Source: a virus. From it: DNA of 47,606 nt. How positions within the stretch are numbered: position 1 is the stretch's first letter; each line of letters opens with the position of its first letter. Below the pieces are notes generated by a model. The model made no database searches. It saw only the letters and a list, made by a program, of their open reading frames with translations, and was not told the DNA's origin. The position numbers and the translations under genes are program-made. The stretch is taken from IMG/VR virus record IMGVR_UViG_3300042549_007687, positions 1 through 47,606 of that record, one strand, 5' to 3'. This document shows positions 1 through 47,606 of the stretch, one piece after another.

Positions 1-352
1 TTGCGTACTTGAAATCCATGAAGAATACCAAACCAGCTGGTAAGTTCATTGGTTGTACGGATACGAAATTCTTTGATGCAATTGAACCAAAGACCTTACG
101 GACTAAGGGAAGTGCAACACCGGCCCAGTTTTCACCAGCGGTACCTGTACCGCCTGGGTTTGTTGTTGTTGCTTCCGAAAGAAGTTGTTGTGCTTGATTT
201 TCAAGCATTACTGCCATGCCTTGTTTTTCGTGGCCAGCCAAACCTTCAAGAAGGCCTGACTTGTCCCACTTACCAGCCAATTGGCGTGTCTTTTCGACTA
301 CGACTCTATGCGCTGAACCGGCATCATCTAAAAATTGTTGTACATTTGCCAT
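1..352 (-). CDS. 23: Major capsid protein (gp23-like), N-terminal part, cut by window edge
   Basis: The last gene in the transcription direction; its 3' part lies beyond the left edge, leaving about 117 residues. The start ATG at 352 has AGGAG nine bases upstream. T4 gp23-like features are a KWDKSGLLEG segment, a MLENQAQQLL helix, and a later VQPMNLPAGLVF segment matching the conserved VQPM.SPTG region after the N-terminal arm of gp23. Between them, LLSE followed by ATTTNPGG fits the gp21 cleavage rule (L/I-x-E), at about residue 61; T4 gp23 is cut at residue 65. Gp23 builds the hexamers of the head. The gene directly follows the scaffold gene, as in T4. Confidence 0.9.
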   Translation of the reverse strand, partial: MANVQQFLDDAGSAHRVVVEKTRQLAGKWDKSGLLEGLAGHEKQGMAVMLENQAQQLLSEATTTNPGGTGTAGENWAGVALPLVRKVFGSIASKNFVSVQPMNLPAGLVFFMDFKYA

Positions 353-372
353 TGTTGTATTCTCCTAAAAGA

Positions 373-1575
373 TTATAAAATTCCTGCTAATTGTTGTAAA
401 CGCTTTGCAACTGAGTTTTCTTCTAAGATTTCTTTCTTAGGAGCCGTACTCTTGGTTGGCTTACTTGCCAAACCTTCAGTTACAATTTTTGTTGACTTAC
501 GACTAGTCATTGCCTTAGCTGTTGAGTTAAGGGTTTCAACTAATGTCGTATAGACAATCTTAACTTCGCGTACTGTAGTTGCACGGTCAAAATTTTCTAC
601 AATAGCGATCTTTTGTTCGTTCGTTAAACGATCATTACGGAATAACTTGTTTGTGAACAAAAGTTTTGCATTAAGAAGGTTTACTTCGTGTAGCTTGCCT
701 CGTAGGAGTTGTACAGCCTTACGATATTCTGCAAGTTCAGTTTGAAGTGCTTCCATCTGAGCCATTATTGATGCGTTATCTTGGTGATCTTCTTCACCTT
801 CTTGATTACCATCGGCTTCTAATTCACGGAGAATTGCTTCTAAATCTAATTCTTCTTCTCCACCTTCTTCTTGTCCCTTCATTTCTGGTACTTGGAATCC
901 ATGAGCCTGTTGACCCTTCATAGGATCAACCATTTCGTCTTCTTCTGTACCCATTGGAGCATTTGCTGAAGCGGTTGGCTTGTCGTCACCCGTTTTCTGC
1001 ATTGTCATTGTGTGCTTCATTCCTGCTGCTGGCGGGGTTTGTTCCTTTGTAGTTGTATCTACCATCGAATCATCATCTTCCGAATCTTCTTCGTCCCCTT
1101 CTTCCTCGTCTTCCTTCTTTTCACCGAGGATATCGTCTTCTAATTCCTTGATTATTTCATCTAGATCGAAATCCGAAGCTGACCAATCGTCGTACCAATC
1201 CTTCGTCGAATCACCATGACCTTCACCCCCTTGGTCGATATCTGAAGAATCAAATGCATCTACCGATGGTTCCTTATTATCACCAGTTCCAATGACTGAT
1301 GTATCTACTGGACTCGTACCACCGACTGCTGTTGCGTCCTGGAACGGTTGTTCCTTTGCTGCTTCTGTTTCCATTGTACCTTCATTTCCCATTGTCTTGC
1401 CTTCTTCCTCTTCTTCTTCGTATGCTTCTGCACGAAGACGACGAGCTAGCATCGACTTAATTTGAGGTGTAAATGTTTCTTCTAAAGCAATTTTTGCATT
1501 AGCGATAGCAGTTTGACGAACTGCTTCTGCATCTGCGATTGCATCCTTTAGAAGTTGGTTTGTAATTTGTGCCAT
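373..1575 (-). CDS. 22: Prohead core scaffold protein (gp22-like)
   Basis: Likely internal scaffold around which the capsid assembles, later degraded by the prohead protease. About 400 residues. An upstream in-frame ATG at 1590 exists, but GGAG lies nine bases before the ATG at 1575, so translation probably begins at MAQITNQLL. The protein has a helical N-terminus, an extremely acidic low-complexity middle (long Glu/Asp runs between about residues 55 and 270), then a helical segment with an LLNAKLLFTNKLFR core and a KIAIVENFDRA motif typical of T4-like scaffold C-termini. Its place just before gp23 supports the call. It is longer than T4 gp22 (about 270 residues), mostly through the acidic region. 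Confidence 0.8.
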   Translation of the reverse strand: MAQITNQLLKDAIADAEAVRQTAIANAKIALEETFTPQIKSMLARRLRAEAYEEEEEEGKTMGNEGTMETEAAKEQPFQDATAVGGTSPVDTSVIGTGDNKEPSVDAFDSSDIDQGGEGHGDSTKDWYDDWSASDFDLDEIIKELEDDILGEKKEDEEEGDEEDSEDDDSMVDTTTKEQTPPAAGMKHTMTMQKTGDDKPTASANAPMGTEEDEMVDPMKGQQAHGFQVPEMKGQEEGGEEELDLEAILRELEADGNQEGEEDHQDNASIMAQMEALQTELAEYRKAVQLLRGKLHEVNLLNAKLLFTNKLFRNDRLTNEQKIAIVENFDRATTVREVKIVYTTLVETLNSTAKAMTSRKSTKIVTEGLASKPTKSTAPKKEILEENSVAKRLQQLAGIL

Positions 1576-1643
1576 ATCAACTTTCTCCATGAAAACAACT
1601 ATTAATAGTCATTATTAGGTTATAAACAATCAAATACTACAAA

Positions 1644-1662
1644 ACACCTCAAATAAAGGTGT
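1644..1662 (-). terminator. Stem-loop after bS21, weak intrinsic terminator
   Basis: On the minus strand, ACACCT and AGGTGT form a six-base stem with a seven-base loop, followed directly by TTTTG. It lies in the 128-base gap between the bS21 gene and the scaffold gene. The short T-run makes it a weak terminator; it could instead be an mRNA 3'-end stabiliser. The rest of the gap is AT-rich and holds an ACACTATATATTA sequence near 1670 that resembles the boundary motif seen elsewhere in the window. Confidence 0.4.
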
Positions 1663-1703
1663 ACTAATAATATATAGTGTTATTAATTCAAAAAATGTTA
1701 TTT

Positions 1704-1922
1704 TTACCATTCCGAATTATTTTTCTTTTCTATTTTCTTCTGTTCCCTAATTCTACGGCGGAGCGCTTCTTGTTGTTTTAAAATTTTTTTCTTTGACCGC
1801 TTTACATAAAATTCACGGCGTTTGACTTCATTAATAATTTCTGATTTTTTAACTATCTTGGAAAATTGGCGTAACGCCTTCTCCAGTTCAACCAATCCTT
1901 CCCCTCGTACTTCTACATGCAT
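1704..1922 (-). CDS. rpsU: Phage-encoded ribosomal protein bS21
   Basis: 72 residues, close to the bacterial bS21 length of about 70. The diagnostic core is present: an N-terminal beta strand (MHVEVRGEG), a LEKALRQFSK helix matching the FDxALRRFKR region, and EVKRREFYVK matching the near-invariant EVRRREFYEKP. A long Lys/Arg-rich helical tail follows, as in cellular bS21. In bacteria this protein sits on the 30S platform near the anti-Shine-Dalgarno sequence and affects initiation. A strong GGAGG precedes the ATG by six bases. It lies between the HAD phosphatase and scaffold genes, so it is probably expressed late, perhaps favouring phage late mRNAs. Phage bS21 genes are known; the role here is inferred. 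Confidence 0.88.
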   Translation of the reverse strand: MHVEVRGEGLVELEKALRQFSKIVKKSEIINEVKRREFYVKRSKKKILKQQEALRRRIREQKKIEKKNNSEW

Positions 1923-1932
1923 ACAGCCTCCA

Positions 1933-2622
1933 TTATTTCATATTTTTTTTAATGTATACCATCGCAGCCTGTTTTGCGGCTGAGTCCTGTGAATATCCAA
2001 GTGCAGTTTTTATTAAAATATCATTTCCGGTTTGTGGATTTTTTACTTTGTGTCGTAATAAATCCTTCAACTGTGATTGTTTTGTCAAAGGTTCACCAGT
2101 TTTTTGATTATCTGGTTCTTCAACTTGTCGTATAATAAGTTTTATTTTTGGGTATTTATCTATCAATGTCTGTACTGCTTTAACATTTTTTGGTGCATCG
2201 TCTACAAACGCAACTCGTGTAAATCCATCTTTGATATGTTTTTCTATATATCGTGCCTTGTCCATAGGATCACTACTACCCAGTGCGGCAATGGTAACAC
2301 CGGAAGTAATCCCATTATTTTTAAGAAATTGTGCAATGGGTCTGGTGTGTCCACGAGCGGTCAATACTACTACCTTGTCTGCCTTTTTTTCGGCAAGAAC
2401 TCGTTGTAATAATCCTAAATATTTTTTAATAGGACGAGGATTTTTCAACTGTTCAAATTCGGAAAAATCAAAAGTATCACCATCTTGTTTTTCATATGCT
2501 GCGTATTCGGCGGGTGATATTGTTCGTCGTTTCCCGTCCTTATTAATAACAGTAACCCTAGCGTCTGTATGCACTAGGGTATCATCAAAATCGGTAGCAT
2601 ATAATGTTTTTTCACGTGCCAT
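1933..2622 (-). CDS. HAD-superfamily phosphatase, PNKP-like
   Basis: 229 residues. HAD motifs are clear: motif I DFDDTL at residues 11-16 with the nucleophile and acid/base aspartates, motif II LTARG at 87-91, and motif IV FVDDAPKN at 139-146. The spacing and LTARGH resemble the 3'-phosphatase domain of phage polynucleotide kinases, but no P-loop kinase domain is present. The C-terminal 50 residues (KVKNPQTGNDILIKTALGY and a short helix) look like a separate small appendage. Possible substrates are nucleotides or 3'-phosphate ends; the sequence does not decide. It lies between bS21 and a DUF3008-like gene in the head cluster. Confidence 0.75.
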   Translation of the reverse strand: MAREKTLYATDFDDTLVHTDARVTVINKDGKRRTISPAEYAAYEKQDGDTFDFSEFEQLKNPRPIKKYLGLLQRVLAEKKADKVVVLTARGHTRPIAQFLKNNGITSGVTIAALGSSDPMDKARYIEKHIKDGFTRVAFVDDAPKNVKAVQTLIDKYPKIKLIIRQVEEPDNQKTGEPLTKQSQLKDLLRHKVKNPQTGNDILIKTALGYSQDSAAKQAAMVYIKKNMK

Positions 2623-2624
2623 AC

Positions 2625-3230
2625 TTATCTCGTTATTAATTTATATGCCGTTGCCACCATTTTTTCGGTTGGAAGTTCCAACATTTTCTTGCGATTATCC
2701 AATGACAATGTACGCAATACTTTGGTTAATAACGCAGCAGTATATACATCTACGGTGACACCATCGATGTCAGCGGCTCGTTTATCTTTTACAATAGAGA
2801 ATATTTTATTTTGCTTTACACTATAATCTTCACTGGTAAAATCTACACGATGCGGATCATTTGAAATATGTGGTTGAGAAGATGTTGCTGGTGGAAAATC
2901 TGGTGTTATACTAGTATCTGTCGTACCAATGGTTTCTTCAACACCGCCACTTGGAATGGTATCAATCGATTGCTGACCAAATGGTTGTGCACCTGTGTCC
3001 GTGTCATCCCCGTGTTGTGCGCCGGCATTAATATCTTGTTTTAACAATTCCGCGATTTTCTTTGGAAGATCTTTTATTGGAGTTGTTGCATACTTTTTCA
3101 CATCACCATGCGACATTGTGTTTGCTAATTTACGAGCAACAGGACTAAACTTTTTGGGATTGGCCTTACCTTTTTGTATAGCATGTACAATTCCAAACAA
3201 TTTTTGTTGTGCCTTTGATATTGCTGGCAT
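2625..3230 (-). CDS. DUF3008-like small protein with disordered middle
   Basis: 201 residues. The N-terminus (MPAISKAQQKLFGIVHAIQKG, later ARKLANTMSHGDVKKYA) resembles the short DUF3008 proteins of bacteria and phages, which start MPAxSKAQQRF and contain a K-D-x-x-x-F/Y-A segment. Residues 70-130 are Gly/Thr/Pro/Gln-rich and probably disordered. A C-terminal domain of about 70 residues follows, with the helix-rich pattern EKMVATAYKL. No function is established. A GGAGAAGTGAA ribosome binding site precedes the ATG. It sits one base from the metallopeptidase stop, so the two are probably co-translated. Confidence 0.6.
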   Translation of the reverse strand: MPAISKAQQKLFGIVHAIQKGKANPKKFSPVARKLANTMSHGDVKKYATTPIKDLPKKIAELLKQDINAGAQHGDDTDTGAQPFGQQSIDTIPSGGVEETIGTTDTSITPDFPPATSSQPHISNDPHRVDFTSEDYSVKQNKIFSIVKDKRAADIDGVTVDVYTAALLTKVLRTLSLDNRKKMLELPTEKMVATAYKLITR

Positions 3231-3231
3231 T

Positions 3232-3594
3232 TCACTTCTCCAAATAGATTTCTGGGTGTTTGTATCGAAACTGCCGCATTAAGCTACCTGCTAGTGCATT
3301 GGCTTCATTTTCCATTGATGACCCATCACGACCATCGGCGTTTTTACCTTGTTCTCGTTGTTTATGATGTACCAATTCGTGACACAATGTACGGCATACA
3401 TCAGCAACATGTCGTGATCCACCATAAATATAAATTTCATTTGTTTCGGTATTATATACACCAAAACTTAAATGTTCCTCAGTAAAACTGACATTGTTAA
3501 CAATAACAATTTTTCGTGGCAACGATTGCAAATCTAATTGCGTTGCCACGAATTTTACAGTTTCATTTAAGAAAAATTTATCTTGCGAATTCAT
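3232..3594 (-). CDS. Zinc metallopeptidase-like protein (HExxH)
   Basis: 120 residues. The zinc-binding motif HELVHHKQ lies at about residues 72-79, where His72 and His76 would bind zinc and Glu73 would be catalytic. ENEANALAG at 95-103 provides a plausible third ligand, giving a minimal gluzincin-like layout. There is no signal peptide, so it would act inside the cell or be carried in the virion. Its neighbours are the prohead protease cluster and a DUF3008-like gene. It could help head maturation or act on host proteins after ejection; the sequence does not say which. The start has no strong ribosome binding site and follows closely on the gene upstream. Confidence 0.7.
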   Translation of the reverse strand: MNSQDKFFLNETVKFVATQLDLQSLPRKIVIVNNVSFTEEHLSFGVYNTETNEIYIYGGSRHVADVCRTLCHELVHHKQREQGKNADGRDGSSMENEANALAGSLMRQFRYKHPEIYLEK

Positions 3595-3597
3595 GTA

Positions 3598-3897
3598 TTA
3601 TAAATTTTTCTTTTTACGACCGGCTGTCTTTTTTACTTTTGCTACGGTCTTCTTTGCCTTGATTTTTGCAGATTCCACAACTTGTTTTGTTTCCGCAACA
3701 ACTACTTTAGCTTCTGCCGCAACAGTTGTTGCTACTGTCTTAACATCTTCTAAATTTACTTTACCATCGTTATTGACATCTACGATATCAGTAATTTTTT
3801 TGATCGGACGAGCAAATGTTTCTTTGTTGTTAGTATACACCCAAAAAGCAATTGCACCACCGATTCCCAATAAACCTAATGTTATTAACATAAACAC
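3598..3897 (-). CDS. Small membrane protein with EF-hand-like loop and Lys/Ala tail
   Basis: 99 residues. AAGGAG lies seven bases before the ATG. Residues 3-21 form one hydrophobic transmembrane segment. Residues about 39-52 read DVNNDGKVNLEDV, an EF-hand/dockerin-type calcium loop (D-x-N-x-D-G-x-x-x-x-x-D). The last 50 residues are rich in Lys, Ala and Val, ending in a KKTAGRKKK-type tail like histone H1 or bacterial nucleoid proteins. I do not recognise a family. The layout suggests a membrane-anchored protein whose basic tail could touch DNA, but this is inference. Confidence 0.6.
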   Translation of the reverse strand: MFMLITLGLLGIGGAIAFWVYTNNKETFARPIKKITDIVDVNNDGKVNLEDVKTVATTVAAEAKVVVAETKQVVESAKIKAKKTVAKVKKTAGRKKKNL

Positions 3898-3906
3898 TCC
3901 TTTAAA

Positions 3907-4494
3907 TTATTTAAGTTCACCCAAAAAATCATAAATTAAACTATCAATACGAGAATATGGTGTTATGATTTGACCACCGGTATTTTCGTTAATAAACGCA
4001 CCGTGCGTTGATGGGTTACTTACGATATCAAAACAAATTAAATTAAAATCATCTTGTACTTCTACTTCATTTTCACCAATTTGTTTTACGGAACCCATAC
4101 CACGAGAAGAGACACCCAACCGAATATTGTTTTTAATTAGTTCACGAACAATATTTCCAGATGGAGTAGAAAGAATTTCCATATTTCCTTTTACATCATG
4201 TCCTTCAAACCACATCTCTGTGACATTACAACAAACATTCTTTAAATTAACCACAGCACTTTCTGGATGATCTAATTCACCCAGTGCTCTTCTCTGCGCA
4301 ACAAAGTTGTTTTTGTAAGCTGCTGCTTCACGGGCCAAAATTTCTTTTGGATAAATTCTTCCATTTTGATTTTTAATTTCGGCACGTTGTAATATCACAT
4401 CTTTTAAAATCAATGGTTTTGTTATATCAGCTGCTTCTGTTAACAGCGACATGTCATACGAGATGACATTGTATTCTACAAGTAATGACTGCAT
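3907..4494 (-). CDS. 21: Prohead core protease (gp21-like)
   Basis: Serine protease of the phage prohead family that cleaves scaffold, capsid and internal proteins after L/I-x-E. About 195 residues from the ATG at 4494; an in-frame GTG at 4515 would overlap the upstream gene, so 4494 is preferred. The conserved GRIYP segment is at 45-49, a GELDHP motif carries the probable catalytic His at about residue 76, and SSRGMGS at about 129-135 holds the probable catalytic Ser. LLTE at residues 17-20 is a possible self-cleavage site, as T4 gp21 also processes itself. Order portal, small genes, protease, scaffold, capsid matches T4. Confidence 0.88.
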   Translation of the reverse strand: MQSLLVEYNVISYDMSLLTEAADITKPLILKDVILQRAEIKNQNGRIYPKEILAREAAAYKNNFVAQRRALGELDHPESAVVNLKNVCCNVTEMWFEGHDVKGNMEILSTPSGNIVRELIKNNIRLGVSSRGMGSVKQIGENEVEVQDDFNLICFDIVSNPSTHGAFINENTGGQIITPYSRIDSLIYDFLGELK

Positions 4495-4495
4495 A

Positions 4496-4993
4496 TTATT
4501 GCCCACGAATTTCACGAATCCGAGTTGCGATATTCAACAATCGTGATTCTAGTTTGATTAGACCTTGTTGGGTACGCTTCCATAACTGTTCACTTGCAAT
4601 ACCCGATTCATTTTTTAGTCGTGCATTAATTTTCAATGCGCGTTCAACTTCGTATAAACTTTTATTTAATTCAGAAATTGCTTTAGCAATTTTTTGATGA
4701 GGAGTGGCAGTTGGATCATTCTTATATTTATAATACCTATTTTCTGATAGCTCGTTTTTGACAGTTTCCATTTTATCTGCTGGACTATTTATTTCTTTTT
4801 CTCCACGAGGAGTTAATTTAAATCCCGTTGTATCTGTCGCAATGTGCTTTGCACGTGTAATTTGTTTTTGTTTATTACCACGAAATGCATATGGGGTTAA
4901 ATACCCAGCTACGGATCCTGTTGTGGTCGCTTCCTCCAATTCTTGCTTAATAATTTGACGAATAACTTCACGAAAGCGTTGTTGTTGTTCCAT
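4496..4993 (-). CDS. Conserved head-cluster protein, possible gp21 substrate
   Basis: 165 residues, next to the protease gene. The N-terminus is a charged amphipathic helix (REVIRQIIKQELEE) followed by ATTTGSVAGYLTP. The ELEE/ATTTG junction resembles the LLSE/ATTTN junction in the capsid protein of this phage, suggesting the same protease cuts both. The middle is basic (NKQKQITRAKHIA), and the C-terminus is a long helix rich in Lys, Arg and Leu ending REIRGQ. I recognise the general type from T4-like phages of aquatic metagenomes, but no function is known. It may be an internal head or core protein like T4 gp67/gp68, which sit at this map position. Confidence 0.6.
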   Translation of the reverse strand: MEQQQRFREVIRQIIKQELEEATTTGSVAGYLTPYAFRGNKQKQITRAKHIATDTTGFKLTPRGEKEINSPADKMETVKNELSENRYYKYKNDPTATPHQKIAKAISELNKSLYEVERALKINARLKNESGIASEQLWKRTQQGLIKLESRLLNIATRIREIRGQ

Positions 4994-4995
4994 AA

Positions 4996-5895
4996 TTAAC
5001 TCTTTAAAGTGTCTAATGTCTTGGTAATTTCCAAGGCAATTAACAATGAAGTCATGTGATTTTCTTTGATGATGTTGGCATTGGCGATGCGTTCTAATTG
5101 AGTTATAACTTCAGAAAGTTTAATGCGAGTAATCGTGTTATCAACTTTAACAACTTTGGATTTTAATTCTTTAATAAGAACTTCTGCTTCCTTGGTTGCA
5201 TATTTTTTAAGTTGTTCAGTATTTGATACATTGTAAATATATTCACGAAGTAGATTCTTTTGTCTATCGTTTAATTCTGCGTATTTTTCATTAAATTTTT
5301 CAATTAAAATACGATATGATAATAAGCGTAAATCTTCTTCTTGTCCTTTAATAGTTTCAAACAACTGTACATCATTTTTACTTTCTTTATTAGTAAGATT
5401 ACCAGTGAGGTGTTCTACCATAGTGAATTTTGCAGACACTAAACTTTCAATTTCTGTATAATCTGTCAATTCGTTAATCACTCCATCAAATACTTTGTAT
5501 ACCGATGCGTATACTTTATACGACGGAATACGTGCATTGAGGAAATCTTTCAAATCATAATGATTTTTAATTTCCTTTATTAAGTTGTATTTTTGAGTGT
5601 TTAACAGATGTTCATTTAATTTTTTCCGTTGGTCGGTAATTATACCAATTAAATGAAATGCTTTTTCTTCACTCATTTGTTGCACATTAAAAACTGCCCG
5701 ATACAAAAGTAATTCCTTCCCCAATTCTGTCTTGGAATTAAAAAACTCTCGCATGAGTTTAACCGCTGTATCATTATTGCGGTTTTCTAGTGCGTCGGAG
5801 GTAATTTTACGAACCAATAGTTCGAAAAGAATACCTGTATTACGAATTTTGTTGTGCTTGACGTTTGATTTCATATGTATTCCGTTTTGTGACAT
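4996..5895 (-). CDS. Conserved helical protein between portal and protease genes
   Basis: 299 residues, almost entirely helical, with no signal peptide or membrane segment. The N-terminus KIRNTGILFELLVRKI is followed by repeated charged helices. It occupies the place of T4 gp67/gp68 but is much longer, and I see no recognisable motif. Two starts are possible: ATG at 5895 with a weak GACGG, and ATG at 5874 with GGA seven bases upstream. A perfect TATAAT hexamer sits directly before the 5895 ATG but has no good -35. A core, head or assembly-chaperone role is an inference from position only. Confidence 0.6.
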   Translation of the reverse strand: MSQNGIHMKSNVKHNKIRNTGILFELLVRKITSDALENRNNDTAVKLMREFFNSKTELGKELLLYRAVFNVQQMSEEKAFHLIGIITDQRKKLNEHLLNTQKYNLIKEIKNHYDLKDFLNARIPSYKVYASVYKVFDGVINELTDYTEIESLVSAKFTMVEHLTGNLTNKESKNDVQLFETIKGQEEDLRLLSYRILIEKFNEKYAELNDRQKNLLREYIYNVSNTEQLKKYATKEAEVLIKELKSKVVKVDNTITRIKLSEVITQLERIANANIIKENHMTSLLIALEITKTLDTLKS

Positions 5896-5938
5896 ATTAT
5901 ACCGTCATATATTAAATATAACGAATAGTTATAAGATT

Positions 5939-7816
5939 TTAGTTTTCTAGCCCCAAAATGTTATTTTCATCTAAAAAAGAACCTGTTGGCGTTGTATTTT
6001 CCAACAAAACCGAATTTTTTGTTTTATTTAACGATCCTTTGTCCAACCACTGTTGCATTTCCAATGTCAATGGTGATTTTCGTTTATCGTTTCGTCGTTT
6101 ACCTACAGTCAACGAATCCATATTTTCTTTATGTCCCAAAGGATCACGCCCCCGTGGATGACTATCTTGCCCATAGGACACACCCTTCTTGGGTCTGCCC
6201 ATGTTAGCCTCCTCCAAATCAACATCTTCCAATTCACTTTCTTCGTCGGATTGGTCTAATGACGCTAGGATACTGTCTACATCGTCAACTTGTTGCTGTT
6301 CTATATCTTCTGGTTCGGGTTGCTCTTCTTCCCCACCGGTAGCCACTTGTTGTGGTTCTTGTGGTTGTTCCAACTTAGTTAATTCCATAACTCGCTTTAC
6401 ATCCTCTACAACTTTTGATCGTTGCGTACTAACATCATCTTCTGACATTTCAAAAATATGATGATATACCCAATCTTGTGAAATTAATTTAGTTCCAATA
6501 AGATCATTTGCCACTGCAACCTTTTCTTTCCACAAGTTCAATTTTTCTTGTTCATACACAATGGATGGTGAAGTTAAACTTAATTCAAAATCAATCAATT
6601 CTTCGTCACGGAATCCTTGAATGTATAAATGAATTATAGCAATCTTTGTTAACTCCGACACCATAATACGCTGAATTCGTTCGATGGTACGAGCAAACCG
6701 TACATCTTGTGCTGCTAATGTCGCCTTACCACTTATACCCTCTTCGTATCCCATAAACGCCTTCGGTACTTTAAAGGCAGCCAATAGTTTGTTACGGAGA
6801 TATTCAATGTCTTCAATCGCATTAAATTGCAACCCAGGAAGATTTTGAATATCGGTACCAGAATCTTTCCCTCGAACAGGAAGATAAAAATCTTCCGTAA
6901 TGTTCATCATATTATATCGAAGATTGTAATCACCGGTCGTTGGATCTACCAATGGAGTTTTTTTCATACGATCCATGATACGATTCATGAAGGTATCAAT
7001 TTCTGCCGGCGGGATATTACCGATATCGACCAAAATCTTACGCTTGTCTGGTGCTCGCATGATACGATGGATTAACATTGCATCTTCCATGAGTTGCAAT
7101 TGCTTCCATACACGGCGACCACCTTCGATCATGGCTTTACCATACGGAAGGAAATTCGTGTCCGCTAATAAACGGAAATGTGCTACTTCAAAACTTTCAA
7201 AATCTTTCTTACCTAATAGCAAGAAATCATTTTCAATTTTAAATCGCACACTGAATGGTTGATCGGGTTGTTCACCCTCAATACGGATGGTTTCGTATAC
7301 CGATAATGGTACTGCATTAACCACTCCGTATTCTTGATCCAAGTCCAAATATAAAAAGAAATCTCCGTACTTTGCCATGTTACGAATCCATGGCCAAAGA
7401 TTAAATTCAATATTTAAAATGTCATAAAATAAATTATGGAGAATATCTTGAACTTGTTGATTTTTTGATTTAATACTTAGAATTTGTCCAAACTCATCTT
7501 TAATAGTACTTTCATCAGCATAAATGTCTAATACCGACGAGATAATAGGATCATTATCCATCATATCATAATCACGGAATAACTGTAATCGTGATCCCTG
7601 AAATGCGGCCGCTGCTTCATATCTACCGTGCGAAGAACCATATCCTCCGGTACCCGATGAGTACACGCGATGATATCTATCAACTCCACGCCGATTAACA
7701 AAGCTTTGTATGTTGTCAGTATCAGCTATTTTTAATTTTTTTCCTCCAACATTACGAACAATGGTACTGGTGGAAAAAAGTTTTTTAAGCCTAGTAAATA
7801 AAGATGTGTCGGACAT
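5939..7816 (-). CDS. 20: Portal vertex protein (gp20-like) with C-terminal extension
   Basis: The dodecameric portal through which DNA enters and leaves the head. 625 residues; T4 gp20 has 524. The conserved portal core is visible: YRVYSSGTGGYG-type N-terminal arm, a DYDMMDNDPIISSVLDIYADE segment, the WPWIRNMAKYGDFFLYLD region, a MMNITEDFYLPVRG segment, and LPGLQFNAIEDIEYLRNKLLAAFKVPKAFMG. The last 140 residues are a Glu/Gln-rich acidic stretch and a basic low-complexity tail. LLE followed by NTTPTG near the end may be a gp21 site. The position upstream of the protease matches T4. Confidence 0.92.
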   Translation of the reverse strand: MSDTSLFTRLKKLFSTSTIVRNVGGKKLKIADTDNIQSFVNRRGVDRYHRVYSSGTGGYGSSHGRYEAAAAFQGSRLQLFRDYDMMDNDPIISSVLDIYADESTIKDEFGQILSIKSKNQQVQDILHNLFYDILNIEFNLWPWIRNMAKYGDFFLYLDLDQEYGVVNAVPLSVYETIRIEGEQPDQPFSVRFKIENDFLLLGKKDFESFEVAHFRLLADTNFLPYGKAMIEGGRRVWKQLQLMEDAMLIHRIMRAPDKRKILVDIGNIPPAEIDTFMNRIMDRMKKTPLVDPTTGDYNLRYNMMNITEDFYLPVRGKDSGTDIQNLPGLQFNAIEDIEYLRNKLLAAFKVPKAFMGYEEGISGKATLAAQDVRFARTIERIQRIMVSELTKIAIIHLYIQGFRDEELIDFELSLTSPSIVYEQEKLNLWKEKVAVANDLIGTKLISQDWVYHHIFEMSEDDVSTQRSKVVEDVKRVMELTKLEQPQEPQQVATGGEEEQPEPEDIEQQQVDDVDSILASLDQSDEESELEDVDLEEANMGRPKKGVSYGQDSHPRGRDPLGHKENMDSLTVGKRRNDKRKSPLTLEMQQWLDKGSLNKTKNSVLLENTTPTGSFLDENNILGLEN

Positions 7817-7826
7817 ATTACCTCAA

Positions 7827-8186
7827 TTAATTAAGAAGACACGACTCACCGATAGCGGCAACTGTCATTTCTGCTAGGTGAGTGTTGGGATTATCCTTGC
7901 CCGTTTTAATAATTTCATTTAACTTGGTGATCAATGTTTGTGCAACACTATCAACTTCTTCTTTAAAGCATGCTTCAAATTGTTCATAGTTGAAAAATCC
8001 ATATTGCATTTTATTTACTTTGGCAACACCTTCTAACAGTGTTGCATATAATTCAGTAATGGACTTCTGTTGTTCCGTCGTCAATGTTGGTATCAACTTT
8101 TCCATTAATGTATCGATACGACCTGTGCTGACGCGTCGTTCTGGAAGTTGATAATTTTCCATTAAAATATTTTTTAACTTAATCAT
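7827..8186 (-). CDS. Small helical protein with MIKL-type N-terminal peptide
   Basis: 119 residues. AAGGAG stands about ten bases before the ATG. The first ten residues, MIKLKNILME, have the hydrophobic-basic pattern shared by several neighbouring small proteins and end with an LxE site. The rest is predicted helical with a PTLTTEQQKSITELYATLLEG helix, an FFNYEQFEACFKEEVD segment and two cysteines. No family recognised. It lies just upstream of the portal gene. It is a candidate internal head protein with a cleavable targeting peptide (inference). Confidence 0.6.
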   Translation of the reverse strand: MIKLKNILMENYQLPERRVSTGRIDTLMEKLIPTLTTEQQKSITELYATLLEGVAKVNKMQYGFFNYEQFEACFKEEVDSVAQTLITKLNEIIKTGKDNPNTHLAEMTVAAIGESCLLN

Positions 8187-8232
8187 TTTATTATTTCTCC
8201 TTGTTCAATACGGTATGCATTTTCTTGACATA

Positions 8233-8796
8233 TCACCACTTACTGCATGACCAGTATCTTGCACTGGTTCTATCCTTTGCCGTAGCACAATTGTGACGAG
8301 CACGGAATGCTTTACGACGAGAGGGGATATTTTTCTTAATCTTCATTGTCTTTTCACCACGGCGTTTTGCCGAAGTACCACCATGACCAAAATTAACTTT
8401 TTTAATATTACCACTACTTGGATCACGAACAAACACTTTGAATTTTTTTACATCTCCTCTCATTGGCTTTCCAAGAGAAACCTTACGACCACGATATTCA
8501 GCTTCTCCTAATTGTTCTGGATGTTTACCTTGTAATACTTCAATTAAACACTCGGTACAATAATCTTCGGTGTCTAATTCCGTATCAGTATTTTCGGAGC
8601 CAAACATTCCTCGTTCACGGTCATGTTCTGTGTCAGGTTTTACATCCATATCGGAAGTTACTTCTGATTCTGGTCTGGTATATAATTCTTTTACAGGAAC
8701 ACAGTTAGGAACCATTTTACCATTTAATTCCTTCATACCTACTTGCTTATATCCATCCCAACAAGATTCGTATAGAATATCTGTTAATCTAACCAT
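8233..8796 (-). CDS. Small protein with paired-Cys basic C-terminus
   Basis: About 187 residues. An upstream in-frame TTG at 8814 is possible, but the ATG at 8796 begins with MVRLTDILYE, matching the N-terminal pattern of its neighbours and ending in an LxE site. A WDGYKQVGMKELNGKMVPNC segment follows, then an acidic disordered middle with CTECL. The strongly basic C-terminal part ends FRARHNCATAKDRTSARYWSCSKW-like (His, two Cys, two Trp), a tail I have seen in proteins of T4-like aquatic phages. The Cys/His pattern could bind zinc or nucleic acid. Function unknown. Confidence 0.6.
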   Translation of the reverse strand: MVRLTDILYESCWDGYKQVGMKELNGKMVPNCVPVKELYTRPESEVTSDMDVKPDTEHDRERGMFGSENTDTELDTEDYCTECLIEVLQGKHPEQLGEAEYRGRKVSLGKPMRGDVKKFKVFVRDPSSGNIKKVNFGHGGTSAKRRGEKTMKIKKNIPSRRKAFRARHNCATAKDRTSARYWSCSKW

Positions 8797-8819
8797 ACTC
8801 GTTCCCAAAGTCAAGAGTT

Positions 8820-9128
8820 TTATTTCTTTTTAAAGGTAGAAACCATCGTTGGTTTTCCACCTGTATTTCCTGCTTTTCTTTTTCTCGTAATAGCTGATCG
8901 TTTCTCTGACTTTGACATAGCTGCGGCTGATCGTGCAGGACGGCATTTTGGATATTTCGCTGATCCGCCCTTCCGTTCTTTTTTACCAGCGGATGCACCG
9001 CACGGAGGATGCTTACCAGTTTTCGGGTCGGTACGAGAAATATCTACCCATTTTTGTTTTAACCACTTACCGAGGTTACCTTTGGGTATATATTTCTCAT
9101 CTAAGATAATATCCATTAATAAAATCAT
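8820..9128 (-). CDS. Small basic Cys-containing protein (DUF5872-like)
   Basis: 102 residues with high Lys/Arg content. The start ATG overlaps the stop of the upstream gene by four bases (ATGA), which supports 9128; an alternative ATG at 9116 has no better binding site. The N-terminus MILLMDIILDE ends in an LxE site. The body has GNLGKWLKQKWVDISR, a PPCGASAGKK segment and YPKCRPARSAAAMSKSEKR, a conserved small-protein pattern I associate with DUF5872, although I cannot verify the accession. The two cysteines flank basic Gly-rich loops. A nucleic-acid binding or packaged protein is plausible, not shown. Confidence 0.6.
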   Translation of the reverse strand: MILLMDIILDEKYIPKGNLGKWLKQKWVDISRTDPKTGKHPPCGASAGKKERKGGSAKYPKCRPARSAAAMSKSEKRSAITRKRKAGNTGGKPTMVSTFKKK

Positions 9129-9490
9129 TTAAGAAAGCGCAACTTGTAAATGGTGGAATTAACCAATGCCAAAATTTCGTCTACAATGTTATTCAAATCA
9201 CTTTCTTGTGGTAATGATTGTCTGTTCATATCAACAAATTTTTGTAATGCCATAAAATATTTTAATACTTGATCATCACCTTCCAAAAACTGATTTGTTG
9301 GTTGGTATCCTGTAATAATTCCATGTCGCCCTTGACATACTTCTACATATTTGTCTATCAAATCTACAATTCCATCATAATAATTATTTAATGCTGCGTG
9401 CATTGCATATGACGATGTTTGTAAATGAAAAATGTGTGCTTGTTCTCTACTACTAAACAAAGTAGAAATAAACTTAGAACGGGAATCCAT
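9125..9490 (-). CDS. Ferritin/Dps-like helical protein (DUF5856-like)
   Basis: 121 residues. A helix with AHIFHLQTSSYAMHAALNNYY, then DGIVDLIDKYVEV, resembles the helix pair of Dps/ferritin-like proteins, where HxxHLQT/NFH and D-x-x-x-D-x-x metal residues occur. The resemblance is in pattern only; it is about 40 residues shorter than Dps. Similar proteins occur in marine T4-like phages under a DUF name (I believe DUF5856). The start overlaps the previous stop by one base (TAATG). Metal binding or DNA protection in the head would be an inference. Confidence 0.5.
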   Translation of the reverse strand: MDSRSKFISTLFSSREQAHIFHLQTSSYAMHAALNNYYDGIVDLIDKYVEVCQGRHGIITGYQPTNQFLEGDDQVLKYFMALQKFVDMNRQSLPQESDLNNIVDEILALVNSTIYKLRFLK

Positions 9491-10149
9491 TACATAGTCC
9501 CCTTTTCTTTATCGGACGGTATTCCCATACCATCTCCCGCCGTTGTGTTTTTATTCTTTTCGTAATCCAGATATTGATAAACGGAAGTAATTTGGTCGGC
9601 TGCCTTGGTAAGTTTGGACTGTACCCACGCTTCCAACCCTTCGTCCTCGCCAATCATATTAAATAGACGGTCAGCAGATTTCTTAATACTCATTAATTGA
9701 GCACGGGCCATATTACCTTCGTAATCACCATCATTTGACGGTTCTTCTGATTCGTCGTCTTCCAGCATTTCGCTGATATGTTCTTTTGACATCGCGGTTT
9801 TAATAGTATCACGACGATTTTTTAAATATTTGTCGGAAGAATCGGTATCACCATCATTATCAATATCGTTATCTTCACGACCAACAGGATCAAGCATTTT
9901 ATTTTCTAGTGCAGAAATAACTTTCAATTGTTCATCGGTTAATCCTAATTCTTCTTTTAACTTACGAAGCGTCATTGCCAAACGGGCACGTTGACCACTC
10001 TTTTTCTCTGTGGTGATACTCTGTTGTTGTTTTACTGCACCTGGTTTTTTACTTGTGGTTTGCATCGGCGTTGTACTTGTTTCGTTGGTCGAACCAACCG
10101 GTGCATTTCCTATTGCGGGGGTGACCACCAATCCTGCTAATCTAATCAT
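9490..10149 (-). CDS. Acidic helical protein with MIRL-type N-terminus
   Basis: About 219 residues. The ATG at 10149 has GGAG seven bases upstream, so it is preferred to an upstream in-frame TTG at 10161. The N-terminus MIRLAGLVV resembles that of its neighbours but lacks a clear LxE. A Ser/Thr/Gln-rich linker follows, then a helix TLRKLKEELGLTDEQLKVISALENKM, and a DNDIDNDGDTDSSDKYL segment that looks like an EF-hand/calcium loop. The acidic C-terminal half has several Glu runs. No family recognised. Confidence 0.55.
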   Translation of the reverse strand: MIRLAGLVVTPAIGNAPVGSTNETSTTPMQTTSKKPGAVKQQQSITTEKKSGQRARLAMTLRKLKEELGLTDEQLKVISALENKMLDPVGREDNDIDNDGDTDSSDKYLKNRRDTIKTAMSKEHISEMLEDDESEEPSNDGDYEGNMARAQLMSIKKSADRLFNMIGEDEGLEAWVQSKLTKAADQITSVYQYLDYEKNKNTTAGDGMGIPSDKEKGTM

Positions 10150-10161
10150 ATACGACTCCAA

Positions 10162-10301
10162 ATATTAATAGATGTATGTTTGTTCTTTCGTTTTGCTACC
10201 AAATATCTTTTATATAAATCACGCTTTTTATCGATCACATCATTATTGATATCTGTGTCTTCTTACTCAATTGGATCATGATGTTTGTATGGATACTTCA
10301 C
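10162..10301 (-). other. 140-base gap with no convincing gene
   Basis: An AT-rich gap between two small genes. On the minus strand a short open frame from GTG codes about 30 residues (VIDKKRDLYKRYLVAKRK and a few more) and ends overlapping the ATG of the next gene. A TAA interrupts the same frame a few codons earlier, which may mean a decayed small gene, but the frame is too short to call. No hairpin or promoter pair was seen. Confidence 0.35.
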
Positions 10302-10631
10302 TTATTCTGCTTTACCACTCCGCCATCCACCACCCATACTTTTGTATTTTTTTGCTGCCCACAAATTTGCGTACGCCGATGGATAAACTTTGAACTTTTG
10401 TCTTGCTGCGGATTTTGCAGCAGACCATTTAGATGGGTTGGTTGGAATACTTTTTTCCAGTACTGCCATTAATTCGGTAATTCGATGCATCATCTTTTCG
10501 TCCGCTTCAACATCGGCATCAGTAACTTCATATCCTCCTGTTGGATATTGTTCGGAGGCATCATGACAATCACATTCTTCACAAATACAATTATCGTATA
10601 CTTCGGTAAAAAATTCTTTATAATTAATCAT
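10302..10631 (-). CDS. Small Cys-rich protein with T4-like targeting peptide
   Basis: 109 residues; its start overlaps the upstream gene by eight bases, implying coupled translation. The N-terminus MINYKEFFTE resembles the capsid-targeting peptide of T4 internal proteins (pattern M-x-x-Y-x-E-F-x-x-E). It is followed by a CICEECDCH cluster with four cysteines and a histidine, possibly metal-binding, an acidic helix, and a C-terminal KWSAAKSAARQKFKVYPSAY, then GGGWRSG. The FKVYPSAYAN pattern recurs in T4-like aquatic phages and has no known function. Confidence 0.6.
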   Translation of the reverse strand: MINYKEFFTEVYDNCICEECDCHDASEQYPTGGYEVTDADVEADEKMMHRITELMAVLEKSIPTNPSKWSAAKSAARQKFKVYPSAYANLWAAKKYKSMGGGWRSGKAE

Positions 10632-10926
10632 CTTTTTTATCTATGGATTTATTGGTAGCAGAAGCATATAAGTATGACTTCCAATCGGCGCCAAATTTCT
10701 TTTTAAAATACGAAACAGCTCGTTTACTGTTCAATAATTTTTTACCAATTCCATCACGACCTTTAACCTGTGGTTTAGTCATTTTCCGTGGAGGTTCACG
10801 ACGAGCAACGGTTCGTTCATCCATCTCGTCTGTACTCGTGGAAACATCATATTCTTGCCCAAATTCTTCTTTTAAAACGCTGAGAATTTCTTCACGAATG
10901 ATTTGTTTTAATTCTTCTTTAGTCAT
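10624..10926 (-). CDS. Small basic protein, helical N-terminus
   Basis: 100 residues. The first 22 residues form a charged amphipathic helix (MTKEELKQIIREEILSVLKEE), resembling the N-terminus of the gene at 4496-4993. The remainder is basic, with EPPRKMTKPQVKGRDGIGKKLL and FKKKFGADWKSYLYASATNK. No family recognised. The start lies six bases after the stop of the 51-residue gene upstream and the stop overlaps the next gene, so these three genes are translated as a block. Confidence 0.55.
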   Translation of the reverse strand: MTKEELKQIIREEILSVLKEEFGQEYDVSTSTDEMDERTVARREPPRKMTKPQVKGRDGIGKKLLNSKRAVSYFKKKFGADWKSYLYASATNKSIDKKDD

Positions 10927-10931
10927 ATCTA

Positions 10932-11087
10932 TTACACCGGTTTAGATTTGGTTTTACCACCACGTTGCCGTTTCTTACGAGCCGCACAATGTGCCTTTTG
11001 GCTAAATCCTTTGGCATTACTACAATTAATTGATTTTTTATATTTTTTGGTCCATATCTCAGGAATTAAATCCATCAGCTTAATCAT
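10932..11087 (-). CDS. 51-residue basic Cys protein (small gene)
   Basis: A short gene read directly from the sequence: ATG at 11087, TAA at 10932, with TTGGAG nine bases upstream. The N-terminus MIKLMDLIPE ends in an IxE site, followed by IWTKKYKKSINCSNAKGFSQ, and a tail with H-C-A-A-R-K-K-R-Q-R-G-G-K ending in KSKPV. The Cys-His-Cys arrangement in a Lys/Arg-rich peptide resembles other small proteins of this cluster. It follows the terminator-like hairpin behind the terminase gene, so it may be the first gene of a late unit. Confidence 0.6.
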   Translation of the reverse strand: MIKLMDLIPEIWTKKYKKSINCSNAKGFSQKAHCAARKKRQRGGKTKSKPV

Positions 11088-11104
11088 ATTTAACTCCAAT
11101 AAAA

Positions 11105-11125
11105 ACACTACATTATAAATAGTGT
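11105..11125 (-). terminator. Intrinsic terminator after terminase; carries TATAAATA motif
   Basis: On the minus strand ACACTA and TAGTGT pair as a six-base stem with a nine-base loop, followed by TTTTT. It begins two bases after the terminase stop. The plus-strand TATAAATA at 11114-11121 lies in the loop and right arm, and the same arrangement recurs at 18924-18946 and 43273-43289. It may act as terminator, promoter or both. Confidence 0.5.
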
Positions 11126-11126
11126 A

Positions 11127-12713
11127 TTATCCTAATAACCACGAAATATTCTCTTTTTTTCCGTTAATATCCATTTCGTATGGATTTTGTGGCATGTTAT
11201 TGTTCGTAAATACATGACCAACAACATTGTACTTAGTATTGTCCAATGCCATCTTCGTCAGTTCTATGCCCTCCTGGCGCAAACGGAGGGCGGTGTCCCG
11301 CACCCACAGACCAATACACAATGCTATCGTCAAATCATCATTGTATCCAGACAATGCCTCTGGTCTACCATTCTTCCAAATAAAAGTTTCTAACTCAGCA
11401 CACATGCGAGATGATCGAACAGTAAAACTATTATCTAACATATATTCTTTTAATCTAGCAATAATCAATGGACGGGTTCGTTGTGAAGTAGTAAATCCAG
11501 GTACCATACTTTTTTCTTCTGCCCGATATCGTCCTGTCATTTGGTGTTCTACATCGACATATTGTAAATCTTTGGACATATAAAATAGATTCTTATATCC
11601 ACGATCAATCACTTGTTGAATGGCATTCCATCCGATAGAACTATTTTCTGGAATAAGCAGTGCATCGTTATATTCCGTAGCAATTGACACCAGCATGTTA
11701 CCAAACTGCTTGGTTTCTACCTTTCCCTTGTATTCTGCCACCTGCGTGGATGTTTCCACATCAATCACATGGAATGCTGAATAATCTTCTCCGTCCCCTC
11801 TGGCAACGTCGGCGGACACTATATAGGATTTTCCAGGTCGTGGATATTCCCATATCCATGTATTTCCATCAAATCCACCTTTAGTAATCGGTTCTTGAAC
11901 AAAGGTAGTTTTATAAAACTCGATAATTTCAGGAGGAACTACTGTATTACCTGAGAAAATAAATGATGCGTCATGTTCTTGCGCCGCTTGCAGTTCTCCC
12001 ATTAATTCTGTCTGACGGTCACGCCATGCTTGATCTCGTTCTGGGTGTACTCGCCAATCTAACAAAATAGAATTGAAATTATTGGATTTTGTTTCTGCTT
12101 GCTGCCACATTTTGTGAAAGAAATTACCAACACCGTTTGGAGTAGAGAGTAATACAGCCTGACCACCAGTTGACAAAGTACTGGATGCCGCCGTCCAGAT
12201 AATATCAGCATCATCGATAAATGCTGCTTCGTCAAGAATCAAAAGAGACAAGGCTTCGGAACGGCCGGCGTCTTTACTACTTGCGACGGCTTTAATTTGA
12301 GATCCATTTGTAAATTGTAAGGATAATTTGTTATCTGTTACAATTTCACCTCGGAGCCAAACTGGAAGATTCTGATGCATAAATCGAACCTTGGTCACCA
12401 GATTCTTGGCGGTTTCTTGTTTGGTAGCAATAACTAATATATTTTTATCGTTATGAAACAACAACATCCATAGTGCATATCCGGCGACCAATGTGGAAAT
12501 TCCAATCTGGCGACCCTTAAGTACAATATTATAATCGTTATTTCTAAAATCAATTAGTGCATTTTTTTGATAATGATATAAATCAAACAACACTCGTCCA
12601 CGAACAGGATGTTGAATGTATGAATATTTTGTCAAGAAATACGACGGATCTAATGCGCATTTCTTATATTCTTCTTTGATACGATCTCGTAATTGTTGCG
12701 TTGAGGTATTCAT
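11127..12713 (-). CDS. 17: Terminase large subunit (gp17-like)
   Basis: ATP-driven DNA packaging motor and headful nuclease. 528 residues from the ATG at 12713, preceded by AAGGT eight bases upstream and four bases after the previous stop. ATPase: variant Walker A KGRQIGIST at 66-74, Walker B LLILDEAAF at 157-165, with the coupling STPNGVGNFF at 190-199. Nuclease: first metal aspartate in SADVARGDG near 301, then an ENSSIGWNAI segment and a C-terminal GYNDDLTIAL motif supplying the last aspartates. These match T4 gp17. T4 gp16, the small subunit, was not found nearby. Confidence 0.93.
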   Translation of the reverse strand: MNTSTQQLRDRIKEEYKKCALDPSYFLTKYSYIQHPVRGRVLFDLYHYQKNALIDFRNNDYNIVLKGRQIGISTLVAGYALWMLLFHNDKNILVIATKQETAKNLVTKVRFMHQNLPVWLRGEIVTDNKLSLQFTNGSQIKAVASSKDAGRSEALSLLILDEAAFIDDADIIWTAASSTLSTGGQAVLLSTPNGVGNFFHKMWQQAETKSNNFNSILLDWRVHPERDQAWRDRQTELMGELQAAQEHDASFIFSGNTVVPPEIIEFYKTTFVQEPITKGGFDGNTWIWEYPRPGKSYIVSADVARGDGEDYSAFHVIDVETSTQVAEYKGKVETKQFGNMLVSIATEYNDALLIPENSSIGWNAIQQVIDRGYKNLFYMSKDLQYVDVEHQMTGRYRAEEKSMVPGFTTSQRTRPLIIARLKEYMLDNSFTVRSSRMCAELETFIWKNGRPEALSGYNDDLTIALCIGLWVRDTALRLRQEGIELTKMALDNTKYNVVGHVFTNNNMPQNPYEMDINGKKENISWLLG

Positions 12714-12717
12714 ATAT

Positions 12718-13395
12718 TTACCTTGTGACCGCCACTCCAACTACTATTCCGGCCAACACGCCCACCGCCAACGATGTCTTTCGACTCGGTAACGGTATTC
12801 CTAAAAATTTATTTGGATTTTTAGGTGGTGGTGGGAGTTGTTTTAACATAGCCTGTAAACTATCCCCTCGTTGCGTGGCAAATAACAACCCAGTATTAAT
12901 TAATTGTAATTGTTCATCTTTATTACCAATTATCTGTTTTTGGTCAGTGACAATTTCTTCTGTGGTTGTTAGTTGTGTTTTTAAATTACCGATGATGGTA
13001 TCTTGTGTAGCGATCACTACATGTGGAACATCATCGGATTTGGCGTTTATCAAATTTTGTTCTAACGATATTAGTTGTGTTTTACTCTTTTCTTTTTGTT
13101 TTTCCTTAGAAGAAACCGATACATTTAATTGTTGAATAATAACATCTTTCTTTCTTGCACTGTCCGCTAGTTCAAGAATTTGATGTTGTAATGAATCTGC
13201 ATACCGTGTGGTGGTTTGTGCGTTTTCTTTAAATTGTTTGTATTCGGTAATGTATTGATCCATTTTATCCGTACCTTTACAATTTCCCATAGTAAATGCA
13301 AGGAACGCCAACACACCCATAATAACAAGTTGTGCGGTTTGTGGTAATCCTTTAAATGCTTGGGTAGTTTTGATTACCCGGTTAGGTAATTTCAT
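12718..13395 (-). CDS. Membrane coiled-coil protein with two membrane segments
   Basis: About 225 residues. GGAG lies six bases before the ATG at 13395. A hydrophobic segment near residues 24-40 (QLVIMGVLAFLAFTMGNC) ends in a Cys that could be a weak lipobox. A long coiled coil follows from about 45 to 185, with many Gln/Lys/Glu heptads, then a Pro-rich PPPPKNPN hinge and a second hydrophobic segment at the C-terminus (LAVGVLAGIVVGVAV). This layout could span the periplasm, as spanins do, but no spanin family is clearly recognised. Its position between the zinc protein and terminase does not favour lysis. The start overlaps the stop of the gene before it. Confidence 0.55.
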   Translation of the reverse strand: MKLPNRVIKTTQAFKGLPQTAQLVIMGVLAFLAFTMGNCKGTDKMDQYITEYKQFKENAQTTTRYADSLQHQILELADSARKKDVIIQQLNVSVSSKEKQKEKSKTQLISLEQNLINAKSDDVPHVVIATQDTIIGNLKTQLTTTEEIVTDQKQIIGNKDEQLQLINTGLLFATQRGDSLQAMLKQLPPPPKNPNKFLGIPLPSRKTSLAVGVLAGIVVGVAVTR

Positions 13396-13966
13396 CATAT
13401 TCTCCGGCGTTTACCTTAGATAAATGTTCTTTAAACTCATCAATTTCTTTCAGTAAATCTTTTTTAACAGTATCCAAATCAATATTCCATTTTTCCATCA
13501 TTAAGATTTTTTCATTATCCGCATGAATAAATTCTGGATGTGTTACATTATTGTAGTAATCTTGTAATTCTTGAATTTTATCTGTGAGCCAGTCGATGTG
13601 ACTACGCTTTCCACGAGCCACCATTTCTTGGTGCCAACGACCAGAAATTTTTAATTCCATTTCTTCTTTTAACATGCACTCATGACAATATCCGGTCTTT
13701 CGATATGCACGAAGATTATGTCCGTTCAATGGGGTATCGCATTTTGGACACCACCACGGTGTTTTAGCACTATCTAATTTTGTGACGGATTGCACCAATC
13801 CGTCTTTTTTAGTCCATGTTCTTCCGTGTGGATCATTCCACACATCACCGTCTTTTCGTTCTACCGGCACAGGTTTGTATCCAAATGTAAGTTTGGAATC
13901 TTCCTTACGCATAACCTCACCAATTTTTCGTCGTGTATCGTTTAATGCTTTTTCATTTTGTGACAT
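13382..13966 (-). CDS. Zinc-ribbon protein of unknown function
   Basis: 194 residues. GAGGG lies four to five bases before the ATG. Two CxxC pairs, WCPKCDTPLNGH and GYCHEC, form a zinc ribbon between about residues 70 and 97. The N-terminal part is basic and the C-terminal half is a charged helix ending DEFKEHLSKVNAGEYDEIT. Similar zinc-ribbon proteins are common in T4-like phages without assigned roles. It overlaps the coiled-coil gene by 14 bases and follows the large fusion gene, whose stop is 11 bases upstream. Confidence 0.55.
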   Translation of the reverse strand: MSQNEKALNDTRRKIGEVMRKEDSKLTFGYKPVPVERKDGDVWNDPHGRTWTKKDGLVQSVTKLDSAKTPWWCPKCDTPLNGHNLRAYRKTGYCHECMLKEEMELKISGRWHQEMVARGKRSHIDWLTDKIQELQDYYNNVTHPEFIHADNEKILMMEKWNIDLDTVKKDLLKEIDEFKEHLSKVNAGEYDEIT

Positions 13967-13977
13967 ATAACCCTCGT

Positions 13978-16900
13978 TTATGTTTTTGCAAATAACATCG
14001 CTCGTTGTTTACTACCAAAATATCGTACTTGATTCTTTTTATTTTTACCACCAAAGTTACCACCTTCAGTTTCCCAGGTTTCTCCGGGTTTGTAAAATGA
14101 TGGATCTTTTGGCTTTGGTGTTTGTTTTTTTGTTCTTGCAACTTTTGGTTTTTCTGGTGATACGGGTTGTTTTGTTTTTACCATCGTCGGTTTTGCTGCG
14201 TTATCACCACCATATTGTTGTGTTAATTTTAATGCTTCTTCGGCGTCGGTGGTAACTTTTACAATTTTTTTAAATACATCTTGATTAAATTTACCATATA
14301 TCATCGTAAAAATTTCTTGTTTTGCTCTGTCCGTAATATTTGGGTCACCCATAATTGCACGGACTTGTGTACCGCTGATATTTTTACCCTTAAGTTGTAA
14401 TTGCATTTCCGGAGCAATAATAAAATATCCTTTATCCGCATATCCCGTTCTTTCTTTTTCAGGAACATCTTCGTAATTTTGAAAATACTTACCACCAGTT
14501 AATCGTTCGGAGTCCTTTTGACTGACTGCTGTAACATATACTGTATCGGATGGTAATTTTTCCAATATTTCTTTTGGTGCATATGGGTTTTTTACTTGTA
14601 CTACTTTATCTTCTGGGATATCAAACATTTGTGTCATAATATCTTTTTTATCAGTAAATCCAAATGGAGATTTTGTTGGGTCAGTTTTGTCTGATGATGC
14701 GATATACACACTATCCTCACCAAATTTTTTCACCAATGCTCTATAAATACTATAGTGACCGGCGTGGAACGGTTGAAATCGACCGGTAAAAATTGCTACG
14801 GTTTGTTTTTTACCAGTTGGTGTGGGTTGCGTTTGTTTGGTCGTTGTTTTTTCTTTTGATGGTTCTTCTGGTTCATCCACAATTTTTGCTTTACCACGAT
14901 CAAATTTCATCATACCCAATATTTGATTCACGGGAGCAAAGGTACCTGTAAATTTATATGGTTTACCATTATACATAAATACAATCCCTTCACTCGGGAC
15001 CACATTTTTTATACCCAAATCATCTAATCTTTCTATTTGTTGTTGCAGTGCCGCTAATTGATTTCTATCACCGGTATCACGGATAGATTTTATAGCGTTT
15101 AACAATTCTTGTTTTAAACTTTCTCCCGCTTCTGGATTATTTGCCGATAACAGGTTGGTTACTCGTTGTAATGTATCTACACCAACCCGTAAGAATACTT
15201 GTTCTAATGGGCGAACACATTGTTTTTGCATATTGACAAGTTGTTCTGCTTCAAATTCACGGAACCACTTTTTAGTTTCCGAATCTTCAAAATCTTTAAC
15301 GCCAATTGCTTTTTTATCTCCAGTTGCCCATCGGTTAATCAATCCATCAAATTGTTCTTCTGATAATTCCAATCCTTGAGTTTCTACTTGTCTTGCAATT
15401 TCTCGTTCCCACCATGTTTTCTTATAATCTTCCAATGTACTCTTATCATCAAGGTCAAATTCGTTTTGTAAACGACCAATTTCTGATCCATACTTTTTTA
15501 ATTTTTCTAAATTTCGAGCGGTATCAGCGTCATTAAACGAAATGACTTGTGGTCCTGATAATCCAAATGTTTGTTGTTGCTGAGCACTCACCCGACGAAG
15601 TTGTGTGTCCAGTACTTTACCATCGTCAATATTTCGTCCAACTTCATTACCATCTTTATCGTATTCAATCGTTCCATGAAATACTATAACAGGTTTGTCG
15701 TATGGAATAACATTTTTTGTATCCGGAAATATAACTTCTACATTCATAAACTTACGACCGTTACCAAACAATTGTTCTCGTTCTTGTTCGGGCAACGCAT
15801 CTACTGCTTTTTGTAAATCTTGCGCTGCACCACCAAAGGATTTTTCAATTGCTCCACGACCAGCAAACATTTGACGAATACCTGCTACATCTAATGCATT
15901 TCGACCAAAGTTTTTAATTTGTCCTTTATTACGAGCAAAGACGACTTGTCCATCTTTAACACTAAAGGTTAAATTTTGGCCGTCGAGTTTTTCGGTGACA
16001 GGTGCCTCAGCATCCAATCCCCCCACCAATCCTCGTTTTATCATTTCCTTAACATCGGTGAATGTTAATTCGTCATCTTCATATGGATGTGCCAAGTGTC
16101 CAGCAGCACCACCTTCTGATATTAATTGCCACGGTCCATTTGGAGCAAGTCCGTCATACAATTCCGATAAATACACATATTCTATATTTTCGTTCTTCTT
16201 ATCTCGCCCGTGGTCTTTTCTTGCTAATTGCCATTTACCACCCGTTGTACCATTTGGATGATGTACATCATGATTTTTCATCTTAGATTTACCATACCGT
16301 TTAACTGCTTTTTTACGATCACTATTACGAGTTACTCTATCGTCTTGTGTTTTTTTAAGATAACTTCGTACTTTTTCTGGGTGTCGCTTATTATATCGAC
16401 GCATTCGTTCTGTGCTTGACAGTGCTTCGGTATTGATGAATTCATCGTCTTGTTCAGGACCAATTGAGTATGGATACACCATTCCTGTTTCATCTTTTTT
16501 TACACTGTTAATATAAGTACGATATACCGCAGCTGCCGACACCTTACCAGCCGCTCGTGCCCGTTGTTCCATAGCTATAGCTGCTTGAATCTTGTGTGCA
16601 TGAGTACGACCACTACGGCGTATCTTGGATACACTTGCCGTAGCATCGTCTACTGTTGCAAATTTTAACCCGTGTATAGTACCTTTGGGATTTTCATCTG
16701 TGTACAGATCACTATGTTTTTTACTGTTGGCTTGTTGTCCTGGTTTTCTTGCCACTCTGTTCTCTTCTTCTACTCCCTCGTCACCACCACCACCATCACC
16801 ACCAGTATCACCACTATCTGTTGGTGGTGTTGGTGGTGTTGGTGGTTCTTCTTTTGGTTGTTCACCAGTTTTCATTATATGTGGATACAAAGGATAGAAA

Positions 16901-17085
16901 AATCCATAGCGTTTAATTTTTTGTTTAGCTTTTTTACGCTTTTTGTTTGCTTCTTCTAAAGTATCGGCAGTAGTGATAGATAATTCTTCCACAAGATCAG
17001 GTGCGAGTTTTTCGACCAAAAAATTGTGTTGCTCAATATAATCATTTAATATTACTACTTGTTCAAAAAGTTTATCTAAATTCAT
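13978..17085 (-). CDS. HNH-like / polynucleotide-ligase-like / nucleotidylyltransferase fusion protein
   Basis: 1,035 residues in three parts. N-terminal 1-300: a helical start, a Pro/Gly/Asp-rich linker (80-110), then a His-rich HDVHHPNG motif at about 272-279 with DHGRD near 291, possibly an HNH-type nuclease. Middle 330-740: ligase-superfamily motifs, namely motif I EKLDGQN with the candidate adenylated Lys366, FARNKGQ (motif Ib-like) at 383, FMNVEVIFP (III), SEGIVF (IV) near 698 and KFTG (V) near 711. C-terminal 760-930: a nucleotidylyltransferase fold with GRFQPFHAGH at 768-777 and ISGTQVR at 903-909, as in NMN adenylyltransferases. Its ATG overlaps the previous stop by four bases. Substrate unknown. 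Confidence 0.78.
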   Translation of the reverse strand: MNLDKLFEQVVILNDYIEQHNFLVEKLAPDLVEELSITTADTLEEANKKRKKAKQKIKRYGFFYPLYPHIMKTGEQPKEEPPTPPTPPTDSGDTGGDGGGGDEGVEEENRVARKPGQQANSKKHSDLYTDENPKGTIHGLKFATVDDATASVSKIRRSGRTHAHKIQAAIAMEQRARAAGKVSAAAVYRTYINSVKKDETGMVYPYSIGPEQDDEFINTEALSSTERMRRYNKRHPEKVRSYLKKTQDDRVTRNSDRKKAVKRYGKSKMKNHDVHHPNGTTGGKWQLARKDHGRDKKNENIEYVYLSELYDGLAPNGPWQLISEGGAAGHLAHPYEDDELTFTDVKEMIKRGLVGGLDAEAPVTEKLDGQNLTFSVKDGQVVFARNKGQIKNFGRNALDVAGIRQMFAGRGAIEKSFGGAAQDLQKAVDALPEQEREQLFGNGRKFMNVEVIFPDTKNVIPYDKPVIVFHGTIEYDKDGNEVGRNIDDGKVLDTQLRRVSAQQQQTFGLSGPQVISFNDADTARNLEKLKKYGSEIGRLQNEFDLDDKSTLEDYKKTWWEREIARQVETQGLELSEEQFDGLINRWATGDKKAIGVKDFEDSETKKWFREFEAEQLVNMQKQCVRPLEQVFLRVGVDTLQRVTNLLSANNPEAGESLKQELLNAIKSIRDTGDRNQLAALQQQIERLDDLGIKNVVPSEGIVFMYNGKPYKFTGTFAPVNQILGMMKFDRGKAKIVDEPEEPSKEKTTTKQTQPTPTGKKQTVAIFTGRFQPFHAGHYSIYRALVKKFGEDSVYIASSDKTDPTKSPFGFTDKKDIMTQMFDIPEDKVVQVKNPYAPKEILEKLPSDTVYVTAVSQKDSERLTGGKYFQNYEDVPEKERTGYADKGYFIIAPEMQLQLKGKNISGTQVRAIMGDPNITDRAKQEIFTMIYGKFNQDVFKKIVKVTTDAEEALKLTQQYGGDNAAKPTMVKTKQPVSPEKPKVARTKKQTPKPKDPSFYKPGETWETEGGNFGGKNKKNQVRYFGSKQRAMLFAKT

Positions 17086-18908
17086 CGTCTTGAACCCGAG
17101 AAGAAGGTTGGTATTGATTGGATATTTAAATCCAACGCGTTATTATTGATATCAAACAAGTCAGTTTTAAATACTAAACTTGCAGTTGTTTGTGTCGTGT
17201 TAGGTACTGTGATTGTGACTTCACCAGGACTAAATGCATATTCTTCAGCAACCTTTAATGAAATGTTTGCAATTTGCCAAAATCCATTGTTAATAACAAA
17301 TCGCAATCCCGCATTACCAACTCGTGGAACCGTGAAGTTAAATGTTTTGTTTGGAAAGTATGCTACTTTTTCTTTTGTACTAACAGATGCTATTTTTTGT
17401 CCGAATATATTGTCGCCCACTATAGCAGATCCAGTTAAATACACATCCATTACATATTGACTTGAAGTAAATGCATATGACGCAGAAGTTGTATATACAT
17501 AACTATTGAACTTCAATGTATATTCCGATGTTGGGAACAGATCAACTTCTTTACGAGTACCAATGAAATAACTACTAGTAGTTGTTACGGCGTATCCAGC
17601 ATCTAACATATAATTGTTATCACGACTCAAACTGATGTGCGTTGCTGCATTTATAGTATCGTCACCATACGAAGTATCTGGTATTCCTGACCCCGTAACA
17701 TTATGTGCATACCAACTCGCAGTTAATATCGATAATGTATTAAATACTCCGATTGATTGTTCTCTATCATCTTGATCCGTTGAACTTGTTATTAATAATT
17801 CACCTACTCGTGTCGGAGTATCTGCAACAAAAGCAAAATCTGTTTGAGAACCGGCTTGTCTATTGGAAGTTTTAATTCTAAAAATTTCACCACTGATCGT
17901 ATCCAAATTGATAATACGCAGTTTTGCGAACGATAATATACTACCCGTTGTTAAAATAGAACTTTCACTTACATAATAATATTGTATAGAACCAGTAATG
18001 GATTTTGCTGCTCTAACATATGTCGTTGCGGACGCCGTATATAAATTTTCACCAATTTCATACTGTCCATTTCTAATTGGTGTAATATTTAATACACTAT
18101 TATCTACAGAACTTGTAATATTTGTGTCGGTAAATGACTTTGATGCGTTTAATAATGAAAGTGGTAAATTTAGTGATGCTGTGTGAATTTGTGTAATTTC
18201 TATAGATTCTGTTGTTGCTGGTATTGTACCTCTGTATGTTCTTTGCTGTAGGGTAAAACTACCAGTTATTTTTGGTGTCAAATGTGACGAGTTAAATTGA
18301 ATTGATTCACCATCATTTACAACGACAATATATCCTTGCTGTTTATTTAAAACAGATTTTGGTTTCAAAGTTATATTTGATATTGCAGTATTAATTACTG
18401 ATTGGCTTAATAACGAACCAGTTAGTAACAATTCATCTACTATTATTTCAGGTTGTTTTTTAATTCTAATTGGTGTTATATTTTTTGTTTTTGGTTCTAT
18501 AATAATTTTTTTCTGCCATCGTACATTTGGTGATCGTGTTACCTCGTTTGGTAATACTGTGTTGGTTTTTGCGTTTATTCTTGCGGTTCCTACGATGTTT
18601 AATAGAGCAGAACCACGGGGTGTATTTTCATACACTTCAACAACCACCAATCTCGCACCACCTTCTACAAATCCTCTAATTGCCTCAACATACAAACTAT
18701 TACCGTTAGAGTCTATAATTTCTATCAAAACCTCTGTGTTTGGTTTTAGTAGAGAAGTTCCAGATATTAAAAAAGCATTACGACCACCCGTAAACACACC
18801 AGATAATTGTTTTATATTAAAATATAAAGACTCAGGTCCAGTGTCGGTTATCAATACTGGTAATTGTGCTAGATTTTGTTTTGATAATGTTTTTTTAGTT
18901 CGTGGCAT
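17082..18908 (-). CDS. Tail fibre or tail structural protein
   Basis: 608 residues, rich in Ser, Thr, Ile and Asn with repeated beta-strand patterns and few cysteines. The C-terminal part (about 430-590) includes a jelly-roll-like segment (NTTQTTASLVFKTDLF, FVINNGFWQIANISLKVAEE) resembling carbohydrate-binding modules, which would fit a receptor-binding role. The N-terminus is basic (MPRTKKTLSKQNLAQ). No specific family recognised. A conserved hairpin motif with TATAAATA lies just upstream. Its stop overlaps the fusion gene start. It is separated from the other tail genes by the DNA metabolism genes. Confidence 0.55.
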   Translation of the reverse strand: MPRTKKTLSKQNLAQLPVLITDTGPESLYFNIKQLSGVFTGGRNAFLISGTSLLKPNTEVLIEIIDSNGNSLYVEAIRGFVEGGARLVVVEVYENTPRGSALLNIVGTARINAKTNTVLPNEVTRSPNVRWQKKIIIEPKTKNITPIRIKKQPEIIVDELLLTGSLLSQSVINTAISNITLKPKSVLNKQQGYIVVVNDGESIQFNSSHLTPKITGSFTLQQRTYRGTIPATTESIEITQIHTASLNLPLSLLNASKSFTDTNITSSVDNSVLNITPIRNGQYEIGENLYTASATTYVRAAKSITGSIQYYYVSESSILTTGSILSFAKLRIINLDTISGEIFRIKTSNRQAGSQTDFAFVADTPTRVGELLITSSTDQDDREQSIGVFNTLSILTASWYAHNVTGSGIPDTSYGDDTINAATHISLSRDNNYMLDAGYAVTTTSSYFIGTRKEVDLFPTSEYTLKFNSYVYTTSASYAFTSSQYVMDVYLTGSAIVGDNIFGQKIASVSTKEKVAYFPNKTFNFTVPRVGNAGLRFVINNGFWQIANISLKVAEEYAFSPGEVTITVPNTTQTTASLVFKTDLFDINNNALDLNIQSIPTFFSGSRR

Positions 18909-18923
18909 AAGTTCTCTTCGTGT

Positions 18924-18946
18924 TAACTACTCAATATAAATAGTTA
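18924..18946 (-). promoter_or_regulatory. Hairpin with TATAAATA element at unit boundary
   Basis: On the minus strand TAACTA and TAGTTA form a six-base stem with an eleven-base loop containing TTTATA; on the plus strand TATAAATA is at 18935-18942. It lies directly after the stop of the Mre11-Rad50 fusion gene and before the tail gene at 18908. There is no U-tract. It matches the elements at 11105-11125 and 43273-43289. I read it as a late promoter or RNA processing signal of the structural unit that follows. Confidence 0.4.
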
Positions 18947-21900
18947 TCACGATTGAATATAACTCCATCCGTCCTCTCGTTTGATTTCAATTAAATGATC
19001 TACCATATCTCGTACTGCATCTAAGTGACTAATAACGATTAGGAAATCAAATTGAGTTTTGAGAATACCGAATAGGGTGTGCATCGAACCCAAGTTCTCT
19101 GCGTCCAGTGTCCCCAATCCTTCGTCTACTATCATAAAATTAGATTTTGGTAGATTACTAGCGTTCATCAAGGCTACACGAATTGCCAAACTACTGATAA
19201 ACCGTTCCATTCCCGAACTGTTTTCTAGTGGCCAAATACGATCATAATCATAGTTTAATTTACCCACAATATTTTTCCCATCCACTTCCAACGAAATTGT
19301 GAAATCTACGATTTGTGTTAATATATTGTTTATTTCTGCCTCAATATTTGGAATTGCTTTACTCATTAGTTCGTATGGGATACCATCACGCCCAACTGCT
19401 TCCATATAGTATTTATACGCTTCGTAGGTATTCTCCAACTGTTCCGCTTCTTTAATCTGATTCATAATATCGGTCTTACTGGCCTCTAGAACGCGGATTT
19501 CTCCGTGGAGGTCACGAAGCACCTTTTCCAGATGATTAATTTGCTTCTTGCTACTCTCAATATCATGTTCCACATATTGAATATTCGCATCAATATTAAG
19601 ATTATGTTTGATATTTTCTTCATTTGCTCGATGAAGTTCAATGTCTTTGTTAATTTGTTCCACTTGCCGATCATACTTTTCAATCACGGTAATTAACTTT
19701 TGAATAGTTAATTCTTCTGATTGTGATTTGCGTTGTAATAATTGAATTTCTGTTTGTAATTCAATATATCGTTCATACTGTTCTACTCGTTCTTTCAACG
19801 GTTGTTTCTGAACTTCAATGTCTGTAATGGCGTCTTCCTGCTTCTTCTGTATGTCGTACAATTCTGATAACTCAAGTTTTACTTGTTTCGAATCATCAAT
19901 TACTGACTGATTATTAGTAACACAGACATCACAATTTGGATTATATTTATAACTTTCTAATTTTTCCTTAAACTTTTCCTTTTCTGCTATCTTGGATATC
20001 GTTAGTTTACACGCACCATTCCCCTTTTTAACTAGTTCAGATAAACGATTATATTCGTCAGTATCTCGTTTTAATTCGTCACCGACAAATAATTGTAGAT
20101 TTTTTGTTTTGTCGTGAATTATTTCCTGTAGATTGGTTAGTCGTACATCCACTTCCGCTTTATCTTTTTCGTTGACTGTGTACTGCCCAGTTGCGTTTTT
20201 TAAATCAGATTGTAACTTGGTAATATCCAATTCAATATTTGGTACTAGTTTCTTTTGATCCTGCCAATTCTTTAATTTCGTATATAATACTTCTCGTTCA
20301 TCTTTAACCTTCACAGAACTAGTTTCTACTCGTGTATGTTCATCACGAGAAATATCTAATTTGTTTTGTGTATCCGATAGTGTCTGAGTAAAATCTATCT
20401 TTTTGAATTTCTTCAATGCTCCAGAAATTTCTTTTATCTCATCATTTGCGGTGTCTGCTAACTTGTCAAAAATACTCAATCCCATAAACTGAATAAGTAA
20501 ATCCTTTCGTTCACTATGTGACTTGTCAATAAACAACGCATTACTAGTTTGCCCACTTAGTGCTGTCAATACGAAATCTTCATAACTACCCACATAATTA
20601 CGAATGTTAACATTGGTATCACGACGATCTTCTCCATTTAAGGATGTATGTGTGCCGTCGTTGTTTTCCTTCCAGAACGAAACATCAACTTTCACATCAC
20701 CAGTTTTCTTACGGGTACCGGTTCTACGAATATAAAAGATTTCATTGTTAATTTCAAACTTTAGTTGACAAGTAAATTCATCCTTACGATTATTCATAAT
20801 ATGATCACCACGGAATGCTCGTGGGGTCTTATCATATAAAGTAAAGATAAGCGCATCCATCGCAGAACTCTTTCCACTTGCGTTCTGTGCGAAGATACCG
20901 TAAATACCCCGCATTTTTCCAAAGTTAATAACATTATCTTCTCCGTAGGAGAACATATTAGAAAATTTCAATTGAAGCGGACGCCAATTTACATTACGAG
21001 AATGATCATCATGATTAATACTAGAATTGAGAGTATTGTTTACTTCCAATATTTGTTTCATCAAGTTTGGACTGATGGTATTATCGTATGTTCGTTCTAA
21101 CCAATCTTGAATAAGTGTATTTTGAATATTCATATTTTGAACATCCATAATTTCCAATCCACTCTTCAATTTTTCTCGTTCGGCGTTATCGTGCTTGGAT
21201 TTATTAATACTTAATTCAATAATATTATGTTGTTTTCTTAATACGGATACCAACTTCTTCACCCCAGTAGTATCCAATGCTCCTGTGAAAATACGCATAC
21301 GAACATTTTTTGGTACATCCACCAATACAGGAACCTTACCATTTTTAACATCCACTGTGTAATATCCAAAATTATTTGGTACTTCTTTAAAGAGATGCGT
21401 AAAATTTTGCATATCCCACAAACACCACCCATGATTATTTACGGTTTCACCATGATTTTGTTGGATAAGTGATGATGAATATACGATAATTGGTTTCCCC
21501 GTACCACGTTCTTGCAGAACTTGATACTTGTGAATATCCCCAAGCAATACCGCATCGAATCCATTAAATGTTGATACATCAACATGACGATTTGTAATGA
21601 CATATCGAGCATCTGTTTGCGCTCCGTGAACAGGTCCATGATATAATGCGACTTTCTTTTTCGATGTACAATCTTTGTACGAAGGCCACTTTTCCTTTTC
21701 ATCCAAAATAGAAAATACGGCAAAATCTGTATCTCCTACCTGATATACACCGGAGTGTTTGAGATAATGTAATCGATCATGATTAATACTTTTAATCAAC
21801 GGAGTCAAACTATCCAATCTGTTCATGTTGGACAAGTTCAAATCATGATTACCAGCAATCACTATTGTTGGGGCAATGTCAGCTAAATTCTTTAAAAATT

Positions 21901-22120
21901 CAGTTGCTAACATAACCATTTCAGGACTCATATCTGTTTTTGCGTGAACAATATCACCTGCAACAACAATAACCGAGTCAGTCAAATCTTCTTGGCGTAA
22001 CTGGTTATAGAGTGTTTCAAAACATTCCCGATATTCATCGTGTCGTTTAAATAATCGTATATGAATATCGGCAAGGTGTACAATTTTATTAAGTTTATTA
22101 ATACCAGCAATATATGTCAT
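18947..22120 (-). CDS. Fused Mre11-Rad50 recombination nuclease (gp47-gp46)
   Basis: 1,057 residues carrying in one chain what T4 makes as two subunits. N-terminal Mre11/gp47-type nuclease: HLADIH (15-20), AGDIVH (about 54-59), GNHD (90-93), a YHGPVHG segment (about 160) and LGDIHKYQ (about 193-200), the metal-binding phosphoesterase motifs. C-terminal Rad50/gp46 ATPase: Walker A ASGKSS near 414, long coiled coil with a zinc-hook CDVC at 730-733, signature SSGMERFISS near 968, Walker B FMIVDEG at 995-1001 and VISHLD near 1031. It processes double-strand breaks for recombination-dependent replication. ATGA overlap with the primase. Confidence 0.93.
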   Translation of the reverse strand: MTYIAGINKLNKIVHLADIHIRLFKRHDEYRECFETLYNQLRQEDLTDSVIVVAGDIVHAKTDMSPEMVMLATEFLKNLADIAPTIVIAGNHDLNLSNMNRLDSLTPLIKSINHDRLHYLKHSGVYQVGDTDFAVFSILDEKEKWPSYKDCTSKKKVALYHGPVHGAQTDARYVITNRHVDVSTFNGFDAVLLGDIHKYQVLQERGTGKPIIVYSSSLIQQNHGETVNNHGWCLWDMQNFTHLFKEVPNNFGYYTVDVKNGKVPVLVDVPKNVRMRIFTGALDTTGVKKLVSVLRKQHNIIELSINKSKHDNAEREKLKSGLEIMDVQNMNIQNTLIQDWLERTYDNTISPNLMKQILEVNNTLNSSINHDDHSRNVNWRPLQLKFSNMFSYGEDNVINFGKMRGIYGIFAQNASGKSSAMDALIFTLYDKTPRAFRGDHIMNNRKDEFTCQLKFEINNEIFYIRRTGTRKKTGDVKVDVSFWKENNDGTHTSLNGEDRRDTNVNIRNYVGSYEDFVLTALSGQTSNALFIDKSHSERKDLLIQFMGLSIFDKLADTANDEIKEISGALKKFKKIDFTQTLSDTQNKLDISRDEHTRVETSSVKVKDEREVLYTKLKNWQDQKKLVPNIELDITKLQSDLKNATGQYTVNEKDKAEVDVRLTNLQEIIHDKTKNLQLFVGDELKRDTDEYNRLSELVKKGNGACKLTISKIAEKEKFKEKLESYKYNPNCDVCVTNNQSVIDDSKQVKLELSELYDIQKKQEDAITDIEVQKQPLKERVEQYERYIELQTEIQLLQRKSQSEELTIQKLITVIEKYDRQVEQINKDIELHRANEENIKHNLNIDANIQYVEHDIESSKKQINHLEKVLRDLHGEIRVLEASKTDIMNQIKEAEQLENTYEAYKYYMEAVGRDGIPYELMSKAIPNIEAEINNILTQIVDFTISLEVDGKNIVGKLNYDYDRIWPLENSSGMERFISSLAIRVALMNASNLPKSNFMIVDEGLGTLDAENLGSMHTLFGILKTQFDFLIVISHLDAVRDMVDHLIEIKREDGWSYIQS

Positions 22121-23028
22121 GTATTTTGTAACCTATTTTGTATAAAGTCCTTAAAGGTAGTTTGCTGGGCATTATTAATAAACTCCCAAGTTTTTTGAAA
22201 TCCCAGTTCTGCCGCATCTCCACCACTAACAGATACTTGCGACACATTAATTCCGTGTGCCTTCAATTTTTGTTCTAGTTGTAATGCTTCTGTTCGCGCA
22301 TCATCATCAAGAAGAATATATACATTCTTCACTTGATTTTCAAGTAGTTTCACTTCTAATTTTTTTGGTAAAAATTTCCCTAGCATTGGAATTGCATTAC
22401 GACGAACTGATATAGCGTCGAATACTCCTTCTACTAATATAATTGCTTCATTCCAATTAATTTGTTCTTCAAATACCACCACATTCTTTGATACTGGTGG
22501 GTTTTTGTATTTCATAGTAGTATCGTGATATGACCGAGCACTAAAATAATTCAGCTTACCAGTAATATCGTATGAAGGAACAATAATACGACCACCATAA
22601 TGTCCAGTTTCACAGTATCCCATACGGTAACGGATAATATCATACCCCGAAATACCACGCTTTTTTAAATAATTAATTGCGTGTTTATATTCGTAAGTAT
22701 TAACTGGTTTCCAGAGAGGTTTATATTCATGCGGAAGTTGTAACGCTACAACTTCGTCTGGATTTTCTCTATAGATTTTTATATCATCATCGGATAAATA
22801 TTTTTTTAATTCTTTAATTTGTGTTGGTGATACATCCAACTTTTTAAATAATCCAATAAGATTATTTCCGCGTGCTCCGCATATCCAACACTTCCATTTA
22901 TTTTTGATAATATTAACTGCTAATTTCTTATGATGATGATGACAAAAAGGACAATGGAAATAATGTTCTCCCTTGCCCATTTCTTTGTAATCACCGAGTA
23001 TTTGCGATAATAGAGAGATTAGATTCAT
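22117..23028 (-). CDS. DNA primase, CHC2-type zinc finger and TOPRIM
   Basis: 303 residues from the ATG at 23028. Upstream in-frame TTG at 23067 is less likely because it forms part of a -35 box. Zinc finger: Cys26, Cys29, Cys47 and Cys50 with a HHHH run between. TOPRIM domain: LVEGVFDA at about 198-205 with the metal Glu, then DDDA at 241-244. This is a short DnaG-like primase comparable to T4 gp61, making RNA primers with a helicase not in this window. It overlaps the nuclease fusion by four bases. A sigma70-like promoter lies directly upstream. Confidence 0.87.
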   Translation of the reverse strand: MNLISLLSQILGDYKEMGKGEHYFHCPFCHHHHKKLAVNIIKNKWKCWICGARGNNLIGLFKKLDVSPTQIKELKKYLSDDDIKIYRENPDEVVALQLPHEYKPLWKPVNTYEYKHAINYLKKRGISGYDIIRYRMGYCETGHYGGRIIVPSYDITGKLNYFSARSYHDTTMKYKNPPVSKNVVVFEEQINWNEAIILVEGVFDAISVRRNAIPMLGKFLPKKLEVKLLENQVKNVYILLDDDARTEALQLEQKLKAHGINVSQVSVSGGDAAELGFQKTWEFINNAQQTTFKDFIQNRLQNT

Positions 23029-23038
23029 AGTAATACTA

Positions 23039-23067
23039 AATCTAACCTCTCTACTTCGATATGTCAA
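23039..23067 (-). promoter_or_regulatory. Candidate sigma70 promoter before primase
   Basis: On the minus strand a consensus TTGACA (-35) is followed by a 17-base spacer and TAGATT (-10, four of six matching TATAAT). The expected start would be only a few bases before the primase ATG at 23028, implying a very short leader. It lies in and just after the end of the preceding nuclease gene. Confidence 0.45.
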
Positions 23068-23411
23068 GTGTCTTTTTGTTTAGTTAGTTCAAAGAAATGG
23101 TCTACTTCTATAATAGCGTATGTTTTACTATTATTTCTTTTAAAGAAAACTACGGGATGCGTATTTTCTTTGGTATTGGTTTCTGCTTGTTGTAAAGCTG
23201 CCCAAATATTAACCTTTTCTTGATTTTTACATTCTGGTGAGTACGGAAACATTTTCCGAGCAGCGGGCGATAATTTTATGTCAGCTCCCGAATCACCCAT
23301 CAATGTCGATACGACATCATCAGGTTCTAATATTGGAAAATGTTCTAGTATAAGATCACGAATTGCATTCTGCAAGCGTTTTCCTTTATTTTTCGCCGAC
23401 CTAGTTTTCAT
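23064..23411 (-). CDS. PDDEXK-like nuclease, Holliday-junction-resolvase type
   Basis: 115 residues. The motif order GDSGADIKLS (catalytic Asp) and SPECKNQEKVNIWAALQQAE (E-x-K with a following Gln) matches the PDDEXK fold of small phage endonucleases and archaeal-type resolvases. The last strand, PVVFFKRNNSKTYAIIEVDHFF, fits the C-terminal part. The start ATG at 23411 has GAGG nearby. It is followed directly by primase and the Mre11-Rad50 fusion, consistent with branch or recombination-intermediate cleavage. Exact substrate is not shown. Confidence 0.7.
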   Translation of the reverse strand: MKTRSAKNKGKRLQNAIRDLILEHFPILEPDDVVSTLMGDSGADIKLSPAARKMFPYSPECKNQEKVNIWAALQQAETNTKENTHPVVFFKRNNSKTYAIIEVDHFFELTKQKDT

Positions 23412-23430
23412 ATAACCTCTTTATTTTATA

Positions 23431-23844
23431 TTATGCCGGATTGTATACCAGTTTAATTCCAGATGTTGCTTCATTTATAGTTTTAAACTGAGTATCTGCT
23501 TTAGTAGCTAAATATTTCTGAATGAGTTTTGATCCGTACTGTGCTAATTTTGGATCTACAGAGCGTTTTTCATAATTGGACAGTGCATCTGCTGTATAGT
23601 TTGTATAATCCGCTTCAGCCGCCTTTGAAATACCGTCCACCGCCAATGAATTTCTTGCTTCATTTACAGTAAATTCTTGTTGAAATTTATTTGCGGTATC
23701 TACAAAATTTGTAGCATTTTTTTGTTTGTTAGCTTCGTCCACATCTGATTGTAAACGAACACTAAAATTTTGTGTACCACCAGGAATTGAATTCAATCGG
23801 TCGTACTTTGTTTTACTTTCTAATAATTCTACTAATTTCGACAT
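23431..23844 (-). CDS. Small helical protein after tail gene, possible internal protein
   Basis: About 137 residues. GGAG six bases before the ATG at 23844 supports this start; an upstream TTG at 23868 overlaps the previous gene. The first ten residues, MSKLVELLES, include an LxE site similar to the peptides at 7.8-11.1 kb. The body is helical with a Gln/Asn/Lys-rich segment (VDEANKQKNATNFVDTANKFQ) and a C-terminal ATSGIKLVYNPA. No family recognised; could be tail- or head-associated. Confidence 0.5.
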   Translation of the reverse strand: MSKLVELLESKTKYDRLNSIPGGTQNFSVRLQSDVDEANKQKNATNFVDTANKFQQEFTVNEARNSLAVDGISKAAEADYTNYTADALSNYEKRSVDPKLAQYGSKLIQKYLATKADTQFKTINEATSGIKLVYNPA

Positions 23845-23857
23845 ATTATTCTCCACA

Positions 23858-24832
23858 TTATGTGTCAAACTTCACAATAAAAGTTTGTGGAACATTTAGT
23901 GTTCTCGGGATGGGTTGTGCTAGTTTCGCTACTGCAACCAATTCATAACCATTATACAAACCAATAGTTGTAATATACGGTGTTACTGAACCAGACTCAA
24001 ATAAATTATATAACGATTCACCAGGTATCACACTTCCAGTTCCATTTATTTCTACATATTTTTGCGCAACTGCTGATGAAGATGGATTGTAATTTAATTC
24101 ATAATCTGTGTATGTAACCGTTGTTGCTCCACTGACATATGATCCCGTAACGGAGTTAAAAAACTTCAAACTTGGATTATAATAACTTCTGTTAAATTCA
24201 TTCGGCTGTATGTTACACACAACTTTATTTTCATAAATTGTGGTTGATGACGAAAATGCCACTACAAGGGGAATGTACTCTTTTATTTGCAATCCATCGA
24301 TTGATATGGATTGTGTTGTTGCGGAAACATTCGGTTTTATTACGGCAATACCATGTTTATAAAAAATATTTCCAACTACATTTGACACATTATTTACATA
24401 TAATCTGCCATACCCGTCATCTAGTATTTTAGTAGATGATCCAGAAGTTTGCACACTAAATGTTGATTCTTTTACACCGTCACCAATTGCTTCGTTAGCT
24501 AAATTGAATACAAATAAGGAACCAGATGGAGTAAATTTTGTAATCGCAACTGATTCAGTACCATACCCAACAAATGACTTTGATGAATAAAAACTTGTAT
24601 TTAAAAATGTAAATAACTGATACGCATATACACCCGATTCATTTATATATCCCACATCAAAATCGTTTTGTTGAAAACTTATCCAGTTTTCCGGTGGTTG
24701 ATGTGCGATATCAATAGATACCTGGAGCGGATTATTCACCGCTCCAGATACTATTGTATAACTTTGTGATGCATATGCGACAAATGGTTCTTTCGAATAT
24801 CCATCACGGTCGAGAGGTTTGAGAACTCTCAT
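23858..24832 (-). CDS. Tail structural protein with conserved C-terminal module
   Basis: 324 residues, beta-rich, with a Ser/Thr/Gly/Val composition typical of tail proteins. The C-terminal 50 residues (PYITTIGLYNGYELVAVAK, then QPIPRTLNVPQTFIVKFDT) match the C-terminus of the neighbouring gene at 24882-26030, where HVYATTVGLYNNSKELLAVAK occurs, so the two share a module. GGGAGG precedes the ATG. A minus-strand TATAAATA lies 17 bases upstream. Function beyond a structural role is unknown. Confidence 0.6.
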   Translation of the reverse strand: MRVLKPLDRDGYSKEPFVAYASQSYTIVSGAVNNPLQVSIDIAHQPPENWISFQQNDFDVGYINESGVYAYQLFTFLNTSFYSSKSFVGYGTESVAITKFTPSGSLFVFNLANEAIGDGVKESTFSVQTSGSSTKILDDGYGRLYVNNVSNVVGNIFYKHGIAVIKPNVSATTQSISIDGLQIKEYIPLVVAFSSSTTIYENKVVCNIQPNEFNRSYYNPSLKFFNSVTGSYVSGATTVTYTDYELNYNPSSSAVAQKYVEINGTGSVIPGESLYNLFESGSVTPYITTIGLYNGYELVAVAKLAQPIPRTLNVPQTFIVKFDT

Positions 24833-24848
24833 AGAACCTCCCGTATAT

Positions 24849-24856
24849 TATTTATA
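24849..24856 (-). promoter_or_regulatory. T4-type late promoter box TATAAATA
   Basis: A minus-strand TATAAATA in the coding direction, between the two paralogous tail genes. T4 late promoters recognised by gp55 use exactly this box near -10. The start of transcription would be within about 10 bases of the ribosome binding site, which is short but workable. The gp55-like sigma factor encoded at 43.3-44.0 kb could use it. One eight-base AT match in AT-rich DNA can arise by chance. Confidence 0.4.
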
Positions 24857-24881
24857 ACTAACACTTACAAATTACTCGTTA

Positions 24882-26030
24882 TTAAAAATCTAATCTTACT
24901 CTAACGAGAGCTTCCTTATCAAATGTCTTTTCCAACGGACGACTCATTTTTGCTACTGCTAGTAATTCCTTCGAATTATTATATAATCCAACAGTTGTTG
25001 CGTATACATGTGGATCTTGTACGAAATCTTCATTCAAGATTTGTCCGTTTGTATTATTATAAAATGTCGGATTATTTGAGTAATTAAAATCTTTATTTCT
25101 TAAGCGAACGAAATAATGTGTCGATGAAATAGTTTCTGCAGAACGAGCTTGGAAATCTTTACCCAATACAAATGATCGAACTAACCCATCATGATTATAT
25201 TGTGGTCGTGGAGTTCCTGTAATAGTTCCGGCAATTGATCCTGTATATGGTGCGAAGGGTTTTCCAGCACTTCCTGCCGCCGTGGAATAATAATAATCTT
25301 CCGTATTACCATTACCGGTACCTGTTGAAGAACCCGTTACCGACGCGGACAAGAATCCAATAGTTGGAACTATAGCATCTGGATTTAATACAATGATACC
25401 CAAATCCGGATAAACCAATCCAAATCCCTTACCTTGTACGGATTCCGATGTTGCGACAGTACTTCCACTTATACCAGTAAGTGATCCAGAAACTACATTA
25501 AATACTCGTCCTGATTTTGCAGTTGCGGACTTTGCACTTAGTGTTTGACCACTATCGTCAATAAAAGTAAATGCACCGTTTGAACCTGACAAGGTTATTA
25601 ACCAATTACCAGGATCTAACTGTTCTCGTAATCTACTTCTAGCAATATTGATAACATAGATATGAGGTGTACTGTAATTACCAAATGTGAATAAATCATC
25701 GGACGGATCTAATAAAATATTCTTATATTGTAAATAGGTTGCTTTGGTTGATAAATTAGCCAAATCATCTTGAGCTAATGTCGGTGTACCATCACCGTTT
25801 GAATGACCATACGCTACGGCAAATTGAACTTCCGACGTACTATCGGTAGATGGGCTTTTGTCGTAGATATCAAAATAATACTCACCACTTGAAGAAATTT
25901 GTGTACTTGAGGAAAAAAATGAAGTTAAACTTCCCGTGTCTCCTGACCACAAACCCGTAGTTACAGTGGTTTGATTTGCCACTACGATATCTTCATCAAT
26001 GTTAAAGGGAACAAATGTACGAATTGGCAT
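24882..26030 (-). CDS. Tail structural protein, paralogue of 23858-24832 at its C-terminus
   Basis: 382 residues. The N-terminal MPIRTFVPFNIDEDIVV is followed by beta-rich, Ser/Gly/Thr-rich sequence and several aromatic strand patterns. The C-terminal module ends in HVYATTVGLYNNSKELLAVAK, then a basic/hydrophobic strand to RVRLDF, matching the end of the gene downstream. The gap to the next gene upstream is 14 bases. Probably a virion tail component; receptor binding or baseplate attachment are both possible. Confidence 0.6.
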   Translation of the reverse strand: MPIRTFVPFNIDEDIVVANQTTVTTGLWSGDTGSLTSFFSSSTQISSSGEYYFDIYDKSPSTDSTSEVQFAVAYGHSNGDGTPTLAQDDLANLSTKATYLQYKNILLDPSDDLFTFGNYSTPHIYVINIARSRLREQLDPGNWLITLSGSNGAFTFIDDSGQTLSAKSATAKSGRVFNVVSGSLTGISGSTVATSESVQGKGFGLVYPDLGIIVLNPDAIVPTIGFLSASVTGSSTGTGNGNTEDYYYSTAAGSAGKPFAPYTGSIAGTITGTPRPQYNHDGLVRSFVLGKDFQARSAETISSTHYFVRLRNKDFNYSNNPTFYNNTNGQILNEDFVQDPHVYATTVGLYNNSKELLAVAKMSRPLEKTFDKEALVRVRLDF

Positions 26031-26044
26031 ATATCAAACCTCTG

Positions 26045-26671
26045 TTATACTGTTGGTTTGGCCTTAACCGTAACAGTTACGGTCTTGGTTGCGCCTGTTA
26101 AATTATTGATAATTGTAAGTTGCGTTACACGATCAACTGTTAATTCTTTTGCTGTTAAATTAAATGTAAATCCTTGTACCACGACAGCATTTGCCGAAAC
26201 AGCTTGATTCGCGGTAAAGAATGGTGTAGTTGTACCCGTTGGTAATGGTGCACCAGTAGATATGGTGGAAATGGTTCCATCATACAAGATTGCGGTATAT
26301 CCAGCTGTTGCGAGTTCTGCGGTGGTTGTTGGATTCACCGTTACAGAGTCATTATAATTTAATGTGTATCCCGTAACACCCAACGAAATTGTTGGAATTT
26401 CTTTTGTACCACGATCCAACGATACTAACTTGTATCTCATAGATTGTGTTTCATCTGGTGATGCTTCCAGTACGGGCATATTTTCGATAATTGACCCGTA
26501 ATACGAAGAACCGAGTGGATGTGAAGTAGTATATAATGTATAATCTACCTCATCATCGGCCACAGCGAACTGTGTGATGTTGAATTGACTTTGACCTTTC
26601 GATAGTAATTCTCTACCTTTCTTGGTCAATATCGCATCAACAGTAATAGTTGAGTTGTTTAGATATCCCAT
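26045..26671 (-). CDS. Tail structural protein of conserved phage type
   Basis: 208 residues. The N-terminus MGYLNNSTITVDAILTKKGR, followed by QFNITQFAVADDEVDYTLY, is a conserved signature of structural proteins in T4-like aquatic phages. The rest is beta-rich with a KTVTVTVKAKPTV C-terminus that could be an Ig-like strand pair. I cannot assign a T4 equivalent. It precedes the two paralogous tail genes. Upstream is a TATAAATA element at 26703-26710. Confidence 0.65.
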   Translation of the reverse strand: MGYLNNSTITVDAILTKKGRELLSKGQSQFNITQFAVADDEVDYTLYTTSHPLGSSYYGSIIENMPVLEASPDETQSMRYKLVSLDRGTKEIPTISLGVTGYTLNYNDSVTVNPTTTAELATAGYTAILYDGTISTISTGAPLPTGTTTPFFTANQAVSANAVVVQGFTFNLTAKELTVDRVTQLTIINNLTGATKTVTVTVKAKPTV

Positions 26672-26702
26672 TGTTGTTGCCCCGTTAACTTAAGTTGTCG
26701 AA

Positions 26703-26710
26703 TATAAATA
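26703..26710 (-). promoter_or_regulatory. Intergenic TATTTATA element before tail gene
   Basis: In the 57-base gap before the gene at 26671, the minus strand reads ACATATTTATATT; the plus strand has TATAAATA. It resembles the elements at the boundaries 43280, 18935 and 11114 but does not form the same hairpin. Candidate late promoter or RNA signal. Confidence 0.3.
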
Positions 26711-26728
26711 TGTTACAAATACTTTTTA

Positions 26729-29700
26729 CTACACATTTAGGTTGGTTCCACCCAAGTTTTCTTCGTCTAACAAGATATTTGGGGAAACCGTGATTGATGT
26801 TCCAGCGGTTGAGGTGACTTCTACAGGTGAACGACCGTCTGTGGTAGTATCCTGTGTTTGCAGACATCCTATGTAATTTCTTCGTTTTGTCGATATCAGG
26901 TTATCTCTAAAGAACTTATAATGTCTTTGTAGATATCCCTTCGGAATAATTGATTCCGTTTCTATAGCGTAATACCCGAAGTCAATATTTAAATCATTGA
27001 TAAAATTTCCGCCCACTTCATCTATGGTATAATAAATCAAAGCGTTTGGAGAAGCATCTGAATTTACCAATCGAACTTCGGGGAAAAGCCCATAATTAAT
27101 ATTTTGTATGTCACTTGTCACAGTAAAATCAAATAATACTCCGTGATCCCCAGTAGGTTCGATTCCAACAGGTCTATCAAAATCAGTACTTCTGTTGGCG
27201 TTAGTACTATATAATCTAATTCGTATATCTGCTTGACTTGCTCGTATAGAAAATAACGCTGCTATAATCTGTAATCGGACGGTACCTACCAATCGAGTGT
27301 TTGCTGATATTGCCTGAATTCTTAATCTTGTATTGTATCGTTTTGGTTCATTAATTGGTCTACTGATATCCACGATAGTTAAAGGTAAAATTCGTAGATC
27401 TTCTATGCTTGGTGTACTGTATGTGTCGAATATTACTCGGTATGGAGTTTGTACTGCCCGACCAACATAAAAAATAGGTACCCAATTATTTTTATCTAGC
27501 GTCGGATAATTGTATGAATTAGTAGGTGCATTGGGTGCTACGAATCTATACAATTTATTGTTACCGTATTTTGCGTCACCCGTTGCTCCCAGCTGAGTCA
27601 CTACATCATTTTTACTATATGTAGTACCGAATGACCATGTAGCTTGAGATCCTGTTAGAAAATTATATTGTTTATTTCCAACTATTTGTTTTCGAGTTCG
27701 TTCAAGATAATAAATACCATTGGTTTTATTAAAATAATTTATAACACCATAATCTCTAAAATCAGCTCTGGGTGGTATTTCCTCGAATATTGATGCTTGT
27801 ATTATATTTTTATTTTGTGTTGATAATATCTCACCGATATCAATTGTATCTTCGTATGTTAAATACGATGACACTACTTGTGATTTGTTTATCGTATCTA
27901 TAGCATCACCAGAATATATCGCGTAATCACCCAAAACCTTCGCATTTACCATCTGTACTTTCGCACCGTCAAGTAATCCGTTCAACAAATCATCTACGAG
28001 TATTGAATTGTTGACCGATGATATCGTTGTTTCAAATGTGGTATAATCACTGTTCGATAAATTACTTGGTAGTTGTTCAATCGATCCGTTGAGTTGTAAT
28101 GTGTCTGCGGAAAGAATAGTTATTTTTGCATTGTCGTATAGTGCCAAGATATCAGTATATGCTGCATTTACAGTTTGTTGCGATTTTATATTGATGTCTG
28201 TTTCGGTGGACACCGTGATGTCCATATCGCGGTGTCTTGTTCGTGATGTACTTACTGCCGTTGTGTTTCGTTTGGTATTTGCTCCACTAAACTTAGTAGG
28301 TTTAATAGATAACACTTTTTTTCGTTCTAACAAATTAGGTTCTATTATAATACCAGTAGCTAATGTTGTCTTTGCTGGCACTAATGTTTTTGCTTGTTCA
28401 AATAATACTGGAGAAATTTTATCAAAGAATCTGACGAACTGTGGAATGTTAACTGCTACACTATAATACTGATTATAATACGACTTAAATGCTTCTAGAT
28501 TTGGATATGCATTTTTAAATTGATTTCCTGGATATCCTATTGCATCCGCAATATTGAAATTTCCCAAAGAACGAACAATTATATTATTTGTTGCATCGGT
28601 TGGTGATACAAAGAACCCAACAAATTTCTTAGATTGTGGTTGTTGTTTTCGTTCTTCAATTGAAACAATACTTTTTGTTCTACTCAATAATGGTTCACCC
28701 AACGGAGTTGTTTCTTTAAATATCGCCGGCGGTTGAATAATAATTTTATTGCTTCCGTATGCAGATGCACCACCATTCGTCGTATATTGATATACACGAC
28801 GAGTAATACGCGACATTTGATATGGGAATGCTGGTTGATTAGTAAACCCGTATGCTAGTATATTACTTAAATTTGGTAGCAACGGTTTGGTGGGATCTGA
28901 TGTCCCATCTTTGTTTTTATACGGGGTATCATTACTTGTACTACCAGACGATAAATTTTGTGGTTTGTGAAATGATAAACGAACATATAAATTTTCCGCA
29001 GCAGACCAGTATGCGTTTCCAGCAAAACTTCCCGGATTTAATGCTTGATCTAAGAAATTATCATTTTCTATTTCTTCACCCCAAATACGAACTTCGTCAA
29101 CCGTTCCATCAAAATTATTCAATGATAATGAACCAGATCCACCGAGATACATGTTCGAAGTTAATGGTAATGCATTTCGTAAATATGATGCGGTGGTGTG
29201 CATGCTCGATGTATATAATATTTCCTCACCATCTGATTTAGCAACTTGGAGATTAACACTTGATGTATTGTATCGTAACATTACATCAAAATAATCACCA
29301 CTAAAGAAATTACTATAACTACTGGTTAATAGTACTTCCCCTATATTATTTGTGACTTCAATTTTACCTAACGATGACGCACCAGATGGATGCGTGTTTA
29401 ATCGCATATGCCATAAATTATCACCGGTAGTTAGAGTTGTTACTTGCTTGTTTGTTGACGCAAATCTAAATTGTATGGTGCGTATATCACGGAACGACGA
29501 TGATAGTGGAAGTTGTAAGTATGATCCAGAATTAAAGTTTAGTGCATTTGTAACTTCATCAAATATTTCAAAACTTCCTGTAGTTGGTGTGTCAGATTCT
29601 CGTATGGTTACTATTTGTTCGTTTAGTCCAAAGATATTTAATAGTGCTTGTAATGATGTTCGAGAACCTTTGATACGATTTAAATATAACGAGTTATGTA

Positions 29701-31717
29701 AGAATCGTTTAAATAATTCAGTAGTTAGTTCTCTACGCTTAATCAACGAGGTAGAATCTGTTATGTAATTATATAAACTGTCCATTGCATGTGGATTAAT
29801 TAAATTCAAACCAAATGCTTTTGATACTTCCCACACCAAATCTTGCGACAATCCATCTGTTGCACTAACATTTCTATCGTAAATTTTTGTAAAATTCTCA
29901 ATATACAATCGTATATTATCAAAGAAATGTCCAATTAATTTTGTAAATGTTATAAATTCTGCTGATTGTGTGTCCGATTGCAAGTATGATGGAATACTAT
30001 TTATCATTGTTTGATGATTAAATTCATCGTATCGGTTTGCGATAACACTTTGTGTAGCATACCAATTAATTGCTGCGGGTTCTGTCGGCAGGTATAATGT
30101 TCCATTGTCTCGTTTAGGCCAAGTACCGTCTATATTATACTCGGTATTATTGTCTGTCCAATATACACTCGCACTATATGCACTTCCCGATCCATAGAAC
30201 AAATATCGTTCATATCCATCAAACCCACGAATAATTTCTTCCATTTCCAATGCTGCTTTCTTAGATCCTTCTTGCAGATACAACGACGAGGATGGTAACT
30301 CTGATGGAGAAAATATAGTAACCGTGGATCCGGTAGATATCAACAGAGATCCACTAGGTGGAACTAGTGCAGTTGGGCTTGGATATGATGTCGATGGACT
30401 GCTTATTGTTACTGGTGTTGTAATTAAGAATGCGGTTGTTCCAAATATAGAATCTTCGGCAAACCCCCCGAGATATCTAGAATTTTGTTCTAGTGCATAC
30501 AATCGTAGTAGTTGTTGTCTAAAACCAGCCAATCGTGCTTCTGCTGAACTGAATTTTACGAAATTATTATAATTCGTATAATCTATGTTTAATTCTGATG
30601 AACGATAATCATCCGTAAACCAACGGCGTAATATCTCATTAGCAAAACTATAATTACCGTATGTATCGTCACTGCCCTCTACACTGATACCGATATTCTC
30701 TAGATTTTTATTTCGTAAAATATTTGCAGCAGAATTTAATACTTTTAAATCATTGTTTAGTGGTCGTAACCACAAACTGGTGTCTTGCAGCGGTGCAATT
30801 TCAATCTTTACGGTATCAACAATTGTATTAGCGACTTCTCTACTAATTAAAACATTCTGTCCAACTTCAAAATCCAAATCAATTGGTTCCAACAATTTAA
30901 CTAATAATTTAGTACTATCATTTGGATCTAGTTTCCAATTAATTAAAATTCGTTGTATGTCATCACCAAAATTTAATAATGTCTTTAGATACCTTTCCGG
31001 ATCAGAAAAATTTTGTACAATGTTTCTAATTTTTTGTTGTAGTGCTTCAGTCATTGCTTGTCGCAATGGTACTAACACAGGATCATACGGAGCAATATTA
31101 ATATTTAACGGTAATTCCGTTTGTGATGTTTGTACATTTTCTTGTTCTACTCGAATTACAAATTGGATAGATTGTGCTCCGGGAGTCGGAGCAGTCAGTG
31201 GTGCAACCAACGGAATTCGATTTTCAATTGGTTTCTGCAATTCTTGTATATTTGTTTTTATCTGTTCCGGTGTTTGTGGTATAGTTTGTAATGTAATTTG
31301 TGGTTCTATTGTTGGAGCGACTATTGTTACCGTTGATATTGGTACTATAGGTTCTGCAAATTCCGCTGTGTCTGGGTTTGGTGCGAATACAGTTACTTGT
31401 CGTGGGGGTGGTGGAAGTATAGTAGGTAACACACGAAGTATTACCCCACCCGCAGCAGCTTCATTTACACCACCAGTTAATATTCCGCGTTTGTATGCTT
31501 CTATTACATCTACCGCATTGGCAGTTACCCAGACCACACCACCAACGGCAGTTTTTATTCTGACCGCAGTAGGAAACTGTGTATAAATATTATTAGCCTG
31601 TTCGTAATTATTATAATCTTGGTCTGTTAGAGATTGTACTGCAATCTCACCGGACAATATCTGATCATCTATACTAGGGCCATTCTGTATTTTGTAATCA
31701 GCTGGGTTTATAGCCAT
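26729..31717 (-). CDS. Giant tail/baseplate protein with tail-protein-I-like and LamG-like parts
   Basis: 1,662 residues, the largest gene. AAGGAATTAT precedes the ATG. Residues 1-130 are beta/helix with a Pro-rich PTILPPPP linker. About 590-700 resemble the P2 tail protein I/T4 wedge-type segment: LSQDLVWEVSKAFGLNLI, then FKRFLHNSLYLNRIKGSRTS and LLNIFGL. About 720-885 resemble a LamG/concanavalin-like beta sandwich (FNSGSYLQLPLSSSF, MYLGGSGSLSLNNFDGTVDEVRIW). Later segments are beta-rich. It probably belongs to the wedge or long fibre attachment. T4 gp7 (about 1,030 residues) is one possible counterpart. Confidence 0.6.
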   Translation of the reverse strand: MAINPADYKIQNGPSIDDQILSGEIAVQSLTDQDYNNYEQANNIYTQFPTAVRIKTAVGGVVWVTANAVDVIEAYKRGILTGGVNEAAAGGVILRVLPTILPPPPRQVTVFAPNPDTAEFAEPIVPISTVTIVAPTIEPQITLQTIPQTPEQIKTNIQELQKPIENRIPLVAPLTAPTPGAQSIQFVIRVEQENVQTSQTELPLNINIAPYDPVLVPLRQAMTEALQQKIRNIVQNFSDPERYLKTLLNFGDDIQRILINWKLDPNDSTKLLVKLLEPIDLDFEVGQNVLISREVANTIVDTVKIEIAPLQDTSLWLRPLNNDLKVLNSAANILRNKNLENIGISVEGSDDTYGNYSFANEILRRWFTDDYRSSELNIDYTNYNNFVKFSSAEARLAGFRQQLLRLYALEQNSRYLGGFAEDSIFGTTAFLITTPVTISSPSTSYPSPTALVPPSGSLLISTGSTVTIFSPSELPSSSLYLQEGSKKAALEMEEIIRGFDGYERYLFYGSGSAYSASVYWTDNNTEYNIDGTWPKRDNGTLYLPTEPAAINWYATQSVIANRYDEFNHQTMINSIPSYLQSDTQSAEFITFTKLIGHFFDNIRLYIENFTKIYDRNVSATDGLSQDLVWEVSKAFGLNLINPHAMDSLYNYITDSTSLIKRRELTTELFKRFLHNSLYLNRIKGSRTSLQALLNIFGLNEQIVTIRESDTPTTGSFEIFDEVTNALNFNSGSYLQLPLSSSFRDIRTIQFRFASTNKQVTTLTTGDNLWHMRLNTHPSGASSLGKIEVTNNIGEVLLTSSYSNFFSGDYFDVMLRYNTSSVNLQVAKSDGEEILYTSSMHTTASYLRNALPLTSNMYLGGSGSLSLNNFDGTVDEVRIWGEEIENDNFLDQALNPGSFAGNAYWSAAENLYVRLSFHKPQNLSSGSTSNDTPYKNKDGTSDPTKPLLPNLSNILAYGFTNQPAFPYQMSRITRRVYQYTTNGGASAYGSNKIIIQPPAIFKETTPLGEPLLSRTKSIVSIEERKQQPQSKKFVGFFVSPTDATNNIIVRSLGNFNIADAIGYPGNQFKNAYPNLEAFKSYYNQYYSVAVNIPQFVRFFDKISPVLFEQAKTLVPAKTTLATGIIIEPNLLERKKVLSIKPTKFSGANTKRNTTAVSTSRTRHRDMDITVSTETDINIKSQQTVNAAYTDILALYDNAKITILSADTLQLNGSIEQLPSNLSNSDYTTFETTISSVNNSILVDDLLNGLLDGAKVQMVNAKVLGDYAIYSGDAIDTINKSQVVSSYLTYEDTIDIGEILSTQNKNIIQASIFEEIPPRADFRDYGVINYFNKTNGIYYLERTRKQIVGNKQYNFLTGSQATWSFGTTYSKNDVVTQLGATGDAKYGNNKLYRFVAPNAPTNSYNYPTLDKNNWVPIFYVGRAVQTPYRVIFDTYSTPSIEDLRILPLTIVDISRPINEPKRYNTRLRIQAISANTRLVGTVRLQIIAALFSIRASQADIRIRLYSTNANRSTDFDRPVGIEPTGDHGVLFDFTVTSDIQNINYGLFPEVRLVNSDASPNALIYYTIDEVGGNFINDLNIDFGYYAIETESIIPKGYLQRHYKFFRDNLISTKRRNYIGCLQTQDTTTDGRSPVEVTSTAGTSITVSPNILLDEENLGGTNLNV

Positions 31718-31729
31718 ATAATTCCTTGC

Positions 31730-33664
31730 TTATATTTGATTTGATGTTACTACACCACCCGATTCCACGGTATTACCACCTACATTCATATTTACTATGT
31801 CTAATTCGGTGGTTCCCCTCCCAGTACCACCGCCGCCACCACTTGTATAGTATGAACAACTACCATCATTTATGGTTGCCGATGGATTATAATTCAATGC
31901 TGCGAAATCGGTGCATCCGAGTGTATCATAAATACATGTTACATCATTAATTGTTGCAGCCGGATCATAATTTCTTGCTTGCGGATCCATACACCCAATT
32001 ATGGATTCCACACAACTTCCATCATTTTCCATTGCACGAGGATTATAATTAACCGCTGTGTTAGAAGTACATCCTTTTATAGTTACACAACTACCATCAT
32101 CTTTTGTTGCATCTGGATTATAATTGGACATTCGCGGGTCTGTACACCCGTATACATCTGTTTTTCCAACAAATTCAGATACACACGATGTTGTACATCC
32201 GGTTTTACATTCGCCAACAACAAGATTTCCATAACCAGTTGCGGTAATTAAATAATTTTGTATATACCGACATACAGCTGCAAATCCTCTACTATCTGCC
32301 GGCCCAACCGAATATATTTGTCCAATTGTTGTACACACAGTTTCATTGACACATCCAAAATTACAACATACATCATTTGGGCATGCAACAATATCAGACG
32401 ACGCATTATAATTTGTAGCTGACGAATTTTTACAACCTATAAATTTACAAGAACCATTATCTTGCGTTGCTTCTGGGTCGTAGTTTGTTGCAGTGATATT
32501 TGTACATCCAGATTTGTTAAACAAACATGTACCATCATCTACCGTCGCTAATTCAAAATAATTTATTGCATTTAAATTTGTACATCCCAGTACTTGACCA
32601 TTAATATATCGACATGTTCCATCATTTTCGGTTGCTTGTGGATTATAATTTGCTGCGTTACCATCCGTACACCCAAGTACGGGTCCGCAGTTTCCAAATC
32701 TATCAGGAAATGTACATCGTCCATCATCGATGGTTGCATTCGGATTATAATTACATGCATTAGAATTTTGACATCCATATACATCATGCGGTTCGCAAAT
32801 ATCAGGTAACGCGGGTTTGGTTGCGTTTGGATTATAGTTTTTTGAGTTAGGATCCAAACAACCAAATATGTCATTTGTTTCTGTTGTTATGTACGAGCAT
32901 GTGTCATTTTTAGAAATTGTTGCAATTGGATTATAATTTACTGCGTTTATGTCTGTACATCCTTCTATCGGTAATGCATAAGTACAATCCGCGGATGTGT
33001 TTGCATTGGGATTATAATTTAACGCAGTAGAATCTTGACATCCAGGAATGCTTTGTATACAACTTCCATCATCTTGCGTAGCTTGAGAATTATAGTTTAA
33101 TGCGGTTCTATTTGTACATCCGACAATTGGAATTACCTCTTGAACGGGAGGAAATTCACATTGCGTATTTATATTTGCGGACGGGTTGTAATTTATTGCA
33201 TTGGGGTTTGTGCAACCATATATCTTTGCGATACACGAACCATCATCCACCGTGGCTAAATTATTATAATTAAAAGCAGTTGTATCCGTGCATCCACGAT
33301 AAATAACAGGTAGCGGTGGTGGCGGTGGCGGAAGTGGTGGTAGTGGTGGTAGTGGTGGTATAATAATAGGTTCTGCCGTTGCTATAAAATTAATTGTTGC
33401 GGGAATTATGCCCACTGGTAACGATTCCATTACATTTAAATCATATGATATCGTAAATGTTTTACTTTCTTGTGGTTCAAGTGTCAATTGATTTGGTGTT
33501 AATATAGAACCATCAAAGGTATCTTCAACCAATACTGTAATTCTGAACACAGTGGATATATTAGTGACCGTTACTTCTTGACTCGATATAGCACGGTCAC
33601 GCAATTTATAGTTTGCAACAACTTGTTGTGTTGAAAATGTCAAATAATCAGCAGCATTTGCCAT
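31730..33664 (-). CDS. Repetitive Cys-rich adhesin-like tail protein
   Basis: 644 residues. N-terminal domain (1-98) is an Ig-like beta domain (FRITVLVEDTFDGS, TFTISYDLNV), followed by a poly-Pro hinge at 100-119, then 15 degenerate repeats from 124 to 603 of the pattern G-C-T-D/N-x-x-A-x-N-Y-N-P-x-A-T-x-D-D-G-S-C, and a Gly-rich end. Each repeat has two cysteines and an acidic Asp/Asn cluster, so disulphides and calcium could stabilise a rod. Such repeats are known in secreted proteins of marine Bacteroidetes. A tail fibre or spike is likely; the ligand is unknown. Confidence 0.75.
   Translation of the reverse strand: MANAADYLTFSTQQVVANYKLRDRAISSQEVTVTNISTVFRITVLVEDTFDGSILTPNQLTLEPQESKTFTISYDLNVMESLPVGIIPATINFIATAEPIIIPPLPPLPPLPPPPPPLPVIYRGCTDTTAFNYNNLATVDDGSCIAKIYGCTNPNAINYNPSANINTQCEFPPVQEVIPIVGCTNRTALNYNSQATQDDGSCIQSIPGCQDSTALNYNPNANTSADCTYALPIEGCTDINAVNYNPIATISKNDTCSYITTETNDIFGCLDPNSKNYNPNATKPALPDICEPHDVYGCQNSNACNYNPNATIDDGRCTFPDRFGNCGPVLGCTDGNAANYNPQATENDGTCRYINGQVLGCTNLNAINYFELATVDDGTCLFNKSGCTNITATNYDPEATQDNGSCKFIGCKNSSATNYNASSDIVACPNDVCCNFGCVNETVCTTIGQIYSVGPADSRGFAAVCRYIQNYLITATGYGNLVVGECKTGCTTSCVSEFVGKTDVYGCTDPRMSNYNPDATKDDGSCVTIKGCTSNTAVNYNPRAMENDGSCVESIIGCMDPQARNYDPAATINDVTCIYDTLGCTDFAALNYNPSATINDGSCSYYTSGGGGGTGRGTTELDIVNMNVGGNTVESGGVVTSNQI
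31856..33295 (-). repeat. 15 degenerate GCTD...DDGSC protein repeats
   Basis: Encoded within the gene at 31730-33664. The unit is about 20-24 residues plus a variable linker, starting G-C and ending C. Repeats 1, 3, 8, 9, 12, 13 and 15 keep the full NYN..AT.DDGSC pattern or close to it; repeats 4, 6 and 11 are altered, and a non-repeat segment lies between repeats 11 and 12. The nucleotide sequence has diverged, so this is an old array rather than a recent DNA tandem expansion. Confidence 0.85.
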
Positions 33665-33672
33665 ACTTTACC

Positions 33673-34551
33673 TCAAATCAATTGAATTTTACCTTGAACC
33701 AACAGTCCAAGATTATTATTTAAAAACGCATTATCTACAGCTCGTTCTACTAATATATCTAGTTCACTTGCTTGTAATCTATCAAATATATTGCTTTCTT
33801 TTGTTGCGACTACCAACTGCATAAATTCATCATATATGGCCGCACTAGCAATTTCTATCGTTTGATTTAATTCATCCGGAAGTTCTCGCTCTACAGCAAT
33901 CAATTGTGTTTGTAAATCGGGAATAATTTGATTTAAGTTATCATTTACATTTAAAATAAATTCGTCACTTTGTACAGGTTCGAATTGTTCATTACTAACA
34001 ACATCCCCCTCGTTCAATCCCATAATAGCACTCATAGCACCACCGGCCAAAATTCGTGGTAATCCAGGTTCTATAAATTCAAATAATTCTTGTTGTTCGG
34101 TCGATGTAAATGCTACATTGAATCCAAGTCGTAATTCAGTTCTTGAATCAGAAATTTCTTCAATCGATAGTTTTCTATTTCCATAGGTACCAATTTCATC
34201 AGAAAACAAATTGATGACTAAGGTATATGTTCCTGGTGAAAGGAATATTCCCAGTTCAGTTTGTATTCGTGTCATGTCCAAAACCACTTTTTCTTCCCGA
34301 GTTCCATCGGGTAATAGTAGTGAACGAATAGAAATTATACCAGAATTTAATGATACAATAGTTGTATTAATTAAATTATTTTGTGTATCATAAAAATGTA
34401 ATTCCAAATTATCATCAATATCAAACCCAAACTCCGCAGGTAATCTGCCAGTAAGAATTTCAATATCATTTTCCGATTCCGCTAATCGTGAAATGGGAAA
34501 TGATTGTGGTTTGGTCGGAATTAATTGAACATAGTTTGGTTGTTTTGGCAT
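33673..34551 (-). CDS. Structural protein of unknown type between repeat protein and gene at 34555
   Basis: 292 residues. AGGAATAG precedes the ATG. It has a beta-rich N-terminal half (ELHFYDTQNNLINTTIVSL, SPGTYTLVINLFSD) and a helical C-terminal half with acidic helices ending DNAFLNNNLGLLVQGKIQLI. No cysteine pattern, signal peptide or membrane segment was seen. No family recognised. Its location inside the tail cluster suggests a baseplate or fibre component. Confidence 0.5.
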   Translation of the reverse strand: MPKQPNYVQLIPTKPQSFPISRLAESENDIEILTGRLPAEFGFDIDDNLELHFYDTQNNLINTTIVSLNSGIISIRSLLLPDGTREEKVVLDMTRIQTELGIFLSPGTYTLVINLFSDEIGTYGNRKLSIEEISDSRTELRLGFNVAFTSTEQQELFEFIEPGLPRILAGGAMSAIMGLNEGDVVSNEQFEPVQSDEFILNVNDNLNQIIPDLQTQLIAVERELPDELNQTIEIASAAIYDEFMQLVVATKESNIFDRLQASELDILVERAVDNAFLNNNLGLLVQGKIQLI

Positions 34552-34554
34552 ATA

Positions 34555-35991
34555 CTATTCCTGCGACAATGTTTTTTCCAACTCATCTTTCATTTTATAT
34601 AACACCGATAATACATTTTCTCTTGGCATGGGTTTATATCCGGCAGGTATCTGTATTTCTGCGGAGGTTCCTTTGATATTTGTTAGTACTTTCGGTGATC
34701 TGACAGTTTTTGATAATGCCGCTAATCTTCCCGCCAGAGATAACTTTCCAATTAATTTATTAAACAATGTAGATTTTTGTATTTTTATCAATGTAGGTAC
34801 ACCACTTAAAGTTTCTAATACTGTGTATGGTGTGTTTTCTTGTTTGGTGATATCGTCTTTAACATCGGCCAATCGTTTATCTACTGACGAACGCGGTATT
34901 TTTCGTTCCGGTGTTACACCCGTATACTCACCACCAGATGATGTATATGCTTTTTTACCTGGTGCTACCGTTATCATTTCTTGTTGTCCTTGACTATTAG
35001 TTCCACCCGTACCCTGCATTGTATCTTCAATCTGTTGAATGCCAATATTTAAAGTATTGATAGCACTATTAACTGTGTCTATTCCAGGTATTACACCCGC
35101 AATGCTTGGAACTCCCGTTCCCATTTTTATCAAAGCATTTTCTTGAACACTTGGTATAGGATCAATGATATCGTCGGAAGTATCTGCCGATGCAAACAAT
35201 CCAGCTTCGTCAGAAAATGCGCTATCTGGTGATATTTCACTTCCAGTTCCCGCATCTAGAGTGACAAAATCATTTGGTCCTGGTCCTGTTCTGATTACAT
35301 TAACTTCCGCGTTTTGTTGCGAAGTTTCTGGTGATACAGAAGGTCTAGCATCCGTGGTGGATCCTACATACCCACCAGGAATTGAACCTGGTCCGTTCGT
35401 CAATCCCACGAAATCCAATGCAGCTAATTGATCTTCTTCTTCTGGCGTGGTTATTTCACTTGGTGATACTCTACGAATTGCATCAAATCCGGCTAATTCT
35501 GAGAAGTTTTCATCAATTTCCGCAGCTGCTTCATTTGCTGCTTCAAAATCACCAATAGCTGCTGCAGCTGCCAAATCTTCCAAGTTAAGTAATGCATTCA
35601 ATGCCAATTGTCGTTGTTCGGATAGTGTTCCGATAAAATCAGGTACCGCCAATTCATCGTCCAATTCTGTAAAAAAGTTATCCAGTGTATATTGTTTATA
35701 TACATCTCGAACAATTGAATTTATATAATATTGTGGTTTATTTAAATTAGTTTGCCCATTTTGCATCTTTATTATTGCAATGTTATTTGGTGTATATTCC
35801 ACCACATTGTCCAATTCTAATACATCAGATTTGTTTGTTGCGATTCTACGTGGTGTATAAAATTCTTTTTCAGCAGTAAACAATACCTCTTCACCATCCG
35901 TTAATTTTATACGAAGTGTAAGGTCTTCTTGTGGACTTTGAAAATCTGGTGTTTCTATATATGTTTTCTCTATGTAACGAACATCTGCCAT
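34555..35991 (-). CDS. Structural protein of unknown type, low-complexity middle
   Basis: 478 residues. The N-terminal domain (about 1-110) is beta-rich and reads ADVRYIEKTYIETPDFQSP, suggesting a tail binding module. The middle (150-300) is Ala/Ser/Pro/Asp-rich and acidic, probably a linker. The C-terminal part has VLETLSGVPTLIKIQKS, then a helix ending DELEKTLSQE. No family recognised. It follows the DNRLRE-like gene, with a 32-base gap containing the ribosome binding site GGAAG. Confidence 0.45.
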   Translation of the reverse strand: MADVRYIEKTYIETPDFQSPQEDLTLRIKLTDGEEVLFTAEKEFYTPRRIATNKSDVLELDNVVEYTPNNIAIIKMQNGQTNLNKPQYYINSIVRDVYKQYTLDNFFTELDDELAVPDFIGTLSEQRQLALNALLNLEDLAAAAAIGDFEAANEAAAEIDENFSELAGFDAIRRVSPSEITTPEEEDQLAALDFVGLTNGPGSIPGGYVGSTTDARPSVSPETSQQNAEVNVIRTGPGPNDFVTLDAGTGSEISPDSAFSDEAGLFASADTSDDIIDPIPSVQENALIKMGTGVPSIAGVIPGIDTVNSAINTLNIGIQQIEDTMQGTGGTNSQGQQEMITVAPGKKAYTSSGGEYTGVTPERKIPRSSVDKRLADVKDDITKQENTPYTVLETLSGVPTLIKIQKSTLFNKLIGKLSLAGRLAALSKTVRSPKVLTNIKGTSAEIQIPAGYKPMPRENVLSVLYKMKDELEKTLSQE

Positions 35992-36023
35992 ATTATGTTA
36001 CTTCCGTTGCAGTAAGTTTATTA

Positions 36024-37055
36024 TTACTTTACAATAAAAGTAAACAATTCCGGAAGAATGAAATTATCTTCATCCCCATTGTTTATATTTAAAGAAATTT
36101 TATAGTATCTATTTTTGTATAATGGTGTGGTGTCCAGTATAAAATACGAACCCGTTGCATCACATTCTATGTTTGATCCATTATCAAATGGAACTATCGA
36201 AGTTCCTGCCTGATAGTCCACAACACTAACATACGAAGTTTGTGGTAAATAATACTTGTTCTTATATCGAAGTGTTGCGTCAAAATTCTTTTGGGGGTAC
36301 TTGTCACGAACCACAAATCGTACTTTCTGCTTCGTTCCCTTAATATAAGTTTCTGCTGCGTTACGCGGAATAACCATAATATCCGATGTGTTGGGAATTG
36401 GTTTCAACGATCCAGTAGTAAATACTGCACTGTTCCACAATATTTCTAATGTAGGTGCATGTACGGTATGCGTTTGACGAGAAAAGAACTTAATGTTCCC
36501 TGCGTTGGTTTGATCACTGTCACTTGCCGGTGGGACTCGTAGTGCCAATCCATACCAATTTAATGATTGAGACACAACCGGTTGCATAATAGATGAGACA
36601 TCAATACGCAAATCTTGTAATGGATACTCACTCAATGTTACACTTTGTGATGGTGTAGTAACTATCGGACCACCATCCACACTCCACGATACGGCAGCTG
36701 TGGATTGTCTCCACGTTGCACCGTCACCGGCGTTCTGTGTTTGTTGTACAAAATATCCCGATCCTTCTGTCCACGACGATGACACTCGATAGACTAATAT
36801 TTGTTGGTTAATTGGTAACTTTTCTGCGTTTGCTATTTTAAGATTTAAAAAATATGACGCAGTTGCTGGCGTTGATCCGCTTGCGGGTAGTGTGAAGTTT
36901 ATTAATGTACGAGCAGAACTACCAGTATATGCTATTCCCAAATCTTCAGGAGCGGCCACTTTACCTACTTCTAATATTTCATCCAATCCAGCGTTATTAG
37001 TAGGAAATCGTTGATACAAAGTTGTATCTGCGGACGATGTTAGTATTATTCTCAT
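36024..37055 (-). CDS. Tail protein with jelly-roll carbohydrate-binding-like domain
   Basis: About 344 residues. The ATG at 37055 overlaps the stop of the gp6-like gene (ATGA), giving a coupled start; an upstream ATG at 37109 lies inside that gene. The N-terminal domain (SSADTTLYQRFPTNN, TLINFTLPASG, LNLKIANAE, VYRVSSSWTEG) resembles the DNRLRE/disaggregatase type beta sandwich found in carbohydrate-binding proteins. The C-terminal half is also beta-rich. Likely a virion protein next to the baseplate, perhaps involved in surface binding. Confidence 0.65.
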   Translation of the reverse strand: MRIILTSSADTTLYQRFPTNNAGLDEILEVGKVAAPEDLGIAYTGSSARTLINFTLPASGSTPATASYFLNLKIANAEKLPINQQILVYRVSSSWTEGSGYFVQQTQNAGDGATWRQSTAAVSWSVDGGPIVTTPSQSVTLSEYPLQDLRIDVSSIMQPVVSQSLNWYGLALRVPPASDSDQTNAGNIKFFSRQTHTVHAPTLEILWNSAVFTTGSLKPIPNTSDIMVIPRNAAETYIKGTKQKVRFVVRDKYPQKNFDATLRYKNKYYLPQTSYVSVVDYQAGTSIVPFDNGSNIECDATGSYFILDTTPLYKNRYYKISLNINNGDEDNFILPELFTFIVK

Positions 37056-39010
37056 TGTCTTGCCGTCCCCACTATGTCTGTTTCTGGGTATCGTATCTCG
37101 AATATACATGGATCCAATGATGGATATAATACATCATCAACGATTGCCTCTGCTATATCGTAACGATAATTTTGGTAATCTCGCCCATCTTTGAAAAAAT
37201 ATTTATTTGTAATTTCCAAATTATTCACACTCTGCACTCCTTCTTGTGCAACAACCAATACCCGAAGATCTGATAGTTTAATTGGTTGATTAATTTGCCA
37301 TTTACGAACATTGAAATATGCACGAATCTCGTCCAAACATATAGCTAATACATCTTGTAAATTATATCCTTTATATACTGTTATGTCAAATGATACTCCA
37401 ATATTCACTATAAACGAATCTAAGATATTTACTTGATCAGTTAACATTCTATATTTTGATAAATATGATTGTACATTTTTCTTTACCAAAGAATTCAATG
37501 TGGTTAATTTACCACTTTGATTGTATCCCAACATATACAAGTTAATAGCGTTAGGTTTTGGATTATCTTCAACATATACACGGTTAGTATCTAAATCTTG
37601 ATCTTGTAAATTAATATTTGGTGGTAATGCTTGAATCTTATTTTGTTGATTGTCAGATACGGCAAATACCTTTGCGACAGCTCCAAATTTAGCTGGCATT
37701 GCTAATACACGACTTTCGTAATCTTCGCGAGTAACAACACGATTCTGTGCATTTAAAAACGATAGTGCTCGTTGACGAATTTCCTCTACAGTTTCACCAT
37801 CCAATCCACCCGTTGCTGGCATTGCGTTAAACACTGATACGGTAGATTTGATATCATTAAATAATGCCAATTCGTCTGAATTAAATTCCGTTGTGTCGTT
37901 TACTATGTTTAATACACCAACTTCCGTTATAGTACCCGATGCAACGTTAGTTTCAATTCCACCACCAACCGAGTATTCAACTGTTAATGTTGTGTTTGCG
38001 GGTGATAATCCAAAACTATCTGTGTTTAAAAAATCTGTGTTGTCCAACGATACACTTGCTAAATTAGTTGTATAATCTTCGTTTGCTACTTGTCGTGCAT
38101 CCAAAGAAACAATATCTTCCGATACATTACCTTGCCCAGACCCAAATAATATTTGTAATTGTTTTTCGTTGTTCAATCTGGTAACAAATCTACGAGGGAC
38201 CGTTCTAAATTTTATTGTATACGATGGATTTGTTGATTCCGATTCACTGTTAGTATATACGACTTCTTTATCATCGATAATAGTATCTTGCGCGAGATAT
38301 TCTACTTCGTACCATAGATTTCCTTCGGAATCTAAAACTTTCGATACAGAATTTACATTATTATCACCCAGAACAATTGTAGAAAATTTCGAAGGATCTC
38401 CGAAAGAAAACGATTGCGTACGCAATTGTCCAGCCATTACTTTTACAGTTTTTGTTATAAGATATGTAGTAATTTGTAATGTGTCATCACTAATTTGATA
38501 TGGTTGTATAGATCGATTTGTTGAATCTGCGAAATCCACAAATTCTAAGCTCCGAAACGAAACAATATTTTCACCTGTTGTTGAGAATGTAGAATTTCTA
38601 TCAATTCTTAACATATATGTTGAGTCAGGAACAAATCCATCATCAGGACCTTTTGCGGGTACAATTTGTGATATCAATACTTCGGTAACCGCCGGAATTA
38701 TTGTCTTTGGTTTATATCCAAACGCTTGTGCAATATTAATAATATTTTTTTCTTCTTCTGCGTATGCTAATAAATTTTCTTTAAATTGATTGTCAATATA
38801 AAAAGATAATACATCACCAACATATGCAGCAAGTTCTAACATTATCATTCCTGGATTTGATTCATTGAAATCTGTCCATGTTGAAGGATAATATTGTTTT
38901 GTAAATGTTATCAAATCAGCTTTAAAATCTCTAAAATTTTTATTTAGATATTTTACTTCTTTGGATGTAACATTCTGTAATTTTCTAACCACACTATTGT
39001 TTAATGACAT
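37052..39010 (-). CDS. 6: Baseplate wedge protein (gp6/gpJ-like)
   Basis: 652 residues; T4 gp6 has about 660. The N-terminus FTKQYYPSTWTDFNESNPGM and MLELAAYVGDVLSFYID, then IAQAFGYKPKTI, is the strongly conserved gp6 signature. A later segment with TREDYESRVLAMPAKFGAVAK matches the baseplate J-like core. Gp6 forms the inner ring of the wedges with gp25. It comes directly after the gp25-like gene, eight bases apart, the T4 and P2 arrangement. Confidence 0.9.
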   Translation of the reverse strand: MSLNNSVVRKLQNVTSKEVKYLNKNFRDFKADLITFTKQYYPSTWTDFNESNPGMIMLELAAYVGDVLSFYIDNQFKENLLAYAEEEKNIINIAQAFGYKPKTIIPAVTEVLISQIVPAKGPDDGFVPDSTYMLRIDRNSTFSTTGENIVSFRSLEFVDFADSTNRSIQPYQISDDTLQITTYLITKTVKVMAGQLRTQSFSFGDPSKFSTIVLGDNNVNSVSKVLDSEGNLWYEVEYLAQDTIIDDKEVVYTNSESESTNPSYTIKFRTVPRRFVTRLNNEKQLQILFGSGQGNVSEDIVSLDARQVANEDYTTNLASVSLDNTDFLNTDSFGLSPANTTLTVEYSVGGGIETNVASGTITEVGVLNIVNDTTEFNSDELALFNDIKSTVSVFNAMPATGGLDGETVEEIRQRALSFLNAQNRVVTREDYESRVLAMPAKFGAVAKVFAVSDNQQNKIQALPPNINLQDQDLDTNRVYVEDNPKPNAINLYMLGYNQSGKLTTLNSLVKKNVQSYLSKYRMLTDQVNILDSFIVNIGVSFDITVYKGYNLQDVLAICLDEIRAYFNVRKWQINQPIKLSDLRVLVVAQEGVQSVNNLEITNKYFFKDGRDYQNYRYDIAEAIVDDVLYPSLDPCIFEIRYPETDIVGTARQ

Positions 39011-39018
39011 GCGTTATC

Positions 39019-39456
39019 TCAAATTGTAGTTAATCTTCCAGAACTGATCAAGCTTCCTTGCGCAACTTCACCAATTCTTAATTGTACAGATTGTACCGCC
39101 AAAGGATTATTTACAAACCCATATTGGACATACAATAAAATACTATTATCATTTAAAAATGTTTCTTCGTTTAATATTTGTACTTGTCGTAATCTCAAAT
39201 ACGGCATCCACTGGGTTACGGCATTAAGCACATACTGCTGTGCTAGCTCTTGAACTTCCGTGGTTTTTTGTTCAAACAGTAATTTTGGGAGATCACAACC
39301 AAATCCAGGATTACCTACTCGTTCTCCTTTCATAGTTAACATCAAATTAATAAATTTTGACTTTTCGTTTTCCAACGCATCCGCTGTGGTTGCAAAATAC
39401 CCACGAGAAGATCGTTGTAATGGTAACGGAGATCCCAAATATACTGTTTTTGACAT
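39019..39456 (-). CDS. 25: Baseplate wedge subunit (gp25-like)
   Basis: 145 residues; T4 gp25 has 132. GERVGNPGFGCDLPKLLFE is the core gp25/gpW motif, preceded by ALENEKSKFINLMLTMKGE and followed by a strand-rich C-terminus (NDNSILLYVQYGFV). Gp25 is the wedge protein linking gp6 to the hub. It is followed directly by the gp6-like gene. There is no lysozyme motif; in T4 gp25 the supposed lysozyme activity is not structural. Confidence 0.9.
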   Translation of the reverse strand: MSKTVYLGSPLPLQRSSRGYFATTADALENEKSKFINLMLTMKGERVGNPGFGCDLPKLLFEQKTTEVQELAQQYVLNAVTQWMPYLRLRQVQILNEETFLNDNSILLYVQYGFVNNPLAVQSVQLRIGEVAQGSLISSGRLTTI

Positions 39457-39459
39457 ATA

Positions 39460-39822
39460 TTACTTACCAAGCCCCATTTTTTTCATGAGTTGGCTGTAAT
39501 CACGATTAATAGCGTCCACGGCGGGTTTTACATTGGGATTGTTAATATCTACCGTGGCATTGTCTGGCATGATCATTCTGTCCGTACTTGCCGATAACGT
39601 GTCACCCATTCGTTCCAGTCCCATCATAGCTGCTAATTTTGAACGGTCAATAGAAGATTTTTTGGTAGGAGCAGATTCTACAATTCGTTGGGTACCTTTA
39701 ATTTCTGCTATAGCTTCGTCCAGTATAGCAGGAAGTAACTTCCGAACAGTTTTTTCCACCGATTCGTCCATTTGTTCCTTTACCAATTCTTTTACATATG
39801 CTCGAAATAATGCTTTGTCCAT
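39460..39822 (-). CDS. Small protein upstream of gp25 gene
   Basis: 120 residues. TAAGGAG seven bases before the ATG is a strong binding site. The N-terminus is an amphipathic charged helix (MDKALFRAYVKELVKEQMDE), then a mostly helical middle and a C-terminal MMGLERMG segment. No family recognised. The gene is between the coiled-coil protein and gp25, separated from the former by 77 AT-rich bases. A baseplate assembly role is a guess from position. Confidence 0.5.
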   Translation of the reverse strand: MDKALFRAYVKELVKEQMDESVEKTVRKLLPAILDEAIAEIKGTQRIVESAPTKKSSIDRSKLAAMMGLERMGDTLSASTDRMIMPDNATVDINNPNVKPAVDAINRDYSQLMKKMGLGK

Positions 39823-39899
39823 TCGTATCTCCTTAAAAAATTATAACCTTTTAGACCCTTTATTTAAATATCAAACTAATGTGAAATTAAACAATTATA

Positions 39900-41453
39900 T
39901 TATACTTTTTGGTATGTCACTGTTACTAATATGTACACCCCGTCAACATTTCCAATTCTACTTAAAATATCATATTTAATATTAGGATATTGTTGTGTAA
40001 ATTTATCTATTGACAACGACATTTGTCTGGCGGTTGTCAATGTGGCCCCCTTCCCAATACCAACTATAAAATTTTTTATATTATTTGAGTTTAAAAACTG
40101 CGTTATACTCACATTTAATTCGTCTGTTTTCGTTTTTTCTGCGACAGTCATATTATCTACCACAGCAGAACTTTTTATATCACTACCAACTAATTGTCCA
40201 TTTAAAATTTGTTGCGCAGATTGTATTCCCGACGCTGCTCGATTTACCAGAGAGTTTGCTGCATCCAAACTTGTTAATGTTGAATTTCGTAATCGTTCTG
40301 CTTTTTTTTGCGCTTCTCGTATTTTTAATACTGTAGCATTTTGAGAAGCTGCCGCGGTATCTATGGTGCTTTCAATTTGTTGTTGTGCAGCAGTTACACC
40401 TGAACGAACTCTTCGAATCTGATCATATGTCTGATTAGTGACTGTATCTATTGCTGCATTTTTCGCTGCTATTACTTGTTCGTATCTTGCCACTGCTTCT
40501 GAAAATGCCTTTCTGGTATTTGCTATTGTTTTCTGGAAGGCGTCTGCATTTTTATTATCTCTAATTTTTTCTTTTGATTCTTTTCTTGCTTGCTCCAACG
40601 CAACCTTCGATGTTTTCTGCGATTCTTTTTTAATTTTATCGACTAAATCTCGAATTTTCATCCGCAAATTAGATTTACGAACATTGAATGTTGGAAGTTT
40701 TGGTAACTTTGGAAATTTAAGTTTTCGTGGTATTTCTTTAAATTTATTAAGTAGTTTTAAAAACTTATCATAATTATCAGAAAATTTCTTTTGAAATTCT
40801 TGTTTTTTTCTGCGTAATTTATCCCACAATTCATATCGTTTCTTATATAATTCATTAATTCCTTCTAATTTAATTTTTAGTTGGTCGTACGAATTAGCAT
40901 AAGCTTCAAGTTGATCTTGGTATTGTCTAATAACATCCGCCGAAGCACCAACATTTGTTAACGATTGAATTTTGGATGATAATGCAGATATTTGAGCTTC
41001 TGTTTTACTCAATTGATTTGTTAATTGAGTTTTTTGTAGTCCCAGTGCAAGTATATCTTTCGCATATTCTGCCGTTTTTGCTGTTAGTGGGTCTACACCT
41101 TTTAAAATTCTAGATTTTGCTTTGGATCTAGTATTTCTATTTGTAGTTGTTTCACCTTCAATTTGAGAGTTTGTTCCTCTTCGTCGTTGAACAACACTAT
41201 CAATTATTTCCGGTGTAAAGTTTGATAATTGGGTAGTAATATTTTTTGAATCTTCTTCTCGTTTCAACTTACCAGATAATTCCAATAATGAATTAGAAAC
41301 AGGTATATTTTGTGATTCTTGTTGCCGAGTCAATGCTACAATATTTGTTTTTGTCGCATTCGTTAAATTTGGCATTTTACTCACCGCAGTTTGTGCCAAA
41401 CTTAAAGTATTACGAATTTTATTGATAGATGATGAGATTTTATTTAAAGACAT
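39900..41453 (-). CDS. Long coiled-coil tail protein
   Basis: 517 residues, mostly helical and Lys/Gln/Ala-rich. Coiled-coil regions run from about 130 to 215 and 255 to 400, interrupted by a Pro/Lys segment (PRKLKFPKLPKLPTFNV) at about 240. A separate C-terminal domain follows (NNIKNFIVGIGKGATLTTAR, then IGNVDGVYILVTVTYQKV). It could be a tape measure or hub-associated protein as in T4 gp29, gp48 or gp54, but no motif decides. It comes after the gp5-like hub gene and before gp25. Confidence 0.5.
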   Translation of the reverse strand: MSLNKISSSINKIRNTLSLAQTAVSKMPNLTNATKTNIVALTRQQESQNIPVSNSLLELSGKLKREEDSKNITTQLSNFTPEIIDSVVQRRRGTNSQIEGETTTNRNTRSKAKSRILKGVDPLTAKTAEYAKDILALGLQKTQLTNQLSKTEAQISALSSKIQSLTNVGASADVIRQYQDQLEAYANSYDQLKIKLEGINELYKKRYELWDKLRRKKQEFQKKFSDNYDKFLKLLNKFKEIPRKLKFPKLPKLPTFNVRKSNLRMKIRDLVDKIKKESQKTSKVALEQARKESKEKIRDNKNADAFQKTIANTRKAFSEAVARYEQVIAAKNAAIDTVTNQTYDQIRRVRSGVTAAQQQIESTIDTAAASQNATVLKIREAQKKAERLRNSTLTSLDAANSLVNRAASGIQSAQQILNGQLVGSDIKSSAVVDNMTVAEKTKTDELNVSITQFLNSNNIKNFIVGIGKGATLTTARQMSLSIDKFTQQYPNIKYDILSRIGNVDGVYILVTVTYQKV

Positions 41454-41459
41454 GTTATA

Positions 41460-42863
41460 TTAAATTTGAATACCATTCCCAAGTAATCCTGAAGACGATT
41501 GAGTTTTTTCATTTACTTTCACAACGAAATTATCATTCGATGACCACCGTGCATTAAGAGGTCCAGGTATAACAAGATATCGCATATATGTCATCCACAA
41601 TCTAGCAACAACTGCTGGATTTATTGTTCCCGTTGGTCCAAGCACCAGAGGTTGCGTACTCATTATAACTTTTAACAATTCTAAAAAGAATTTTTTGAGT
41701 GTGGTTCCCATAACAATTGGTTCTGCTCGGTCATTATATCCACCTAGATATGTTTCATTACTTCTAATAACCACATAACGACCGGCGTCAATATTAACAT
41801 CCGCTCCACCTGCGAAAAATATATCCAGTTTTGCTTTACCTATCATATTTTGTTTTGCAAGTAAAGTTATATCTTGCAAAGTTCTTTCGGTAATCGGTCC
41901 TTCGGAATCTATAGTTATCCCCTGTCGTAGGGAATTCATATGAATTCCTTCTTTACTAAACAGATAGATTGACTTTAATTTAGAATTAAGCGTGATTGTG
42001 TCAGAATTAACTAAAAGTTGTGCACCATCAAATGAAGTTGGTTTTGATACCATAGAAAACAAAAAAGTTTCACTCTGTTTTGTTGCCGGCGTAAATGGTA
42101 ATACTTCGTCGGATGTTAAATATATGGATGTTGCGTCGGCATCTAGATTTTCTATGGTAAGAGAAGATTTCTTATCTTCGACTTTACCCGACTCTTTTGA
42201 TTGACCTGTTCGTAATACAATATTTGGTGATTGTCTGGATGGTGTTTCGTGCATTTGACTAGTACCAAATCGAATACTATGTCCATATCGTCCTTGGTAA
42301 ATTACATCACCTTCGAAATTTTTTACAGATTGTACCTTGTCGGCTTCTTTAAATTGATGTCCAGGTTTGGTTTTTATCTGCGCGGGTGTTTTGTATATAC
42401 CTTCTCTGGCTTCTCTTTGTCGATCTCGTATTTTTCCGGGTTGCGCTGCCTCTACCATATCACCTAATAATGGTCTTGCATTTTGTGTTATATGTCTATC
42501 CACATTAATTGGTCCGACATAATAATATTTACCCAGTGCTTTGAAAACCAATACAAATTCACCAACCAGAGGAAATGTTGATTGATATGGATTTAATGGA
42601 TCGGATTCATATAAATCTTTTCGTCGTGTTACCTGATCCAACTCCAACAATCTAATTTTAACTCGACCAGCAGTTTTTGCTGCTAGTTTGTCATCTCGTA
42701 TATTAGTACCAGATCCTTCTTCATTGATAATAATAGATTCTACTTGAGCAACACCATATATAAATGGTTGTGTAACCACCCCACCACCTGTGTTTTGTCC
42801 AGGTTTTAGTGTGGATAGTCCCGATTGTCTATTGGTTACTCGAAATCCACCATTTGATGTCAT
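41460..42863 (-). CDS. Baseplate hub/puncture protein (gp5-like)
   Basis: 467 residues. An N-terminal OB-fold-like segment (AGRVKIRLLELDQV, NPYQSTFPLVGEFVLVF) and a Gly/Arg-rich segment (GDVIYQGRYGHSIRFGT) resemble the hub OB-fold region of gp5-like proteins; later TIENLDADATSIYLTSDE and VNSDTITLNSKLKSIYLFS have the repeated-strand look of a needle-like beta helix. No lysozyme domain is obvious, unlike T4 gp5, so peptidoglycan cutting may be done by another protein. Its ATG overlaps the stop of the gene upstream. Confidence 0.6.
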   Translation of the reverse strand: MTSNGGFRVTNRQSGLSTLKPGQNTGGGVVTQPFIYGVAQVESIIINEEGSGTNIRDDKLAAKTAGRVKIRLLELDQVTRRKDLYESDPLNPYQSTFPLVGEFVLVFKALGKYYYVGPINVDRHITQNARPLLGDMVEAAQPGKIRDRQREAREGIYKTPAQIKTKPGHQFKEADKVQSVKNFEGDVIYQGRYGHSIRFGTSQMHETPSRQSPNIVLRTGQSKESGKVEDKKSSLTIENLDADATSIYLTSDEVLPFTPATKQSETFLFSMVSKPTSFDGAQLLVNSDTITLNSKLKSIYLFSKEGIHMNSLRQGITIDSEGPITERTLQDITLLAKQNMIGKAKLDIFFAGGADVNIDAGRYVVIRSNETYLGGYNDRAEPIVMGTTLKKFFLELLKVIMSTQPLVLGPTGTINPAVVARLWMTYMRYLVIPGPLNARWSSNDNFVVKVNEKTQSSSGLLGNGIQI

Positions 42864-43258
42864 TTCTTAACTCTGTTCGATACTGCGAATATTGCTTCGT
42901 CTAATTCTTCTGAATCTTGTTTAATTTCATCAAATTCCGCCTTCAAATCACCCAATAACGCTTGCTTCTCTGCTTCGGTAAGTAGTCCGTCTATGTTTTC
43001 ACCCTTGGACGCTGCCCCGACAATGCGTTGTGCGATTTGTGCAATACGAACTAAATGTTCGTCGTTTTTCACATTGACCTCAATAAAATCTTTTATAACA
43101 GGTCCGATTACCGCGGCATCTTCTGGTGTACGAATAAGCATAACCAACTTAGAGACAAATGTATTAATTTGTTGTCTCTTAGAGTCGGTATTCTTATAAA
43201 TTTCTGAGAAGAGGTCGGACAGTGTTTTTCCGTCAAATATTTCTTTATCTAAACTCAT
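42860..43258 (-). CDS. Small helical acidic protein before hub gene
   Basis: 132 residues, helical, with a DAAVIGPVIKDFIEVNVKN segment and a C-terminal LDEAIFAVSNRVKK. CGGAGG stands about five bases before the ATG. No family recognised. It is the first gene of the tail unit behind the sigma factor, with the hairpin element between them. It overlaps the hub gene by four bases, so it may be a hub assembly factor (inference). Confidence 0.5.
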   Translation of the reverse strand: MSLDKEIFDGKTLSDLFSEIYKNTDSKRQQINTFVSKLVMLIRTPEDAAVIGPVIKDFIEVNVKNDEHLVRIAQIAQRIVGAASKGENIDGLLTEAEKQALLGDLKAEFDEIKQDSEELDEAIFAVSNRVKK

Positions 43259-43272
43259 TATAACCTCCGATT

Positions 43273-43289
43273 ACTATTCTATAAATAGT
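43273..43289 (-). promoter_or_regulatory. Hairpin with TATAAATA element after sigma factor gene
   Basis: On the minus strand ACTATT and AATAGT form a six-base stem with a five-base loop; the plus strand has TATAAATA at 43280-43287. It lies in the 37-base gap between the sigma factor gene and the first tail gene. There is no U-tract. It matches the elements at 18924-18946 and 11105-11125 and may be a late promoter or an mRNA processing site. Confidence 0.4.
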
Positions 43290-43295
43290 TAGAAG

Positions 43296-44036
43296 CTATT
43301 TTTTATATACGAAATATGTGGATGGATCGGATATATGTCCCGTTTTACGGAATTCTTTCATTTTTTCAAAAACATGCACTTTCATCTTATTGATGACTTT
43401 GGTAATATGTGATGTTTTGTGGTTAGTCATTTCACGAATCATTAAATATAATGCTTTTTTATTGAAATTGTCTATACCATCGACCCGACGAAGTAATTCC
43501 ACTACAGCGGTGGATATTTCGACATCTCGTTTTTTCTTAAAAATTTTGGTAAGGTTGAAATCCCAATATTGCACCAGAATTATAATGAAATCCCGCATAT
43601 CACTTTGAATTTCTTCGTTGTCTGATTCAGAAATTAATGTTTCTTCCAAAGAGAATGTGTCATCAATTTTGTCTGCCAAATAGATAGATCGTTTTTCTTC
43701 TTTGTATGCAGTATTGTTGTGTAATATTAAATAATTTTTTGCAATAACACTAAAATATGAAAAGGCTTTACCTTTACCTTCCGTAAATTTGTGAAGATTC
43801 ATTACCAAAAAAGATACTACCTCGGATTTAACATCTTCAAAAGTTCCTTCCATATAAGGAAATTTAAATCTATTAATTACATTTTCCACAAGTTTATCAA
43901 ACGGAGCTTCTACATATTCTCTATATAATTCTTCTCGTTCTTCTAAGTCCGTGGTTTTGTTATATTTTACAATTGCATCTTCCGTTTCTTGTGTAAAATA
44001 AATCTTACCTAGCGGTTTTTTCTTCTGTCTCACCAT
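43296..44036 (-). CDS. 55: Late-transcription sigma factor (gp55-like)
   Basis: About 246 residues; T4 gp55 has 185. The start is the ATG at 44036 with GGGAG eight bases upstream; a TTG one codon before is less likely. Sigma region 2 is recognisable from the GTFEDVKSEVVSFLVMNLHK segment with FTEGKGKAFSYFSVIAKNYL, as in gp55 and sigma70. The C-terminal part has an acidic DDTFSLEETL stretch and a helix-turn-helix-like end (REMTNHKTSHITKVINKMK) that could contact DNA. It would direct RNA polymerase to late promoters. It ends the early operon and precedes the tail unit. Confidence 0.8.
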   Translation of the reverse strand: MVRQKKKPLGKIYFTQETEDAIVKYNKTTDLEEREELYREYVEAPFDKLVENVINRFKFPYMEGTFEDVKSEVVSFLVMNLHKFTEGKGKAFSYFSVIAKNYLILHNNTAYKEEKRSIYLADKIDDTFSLEETLISESDNEEIQSDMRDFIIILVQYWDFNLTKIFKKKRDVEISTAVVELLRRVDGIDNFNKKALYLMIREMTNHKTSHITKVINKMKVHVFEKMKEFRKTGHISDPSTYFVYKK

Positions 44037-44292
44037 CAATTACACTCCCATATAAAAGTGGACGCAATTCATTAACAGCATCAGTTAATTGAGAAAATAG
44101 ATCTCCGACTTCATCATCTTTCTCAAACATCTGTTTTTCGTCTAGCGTCCGCATAATGTTTAATGTTCTTTGCAAACGAGTATAAAAATTTTCAATTGCA
44201 GTTTCCATAATTTCGTTTTTACGCAACATATTAAATACTGCGTATCCCAATGCACAATTTAATATTGTACTAAAAATTAATAGAAATATCAT
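44005..44292 (-). CDS. Small membrane-anchored protein upstream of sigma factor
   Basis: 95 residues. Residues 2-22 are a hydrophobic N-terminal segment (signal anchor). The remainder is helical and acidic, with an MFEKDDEVGDLFSQLTDA segment resembling a conserved motif of small proteins in T4-like aquatic phages. It overlaps both neighbours: four bases with the lysozyme-like gene upstream (ATGA) and about 30 bases with the sigma factor. Function unknown. Confidence 0.55.
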   Translation of the reverse strand: MIFLLIFSTILNCALGYAVFNMLRKNEIMETAIENFYTRLQRTLNIMRTLDEKQMFEKDDEVGDLFSQLTDAVNELRPLLYGSVIDGETEEKTAR

Positions 44293-44810
44293 AATGTAAT
44301 TTTATAATTTGAAAATGTATGCAAATATTCACGAATACTTGTACCATTGGCGTCGGTTCTACCGTATGCATCATTACTTCCAAAGAATAATTTCACATTA
44401 TTGGAACCTGCCAAGTGTGCCGCAGCTAATACTCCTGATCGTGTAATTTTTACACCCTTTACTACTTTGTTTTCGTATTTAACGATTATTGAATTTAATT
44501 CTTTATTATTTGCTCGTAGATATGCAACCATCACAGAATCTTGCAGTTCTGTATCGGATAAAAACTTTTTCTTTGTTATATTAAATCCAAGTACTTTAAC
44601 CGTACTTGGTGAAAATTGATACTTTCCCATCATACCAAATTTATTAACTACATGTGAAGTATTATCACTTTCTCGACGTGCCATATGATGAAGGAATTTT
44701 TCTAATTCCGTTGGTTGTGACTTAACAACACGATTAGGTACATATACTTCATTTATTTTTAACATCAGTAAAATTATCAGCGTAGCTGATATGGTTATTA
44801 ACTTCTTCAT
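44289..44810 (-). CDS. Membrane-anchored lytic transglycosylase-like protein
   Basis: About 173 residues from the ATG at 44810, which has AGGAG six bases upstream. Residues 4-19 form a hydrophobic signal anchor. A probable SLT-type lysozyme domain follows: catalytic Glu in MARRESDNTSH, then FGMMGKYQFSPSTVKVLG, and a later AAHLAGSNNVKLFF motif matching the lytic transglycosylase AxxxxGxxxV region. It would cut peptidoglycan, for lysis or DNA entry. The signal anchor raises the possibility of a signal-anchor-release endolysin. It overlaps the membrane gene downstream. Confidence 0.7.
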   Translation of the reverse strand: MKKLITISATLIILLMLKINEVYVPNRVVKSQPTELEKFLHHMARRESDNTSHVVNKFGMMGKYQFSPSTVKVLGFNITKKKFLSDTELQDSVMVAYLRANNKELNSIIVKYENKVVKGVKITRSGVLAAAHLAGSNNVKLFFGSNDAYGRTDANGTSIREYLHTFSNYKITL

Positions 44811-44823
44811 ACTTTCTCCTGTA

Positions 44824-45870
44824 TTAGAGTAAGTGTGGTCTTGCCTCACGAATTCCAGCATTCGTGACTATAACATATGACGGAGTAAATTCACCAATAC
44901 TCATTGCTCCGGCGTATGACAAGGCCGACCGTAATCCATCTGTTAATCCATCCACAGTAAATTTTACTTTACCCTTGAATGGAACAATAGTAGATTCACC
45001 CTCAACATTACGAGTTGTTTGTCCGTGGACACTCTTTGTTTCTAATGATGCAGCTCCACGGTACCGTTTATATAAACCATTTTGTTTTTCAATAATAGCA
45101 CCAGGCGATTCTTTTGTTCCCGCTAGTAGTGATCCAAGAATTACCGAACTTGCTCCAACTGCCAGTGCTTTGGCGATATCACCACTAGTACGAATACCAC
45201 CACACGCAATAACAGGAACACTTACGACATTTGAGGTTTCTAACAGGGAAGTAACATTTGGTACACCAAACCCAGTTTTAACACGAGTTGTACACAATGA
45301 ACCACCCCCAATACCTACTCGAATTGCATCAGCACCCCAGAATTCTAATTCTTCAGCAGCTTCGGCGGTTGCTACATTTCCAGCGATGATATCAATGTGT
45401 GGAAAGTTATCCTTAATTTTAATAATTGCTTCACGAACAAATGCGTGATGCCCATGTGCCACATCTATTAATATAACATTCACTCCAGCATTAATCAAGG
45501 TGTCGGCGCGTTCAAAATAATCTCCATTTGCTCCAATTGCTGCCATAATTGGAACAGTCATTCCATTCCAATTCTTATATATTTCCTCATAGAACACTGC
45601 CGCTTTTACCTGATGTACTTCTTCGGCTTGTTGTTCAATTGACATAAACCGATGAATACATCCAACACCACCCAATTCTGCCATCGCAATCGCCATTTCA
45701 GAATCACATACGGTATCCATAGGTGATGCAATGAGAGGAATCTTAATACTATAATTAGTTGTTAATCTAGTAGTAAGGTCAATTTGCGACCGTGATTCAA
45801 TATCCGAATACGCAGGAATTAAATTGATATCATCGTAGGTCAGTGCTTGTTTACCGTGTAATGGTTGCAT
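44824..45870 (-). CDS. IMP dehydrogenase / GMP reductase family enzyme, no CBS domains
   Basis: 348 residues, similar to GMP reductase; bacterial IMP dehydrogenase is about 490 because of CBS domains, which are missing here. LTYDDINLIPAYSDI opens the barrel. The catalytic loop GIGGGSLCTTR has its Cys at about 193; the usual loop is GPGSxCTTR, so a Pro-to-Gly change is seen. CGGIRTSGDIAKALAVGASSVILGS binds phosphate. The flap region RGAASLETK is atypical of both families, so the choice between IMP and GMP is open. It would shift host purine pools. The start overlaps the previous gene. Confidence 0.85.
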   Translation of the reverse strand: MQPLHGKQALTYDDINLIPAYSDIESRSQIDLTTRLTTNYSIKIPLIASPMDTVCDSEMAIAMAELGGVGCIHRFMSIEQQAEEVHQVKAAVFYEEIYKNWNGMTVPIMAAIGANGDYFERADTLINAGVNVILIDVAHGHHAFVREAIIKIKDNFPHIDIIAGNVATAEAAEELEFWGADAIRVGIGGGSLCTTRVKTGFGVPNVTSLLETSNVVSVPVIACGGIRTSGDIAKALAVGASSVILGSLLAGTKESPGAIIEKQNGLYKRYRGAASLETKSVHGQTTRNVEGESTIVPFKGKVKFTVDGLTDGLRSALSYAGAMSIGEFTPSYVIVTNAGIREARPHLL

Positions 45871-46477
45871 AATAATTATTTTGCTCTCGTTGCCGTAATA
45901 TGTCTTTGATATGATACAAAGCCCAATCTTCTTCTGCTGGTAAATGCGCTTCGGTTTTATGTCCAGATATTCGTTCGTGTACTTTATTTTGCCACTTAAT
46001 ATTATCTAAATTTTTATACAATCTTCCTTGGTAGTCAGGAAACATTACCCAATTATTTTCATTAACAGACCATCCCCACCGTTGGATATCTTCGTTGGTT
46101 AATCCATTAACAATATTTACCCGTGGTATCCAGAATAAATCTACTTCGGAATTGTGTCCTGTCAAGTCATGTATGTAGTTTAGTAAATTTTCGTTTAGTG
46201 TTTCGTCCGCGTCTACTTGAAAAATATACTCACCTTGACACAGTGAATTTAAATAATTTTTATGCTCTGCGAAATTACCATCGAATGTTCTGTGATGCAG
46301 CTGAATTTGATCTGTGTCTGCGTGTCTAAATAATAGATTTTGTGTGTACGGGTCGGTTGAGTTATCATCTAGTACAATTATTTCATCTCCAGTTTTTTCA
46401 CAAAACGGGATAAGTTGATCAAATAATTTTTCAATATAACCACCTTCATTTTTAGTAGTAACCGCGAAACTTATCAT
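45851..46477 (-). CDS. Family 2 glycosyltransferase
   Basis: 208 residues. MISFAVTTKNEGGYIEKL and EIIVLDDNSTD are the nucleotide-sugar binding motif, VDADE is the DxD-type metal site, and a later WQNKVHERI segment is typical of GT2 family members near the acceptor site. No transmembrane domain. AAGGAG precedes the ATG. It overlaps the endonuclease by four bases and the purine enzyme by 20. Phage GT2 enzymes modify DNA bases or surface sugars; the acceptor here is unknown. Confidence 0.8.
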   Translation of the reverse strand: MISFAVTTKNEGGYIEKLFDQLIPFCEKTGDEIIVLDDNSTDPYTQNLLFRHADTDQIQLHHRTFDGNFAEHKNYLNSLCQGEYIFQVDADETLNENLLNYIHDLTGHNSEVDLFWIPRVNIVNGLTNEDIQRWGWSVNENNWVMFPDYQGRLYKNLDNIKWQNKVHERISGHKTEAHLPAEEDWALYHIKDILRQREQNNYYATITR

Positions 46478-47370
46478 GTTAACTCCTTGTACTTAAATAA
46501 TGCTAATTCTTTTGCTTTTGCTTCTAGGTCAACATCAAATGTAAGTCCAAAATCATCAATTTTGTTGAACACATAATTGGCATGTGCTCGCGGATTACCA
46601 GATACATTCTCATTAAGATTTTTTGATTCACTATAATGAAACAATGGTGTTGTATCCCATGTAAATGTAGCCAACGCCGCTGCTTCTTTTGTAGTCAAAT
46701 CACTGTGATGAAATTGATGATGAAAATAATCGAAGGTGATAGGTATATAAATTTTCTTATATAGATTGTCATACAACTGTTGTACGGAAAAGGCTGCCGC
46801 TTTGTCATCGTTTTCTACCACCAATCGTTTCTTACAATTATCGGATAATCTATCGAATGCATTAATCCAACGGTCAATTGTATCTTGTGCGAAATTCATA
46901 CCGACATGAATATTAAGACAATTATAATGAGATGCTTGCAGTCCCATCAAGTCAAATACTTTAGAGTGATGTTCAAGATCATGGATAGCGTTATCAACTA
47001 CATGTGGTTTGGTGGAACCCAGTTTGACAAAATGATCGGGATGTGCGGTAATACGCTGTCCTGTTTTATGCGCTAATGTACCAGCTGCCAACAAGTACTG
47101 ACTAATTTGATCGAACTGTGGTAGGTCTTCCAGTGTATATCTGGAATGCCATGGGAAAATATTAGACGATATGCGAAATACTTTAATATTATTTTCCGAA
47201 TTCCACTTGATAATCTCTAATAAATCTTTGGCGTTTTGTAATGCCAATTCCGACGCATACGGAATACCCTTCTGTTCGAATGTGCGTAATATCATACCAC
47301 GATTTGTGGTAATATTACGAGATTTTTGTAGTGTAAGATTAATACAACAATATCCGACATTGTGTGGCAT
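46474..47370 (-). CDS. UV-damage endonuclease (UvsE/UvdE)
   Basis: 298 residues, close to the usual bacterial length. MPHNVGYCCIN opens the TIM barrel; the conserved segments FRISSNIFPWHSR, RITAHPDH, LNIHVGMN, VVENDDKA and ITFDYFHHQFHH supply the His/Glu/Asp metal ligands of the three-metal site. The enzyme nicks 5' to UV photoproducts. It opens a seven-gene transcript directly after a strong promoter and overlaps the glycosyltransferase by four bases. Related UvsE genes occur in many aquatic phages. Confidence 0.88.
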   Translation of the reverse strand: MPHNVGYCCINLTLQKSRNITTNRGMILRTFEQKGIPYASELALQNAKDLLEIIKWNSENNIKVFRISSNIFPWHSRYTLEDLPQFDQISQYLLAAGTLAHKTGQRITAHPDHFVKLGSTKPHVVDNAIHDLEHHSKVFDLMGLQASHYNCLNIHVGMNFAQDTIDRWINAFDRLSDNCKKRLVVENDDKAAAFSVQQLYDNLYKKIYIPITFDYFHHQFHHSDLTTKEAAALATFTWDTTPLFHYSESKNLNENVSGNPRAHANYVFNKIDDFGLTFDVDLEAKAKELALFKYKELT

Positions 47371-47397
47371 ATAGATATCCTTGTTAGTGGGATGTTC

Positions 47398-47427
47398 AAT
47401 ATACTACAATTGATGGTACTTTGTCAA
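47398..47427 (-). promoter_or_regulatory. Strong sigma70-like promoter of the UvsE operon
   Basis: On the minus strand TTGACA at 47422-47427 is separated by 18 bases from TATATT at 47398-47403 (five of six matches to TATAAT). It sits in the gap behind the small right-edge gene and before the ATG at 47370, leaving a leader of about 20 bases with AAGGAT. A six-base hairpin (GTGTTA / TAACAC) precedes it around the stop of the small gene. Likely a host-polymerase early or middle promoter for the operon ending in the sigma factor. Confidence 0.65.
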
Positions 47428-47430
47428 GTG

Positions 47431-47595
47431 TTATTTATTAACACCATTTCGTCGTGCCCACCACCGTTCCAAAACTTCTTCTGTTTCTGCTTTTGTCATA
47501 TATTGCGGAAATGGATCTTCTTCGTCCCAATCACCATTATTAAATGGTATTATTTTACGCTCTTCTTCTACTGGTTCTTCGGTGCGTTTTATCAT
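47431..47595 (-). CDS. 54-residue acidic protein at right edge
   Basis: A small complete gene read directly: ATG at 47595 with AGAGG five bases before it, TAA at 47431. The protein is acidic and aromatic: MIKRTEEPVEEERKI, then FNNGDWDEEDPFPQY, and a C-terminal helix EEVLERWWARRNGVNK. No family recognised. It lies just upstream of the strong promoter, so it belongs to the preceding transcription unit, beyond the window edge. Confidence 0.55.
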   Translation of the reverse strand: MIKRTEEPVEEERKIIPFNNGDWDEEDPFPQYMTKAETEEVLERWWARRNGVNK

Positions 47596-47606
47596 CGTTT
47601 CCTCTG

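What the first reader, a model, noticed from the sequence alone, without database searches (positions are those of the whole stretch)
7827..11087. Shared cleavable N-terminal peptides mark a candidate internal-head-protein cargo set
Sequence: small proteins between terminase and portal begin with similar short hydrophobic-basic peptides ending in LxE, IxE or a near variant: MIKLMDLIPE (10932-11087), MINYKEFFTE (10302-10631), MILLMDIILDE (8820-9128), MVRLTDILYE (8233-8796), MIKLKNILME (7827-8186), with weaker cases MIRLAGLVV (9490-10149) and a charged helix at 10624-10926. Knowledge: T4 internal proteins carry an N-terminal capsid targeting sequence, cleaved by gp21 after L/I-x-E, and enter the head; MINYKEFFTE is close to that pattern. 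A gp21-like protease is encoded at 3907-4494. Inference: these small, often basic proteins are loaded into the prohead and delivered to the host, so they could be host-takeover effectors of unknown function.
Basis: partly seen in the sequence, partly recalled or inferred. Interest (0 to 1): 0.85.

Follow-up and report, generated by a model that had tools for sequence, protein, structure and literature searches.

The report
Protease-cleavable cargo tags in phage heads
An uncultured T4-like phage, and its relatives from lakes and seas, appear to mark a set of unrelated small proteins with a short N-terminal peptide that the head protease should cut off inside the forming head, and the same cut-site pattern also separates the small basic modules inside these proteins, which suggests that many unexplained phage genes encode ready-to-trim head cargo.

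Summary
Five unrelated ORFs between terminase and portal begin with M(I/V)xLxDLLxE-like peptides. Across relatives, 105 of 106 distinct N-termini of these five families keep [LIVMF]xE at residues 6-14; portal, DUF5856 and several other neighbours have none. The phage encodes a Peptidase S77 (gp21-type) protease, and its capsid protein carries the matching site QLLSE|A. A regex fixed on this lineage was tested on the published virion proteome of cyanophage S-CREM2: all five tagged non-structural proteins were detected in virions and no undetected protein was tagged (p=3e-5). A second cyanophage gave mixed results.

New here: the same [LIV]xE site sits exactly at the start of small basic modules inside multi-domain proteins (43/49 and 44/46 unrelated upstream contexts; shuffled maximum 8). 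In phages without S77 the same modules are stand-alone genes that start with Met at that point. I propose CTS-targeted, protease-punctuated head cargo.

The "host-takeover effector" reading is weak for these modules: they are basic, shared by phages of unrelated hosts, and three of the five protease-less phages examined carry them beside head genes. DNA-associated internal virion proteins are more likely. Cleavage and packaging are inferred; neither was shown for this phage.

The parts
11058..11087 (-). N-terminal tag MIKLMDLIPE of ORF 10932-11087; predicted cut after Glu10
   Evidence: cyanophage Bellamy homologue has MKSFKQFQE in the same place on a 69% identical protein
10932..11057 (-). 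Basic module 'KYKKSINCSNxKGFSQKAHC' (net charge +14 in 40 residues)
10602..10631 (-). N-terminal tag MINYKEFFTE of ORF 10302-10631
   Evidence: LxE in 26/26 distinct orthologue N-termini
10455..10457 (-). Predicted internal cut site MAVLE|KSIPTNP (Glu59) before the YPSAYA module
   Evidence: LxE at this exact offset in 43 of 49 independent upstream contexts
10302..10454 (-). YPSAYA module (net +10); stand-alone Met-start gene in phages without S77
9096..9128 (-). N-terminal tag MILLMDIILDE of ORF 8820-9128
   Evidence: LxE in 20/20 distinct orthologue N-termini
8820..9095 (-). Basic module of phrog_23735 (net +23); tag-less in podophage HTVC023P
8767..8796 (-). N-terminal tag MVRLTDILYE of ORF 8233-8796
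   Evidence: Glu10 invariant in 33 orthologues although residues before it vary in length (MIRLTDILCE or MENLTE)
8503..8505 (-). Predicted internal cut site QLGE|AEYRG (Glu98) before dom2
   Evidence: L96, E98 and A99 invariant; 44 of 46 independent contexts
8233..8502 (-). dom2, phrog_7595 (FRARHNC...ARYWSCKxW), net +22; stand-alone gene MAKYQG... or MATYKG... in S77-less phages
8157..8186 (-). N-terminal tag MIKLKNILME of ORF 7827-8186
   Evidence: Met1 and Glu10 are among six invariant columns in a 36-sequence alignment reaching down to 23% identity
7827..8156 (-). Acidic helical-bundle body, conserved just upstream of the portal gene
   Evidence: AlphaFold2 pLDDT 81, pTM 0.71; tag is a separate short helix before a low-confidence linker; no significant fold match
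3907..4494 (-). Prohead protease, Peptidase S77 (gp21 type), with own site SLLTE|A (Glu20, 4435-4437)
   Evidence: PF03420 E=4e-29, phrog_207 E=3e-51; site conserved in relatives
2..352 (-). Start of the major capsid protein with maturation site QAQQLLSE|ATTT (Glu60)
   Evidence: QLL[SQN]E|[AN] in 36 of 37 relatives' capsid ORFs; corresponds by position and motif to T4 gp23 SFLTE|A
3562..3594 (-). Tag-like start MNSQDKFFLNE of the metallopeptidase 3232-3594
   Evidence: orthologues have MRLKALLNE|N or no tag on homologous bodies; PF06114/DUF6782
17062..17085 (-). Candidate tag MNLDKLFE of the cytidylyltransferase-like protein 13978-17085
   Evidence: conserved; homologues with tags MKKFSAFLNE, MKSFLQFLKE, MKNFSSFLTE are in cyanophage virions

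Best explanation
These are internal head cargo proteins. Inferred mechanism: the roughly 10-residue N-terminal peptide (short amphipathic helix ending in [LIF]xE) docks each protein onto the prohead scaffold, as the T4 capsid-targeting sequence does. The S77 protease then cuts after the Glu when it matures the capsid (QLLSE|A) and itself (SLLTE|A). It also cuts the same motif between modules of multi-domain cargo, separating linkers (strongly acidic for dom2) from small basic modules. The trimmed basic modules probably stay with the packaged DNA. Shown: the peptides, their conservation, the match to the capsid and protease sites, the exact placement of LxE at module boundaries, tag-less forms in five phages without S77, and tagged proteins in published virion proteomes of related phages. 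Inferred: packaging and cleavage in this phage, DNA association, and ejection.
For: LxE retained in 105/106 distinct N-termini of five families, 0 in portal, DUF5856 and other neighbours. Bodies mutually unrelated. Family 7827: Glu10 invariant down to 23% identity. Capsid site QLL[SQN]E|[AN] and protease site LLxE|A conserved in relatives. S77 in all 20 genomes of the tagged (T4-like) group, absent from five phages that carry the same modules untagged. The same module carries MIKLMDLIPE here and MKSFKQFQE, a T4-like tag, in Bellamy. In S-CREM2 the pre-set tag regex marks 5 non-structural proteins, all 5 detected in virions, against 0 of 167 undetected (p=3e-5; data PMC10665884). T4 IPII, IPIII and gp24, known gp21 substrates, match the regex. 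Module boundaries: 43/49 and 44/46 independent contexts have LxE at one exact offset, shuffled mean about 2 and maximum 8. P1 is E in 92-96%, P3 is L/I/V, P2 and P4-P10 largely free, as expected for a protease site. Both S-CREM2 non-structural proteins carrying these modules are virion-detected.
Against: No virion or N-terminal proteomics exists for this phage. In S-SCSM1 the regex hit three annotated proteins among those inspected: NMNAT (detected), ORF30 MKTFKQFMSE (not detected) and a RecA-like protein (not detected, probably a chance hit). A looser regex is not significant in S-CREM2 (p=0.11). Many IMG/VR contigs with LxE-bounded modules show no S77; they also lack gp23, so they are probably fragments, but this is not proven. 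dom2 residues just after the site (AEYxG) are conserved for their own sake, so part of the boundary signal could be structural. Upstream acidity is clear for dom2 (43/45) but not for YPSAYA (24/48).
Confidence: 0.82

Rival explanations
1. The tagged proteins are prohead core or scaffold components like T4 gp67 and gp68: they help assembly and are then largely degraded by the protease, rather than being cargo kept in the head.
For: They lie in the head operon. 7827-8186 is acidic, helical and adjacent to the portal, with further LxE sites inside (IDTLME, ATLLE). T4 gp67, gp68 and gp22 also have LxE near the N-terminus.
Against: The basic modules of 10932 and 8820 have no internal LxE after the tag and would survive. 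Tagged proteins and module-bearing proteins are found in mature S-CREM2 virions.
Confidence: 0.12
2. The tag is a scaffold- or portal-docking helix that is never cleaved; LxE is part of the docking surface or of the module folds.
For: The predicted tag is a short helix, and residues after the boundary are conserved.
Against: Stand-alone versions lack LxE and start with Met there. P2 is free while P1 and P3 are fixed. The motif equals the lineage's capsid maturation site.
Confidence: 0.08
3. One reading: the bodies are host-takeover effectors delivered on infection.
For: T4 IPI and Alt are ejected and act on the host (PMC3012670, PMC7411985). The same tag type is found on SAM hydrolase, kinase and NMN adenylyltransferase in cyanophage virions.
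Against: The modules here are shared by phages of unrelated hosts, three of the five S77-less phages carry them beside head genes, and several are strongly basic, which fits DNA association better. No enzymatic domain was found in the five bodies.
Confidence: 0.2
4. Chance or compositional similarity of gene starts.
For: Short hydrophobic starts are common; a loose pattern matches many genes.
Against: Conservation across 105/106 N-termini against none in several neighbours; exact-offset LxE at module boundaries.
Confidence: 0.02

Closest known systems
T4 capsid-targeting sequence of internal proteins IPI, IPII, IPIII and Alt, cut by gp21 (Mullaney and Black 1996, cited in PMC7411985; PMC3012670)
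   Same: Short N-terminal peptide ending in [LI]xE on otherwise unrelated proteins; S77 prohead protease with the same motif in the capsid protein; T4 IPII and IPIII match the regex set on this window.
   Different: Different peptide sequence (MIKLxDLLxE, not MKTYQEFIAE); clustered between terminase and portal; bodies are a distinct set of basic modules; LxE also between modules inside single proteins.
SPN3US / phiKZ-type ejection proteins cleaved by prohead protease gp245 at AxE (PMC7411985)
   Same: Many head-packaged proteins with protease-removed propeptides.
   Different: Long propeptides (over 100 residues), AxE motif, no shared short tag.
Polyvalent proteins and phage P1 DdrB (Iyer et al. 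2017, PMC5512222)
   Same: Multi-domain proteins delivered with the virion and thought to be cut into units.
   Different: There the peptidase is an embedded metallopeptidase domain; here the proposed cutter is the separate prohead protease, and the modules are tiny.
Cyanophage virion-associated enzymes (NMNAT/cytidylyltransferase, SAM hydrolase, APH kinase, Cas9; PMC10665884, PMC9602691)
   Same: Carry MKxFxxFLxE starts (Cas9 carries it a little inside) and are detected in virions; relative of the window's 13978-17085 protein.
   Different: In the passages read, the papers note packaging but no shared tag; the S-CREM2 paper has no occurrence of 'N-termin'.

Membership tests
T4-type capsid-targeting sequence / internal head proteins | N-terminal peptide of about 10-20 residues ending in [LI]xE shared by unrelated proteins | tested here: met
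T4-type capsid-targeting sequence / internal head proteins | gp21-type S77 protease encoded, with matching maturation site in the major capsid protein | tested here: met
T4-type capsid-targeting sequence / internal head proteins | Tagged protein is found in the mature head | tested here: inconclusive
   Not testable for this phage. By published mass spectrometry: S-CREM2 5/5 tagged proteins detected; S-SCSM1 mixed
T4-type capsid-targeting sequence / internal head proteins | Peptide removed after the Glu during prohead maturation | not testable with these tools
   needs N-terminal proteomics
T4-type capsid-targeting sequence / internal head proteins | Protein is ejected into the host | not testable with these tools
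   -
T4-type capsid-targeting sequence / internal head proteins | Body homologous to IPI-III or Alt | tested here: not met
   No such Pfam or PHROG match for any body. T4 IPs are themselves diverse behind a shared tag (PMC3012670), so this weighs little
Peptidase S77 prohead protease | Match above the Pfam curated cut-off | tested here: met
   PF03420, 102 bits against cut-off 27
Polyvalent proteins (Iyer et al. 2017) | Embedded peptidase domain in the multi-domain protein | tested here: not met
   No peptidase domain in the five bodies

The most novel reading that the evidence does not exclude
Across T4-like phages of aquatic bacteria, the prohead protease motif punctuates a mobile set of tiny basic modules. 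Multi-domain proteins are head polyproteins: a targeting tag and sometimes an acidic linker carry the modules into the prohead, and the separate S77 protease releases them onto the packaged DNA. Phages without this protease carry the same modules as separate genes.
Probability: 0.65. Interest if true: 0.85.

Novelty: new variant of a known kind. Interest (0 to 1): 0.74.

Why it matters
If true, one short pattern predicts which genes of unknown function in a large group of uncultured and cultured aquatic T4-like phages encode proteins inside the head, and where they are cut. It links enzymes repeatedly seen in cyanophage virions (NMN adenylyltransferase, SAM hydrolase, kinase, possibly Cas9) to a packaging route, and it gives natural sorting tags for loading proteins into phage heads of aquatic bacteria. 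It also explains why the same tiny basic modules appear fused and LxE-bounded in some phages and as free genes in others.

Tried and rejected
AlphaFold2 of 8233-8796 gave a poor model (pLDDT 45), not used. The model of 7827-8186 is good, but Foldseek finds no significant match in PDB or viral libraries. Megablast of the window against cultured phages: no hit. A looser tag regex was too permissive. S-SM1 annotation does not mark mass-spectrometry-detected proteins, so it could not serve as a test set. A greedy ORF caller missed real tagged genes in G001, so tags there were found by scanning every ATG. I considered using S77 absence in IMG/VR contigs as negative evidence and rejected it: none of those contigs has gp23 either. 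General acidity upstream of modules as a rule was rejected for YPSAYA. 9490-10149 and 10624-10926 were not accepted as tagged.
Full report
WHAT THE WINDOW IS. The window is a virus record of 47.6 kb read mostly on the minus strand. In reading order it has a cytidylyltransferase-like protein (13978-17085), terminase (11127-12740), the small ORFs of the finding, the portal (5939-7816), a Peptidase S77 protease (3907-4494), a scaffold-like protein (373-1590) and the first 117 codons of the major capsid protein (2-352). The nearest cultured phages by portal are Microcystis phage Mel-JY01 and Flavobacterium phage immuto, at about 50% identity. IMG/VR gave 80 related loci.

OBSERVATION. The five peptides are at the stated coordinates. 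A strict pattern, ^M..[LFYIM].{2,3}[LIFVM][LIFVM].E, was written when I first scanned the relatives and kept unchanged. It hits 5 of 49 ORF starts of the window against 1 of 187 internal Met positions, p=0.0016. The bodies have no significant mutual similarity. In 80 relatives, LxE with the Glu at residue 6-14 occurs in 105 of 106 distinct N-termini of the five families; shuffling gives 1.4-8.7 per family. Portal, DUF5856, 4996-5895, HAD and DUF3008 neighbours have none. In family 7827, Met1 and Glu10 are among only six invariant columns of 36 sequences reaching down to 23% identity. In family 8233, Glu10 is invariant although the residues before it vary from MIRLTDILC to MENLT. A metallopeptidase (3232-3594) has orthologues with MRLKALLNE and orthologues without a tag on homologous bodies.

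THE PROTEASE AND ITS SITES. The capsid protein has QAQQLLSE|ATTT, which corresponds by position and motif to T4 gp23 SFLTE|A. The motif QLL[SQN]E|[AN] holds in 36 of 37 relatives' capsid ORFs, and LLxE|A in the protease's own N-terminus. Cargo tags end in the same L/I-x-E.

NATURAL CONTROLS. The same module that follows the tag MIKLMDLIPE here follows MKSFKQFQE in cyanophage Bellamy, a T4-like tag on a 69% identical protein. Five phages that carry the modules without any tag, HTVC023P, HTVC202P, DSL-LC04, Aegir and CRP-902, have no S77 match. All 20 genomes of the tagged, T4-like group do.

TEST AGAINST VIRION PROTEOMES. Cyanophage S-CREM2's virion proteome is published (PMC10665884 Table 3). 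The unchanged regex marks five of its 193 non-structural proteins: SAM hydrolase MKDFDSFLEE, APH kinase VKRFDAFLTE, cytidylyltransferase MKNFSSFLTE, ORF13 MKDLHSFLTE and ORF136 MQTFSMFFSE. All five were detected in virions; none of the 167 undetected proteins has the tag (Fisher p=3e-5). The paper's text has no occurrence of 'N-termin'. In S-SCSM1 the result is mixed: NMNAT (MKSFLQFLKE) is tagged and detected (PMC9602691), ORF30 (MKTFKQFMSE) is tagged and not detected, and a RecA-like protein is probably a chance match. S-SM1's cytidylyltransferase, detected in virions (PMC3037559), begins MKKFSAFLNE. T4 IPII, IPIII and gp24 match the regex.

PUNCTUATION BETWEEN MODULES. The modules also occur inside longer proteins. 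There [LIVMF]xE stands at one exact place before the module: P1 at -1 for dom2 (AEYxGRxV...FRARHNC) and at -4 before the PTNPxxW of the YPSAYA module, in 92% of distinct fused sequences each; background per site is 3-7%. Counting only upstream contexts less than 50% identical over 30 residues, it is 43 of 49 (YPSAYA) and 44 of 46 (dom2); shuffles average about 2 with a maximum of 8 in 1000. P1 is Glu in 92-96%, P3 is L/I/V, and P2 and P4-P10 are largely unconstrained. Stand-alone genes begin with Met at the same point (MAKYQG, MATYKG, MAKVNKPTKP, MASPKPTNP). In two sets totalling 81 contigs, every contig with gp23 has S77; contigs lacking S77 also lack gp23, so they give no counter-example and no support. 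The segment before dom2 is acidic (mean -9 in 40 residues, negative in 43/45) and dom2 basic (mean +18). For YPSAYA the upstream acidity is absent in half. Both non-structural S-CREM2 proteins with these modules are virion-detected.

HOW IT PROBABLY WORKS. Docking to the scaffold through the tag and trimming by S77 follow T4 (PMC7411985, PMC3012670). Cutting between modules is inferred from site placement. DNA association of the basic modules is inferred from charge, from wide sharing among phages of unrelated hosts and from neighbours: HTVC023P, DSL-LC04 and Aegir carry them near structural or head genes, while in HTVC202P and CRP-902 the setting is not clearly structural. Host-takeover functions are not excluded but are not favoured for these bodies. 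The member 7827-8186, acidic and helical with further LxE sites, could be a core protein that is degraded.

LIMITS. Nothing here shows cleavage or packaging in this phage. The S-CREM2 test concerns a distant relative. Fragmentary contigs prevent a clean S77 correlation. Parts of the dom2 boundary signal may be structural. The literature search covered open-access PMC papers only.

Noticed in passing
L114: 7704-10313 (S-CREM2 Cas9): The virion-detected Cas9 has a tag-like RFASFMAE|A about 25 residues in and ends KTFRDFLN; S-SCSM1 virion protein ORF93 ends RTFKEFLEYIE. Tag-like sequences may also work internally or at C-termini.
   Followed up: no
window 13978-17085: 1035-residue protein with a cytidylyltransferase-like domain (PF01467), an EKLDGQN motif like a ligase/nucleotidyltransferase lysine motif, and the SKKHSDLYTDEN module shared with cyanophage proteins; relatives are in cyanophage virions.
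   Followed up: partly
window 2625-3230: N-terminal DUF3008 domain; S-SCSM1 ORF93, detected in virions by mass spectrometry, begins with a similar MPAVSKAQQRF sequence.
   Followed up: partly
window 1704-1922: Ribosomal protein S21 homologue (phrog_21469) in the head gene cluster, conserved in relatives; Mel-JY01 has one in a similar place.
   Followed up: no
window 10624-10926; L081 several genes: A second N-terminal type, M(T/K)K(S/D/E)xLxxIIRxEL, recurs on several genes here and in phage immuto (MKKSQLREIIRKEL and others); function unknown.
   Followed up: no
L150, L153, L191 (also L149, L156, L195, L197): One lineage has LFD|A instead of LxE|A before dom2; does its protease cut after Asp?
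   Followed up: no
window 9490-10149: DIDNDGDTDSSDKYLKNRR motif like a calcium-binding loop, also in several cyanophage and pelagiphage proteins.
   Followed up: no
window 9125-9490: DUF5856 / phrog_858 protein inside the tagged cluster, with no LxE start in 17 distinct orthologue N-termini.
   Followed up: partly

Follow-up and report, generated by a model that had tools for sequence, protein, structure and literature searches.

A putative sense-strand late promoter with a variant box, and a candidate gp55-like sigma factor, in a little-known T4-like phage branch

We analyzed a 47,606-nt stretch of viral DNA (IMG/VR record IMGVR_UViG_3300042549_007687, positions 1 to 47,606), hereafter the window, in which a short element recurs at gene boundaries. 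Our results make it very likely that this element is a late promoter on the sense strand with a variant box, TATTTATA.

The element shares the strand of the genes

A sequence-only reading of the window had described a composite of a six-base inverted repeat and a plus-strand T4 late box. We found the composites at all three of the proposed sites, namely 43273-43289 (ACTATTCTATAAATAGT), 18924-18946 (TAACTACTCAATATAAATAGTTA), and 11105-11125 (ACACTACATTATAAATAGTGT). The orientation had seemed puzzling, as the T4 box would run against the genes. The puzzle is resolved by the placement of nearly all of the window's substantial genes on the minus strand. The gene strand at the three composites reads CTATTTATA, with the start codon 21, 26, and 26 nt downstream, and the sense reading of the element in the window is (A/C)TATTTATA, 21-31 nt ahead of a start codon (Table 1). 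The earlier proposal of a divergent late promoter read as TATTTATA thus holds in substance but loses its divergent part, since the box shares the gene strand and faces the next gene.

The window has three copies of TATAAATAGT, all of them on the plus strand, where only 0.42 would be expected; at least three copies were reached in 2 of 100 shuffles. Plain TATAAATA is not overrepresented (11 vs 8.0 expected); what is unusual about it is its placement, at short gaps directly upstream of genes. The six-base inverted repeats are singly weak, with p ~0.03-0.05 each when compared with a shuffled left flank.

The genes upstream of the sites were assigned as before: the terminase and the Mre11-Rad50 fusion (PF00149 and PF13476) were confirmed, and a sigma factor before the 43.28-kb element is backed by its predicted fold, as described below. 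The first gene after each window element, earlier taken to belong to a structural or head-cargo unit, had no family match. Among the sites thought to be related, the one at 26703 proved to be a perfect box, and the orthologue of the gene that it precedes is also preceded by a box in Flavobacterium phage immuto; the sites near 1670 and near 5915 were weak. The minus-strand site proposed at 24849 is better read as an overlapping sense TAGTTATA.

Table 1. Positions of predicted promoter boxes, repeats, and associated genes in the window
Feature	Position	Strand	Remarks
Putative late promoter box TATTTATA	43280..43287	-	21 nt ahead of start codon, gene 42860-43258
Inverted repeat ACTATT/AATAGT around box	43273..43289	-	Alone weak in window
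Putative late promoter box TATTTATA	18935..18942	-	26 nt ahead of start codon, gene 17082-18908
Hairpin TCGTG-a-TAACTA / TAGTTA-a-CACGA enclosing box	18918..18952	-	Upstream of start codon
Putative late promoter box TATTTATA	11114..11121	-	26 nt ahead of 51-aa ORF
Inverted repeat ACACTA/TAGTGT	11105..11125	-	In close kin only
Putative 51-aa ORF, downstream of terL element	10932..11087	-	Read from sequence
Putative late promoter box TATTTATA, perfect	26703..26710	-	31 nt ahead of gene 26045-26671
Variant box TAGTTATA	24853..24860	-	20 nt ahead of gene 23858-24832
Possible box TACTTATA, low confidence	10667..10674	-	35 nt ahead of gene 10302-10631, within preceding ORF
Candidate late sigma factor, 247 aa	43296..44039	-	Predicted gp55-like sigma-2 domain and extra C-terminal helical domain

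Some other genes of the window may be recorded here. The Mre11-Rad50 gene is one 1057-aa ORF (18947-22120, minus strand) that fuses Mre11-like and Rad50-like domains, which are separate genes in Melnitz. A phage ribosomal protein bS21 (PF01165) is encoded among the head genes at 1704-1922 on the minus strand (compare the freshwater bS21 phages, PMC9723584). A 1035-aa protein (13978-17085, minus strand) has a cytidylyltransferase-like domain near its C terminus (PF01467), and its remainder is without a match.

The box is conserved in relatives and enriched between genes

A terminase search found 399 relatives; 80 loci were kept. Of the 79 examined, nearly all have a coding-strand TATTTATA or TACTTATA downstream of the terL stop codon. 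In close kin of the window the box lies within ACACTA..TAGTGT, whereas more distant kin have unrelated flanks (e.g. TTATATTTATATATTGATAT) and keep the box alone, indicating that the conserved core of the terL site is the box and not the hairpin. Nearly all distinct relatives keep the box after the sigma gene, and so does immuto, whose orthologous protein, gp118, shares 36% identity with that of the window.

Genome-wide counts were made on seven sequences (the window, G001-G004, G008, and 100 kb of immuto), with genes called by a simple longest-ORF method. Between genes, TAYTTATA was found 83 times in sense and 10 times in antisense. This gives no support to an antisense promoter, one of the earlier suggestions. 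An unbiased count of 8-mers between genes placed TATTTATA among the most enriched words (69 vs 9.1 expected, with 8 on the opposite strand), and the enrichment was present in all seven sequences.

Across 60 nonredundant sites, information was found at the box and at the preceding base, which is A or C in >90%, and no -35 signal was detected. The box has the form of an isolated -10-like element, and in the freshwater group most boxes are single and stand 20-40 nt ahead of the start. Single changes to C or G at position 3 and to T at position 8 are tolerated, with most other single changes showing little strand bias; TAGTTATA was counted 7 times in sense and 2 times in antisense.

The same method returned TATAAATA as the top word in the late region of T4 (11:6), TATAAATA in Melnitz (9:1), and NATAAATA in S-PM2 (10:0). 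It gave TATTTATA in immuto (25:7) and Mel-JY01 (6:0), and TTATTTAA as the overrepresented word of RM378. Upstream of genes in the window's group, sense-strand TATAAATA is rare. According to its annotated record, immuto carries nearly all of its genes on the plus strand, and perfect boxes with a preceding A or C number 28 on that strand and 3 on the other. Immuto boxes stand directly ahead of the terL, portal, tail sheath, tail tube, baseplate hub, and tape measure genes, a tail spike gene, and a tail fiber gene, among others.

A TerL tree separates RM378, immuto, Mel-JY01, and the freshwater group from T4, S-PM2, and Melnitz, in a topology with long branches for RM378 and T4 and a root placed at the midpoint only. 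Searching annotated phages for near-identity to the window gave no match. Mel-JY01 (L205, PP395634.1), recorded from the cyanobacterium Microcystis, has terminase, sigma factor, and box as in immuto, unlike cyanophages, and its true host may deserve a check.

A candidate late sigma factor

Because searches of Pfam and PHROGs with the window's candidate sigma protein and a PDB sequence search with the profile of its family found no match, a fold comparison was needed. When the AlphaFold model of the protein (pLDDT 75) was compared with solved structures, the top row was T4 gp55 in the promoter open complex (PDB entry 7d7c; Z 9.9, 114 residues). This row was tied with other sigma factors, which dominate the fold list, and the Foldseek E-values for the model were weak. 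A match to phrog_234, the gp55 family, was obtained for the immuto orthologue only, and it was weak (E 0.008). An hhalign comparison of the sigma family with gp55 was marginal (E 5e-4, probability 32%) and weaker with a larger alignment. A search with the C-terminal domain by itself gave only weak matches, with Z 5.1 for the best and sigma domain 4 among the structures matched several times; we suggest that the modeled domain is possibly sigma-4-like.

Homologues of the candidate sigma factor are present in immuto, Mel-JY01, and RM378, whose boxes are of the TATTT type; at the threshold used, T4, Melnitz, and S-PM2 yielded no homologue. The apparent lack of the sigma gene in G001 is explained by the contig, which ends within the neighboring block. 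Gene 43296-44039 probably encodes a diverged gp55-type sigma factor that reads the box, with co-occurrence as the basis for linking the two. The RM378 homologue is gp020 (NP_835607.1; L212:2032-2826), which was matched with E 1.2e-13 and is annotated as "hypothetical".

The solved gp55 structure shows stacking of A(-12) on Y97, contacts between A(-9) and both N13 and H95, and a bond from A(-8) to T99 (PMC7892883). In the box described here, -12 and -8 are still A, and -10 and -9 are T. In our reading of three alignments (A1-A3), Y97 and T99 of gp55 correspond to the invariant Y95 and S97 of the candidate sigma factor, which has Q17 in place of N13 and F93 in place of H95. This suggests that the residues expected to contact the changed base are themselves changed. 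The replacement of H95 by F alone would not explain the change in the box, because S-PM2 has F at this position yet keeps A at -9.

Hairpins at a subset of sites

The sequence-only reading had also considered an RNA processing or termination hairpin. As a general reading the terminator fits poorly: the stems are A+T-rich, and the T run is missing at two of the three sites, with TTTTT following only the terL site, behind an A+T-rich stem. Terminator scans of the window returned none of the three elements. The RNA hairpin survives in changed form, for a subset of sites at which the box lies within a hairpin upstream of the ribosome site.

The 18.9-kb hairpin comprises 11 bp with one mismatch (z -3.9 vs shuffled 5' arms) and overlaps the Mre11-Rad50 stop codon; several close relatives have a base pair in place of the mismatch. 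Another clade has a different stem at this site, CTAACTCAA/TTGAGTTAG around the box with TCTCG/CGAGA beyond, the inner stem being broken in about half of that clade. After the sigma gene, 23 distinct sequences of a sister clade have a 9-bp repeat around the box, and in 4 of the 23 one pair is changed on both sides. Perfect repeats reaching 16 bp, their loop holding the box, occur at single sites in relatives.

As a class, box sites showed more 5'-arm pairing than control starts (p 8e-4), but most individual box sites have no strong hairpin, and the mean predicted accessibility of the ribosome site at boxes was not lower. A strict contiguous-stem test gave a modest difference in the group (mean stem 4.53 vs 4.24 permuted, reached by 0.4% of permutations) and no excess in immuto. 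The terL hairpin, which is lost in distant relatives, was dropped as a general feature. We judge the hairpin to be real at some of the sites; its likeliest role is control of translation, to which we give a little less than an even chance.

A second promoter class

In the cluster of small genes at ~61-76 kb of immuto (L120, L119), GTTG..TATATTTAGGTA takes the place of the box. TATATTTAGGTA lies ~20 nt after GTTG, with ~17 copies before small genes, and we take this class to resemble the two-part promoters of Bacteroidota. The freshwater group (G001-G008) has a separate two-part promoter, CTTGACA-N17-TATATT, of which one copy in the window (47427-47398, minus strand) lies ahead of the UvdE gene. 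Two promoter classes per genome would fit early and late control, a timing that we infer from the sequences. A Bacteroidota host for the window's group, considered in view of immuto infecting Flavobacterium, was set aside given the CTTGACA-N17-TATATT form of the group's two-part promoters; their difference from those of immuto hints at a different kind of host.

Searches for a sliding clamp

Profile searches of immuto with PF02916 and PF09116 gave no match, nor did PF09116 in Mel-JY01 and RM378. The clamp searches were positive for T4 and, with PF09116, for Melnitz. A gp45 clamp was not found in the relatives searched, the metagenomic ones among which may be fragments, and a bacterial beta clamp was not found either.

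Discussion

We propose that a gp55-type phage sigma factor, the product of gene 43296-44039, would bring host RNA polymerase to (A/C)TA(T/C)TTATA, an isolated -10-like box that lacks a -35. If RNA starts are placed as in T4, they would fall a few nucleotides past the box, giving a leader of ~15-30 nt. At a subset of sites, of which 18.9 kb is the best, the box lies inside an inverted repeat. Read-through RNA from the upstream gene may there form a hairpin that adjoins or covers the ribosome site, so that its translation would be poor, and RNA begun at the box would lack the 5' arm of the hairpin.

A -10-like sequence can be read by a host sigma factor, and the link to the phage protein is indirect, so the box might instead be the promoter of a housekeeping or alternative sigma factor of the host, with no need for that of the phage. 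We consider this unlikely in view of the missing -35, the separate two-part promoter classes, which differ between hosts where the box does not, and the co-occurrence of TATTT-type boxes and the candidate sigma family in the same phages. The element could also be mainly an RNA device, i.e. a hairpin for processing, stability, or translation control in which the conserved TATTTATA is a loop and not a promoter, and both the box-in-loop hairpins at several sites, up to 16 bp, and the 5'-arm pairing above that of control starts agree with this idea. However, most boxes have no hairpin, distant relatives that lose the hairpin retain the box, and its shape and position are those of an isolated -10 element found in sigma-carrying phages, leaving such a device quite improbable. 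An antisense or divergent T4-type late promoter on the plus strand would account for the exact T4 consensus, TATAAATA, found there, but this is hardly credible when the minus strand carries nearly all substantial genes, the orientation of the box tracks the genes in every genome, and distant relatives keep the sense box, also in the form TACTTATA, the complement of which differs from the T4 box.

A sense-strand late promoter, our preferred reading, has much in common with the late promoters of T4 (gp55, gp33, gp45). Both have an isolated 8-bp -10-like box with no -35 upstream of virion genes, and the candidate sigma factor is phage-encoded with a predicted gp55-like sigma-2 fold. Unlike T4, the center of the box is TT (TATTTATA) and not AA (TATAAATA), the candidate sigma factor is ~60 aa longer with its extra C-terminal domain, and no gp45 clamp gene was detected. 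We do not class the element as a T4 late promoter, because tests for the exact box and for the clamp were both negative. The late promoters of S-PM2 and Melnitz (NATAAATA and TATAAATA) are likewise isolated sense boxes before structural genes; unlike the window's group, they keep the central AA, and Melnitz has gp45.

For the hairpins there is a precedent in T4 genes e, soc, 49, and I-TevI, where the late promoter lies within a hairpin that forms over the ribosome site in long transcripts (PMC3014915). In gene e, late promoters lie close ahead of the ribosome site, and the RNAs that they yield are without the 5' part of the hairpin and are well translated (PMC3014915). Some of the boxes described here similarly lie within, or next to, the 5' part of a hairpin that precedes the ribosome site, although the box is a different one and the hairpin is supported at a subset of sites and known from sequence.

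The window shares its aquatic, T4-like character with the Far-T4 phages (reference RM378, PMC4360716) and is grouped with RM378 by the TerL tree, whereas the overrepresented word of RM378, TTATTTAA, differs from the window's box. Roux et al. detected no T4 transcription-regulation genes in Far-T4 in 2015 and stated that the transcription of these phages needs further experiments (PMC4360716). We found no earlier description of the box, or of promoters of Immutovirus or Far-T4, in the literature outside subscription papers. Our analysis adds a defined box, a candidate sigma factor whose family spans immuto, Mel-JY01, RM378, and the freshwater group, and changed residues where contact with the changed base is expected, with no clamp gene detected.

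In T4, the textbook example, a sliding clamp couples late transcription to replication. It is conceivable, though we advance it only tentatively and with more doubt than confidence, that this branch runs late transcription without a gp45-type clamp. It would use a longer gp55-like sigma factor, whose C-terminal domain is possibly sigma-4-like and which would have co-diverged with the box (AA to TT at -10/-9), and embedded hairpins would help early silence. If this were true, late genes would not be clamp-coupled to replication as they are in T4. With the box and the candidate sigma factor, late gene control becomes testable in a little-known T4-like branch for which none was described before, through the cultured phage immuto (on Flavobacterium), and in this widespread, aquatic phage group the box may serve as a marker for late units in metagenomic contigs.
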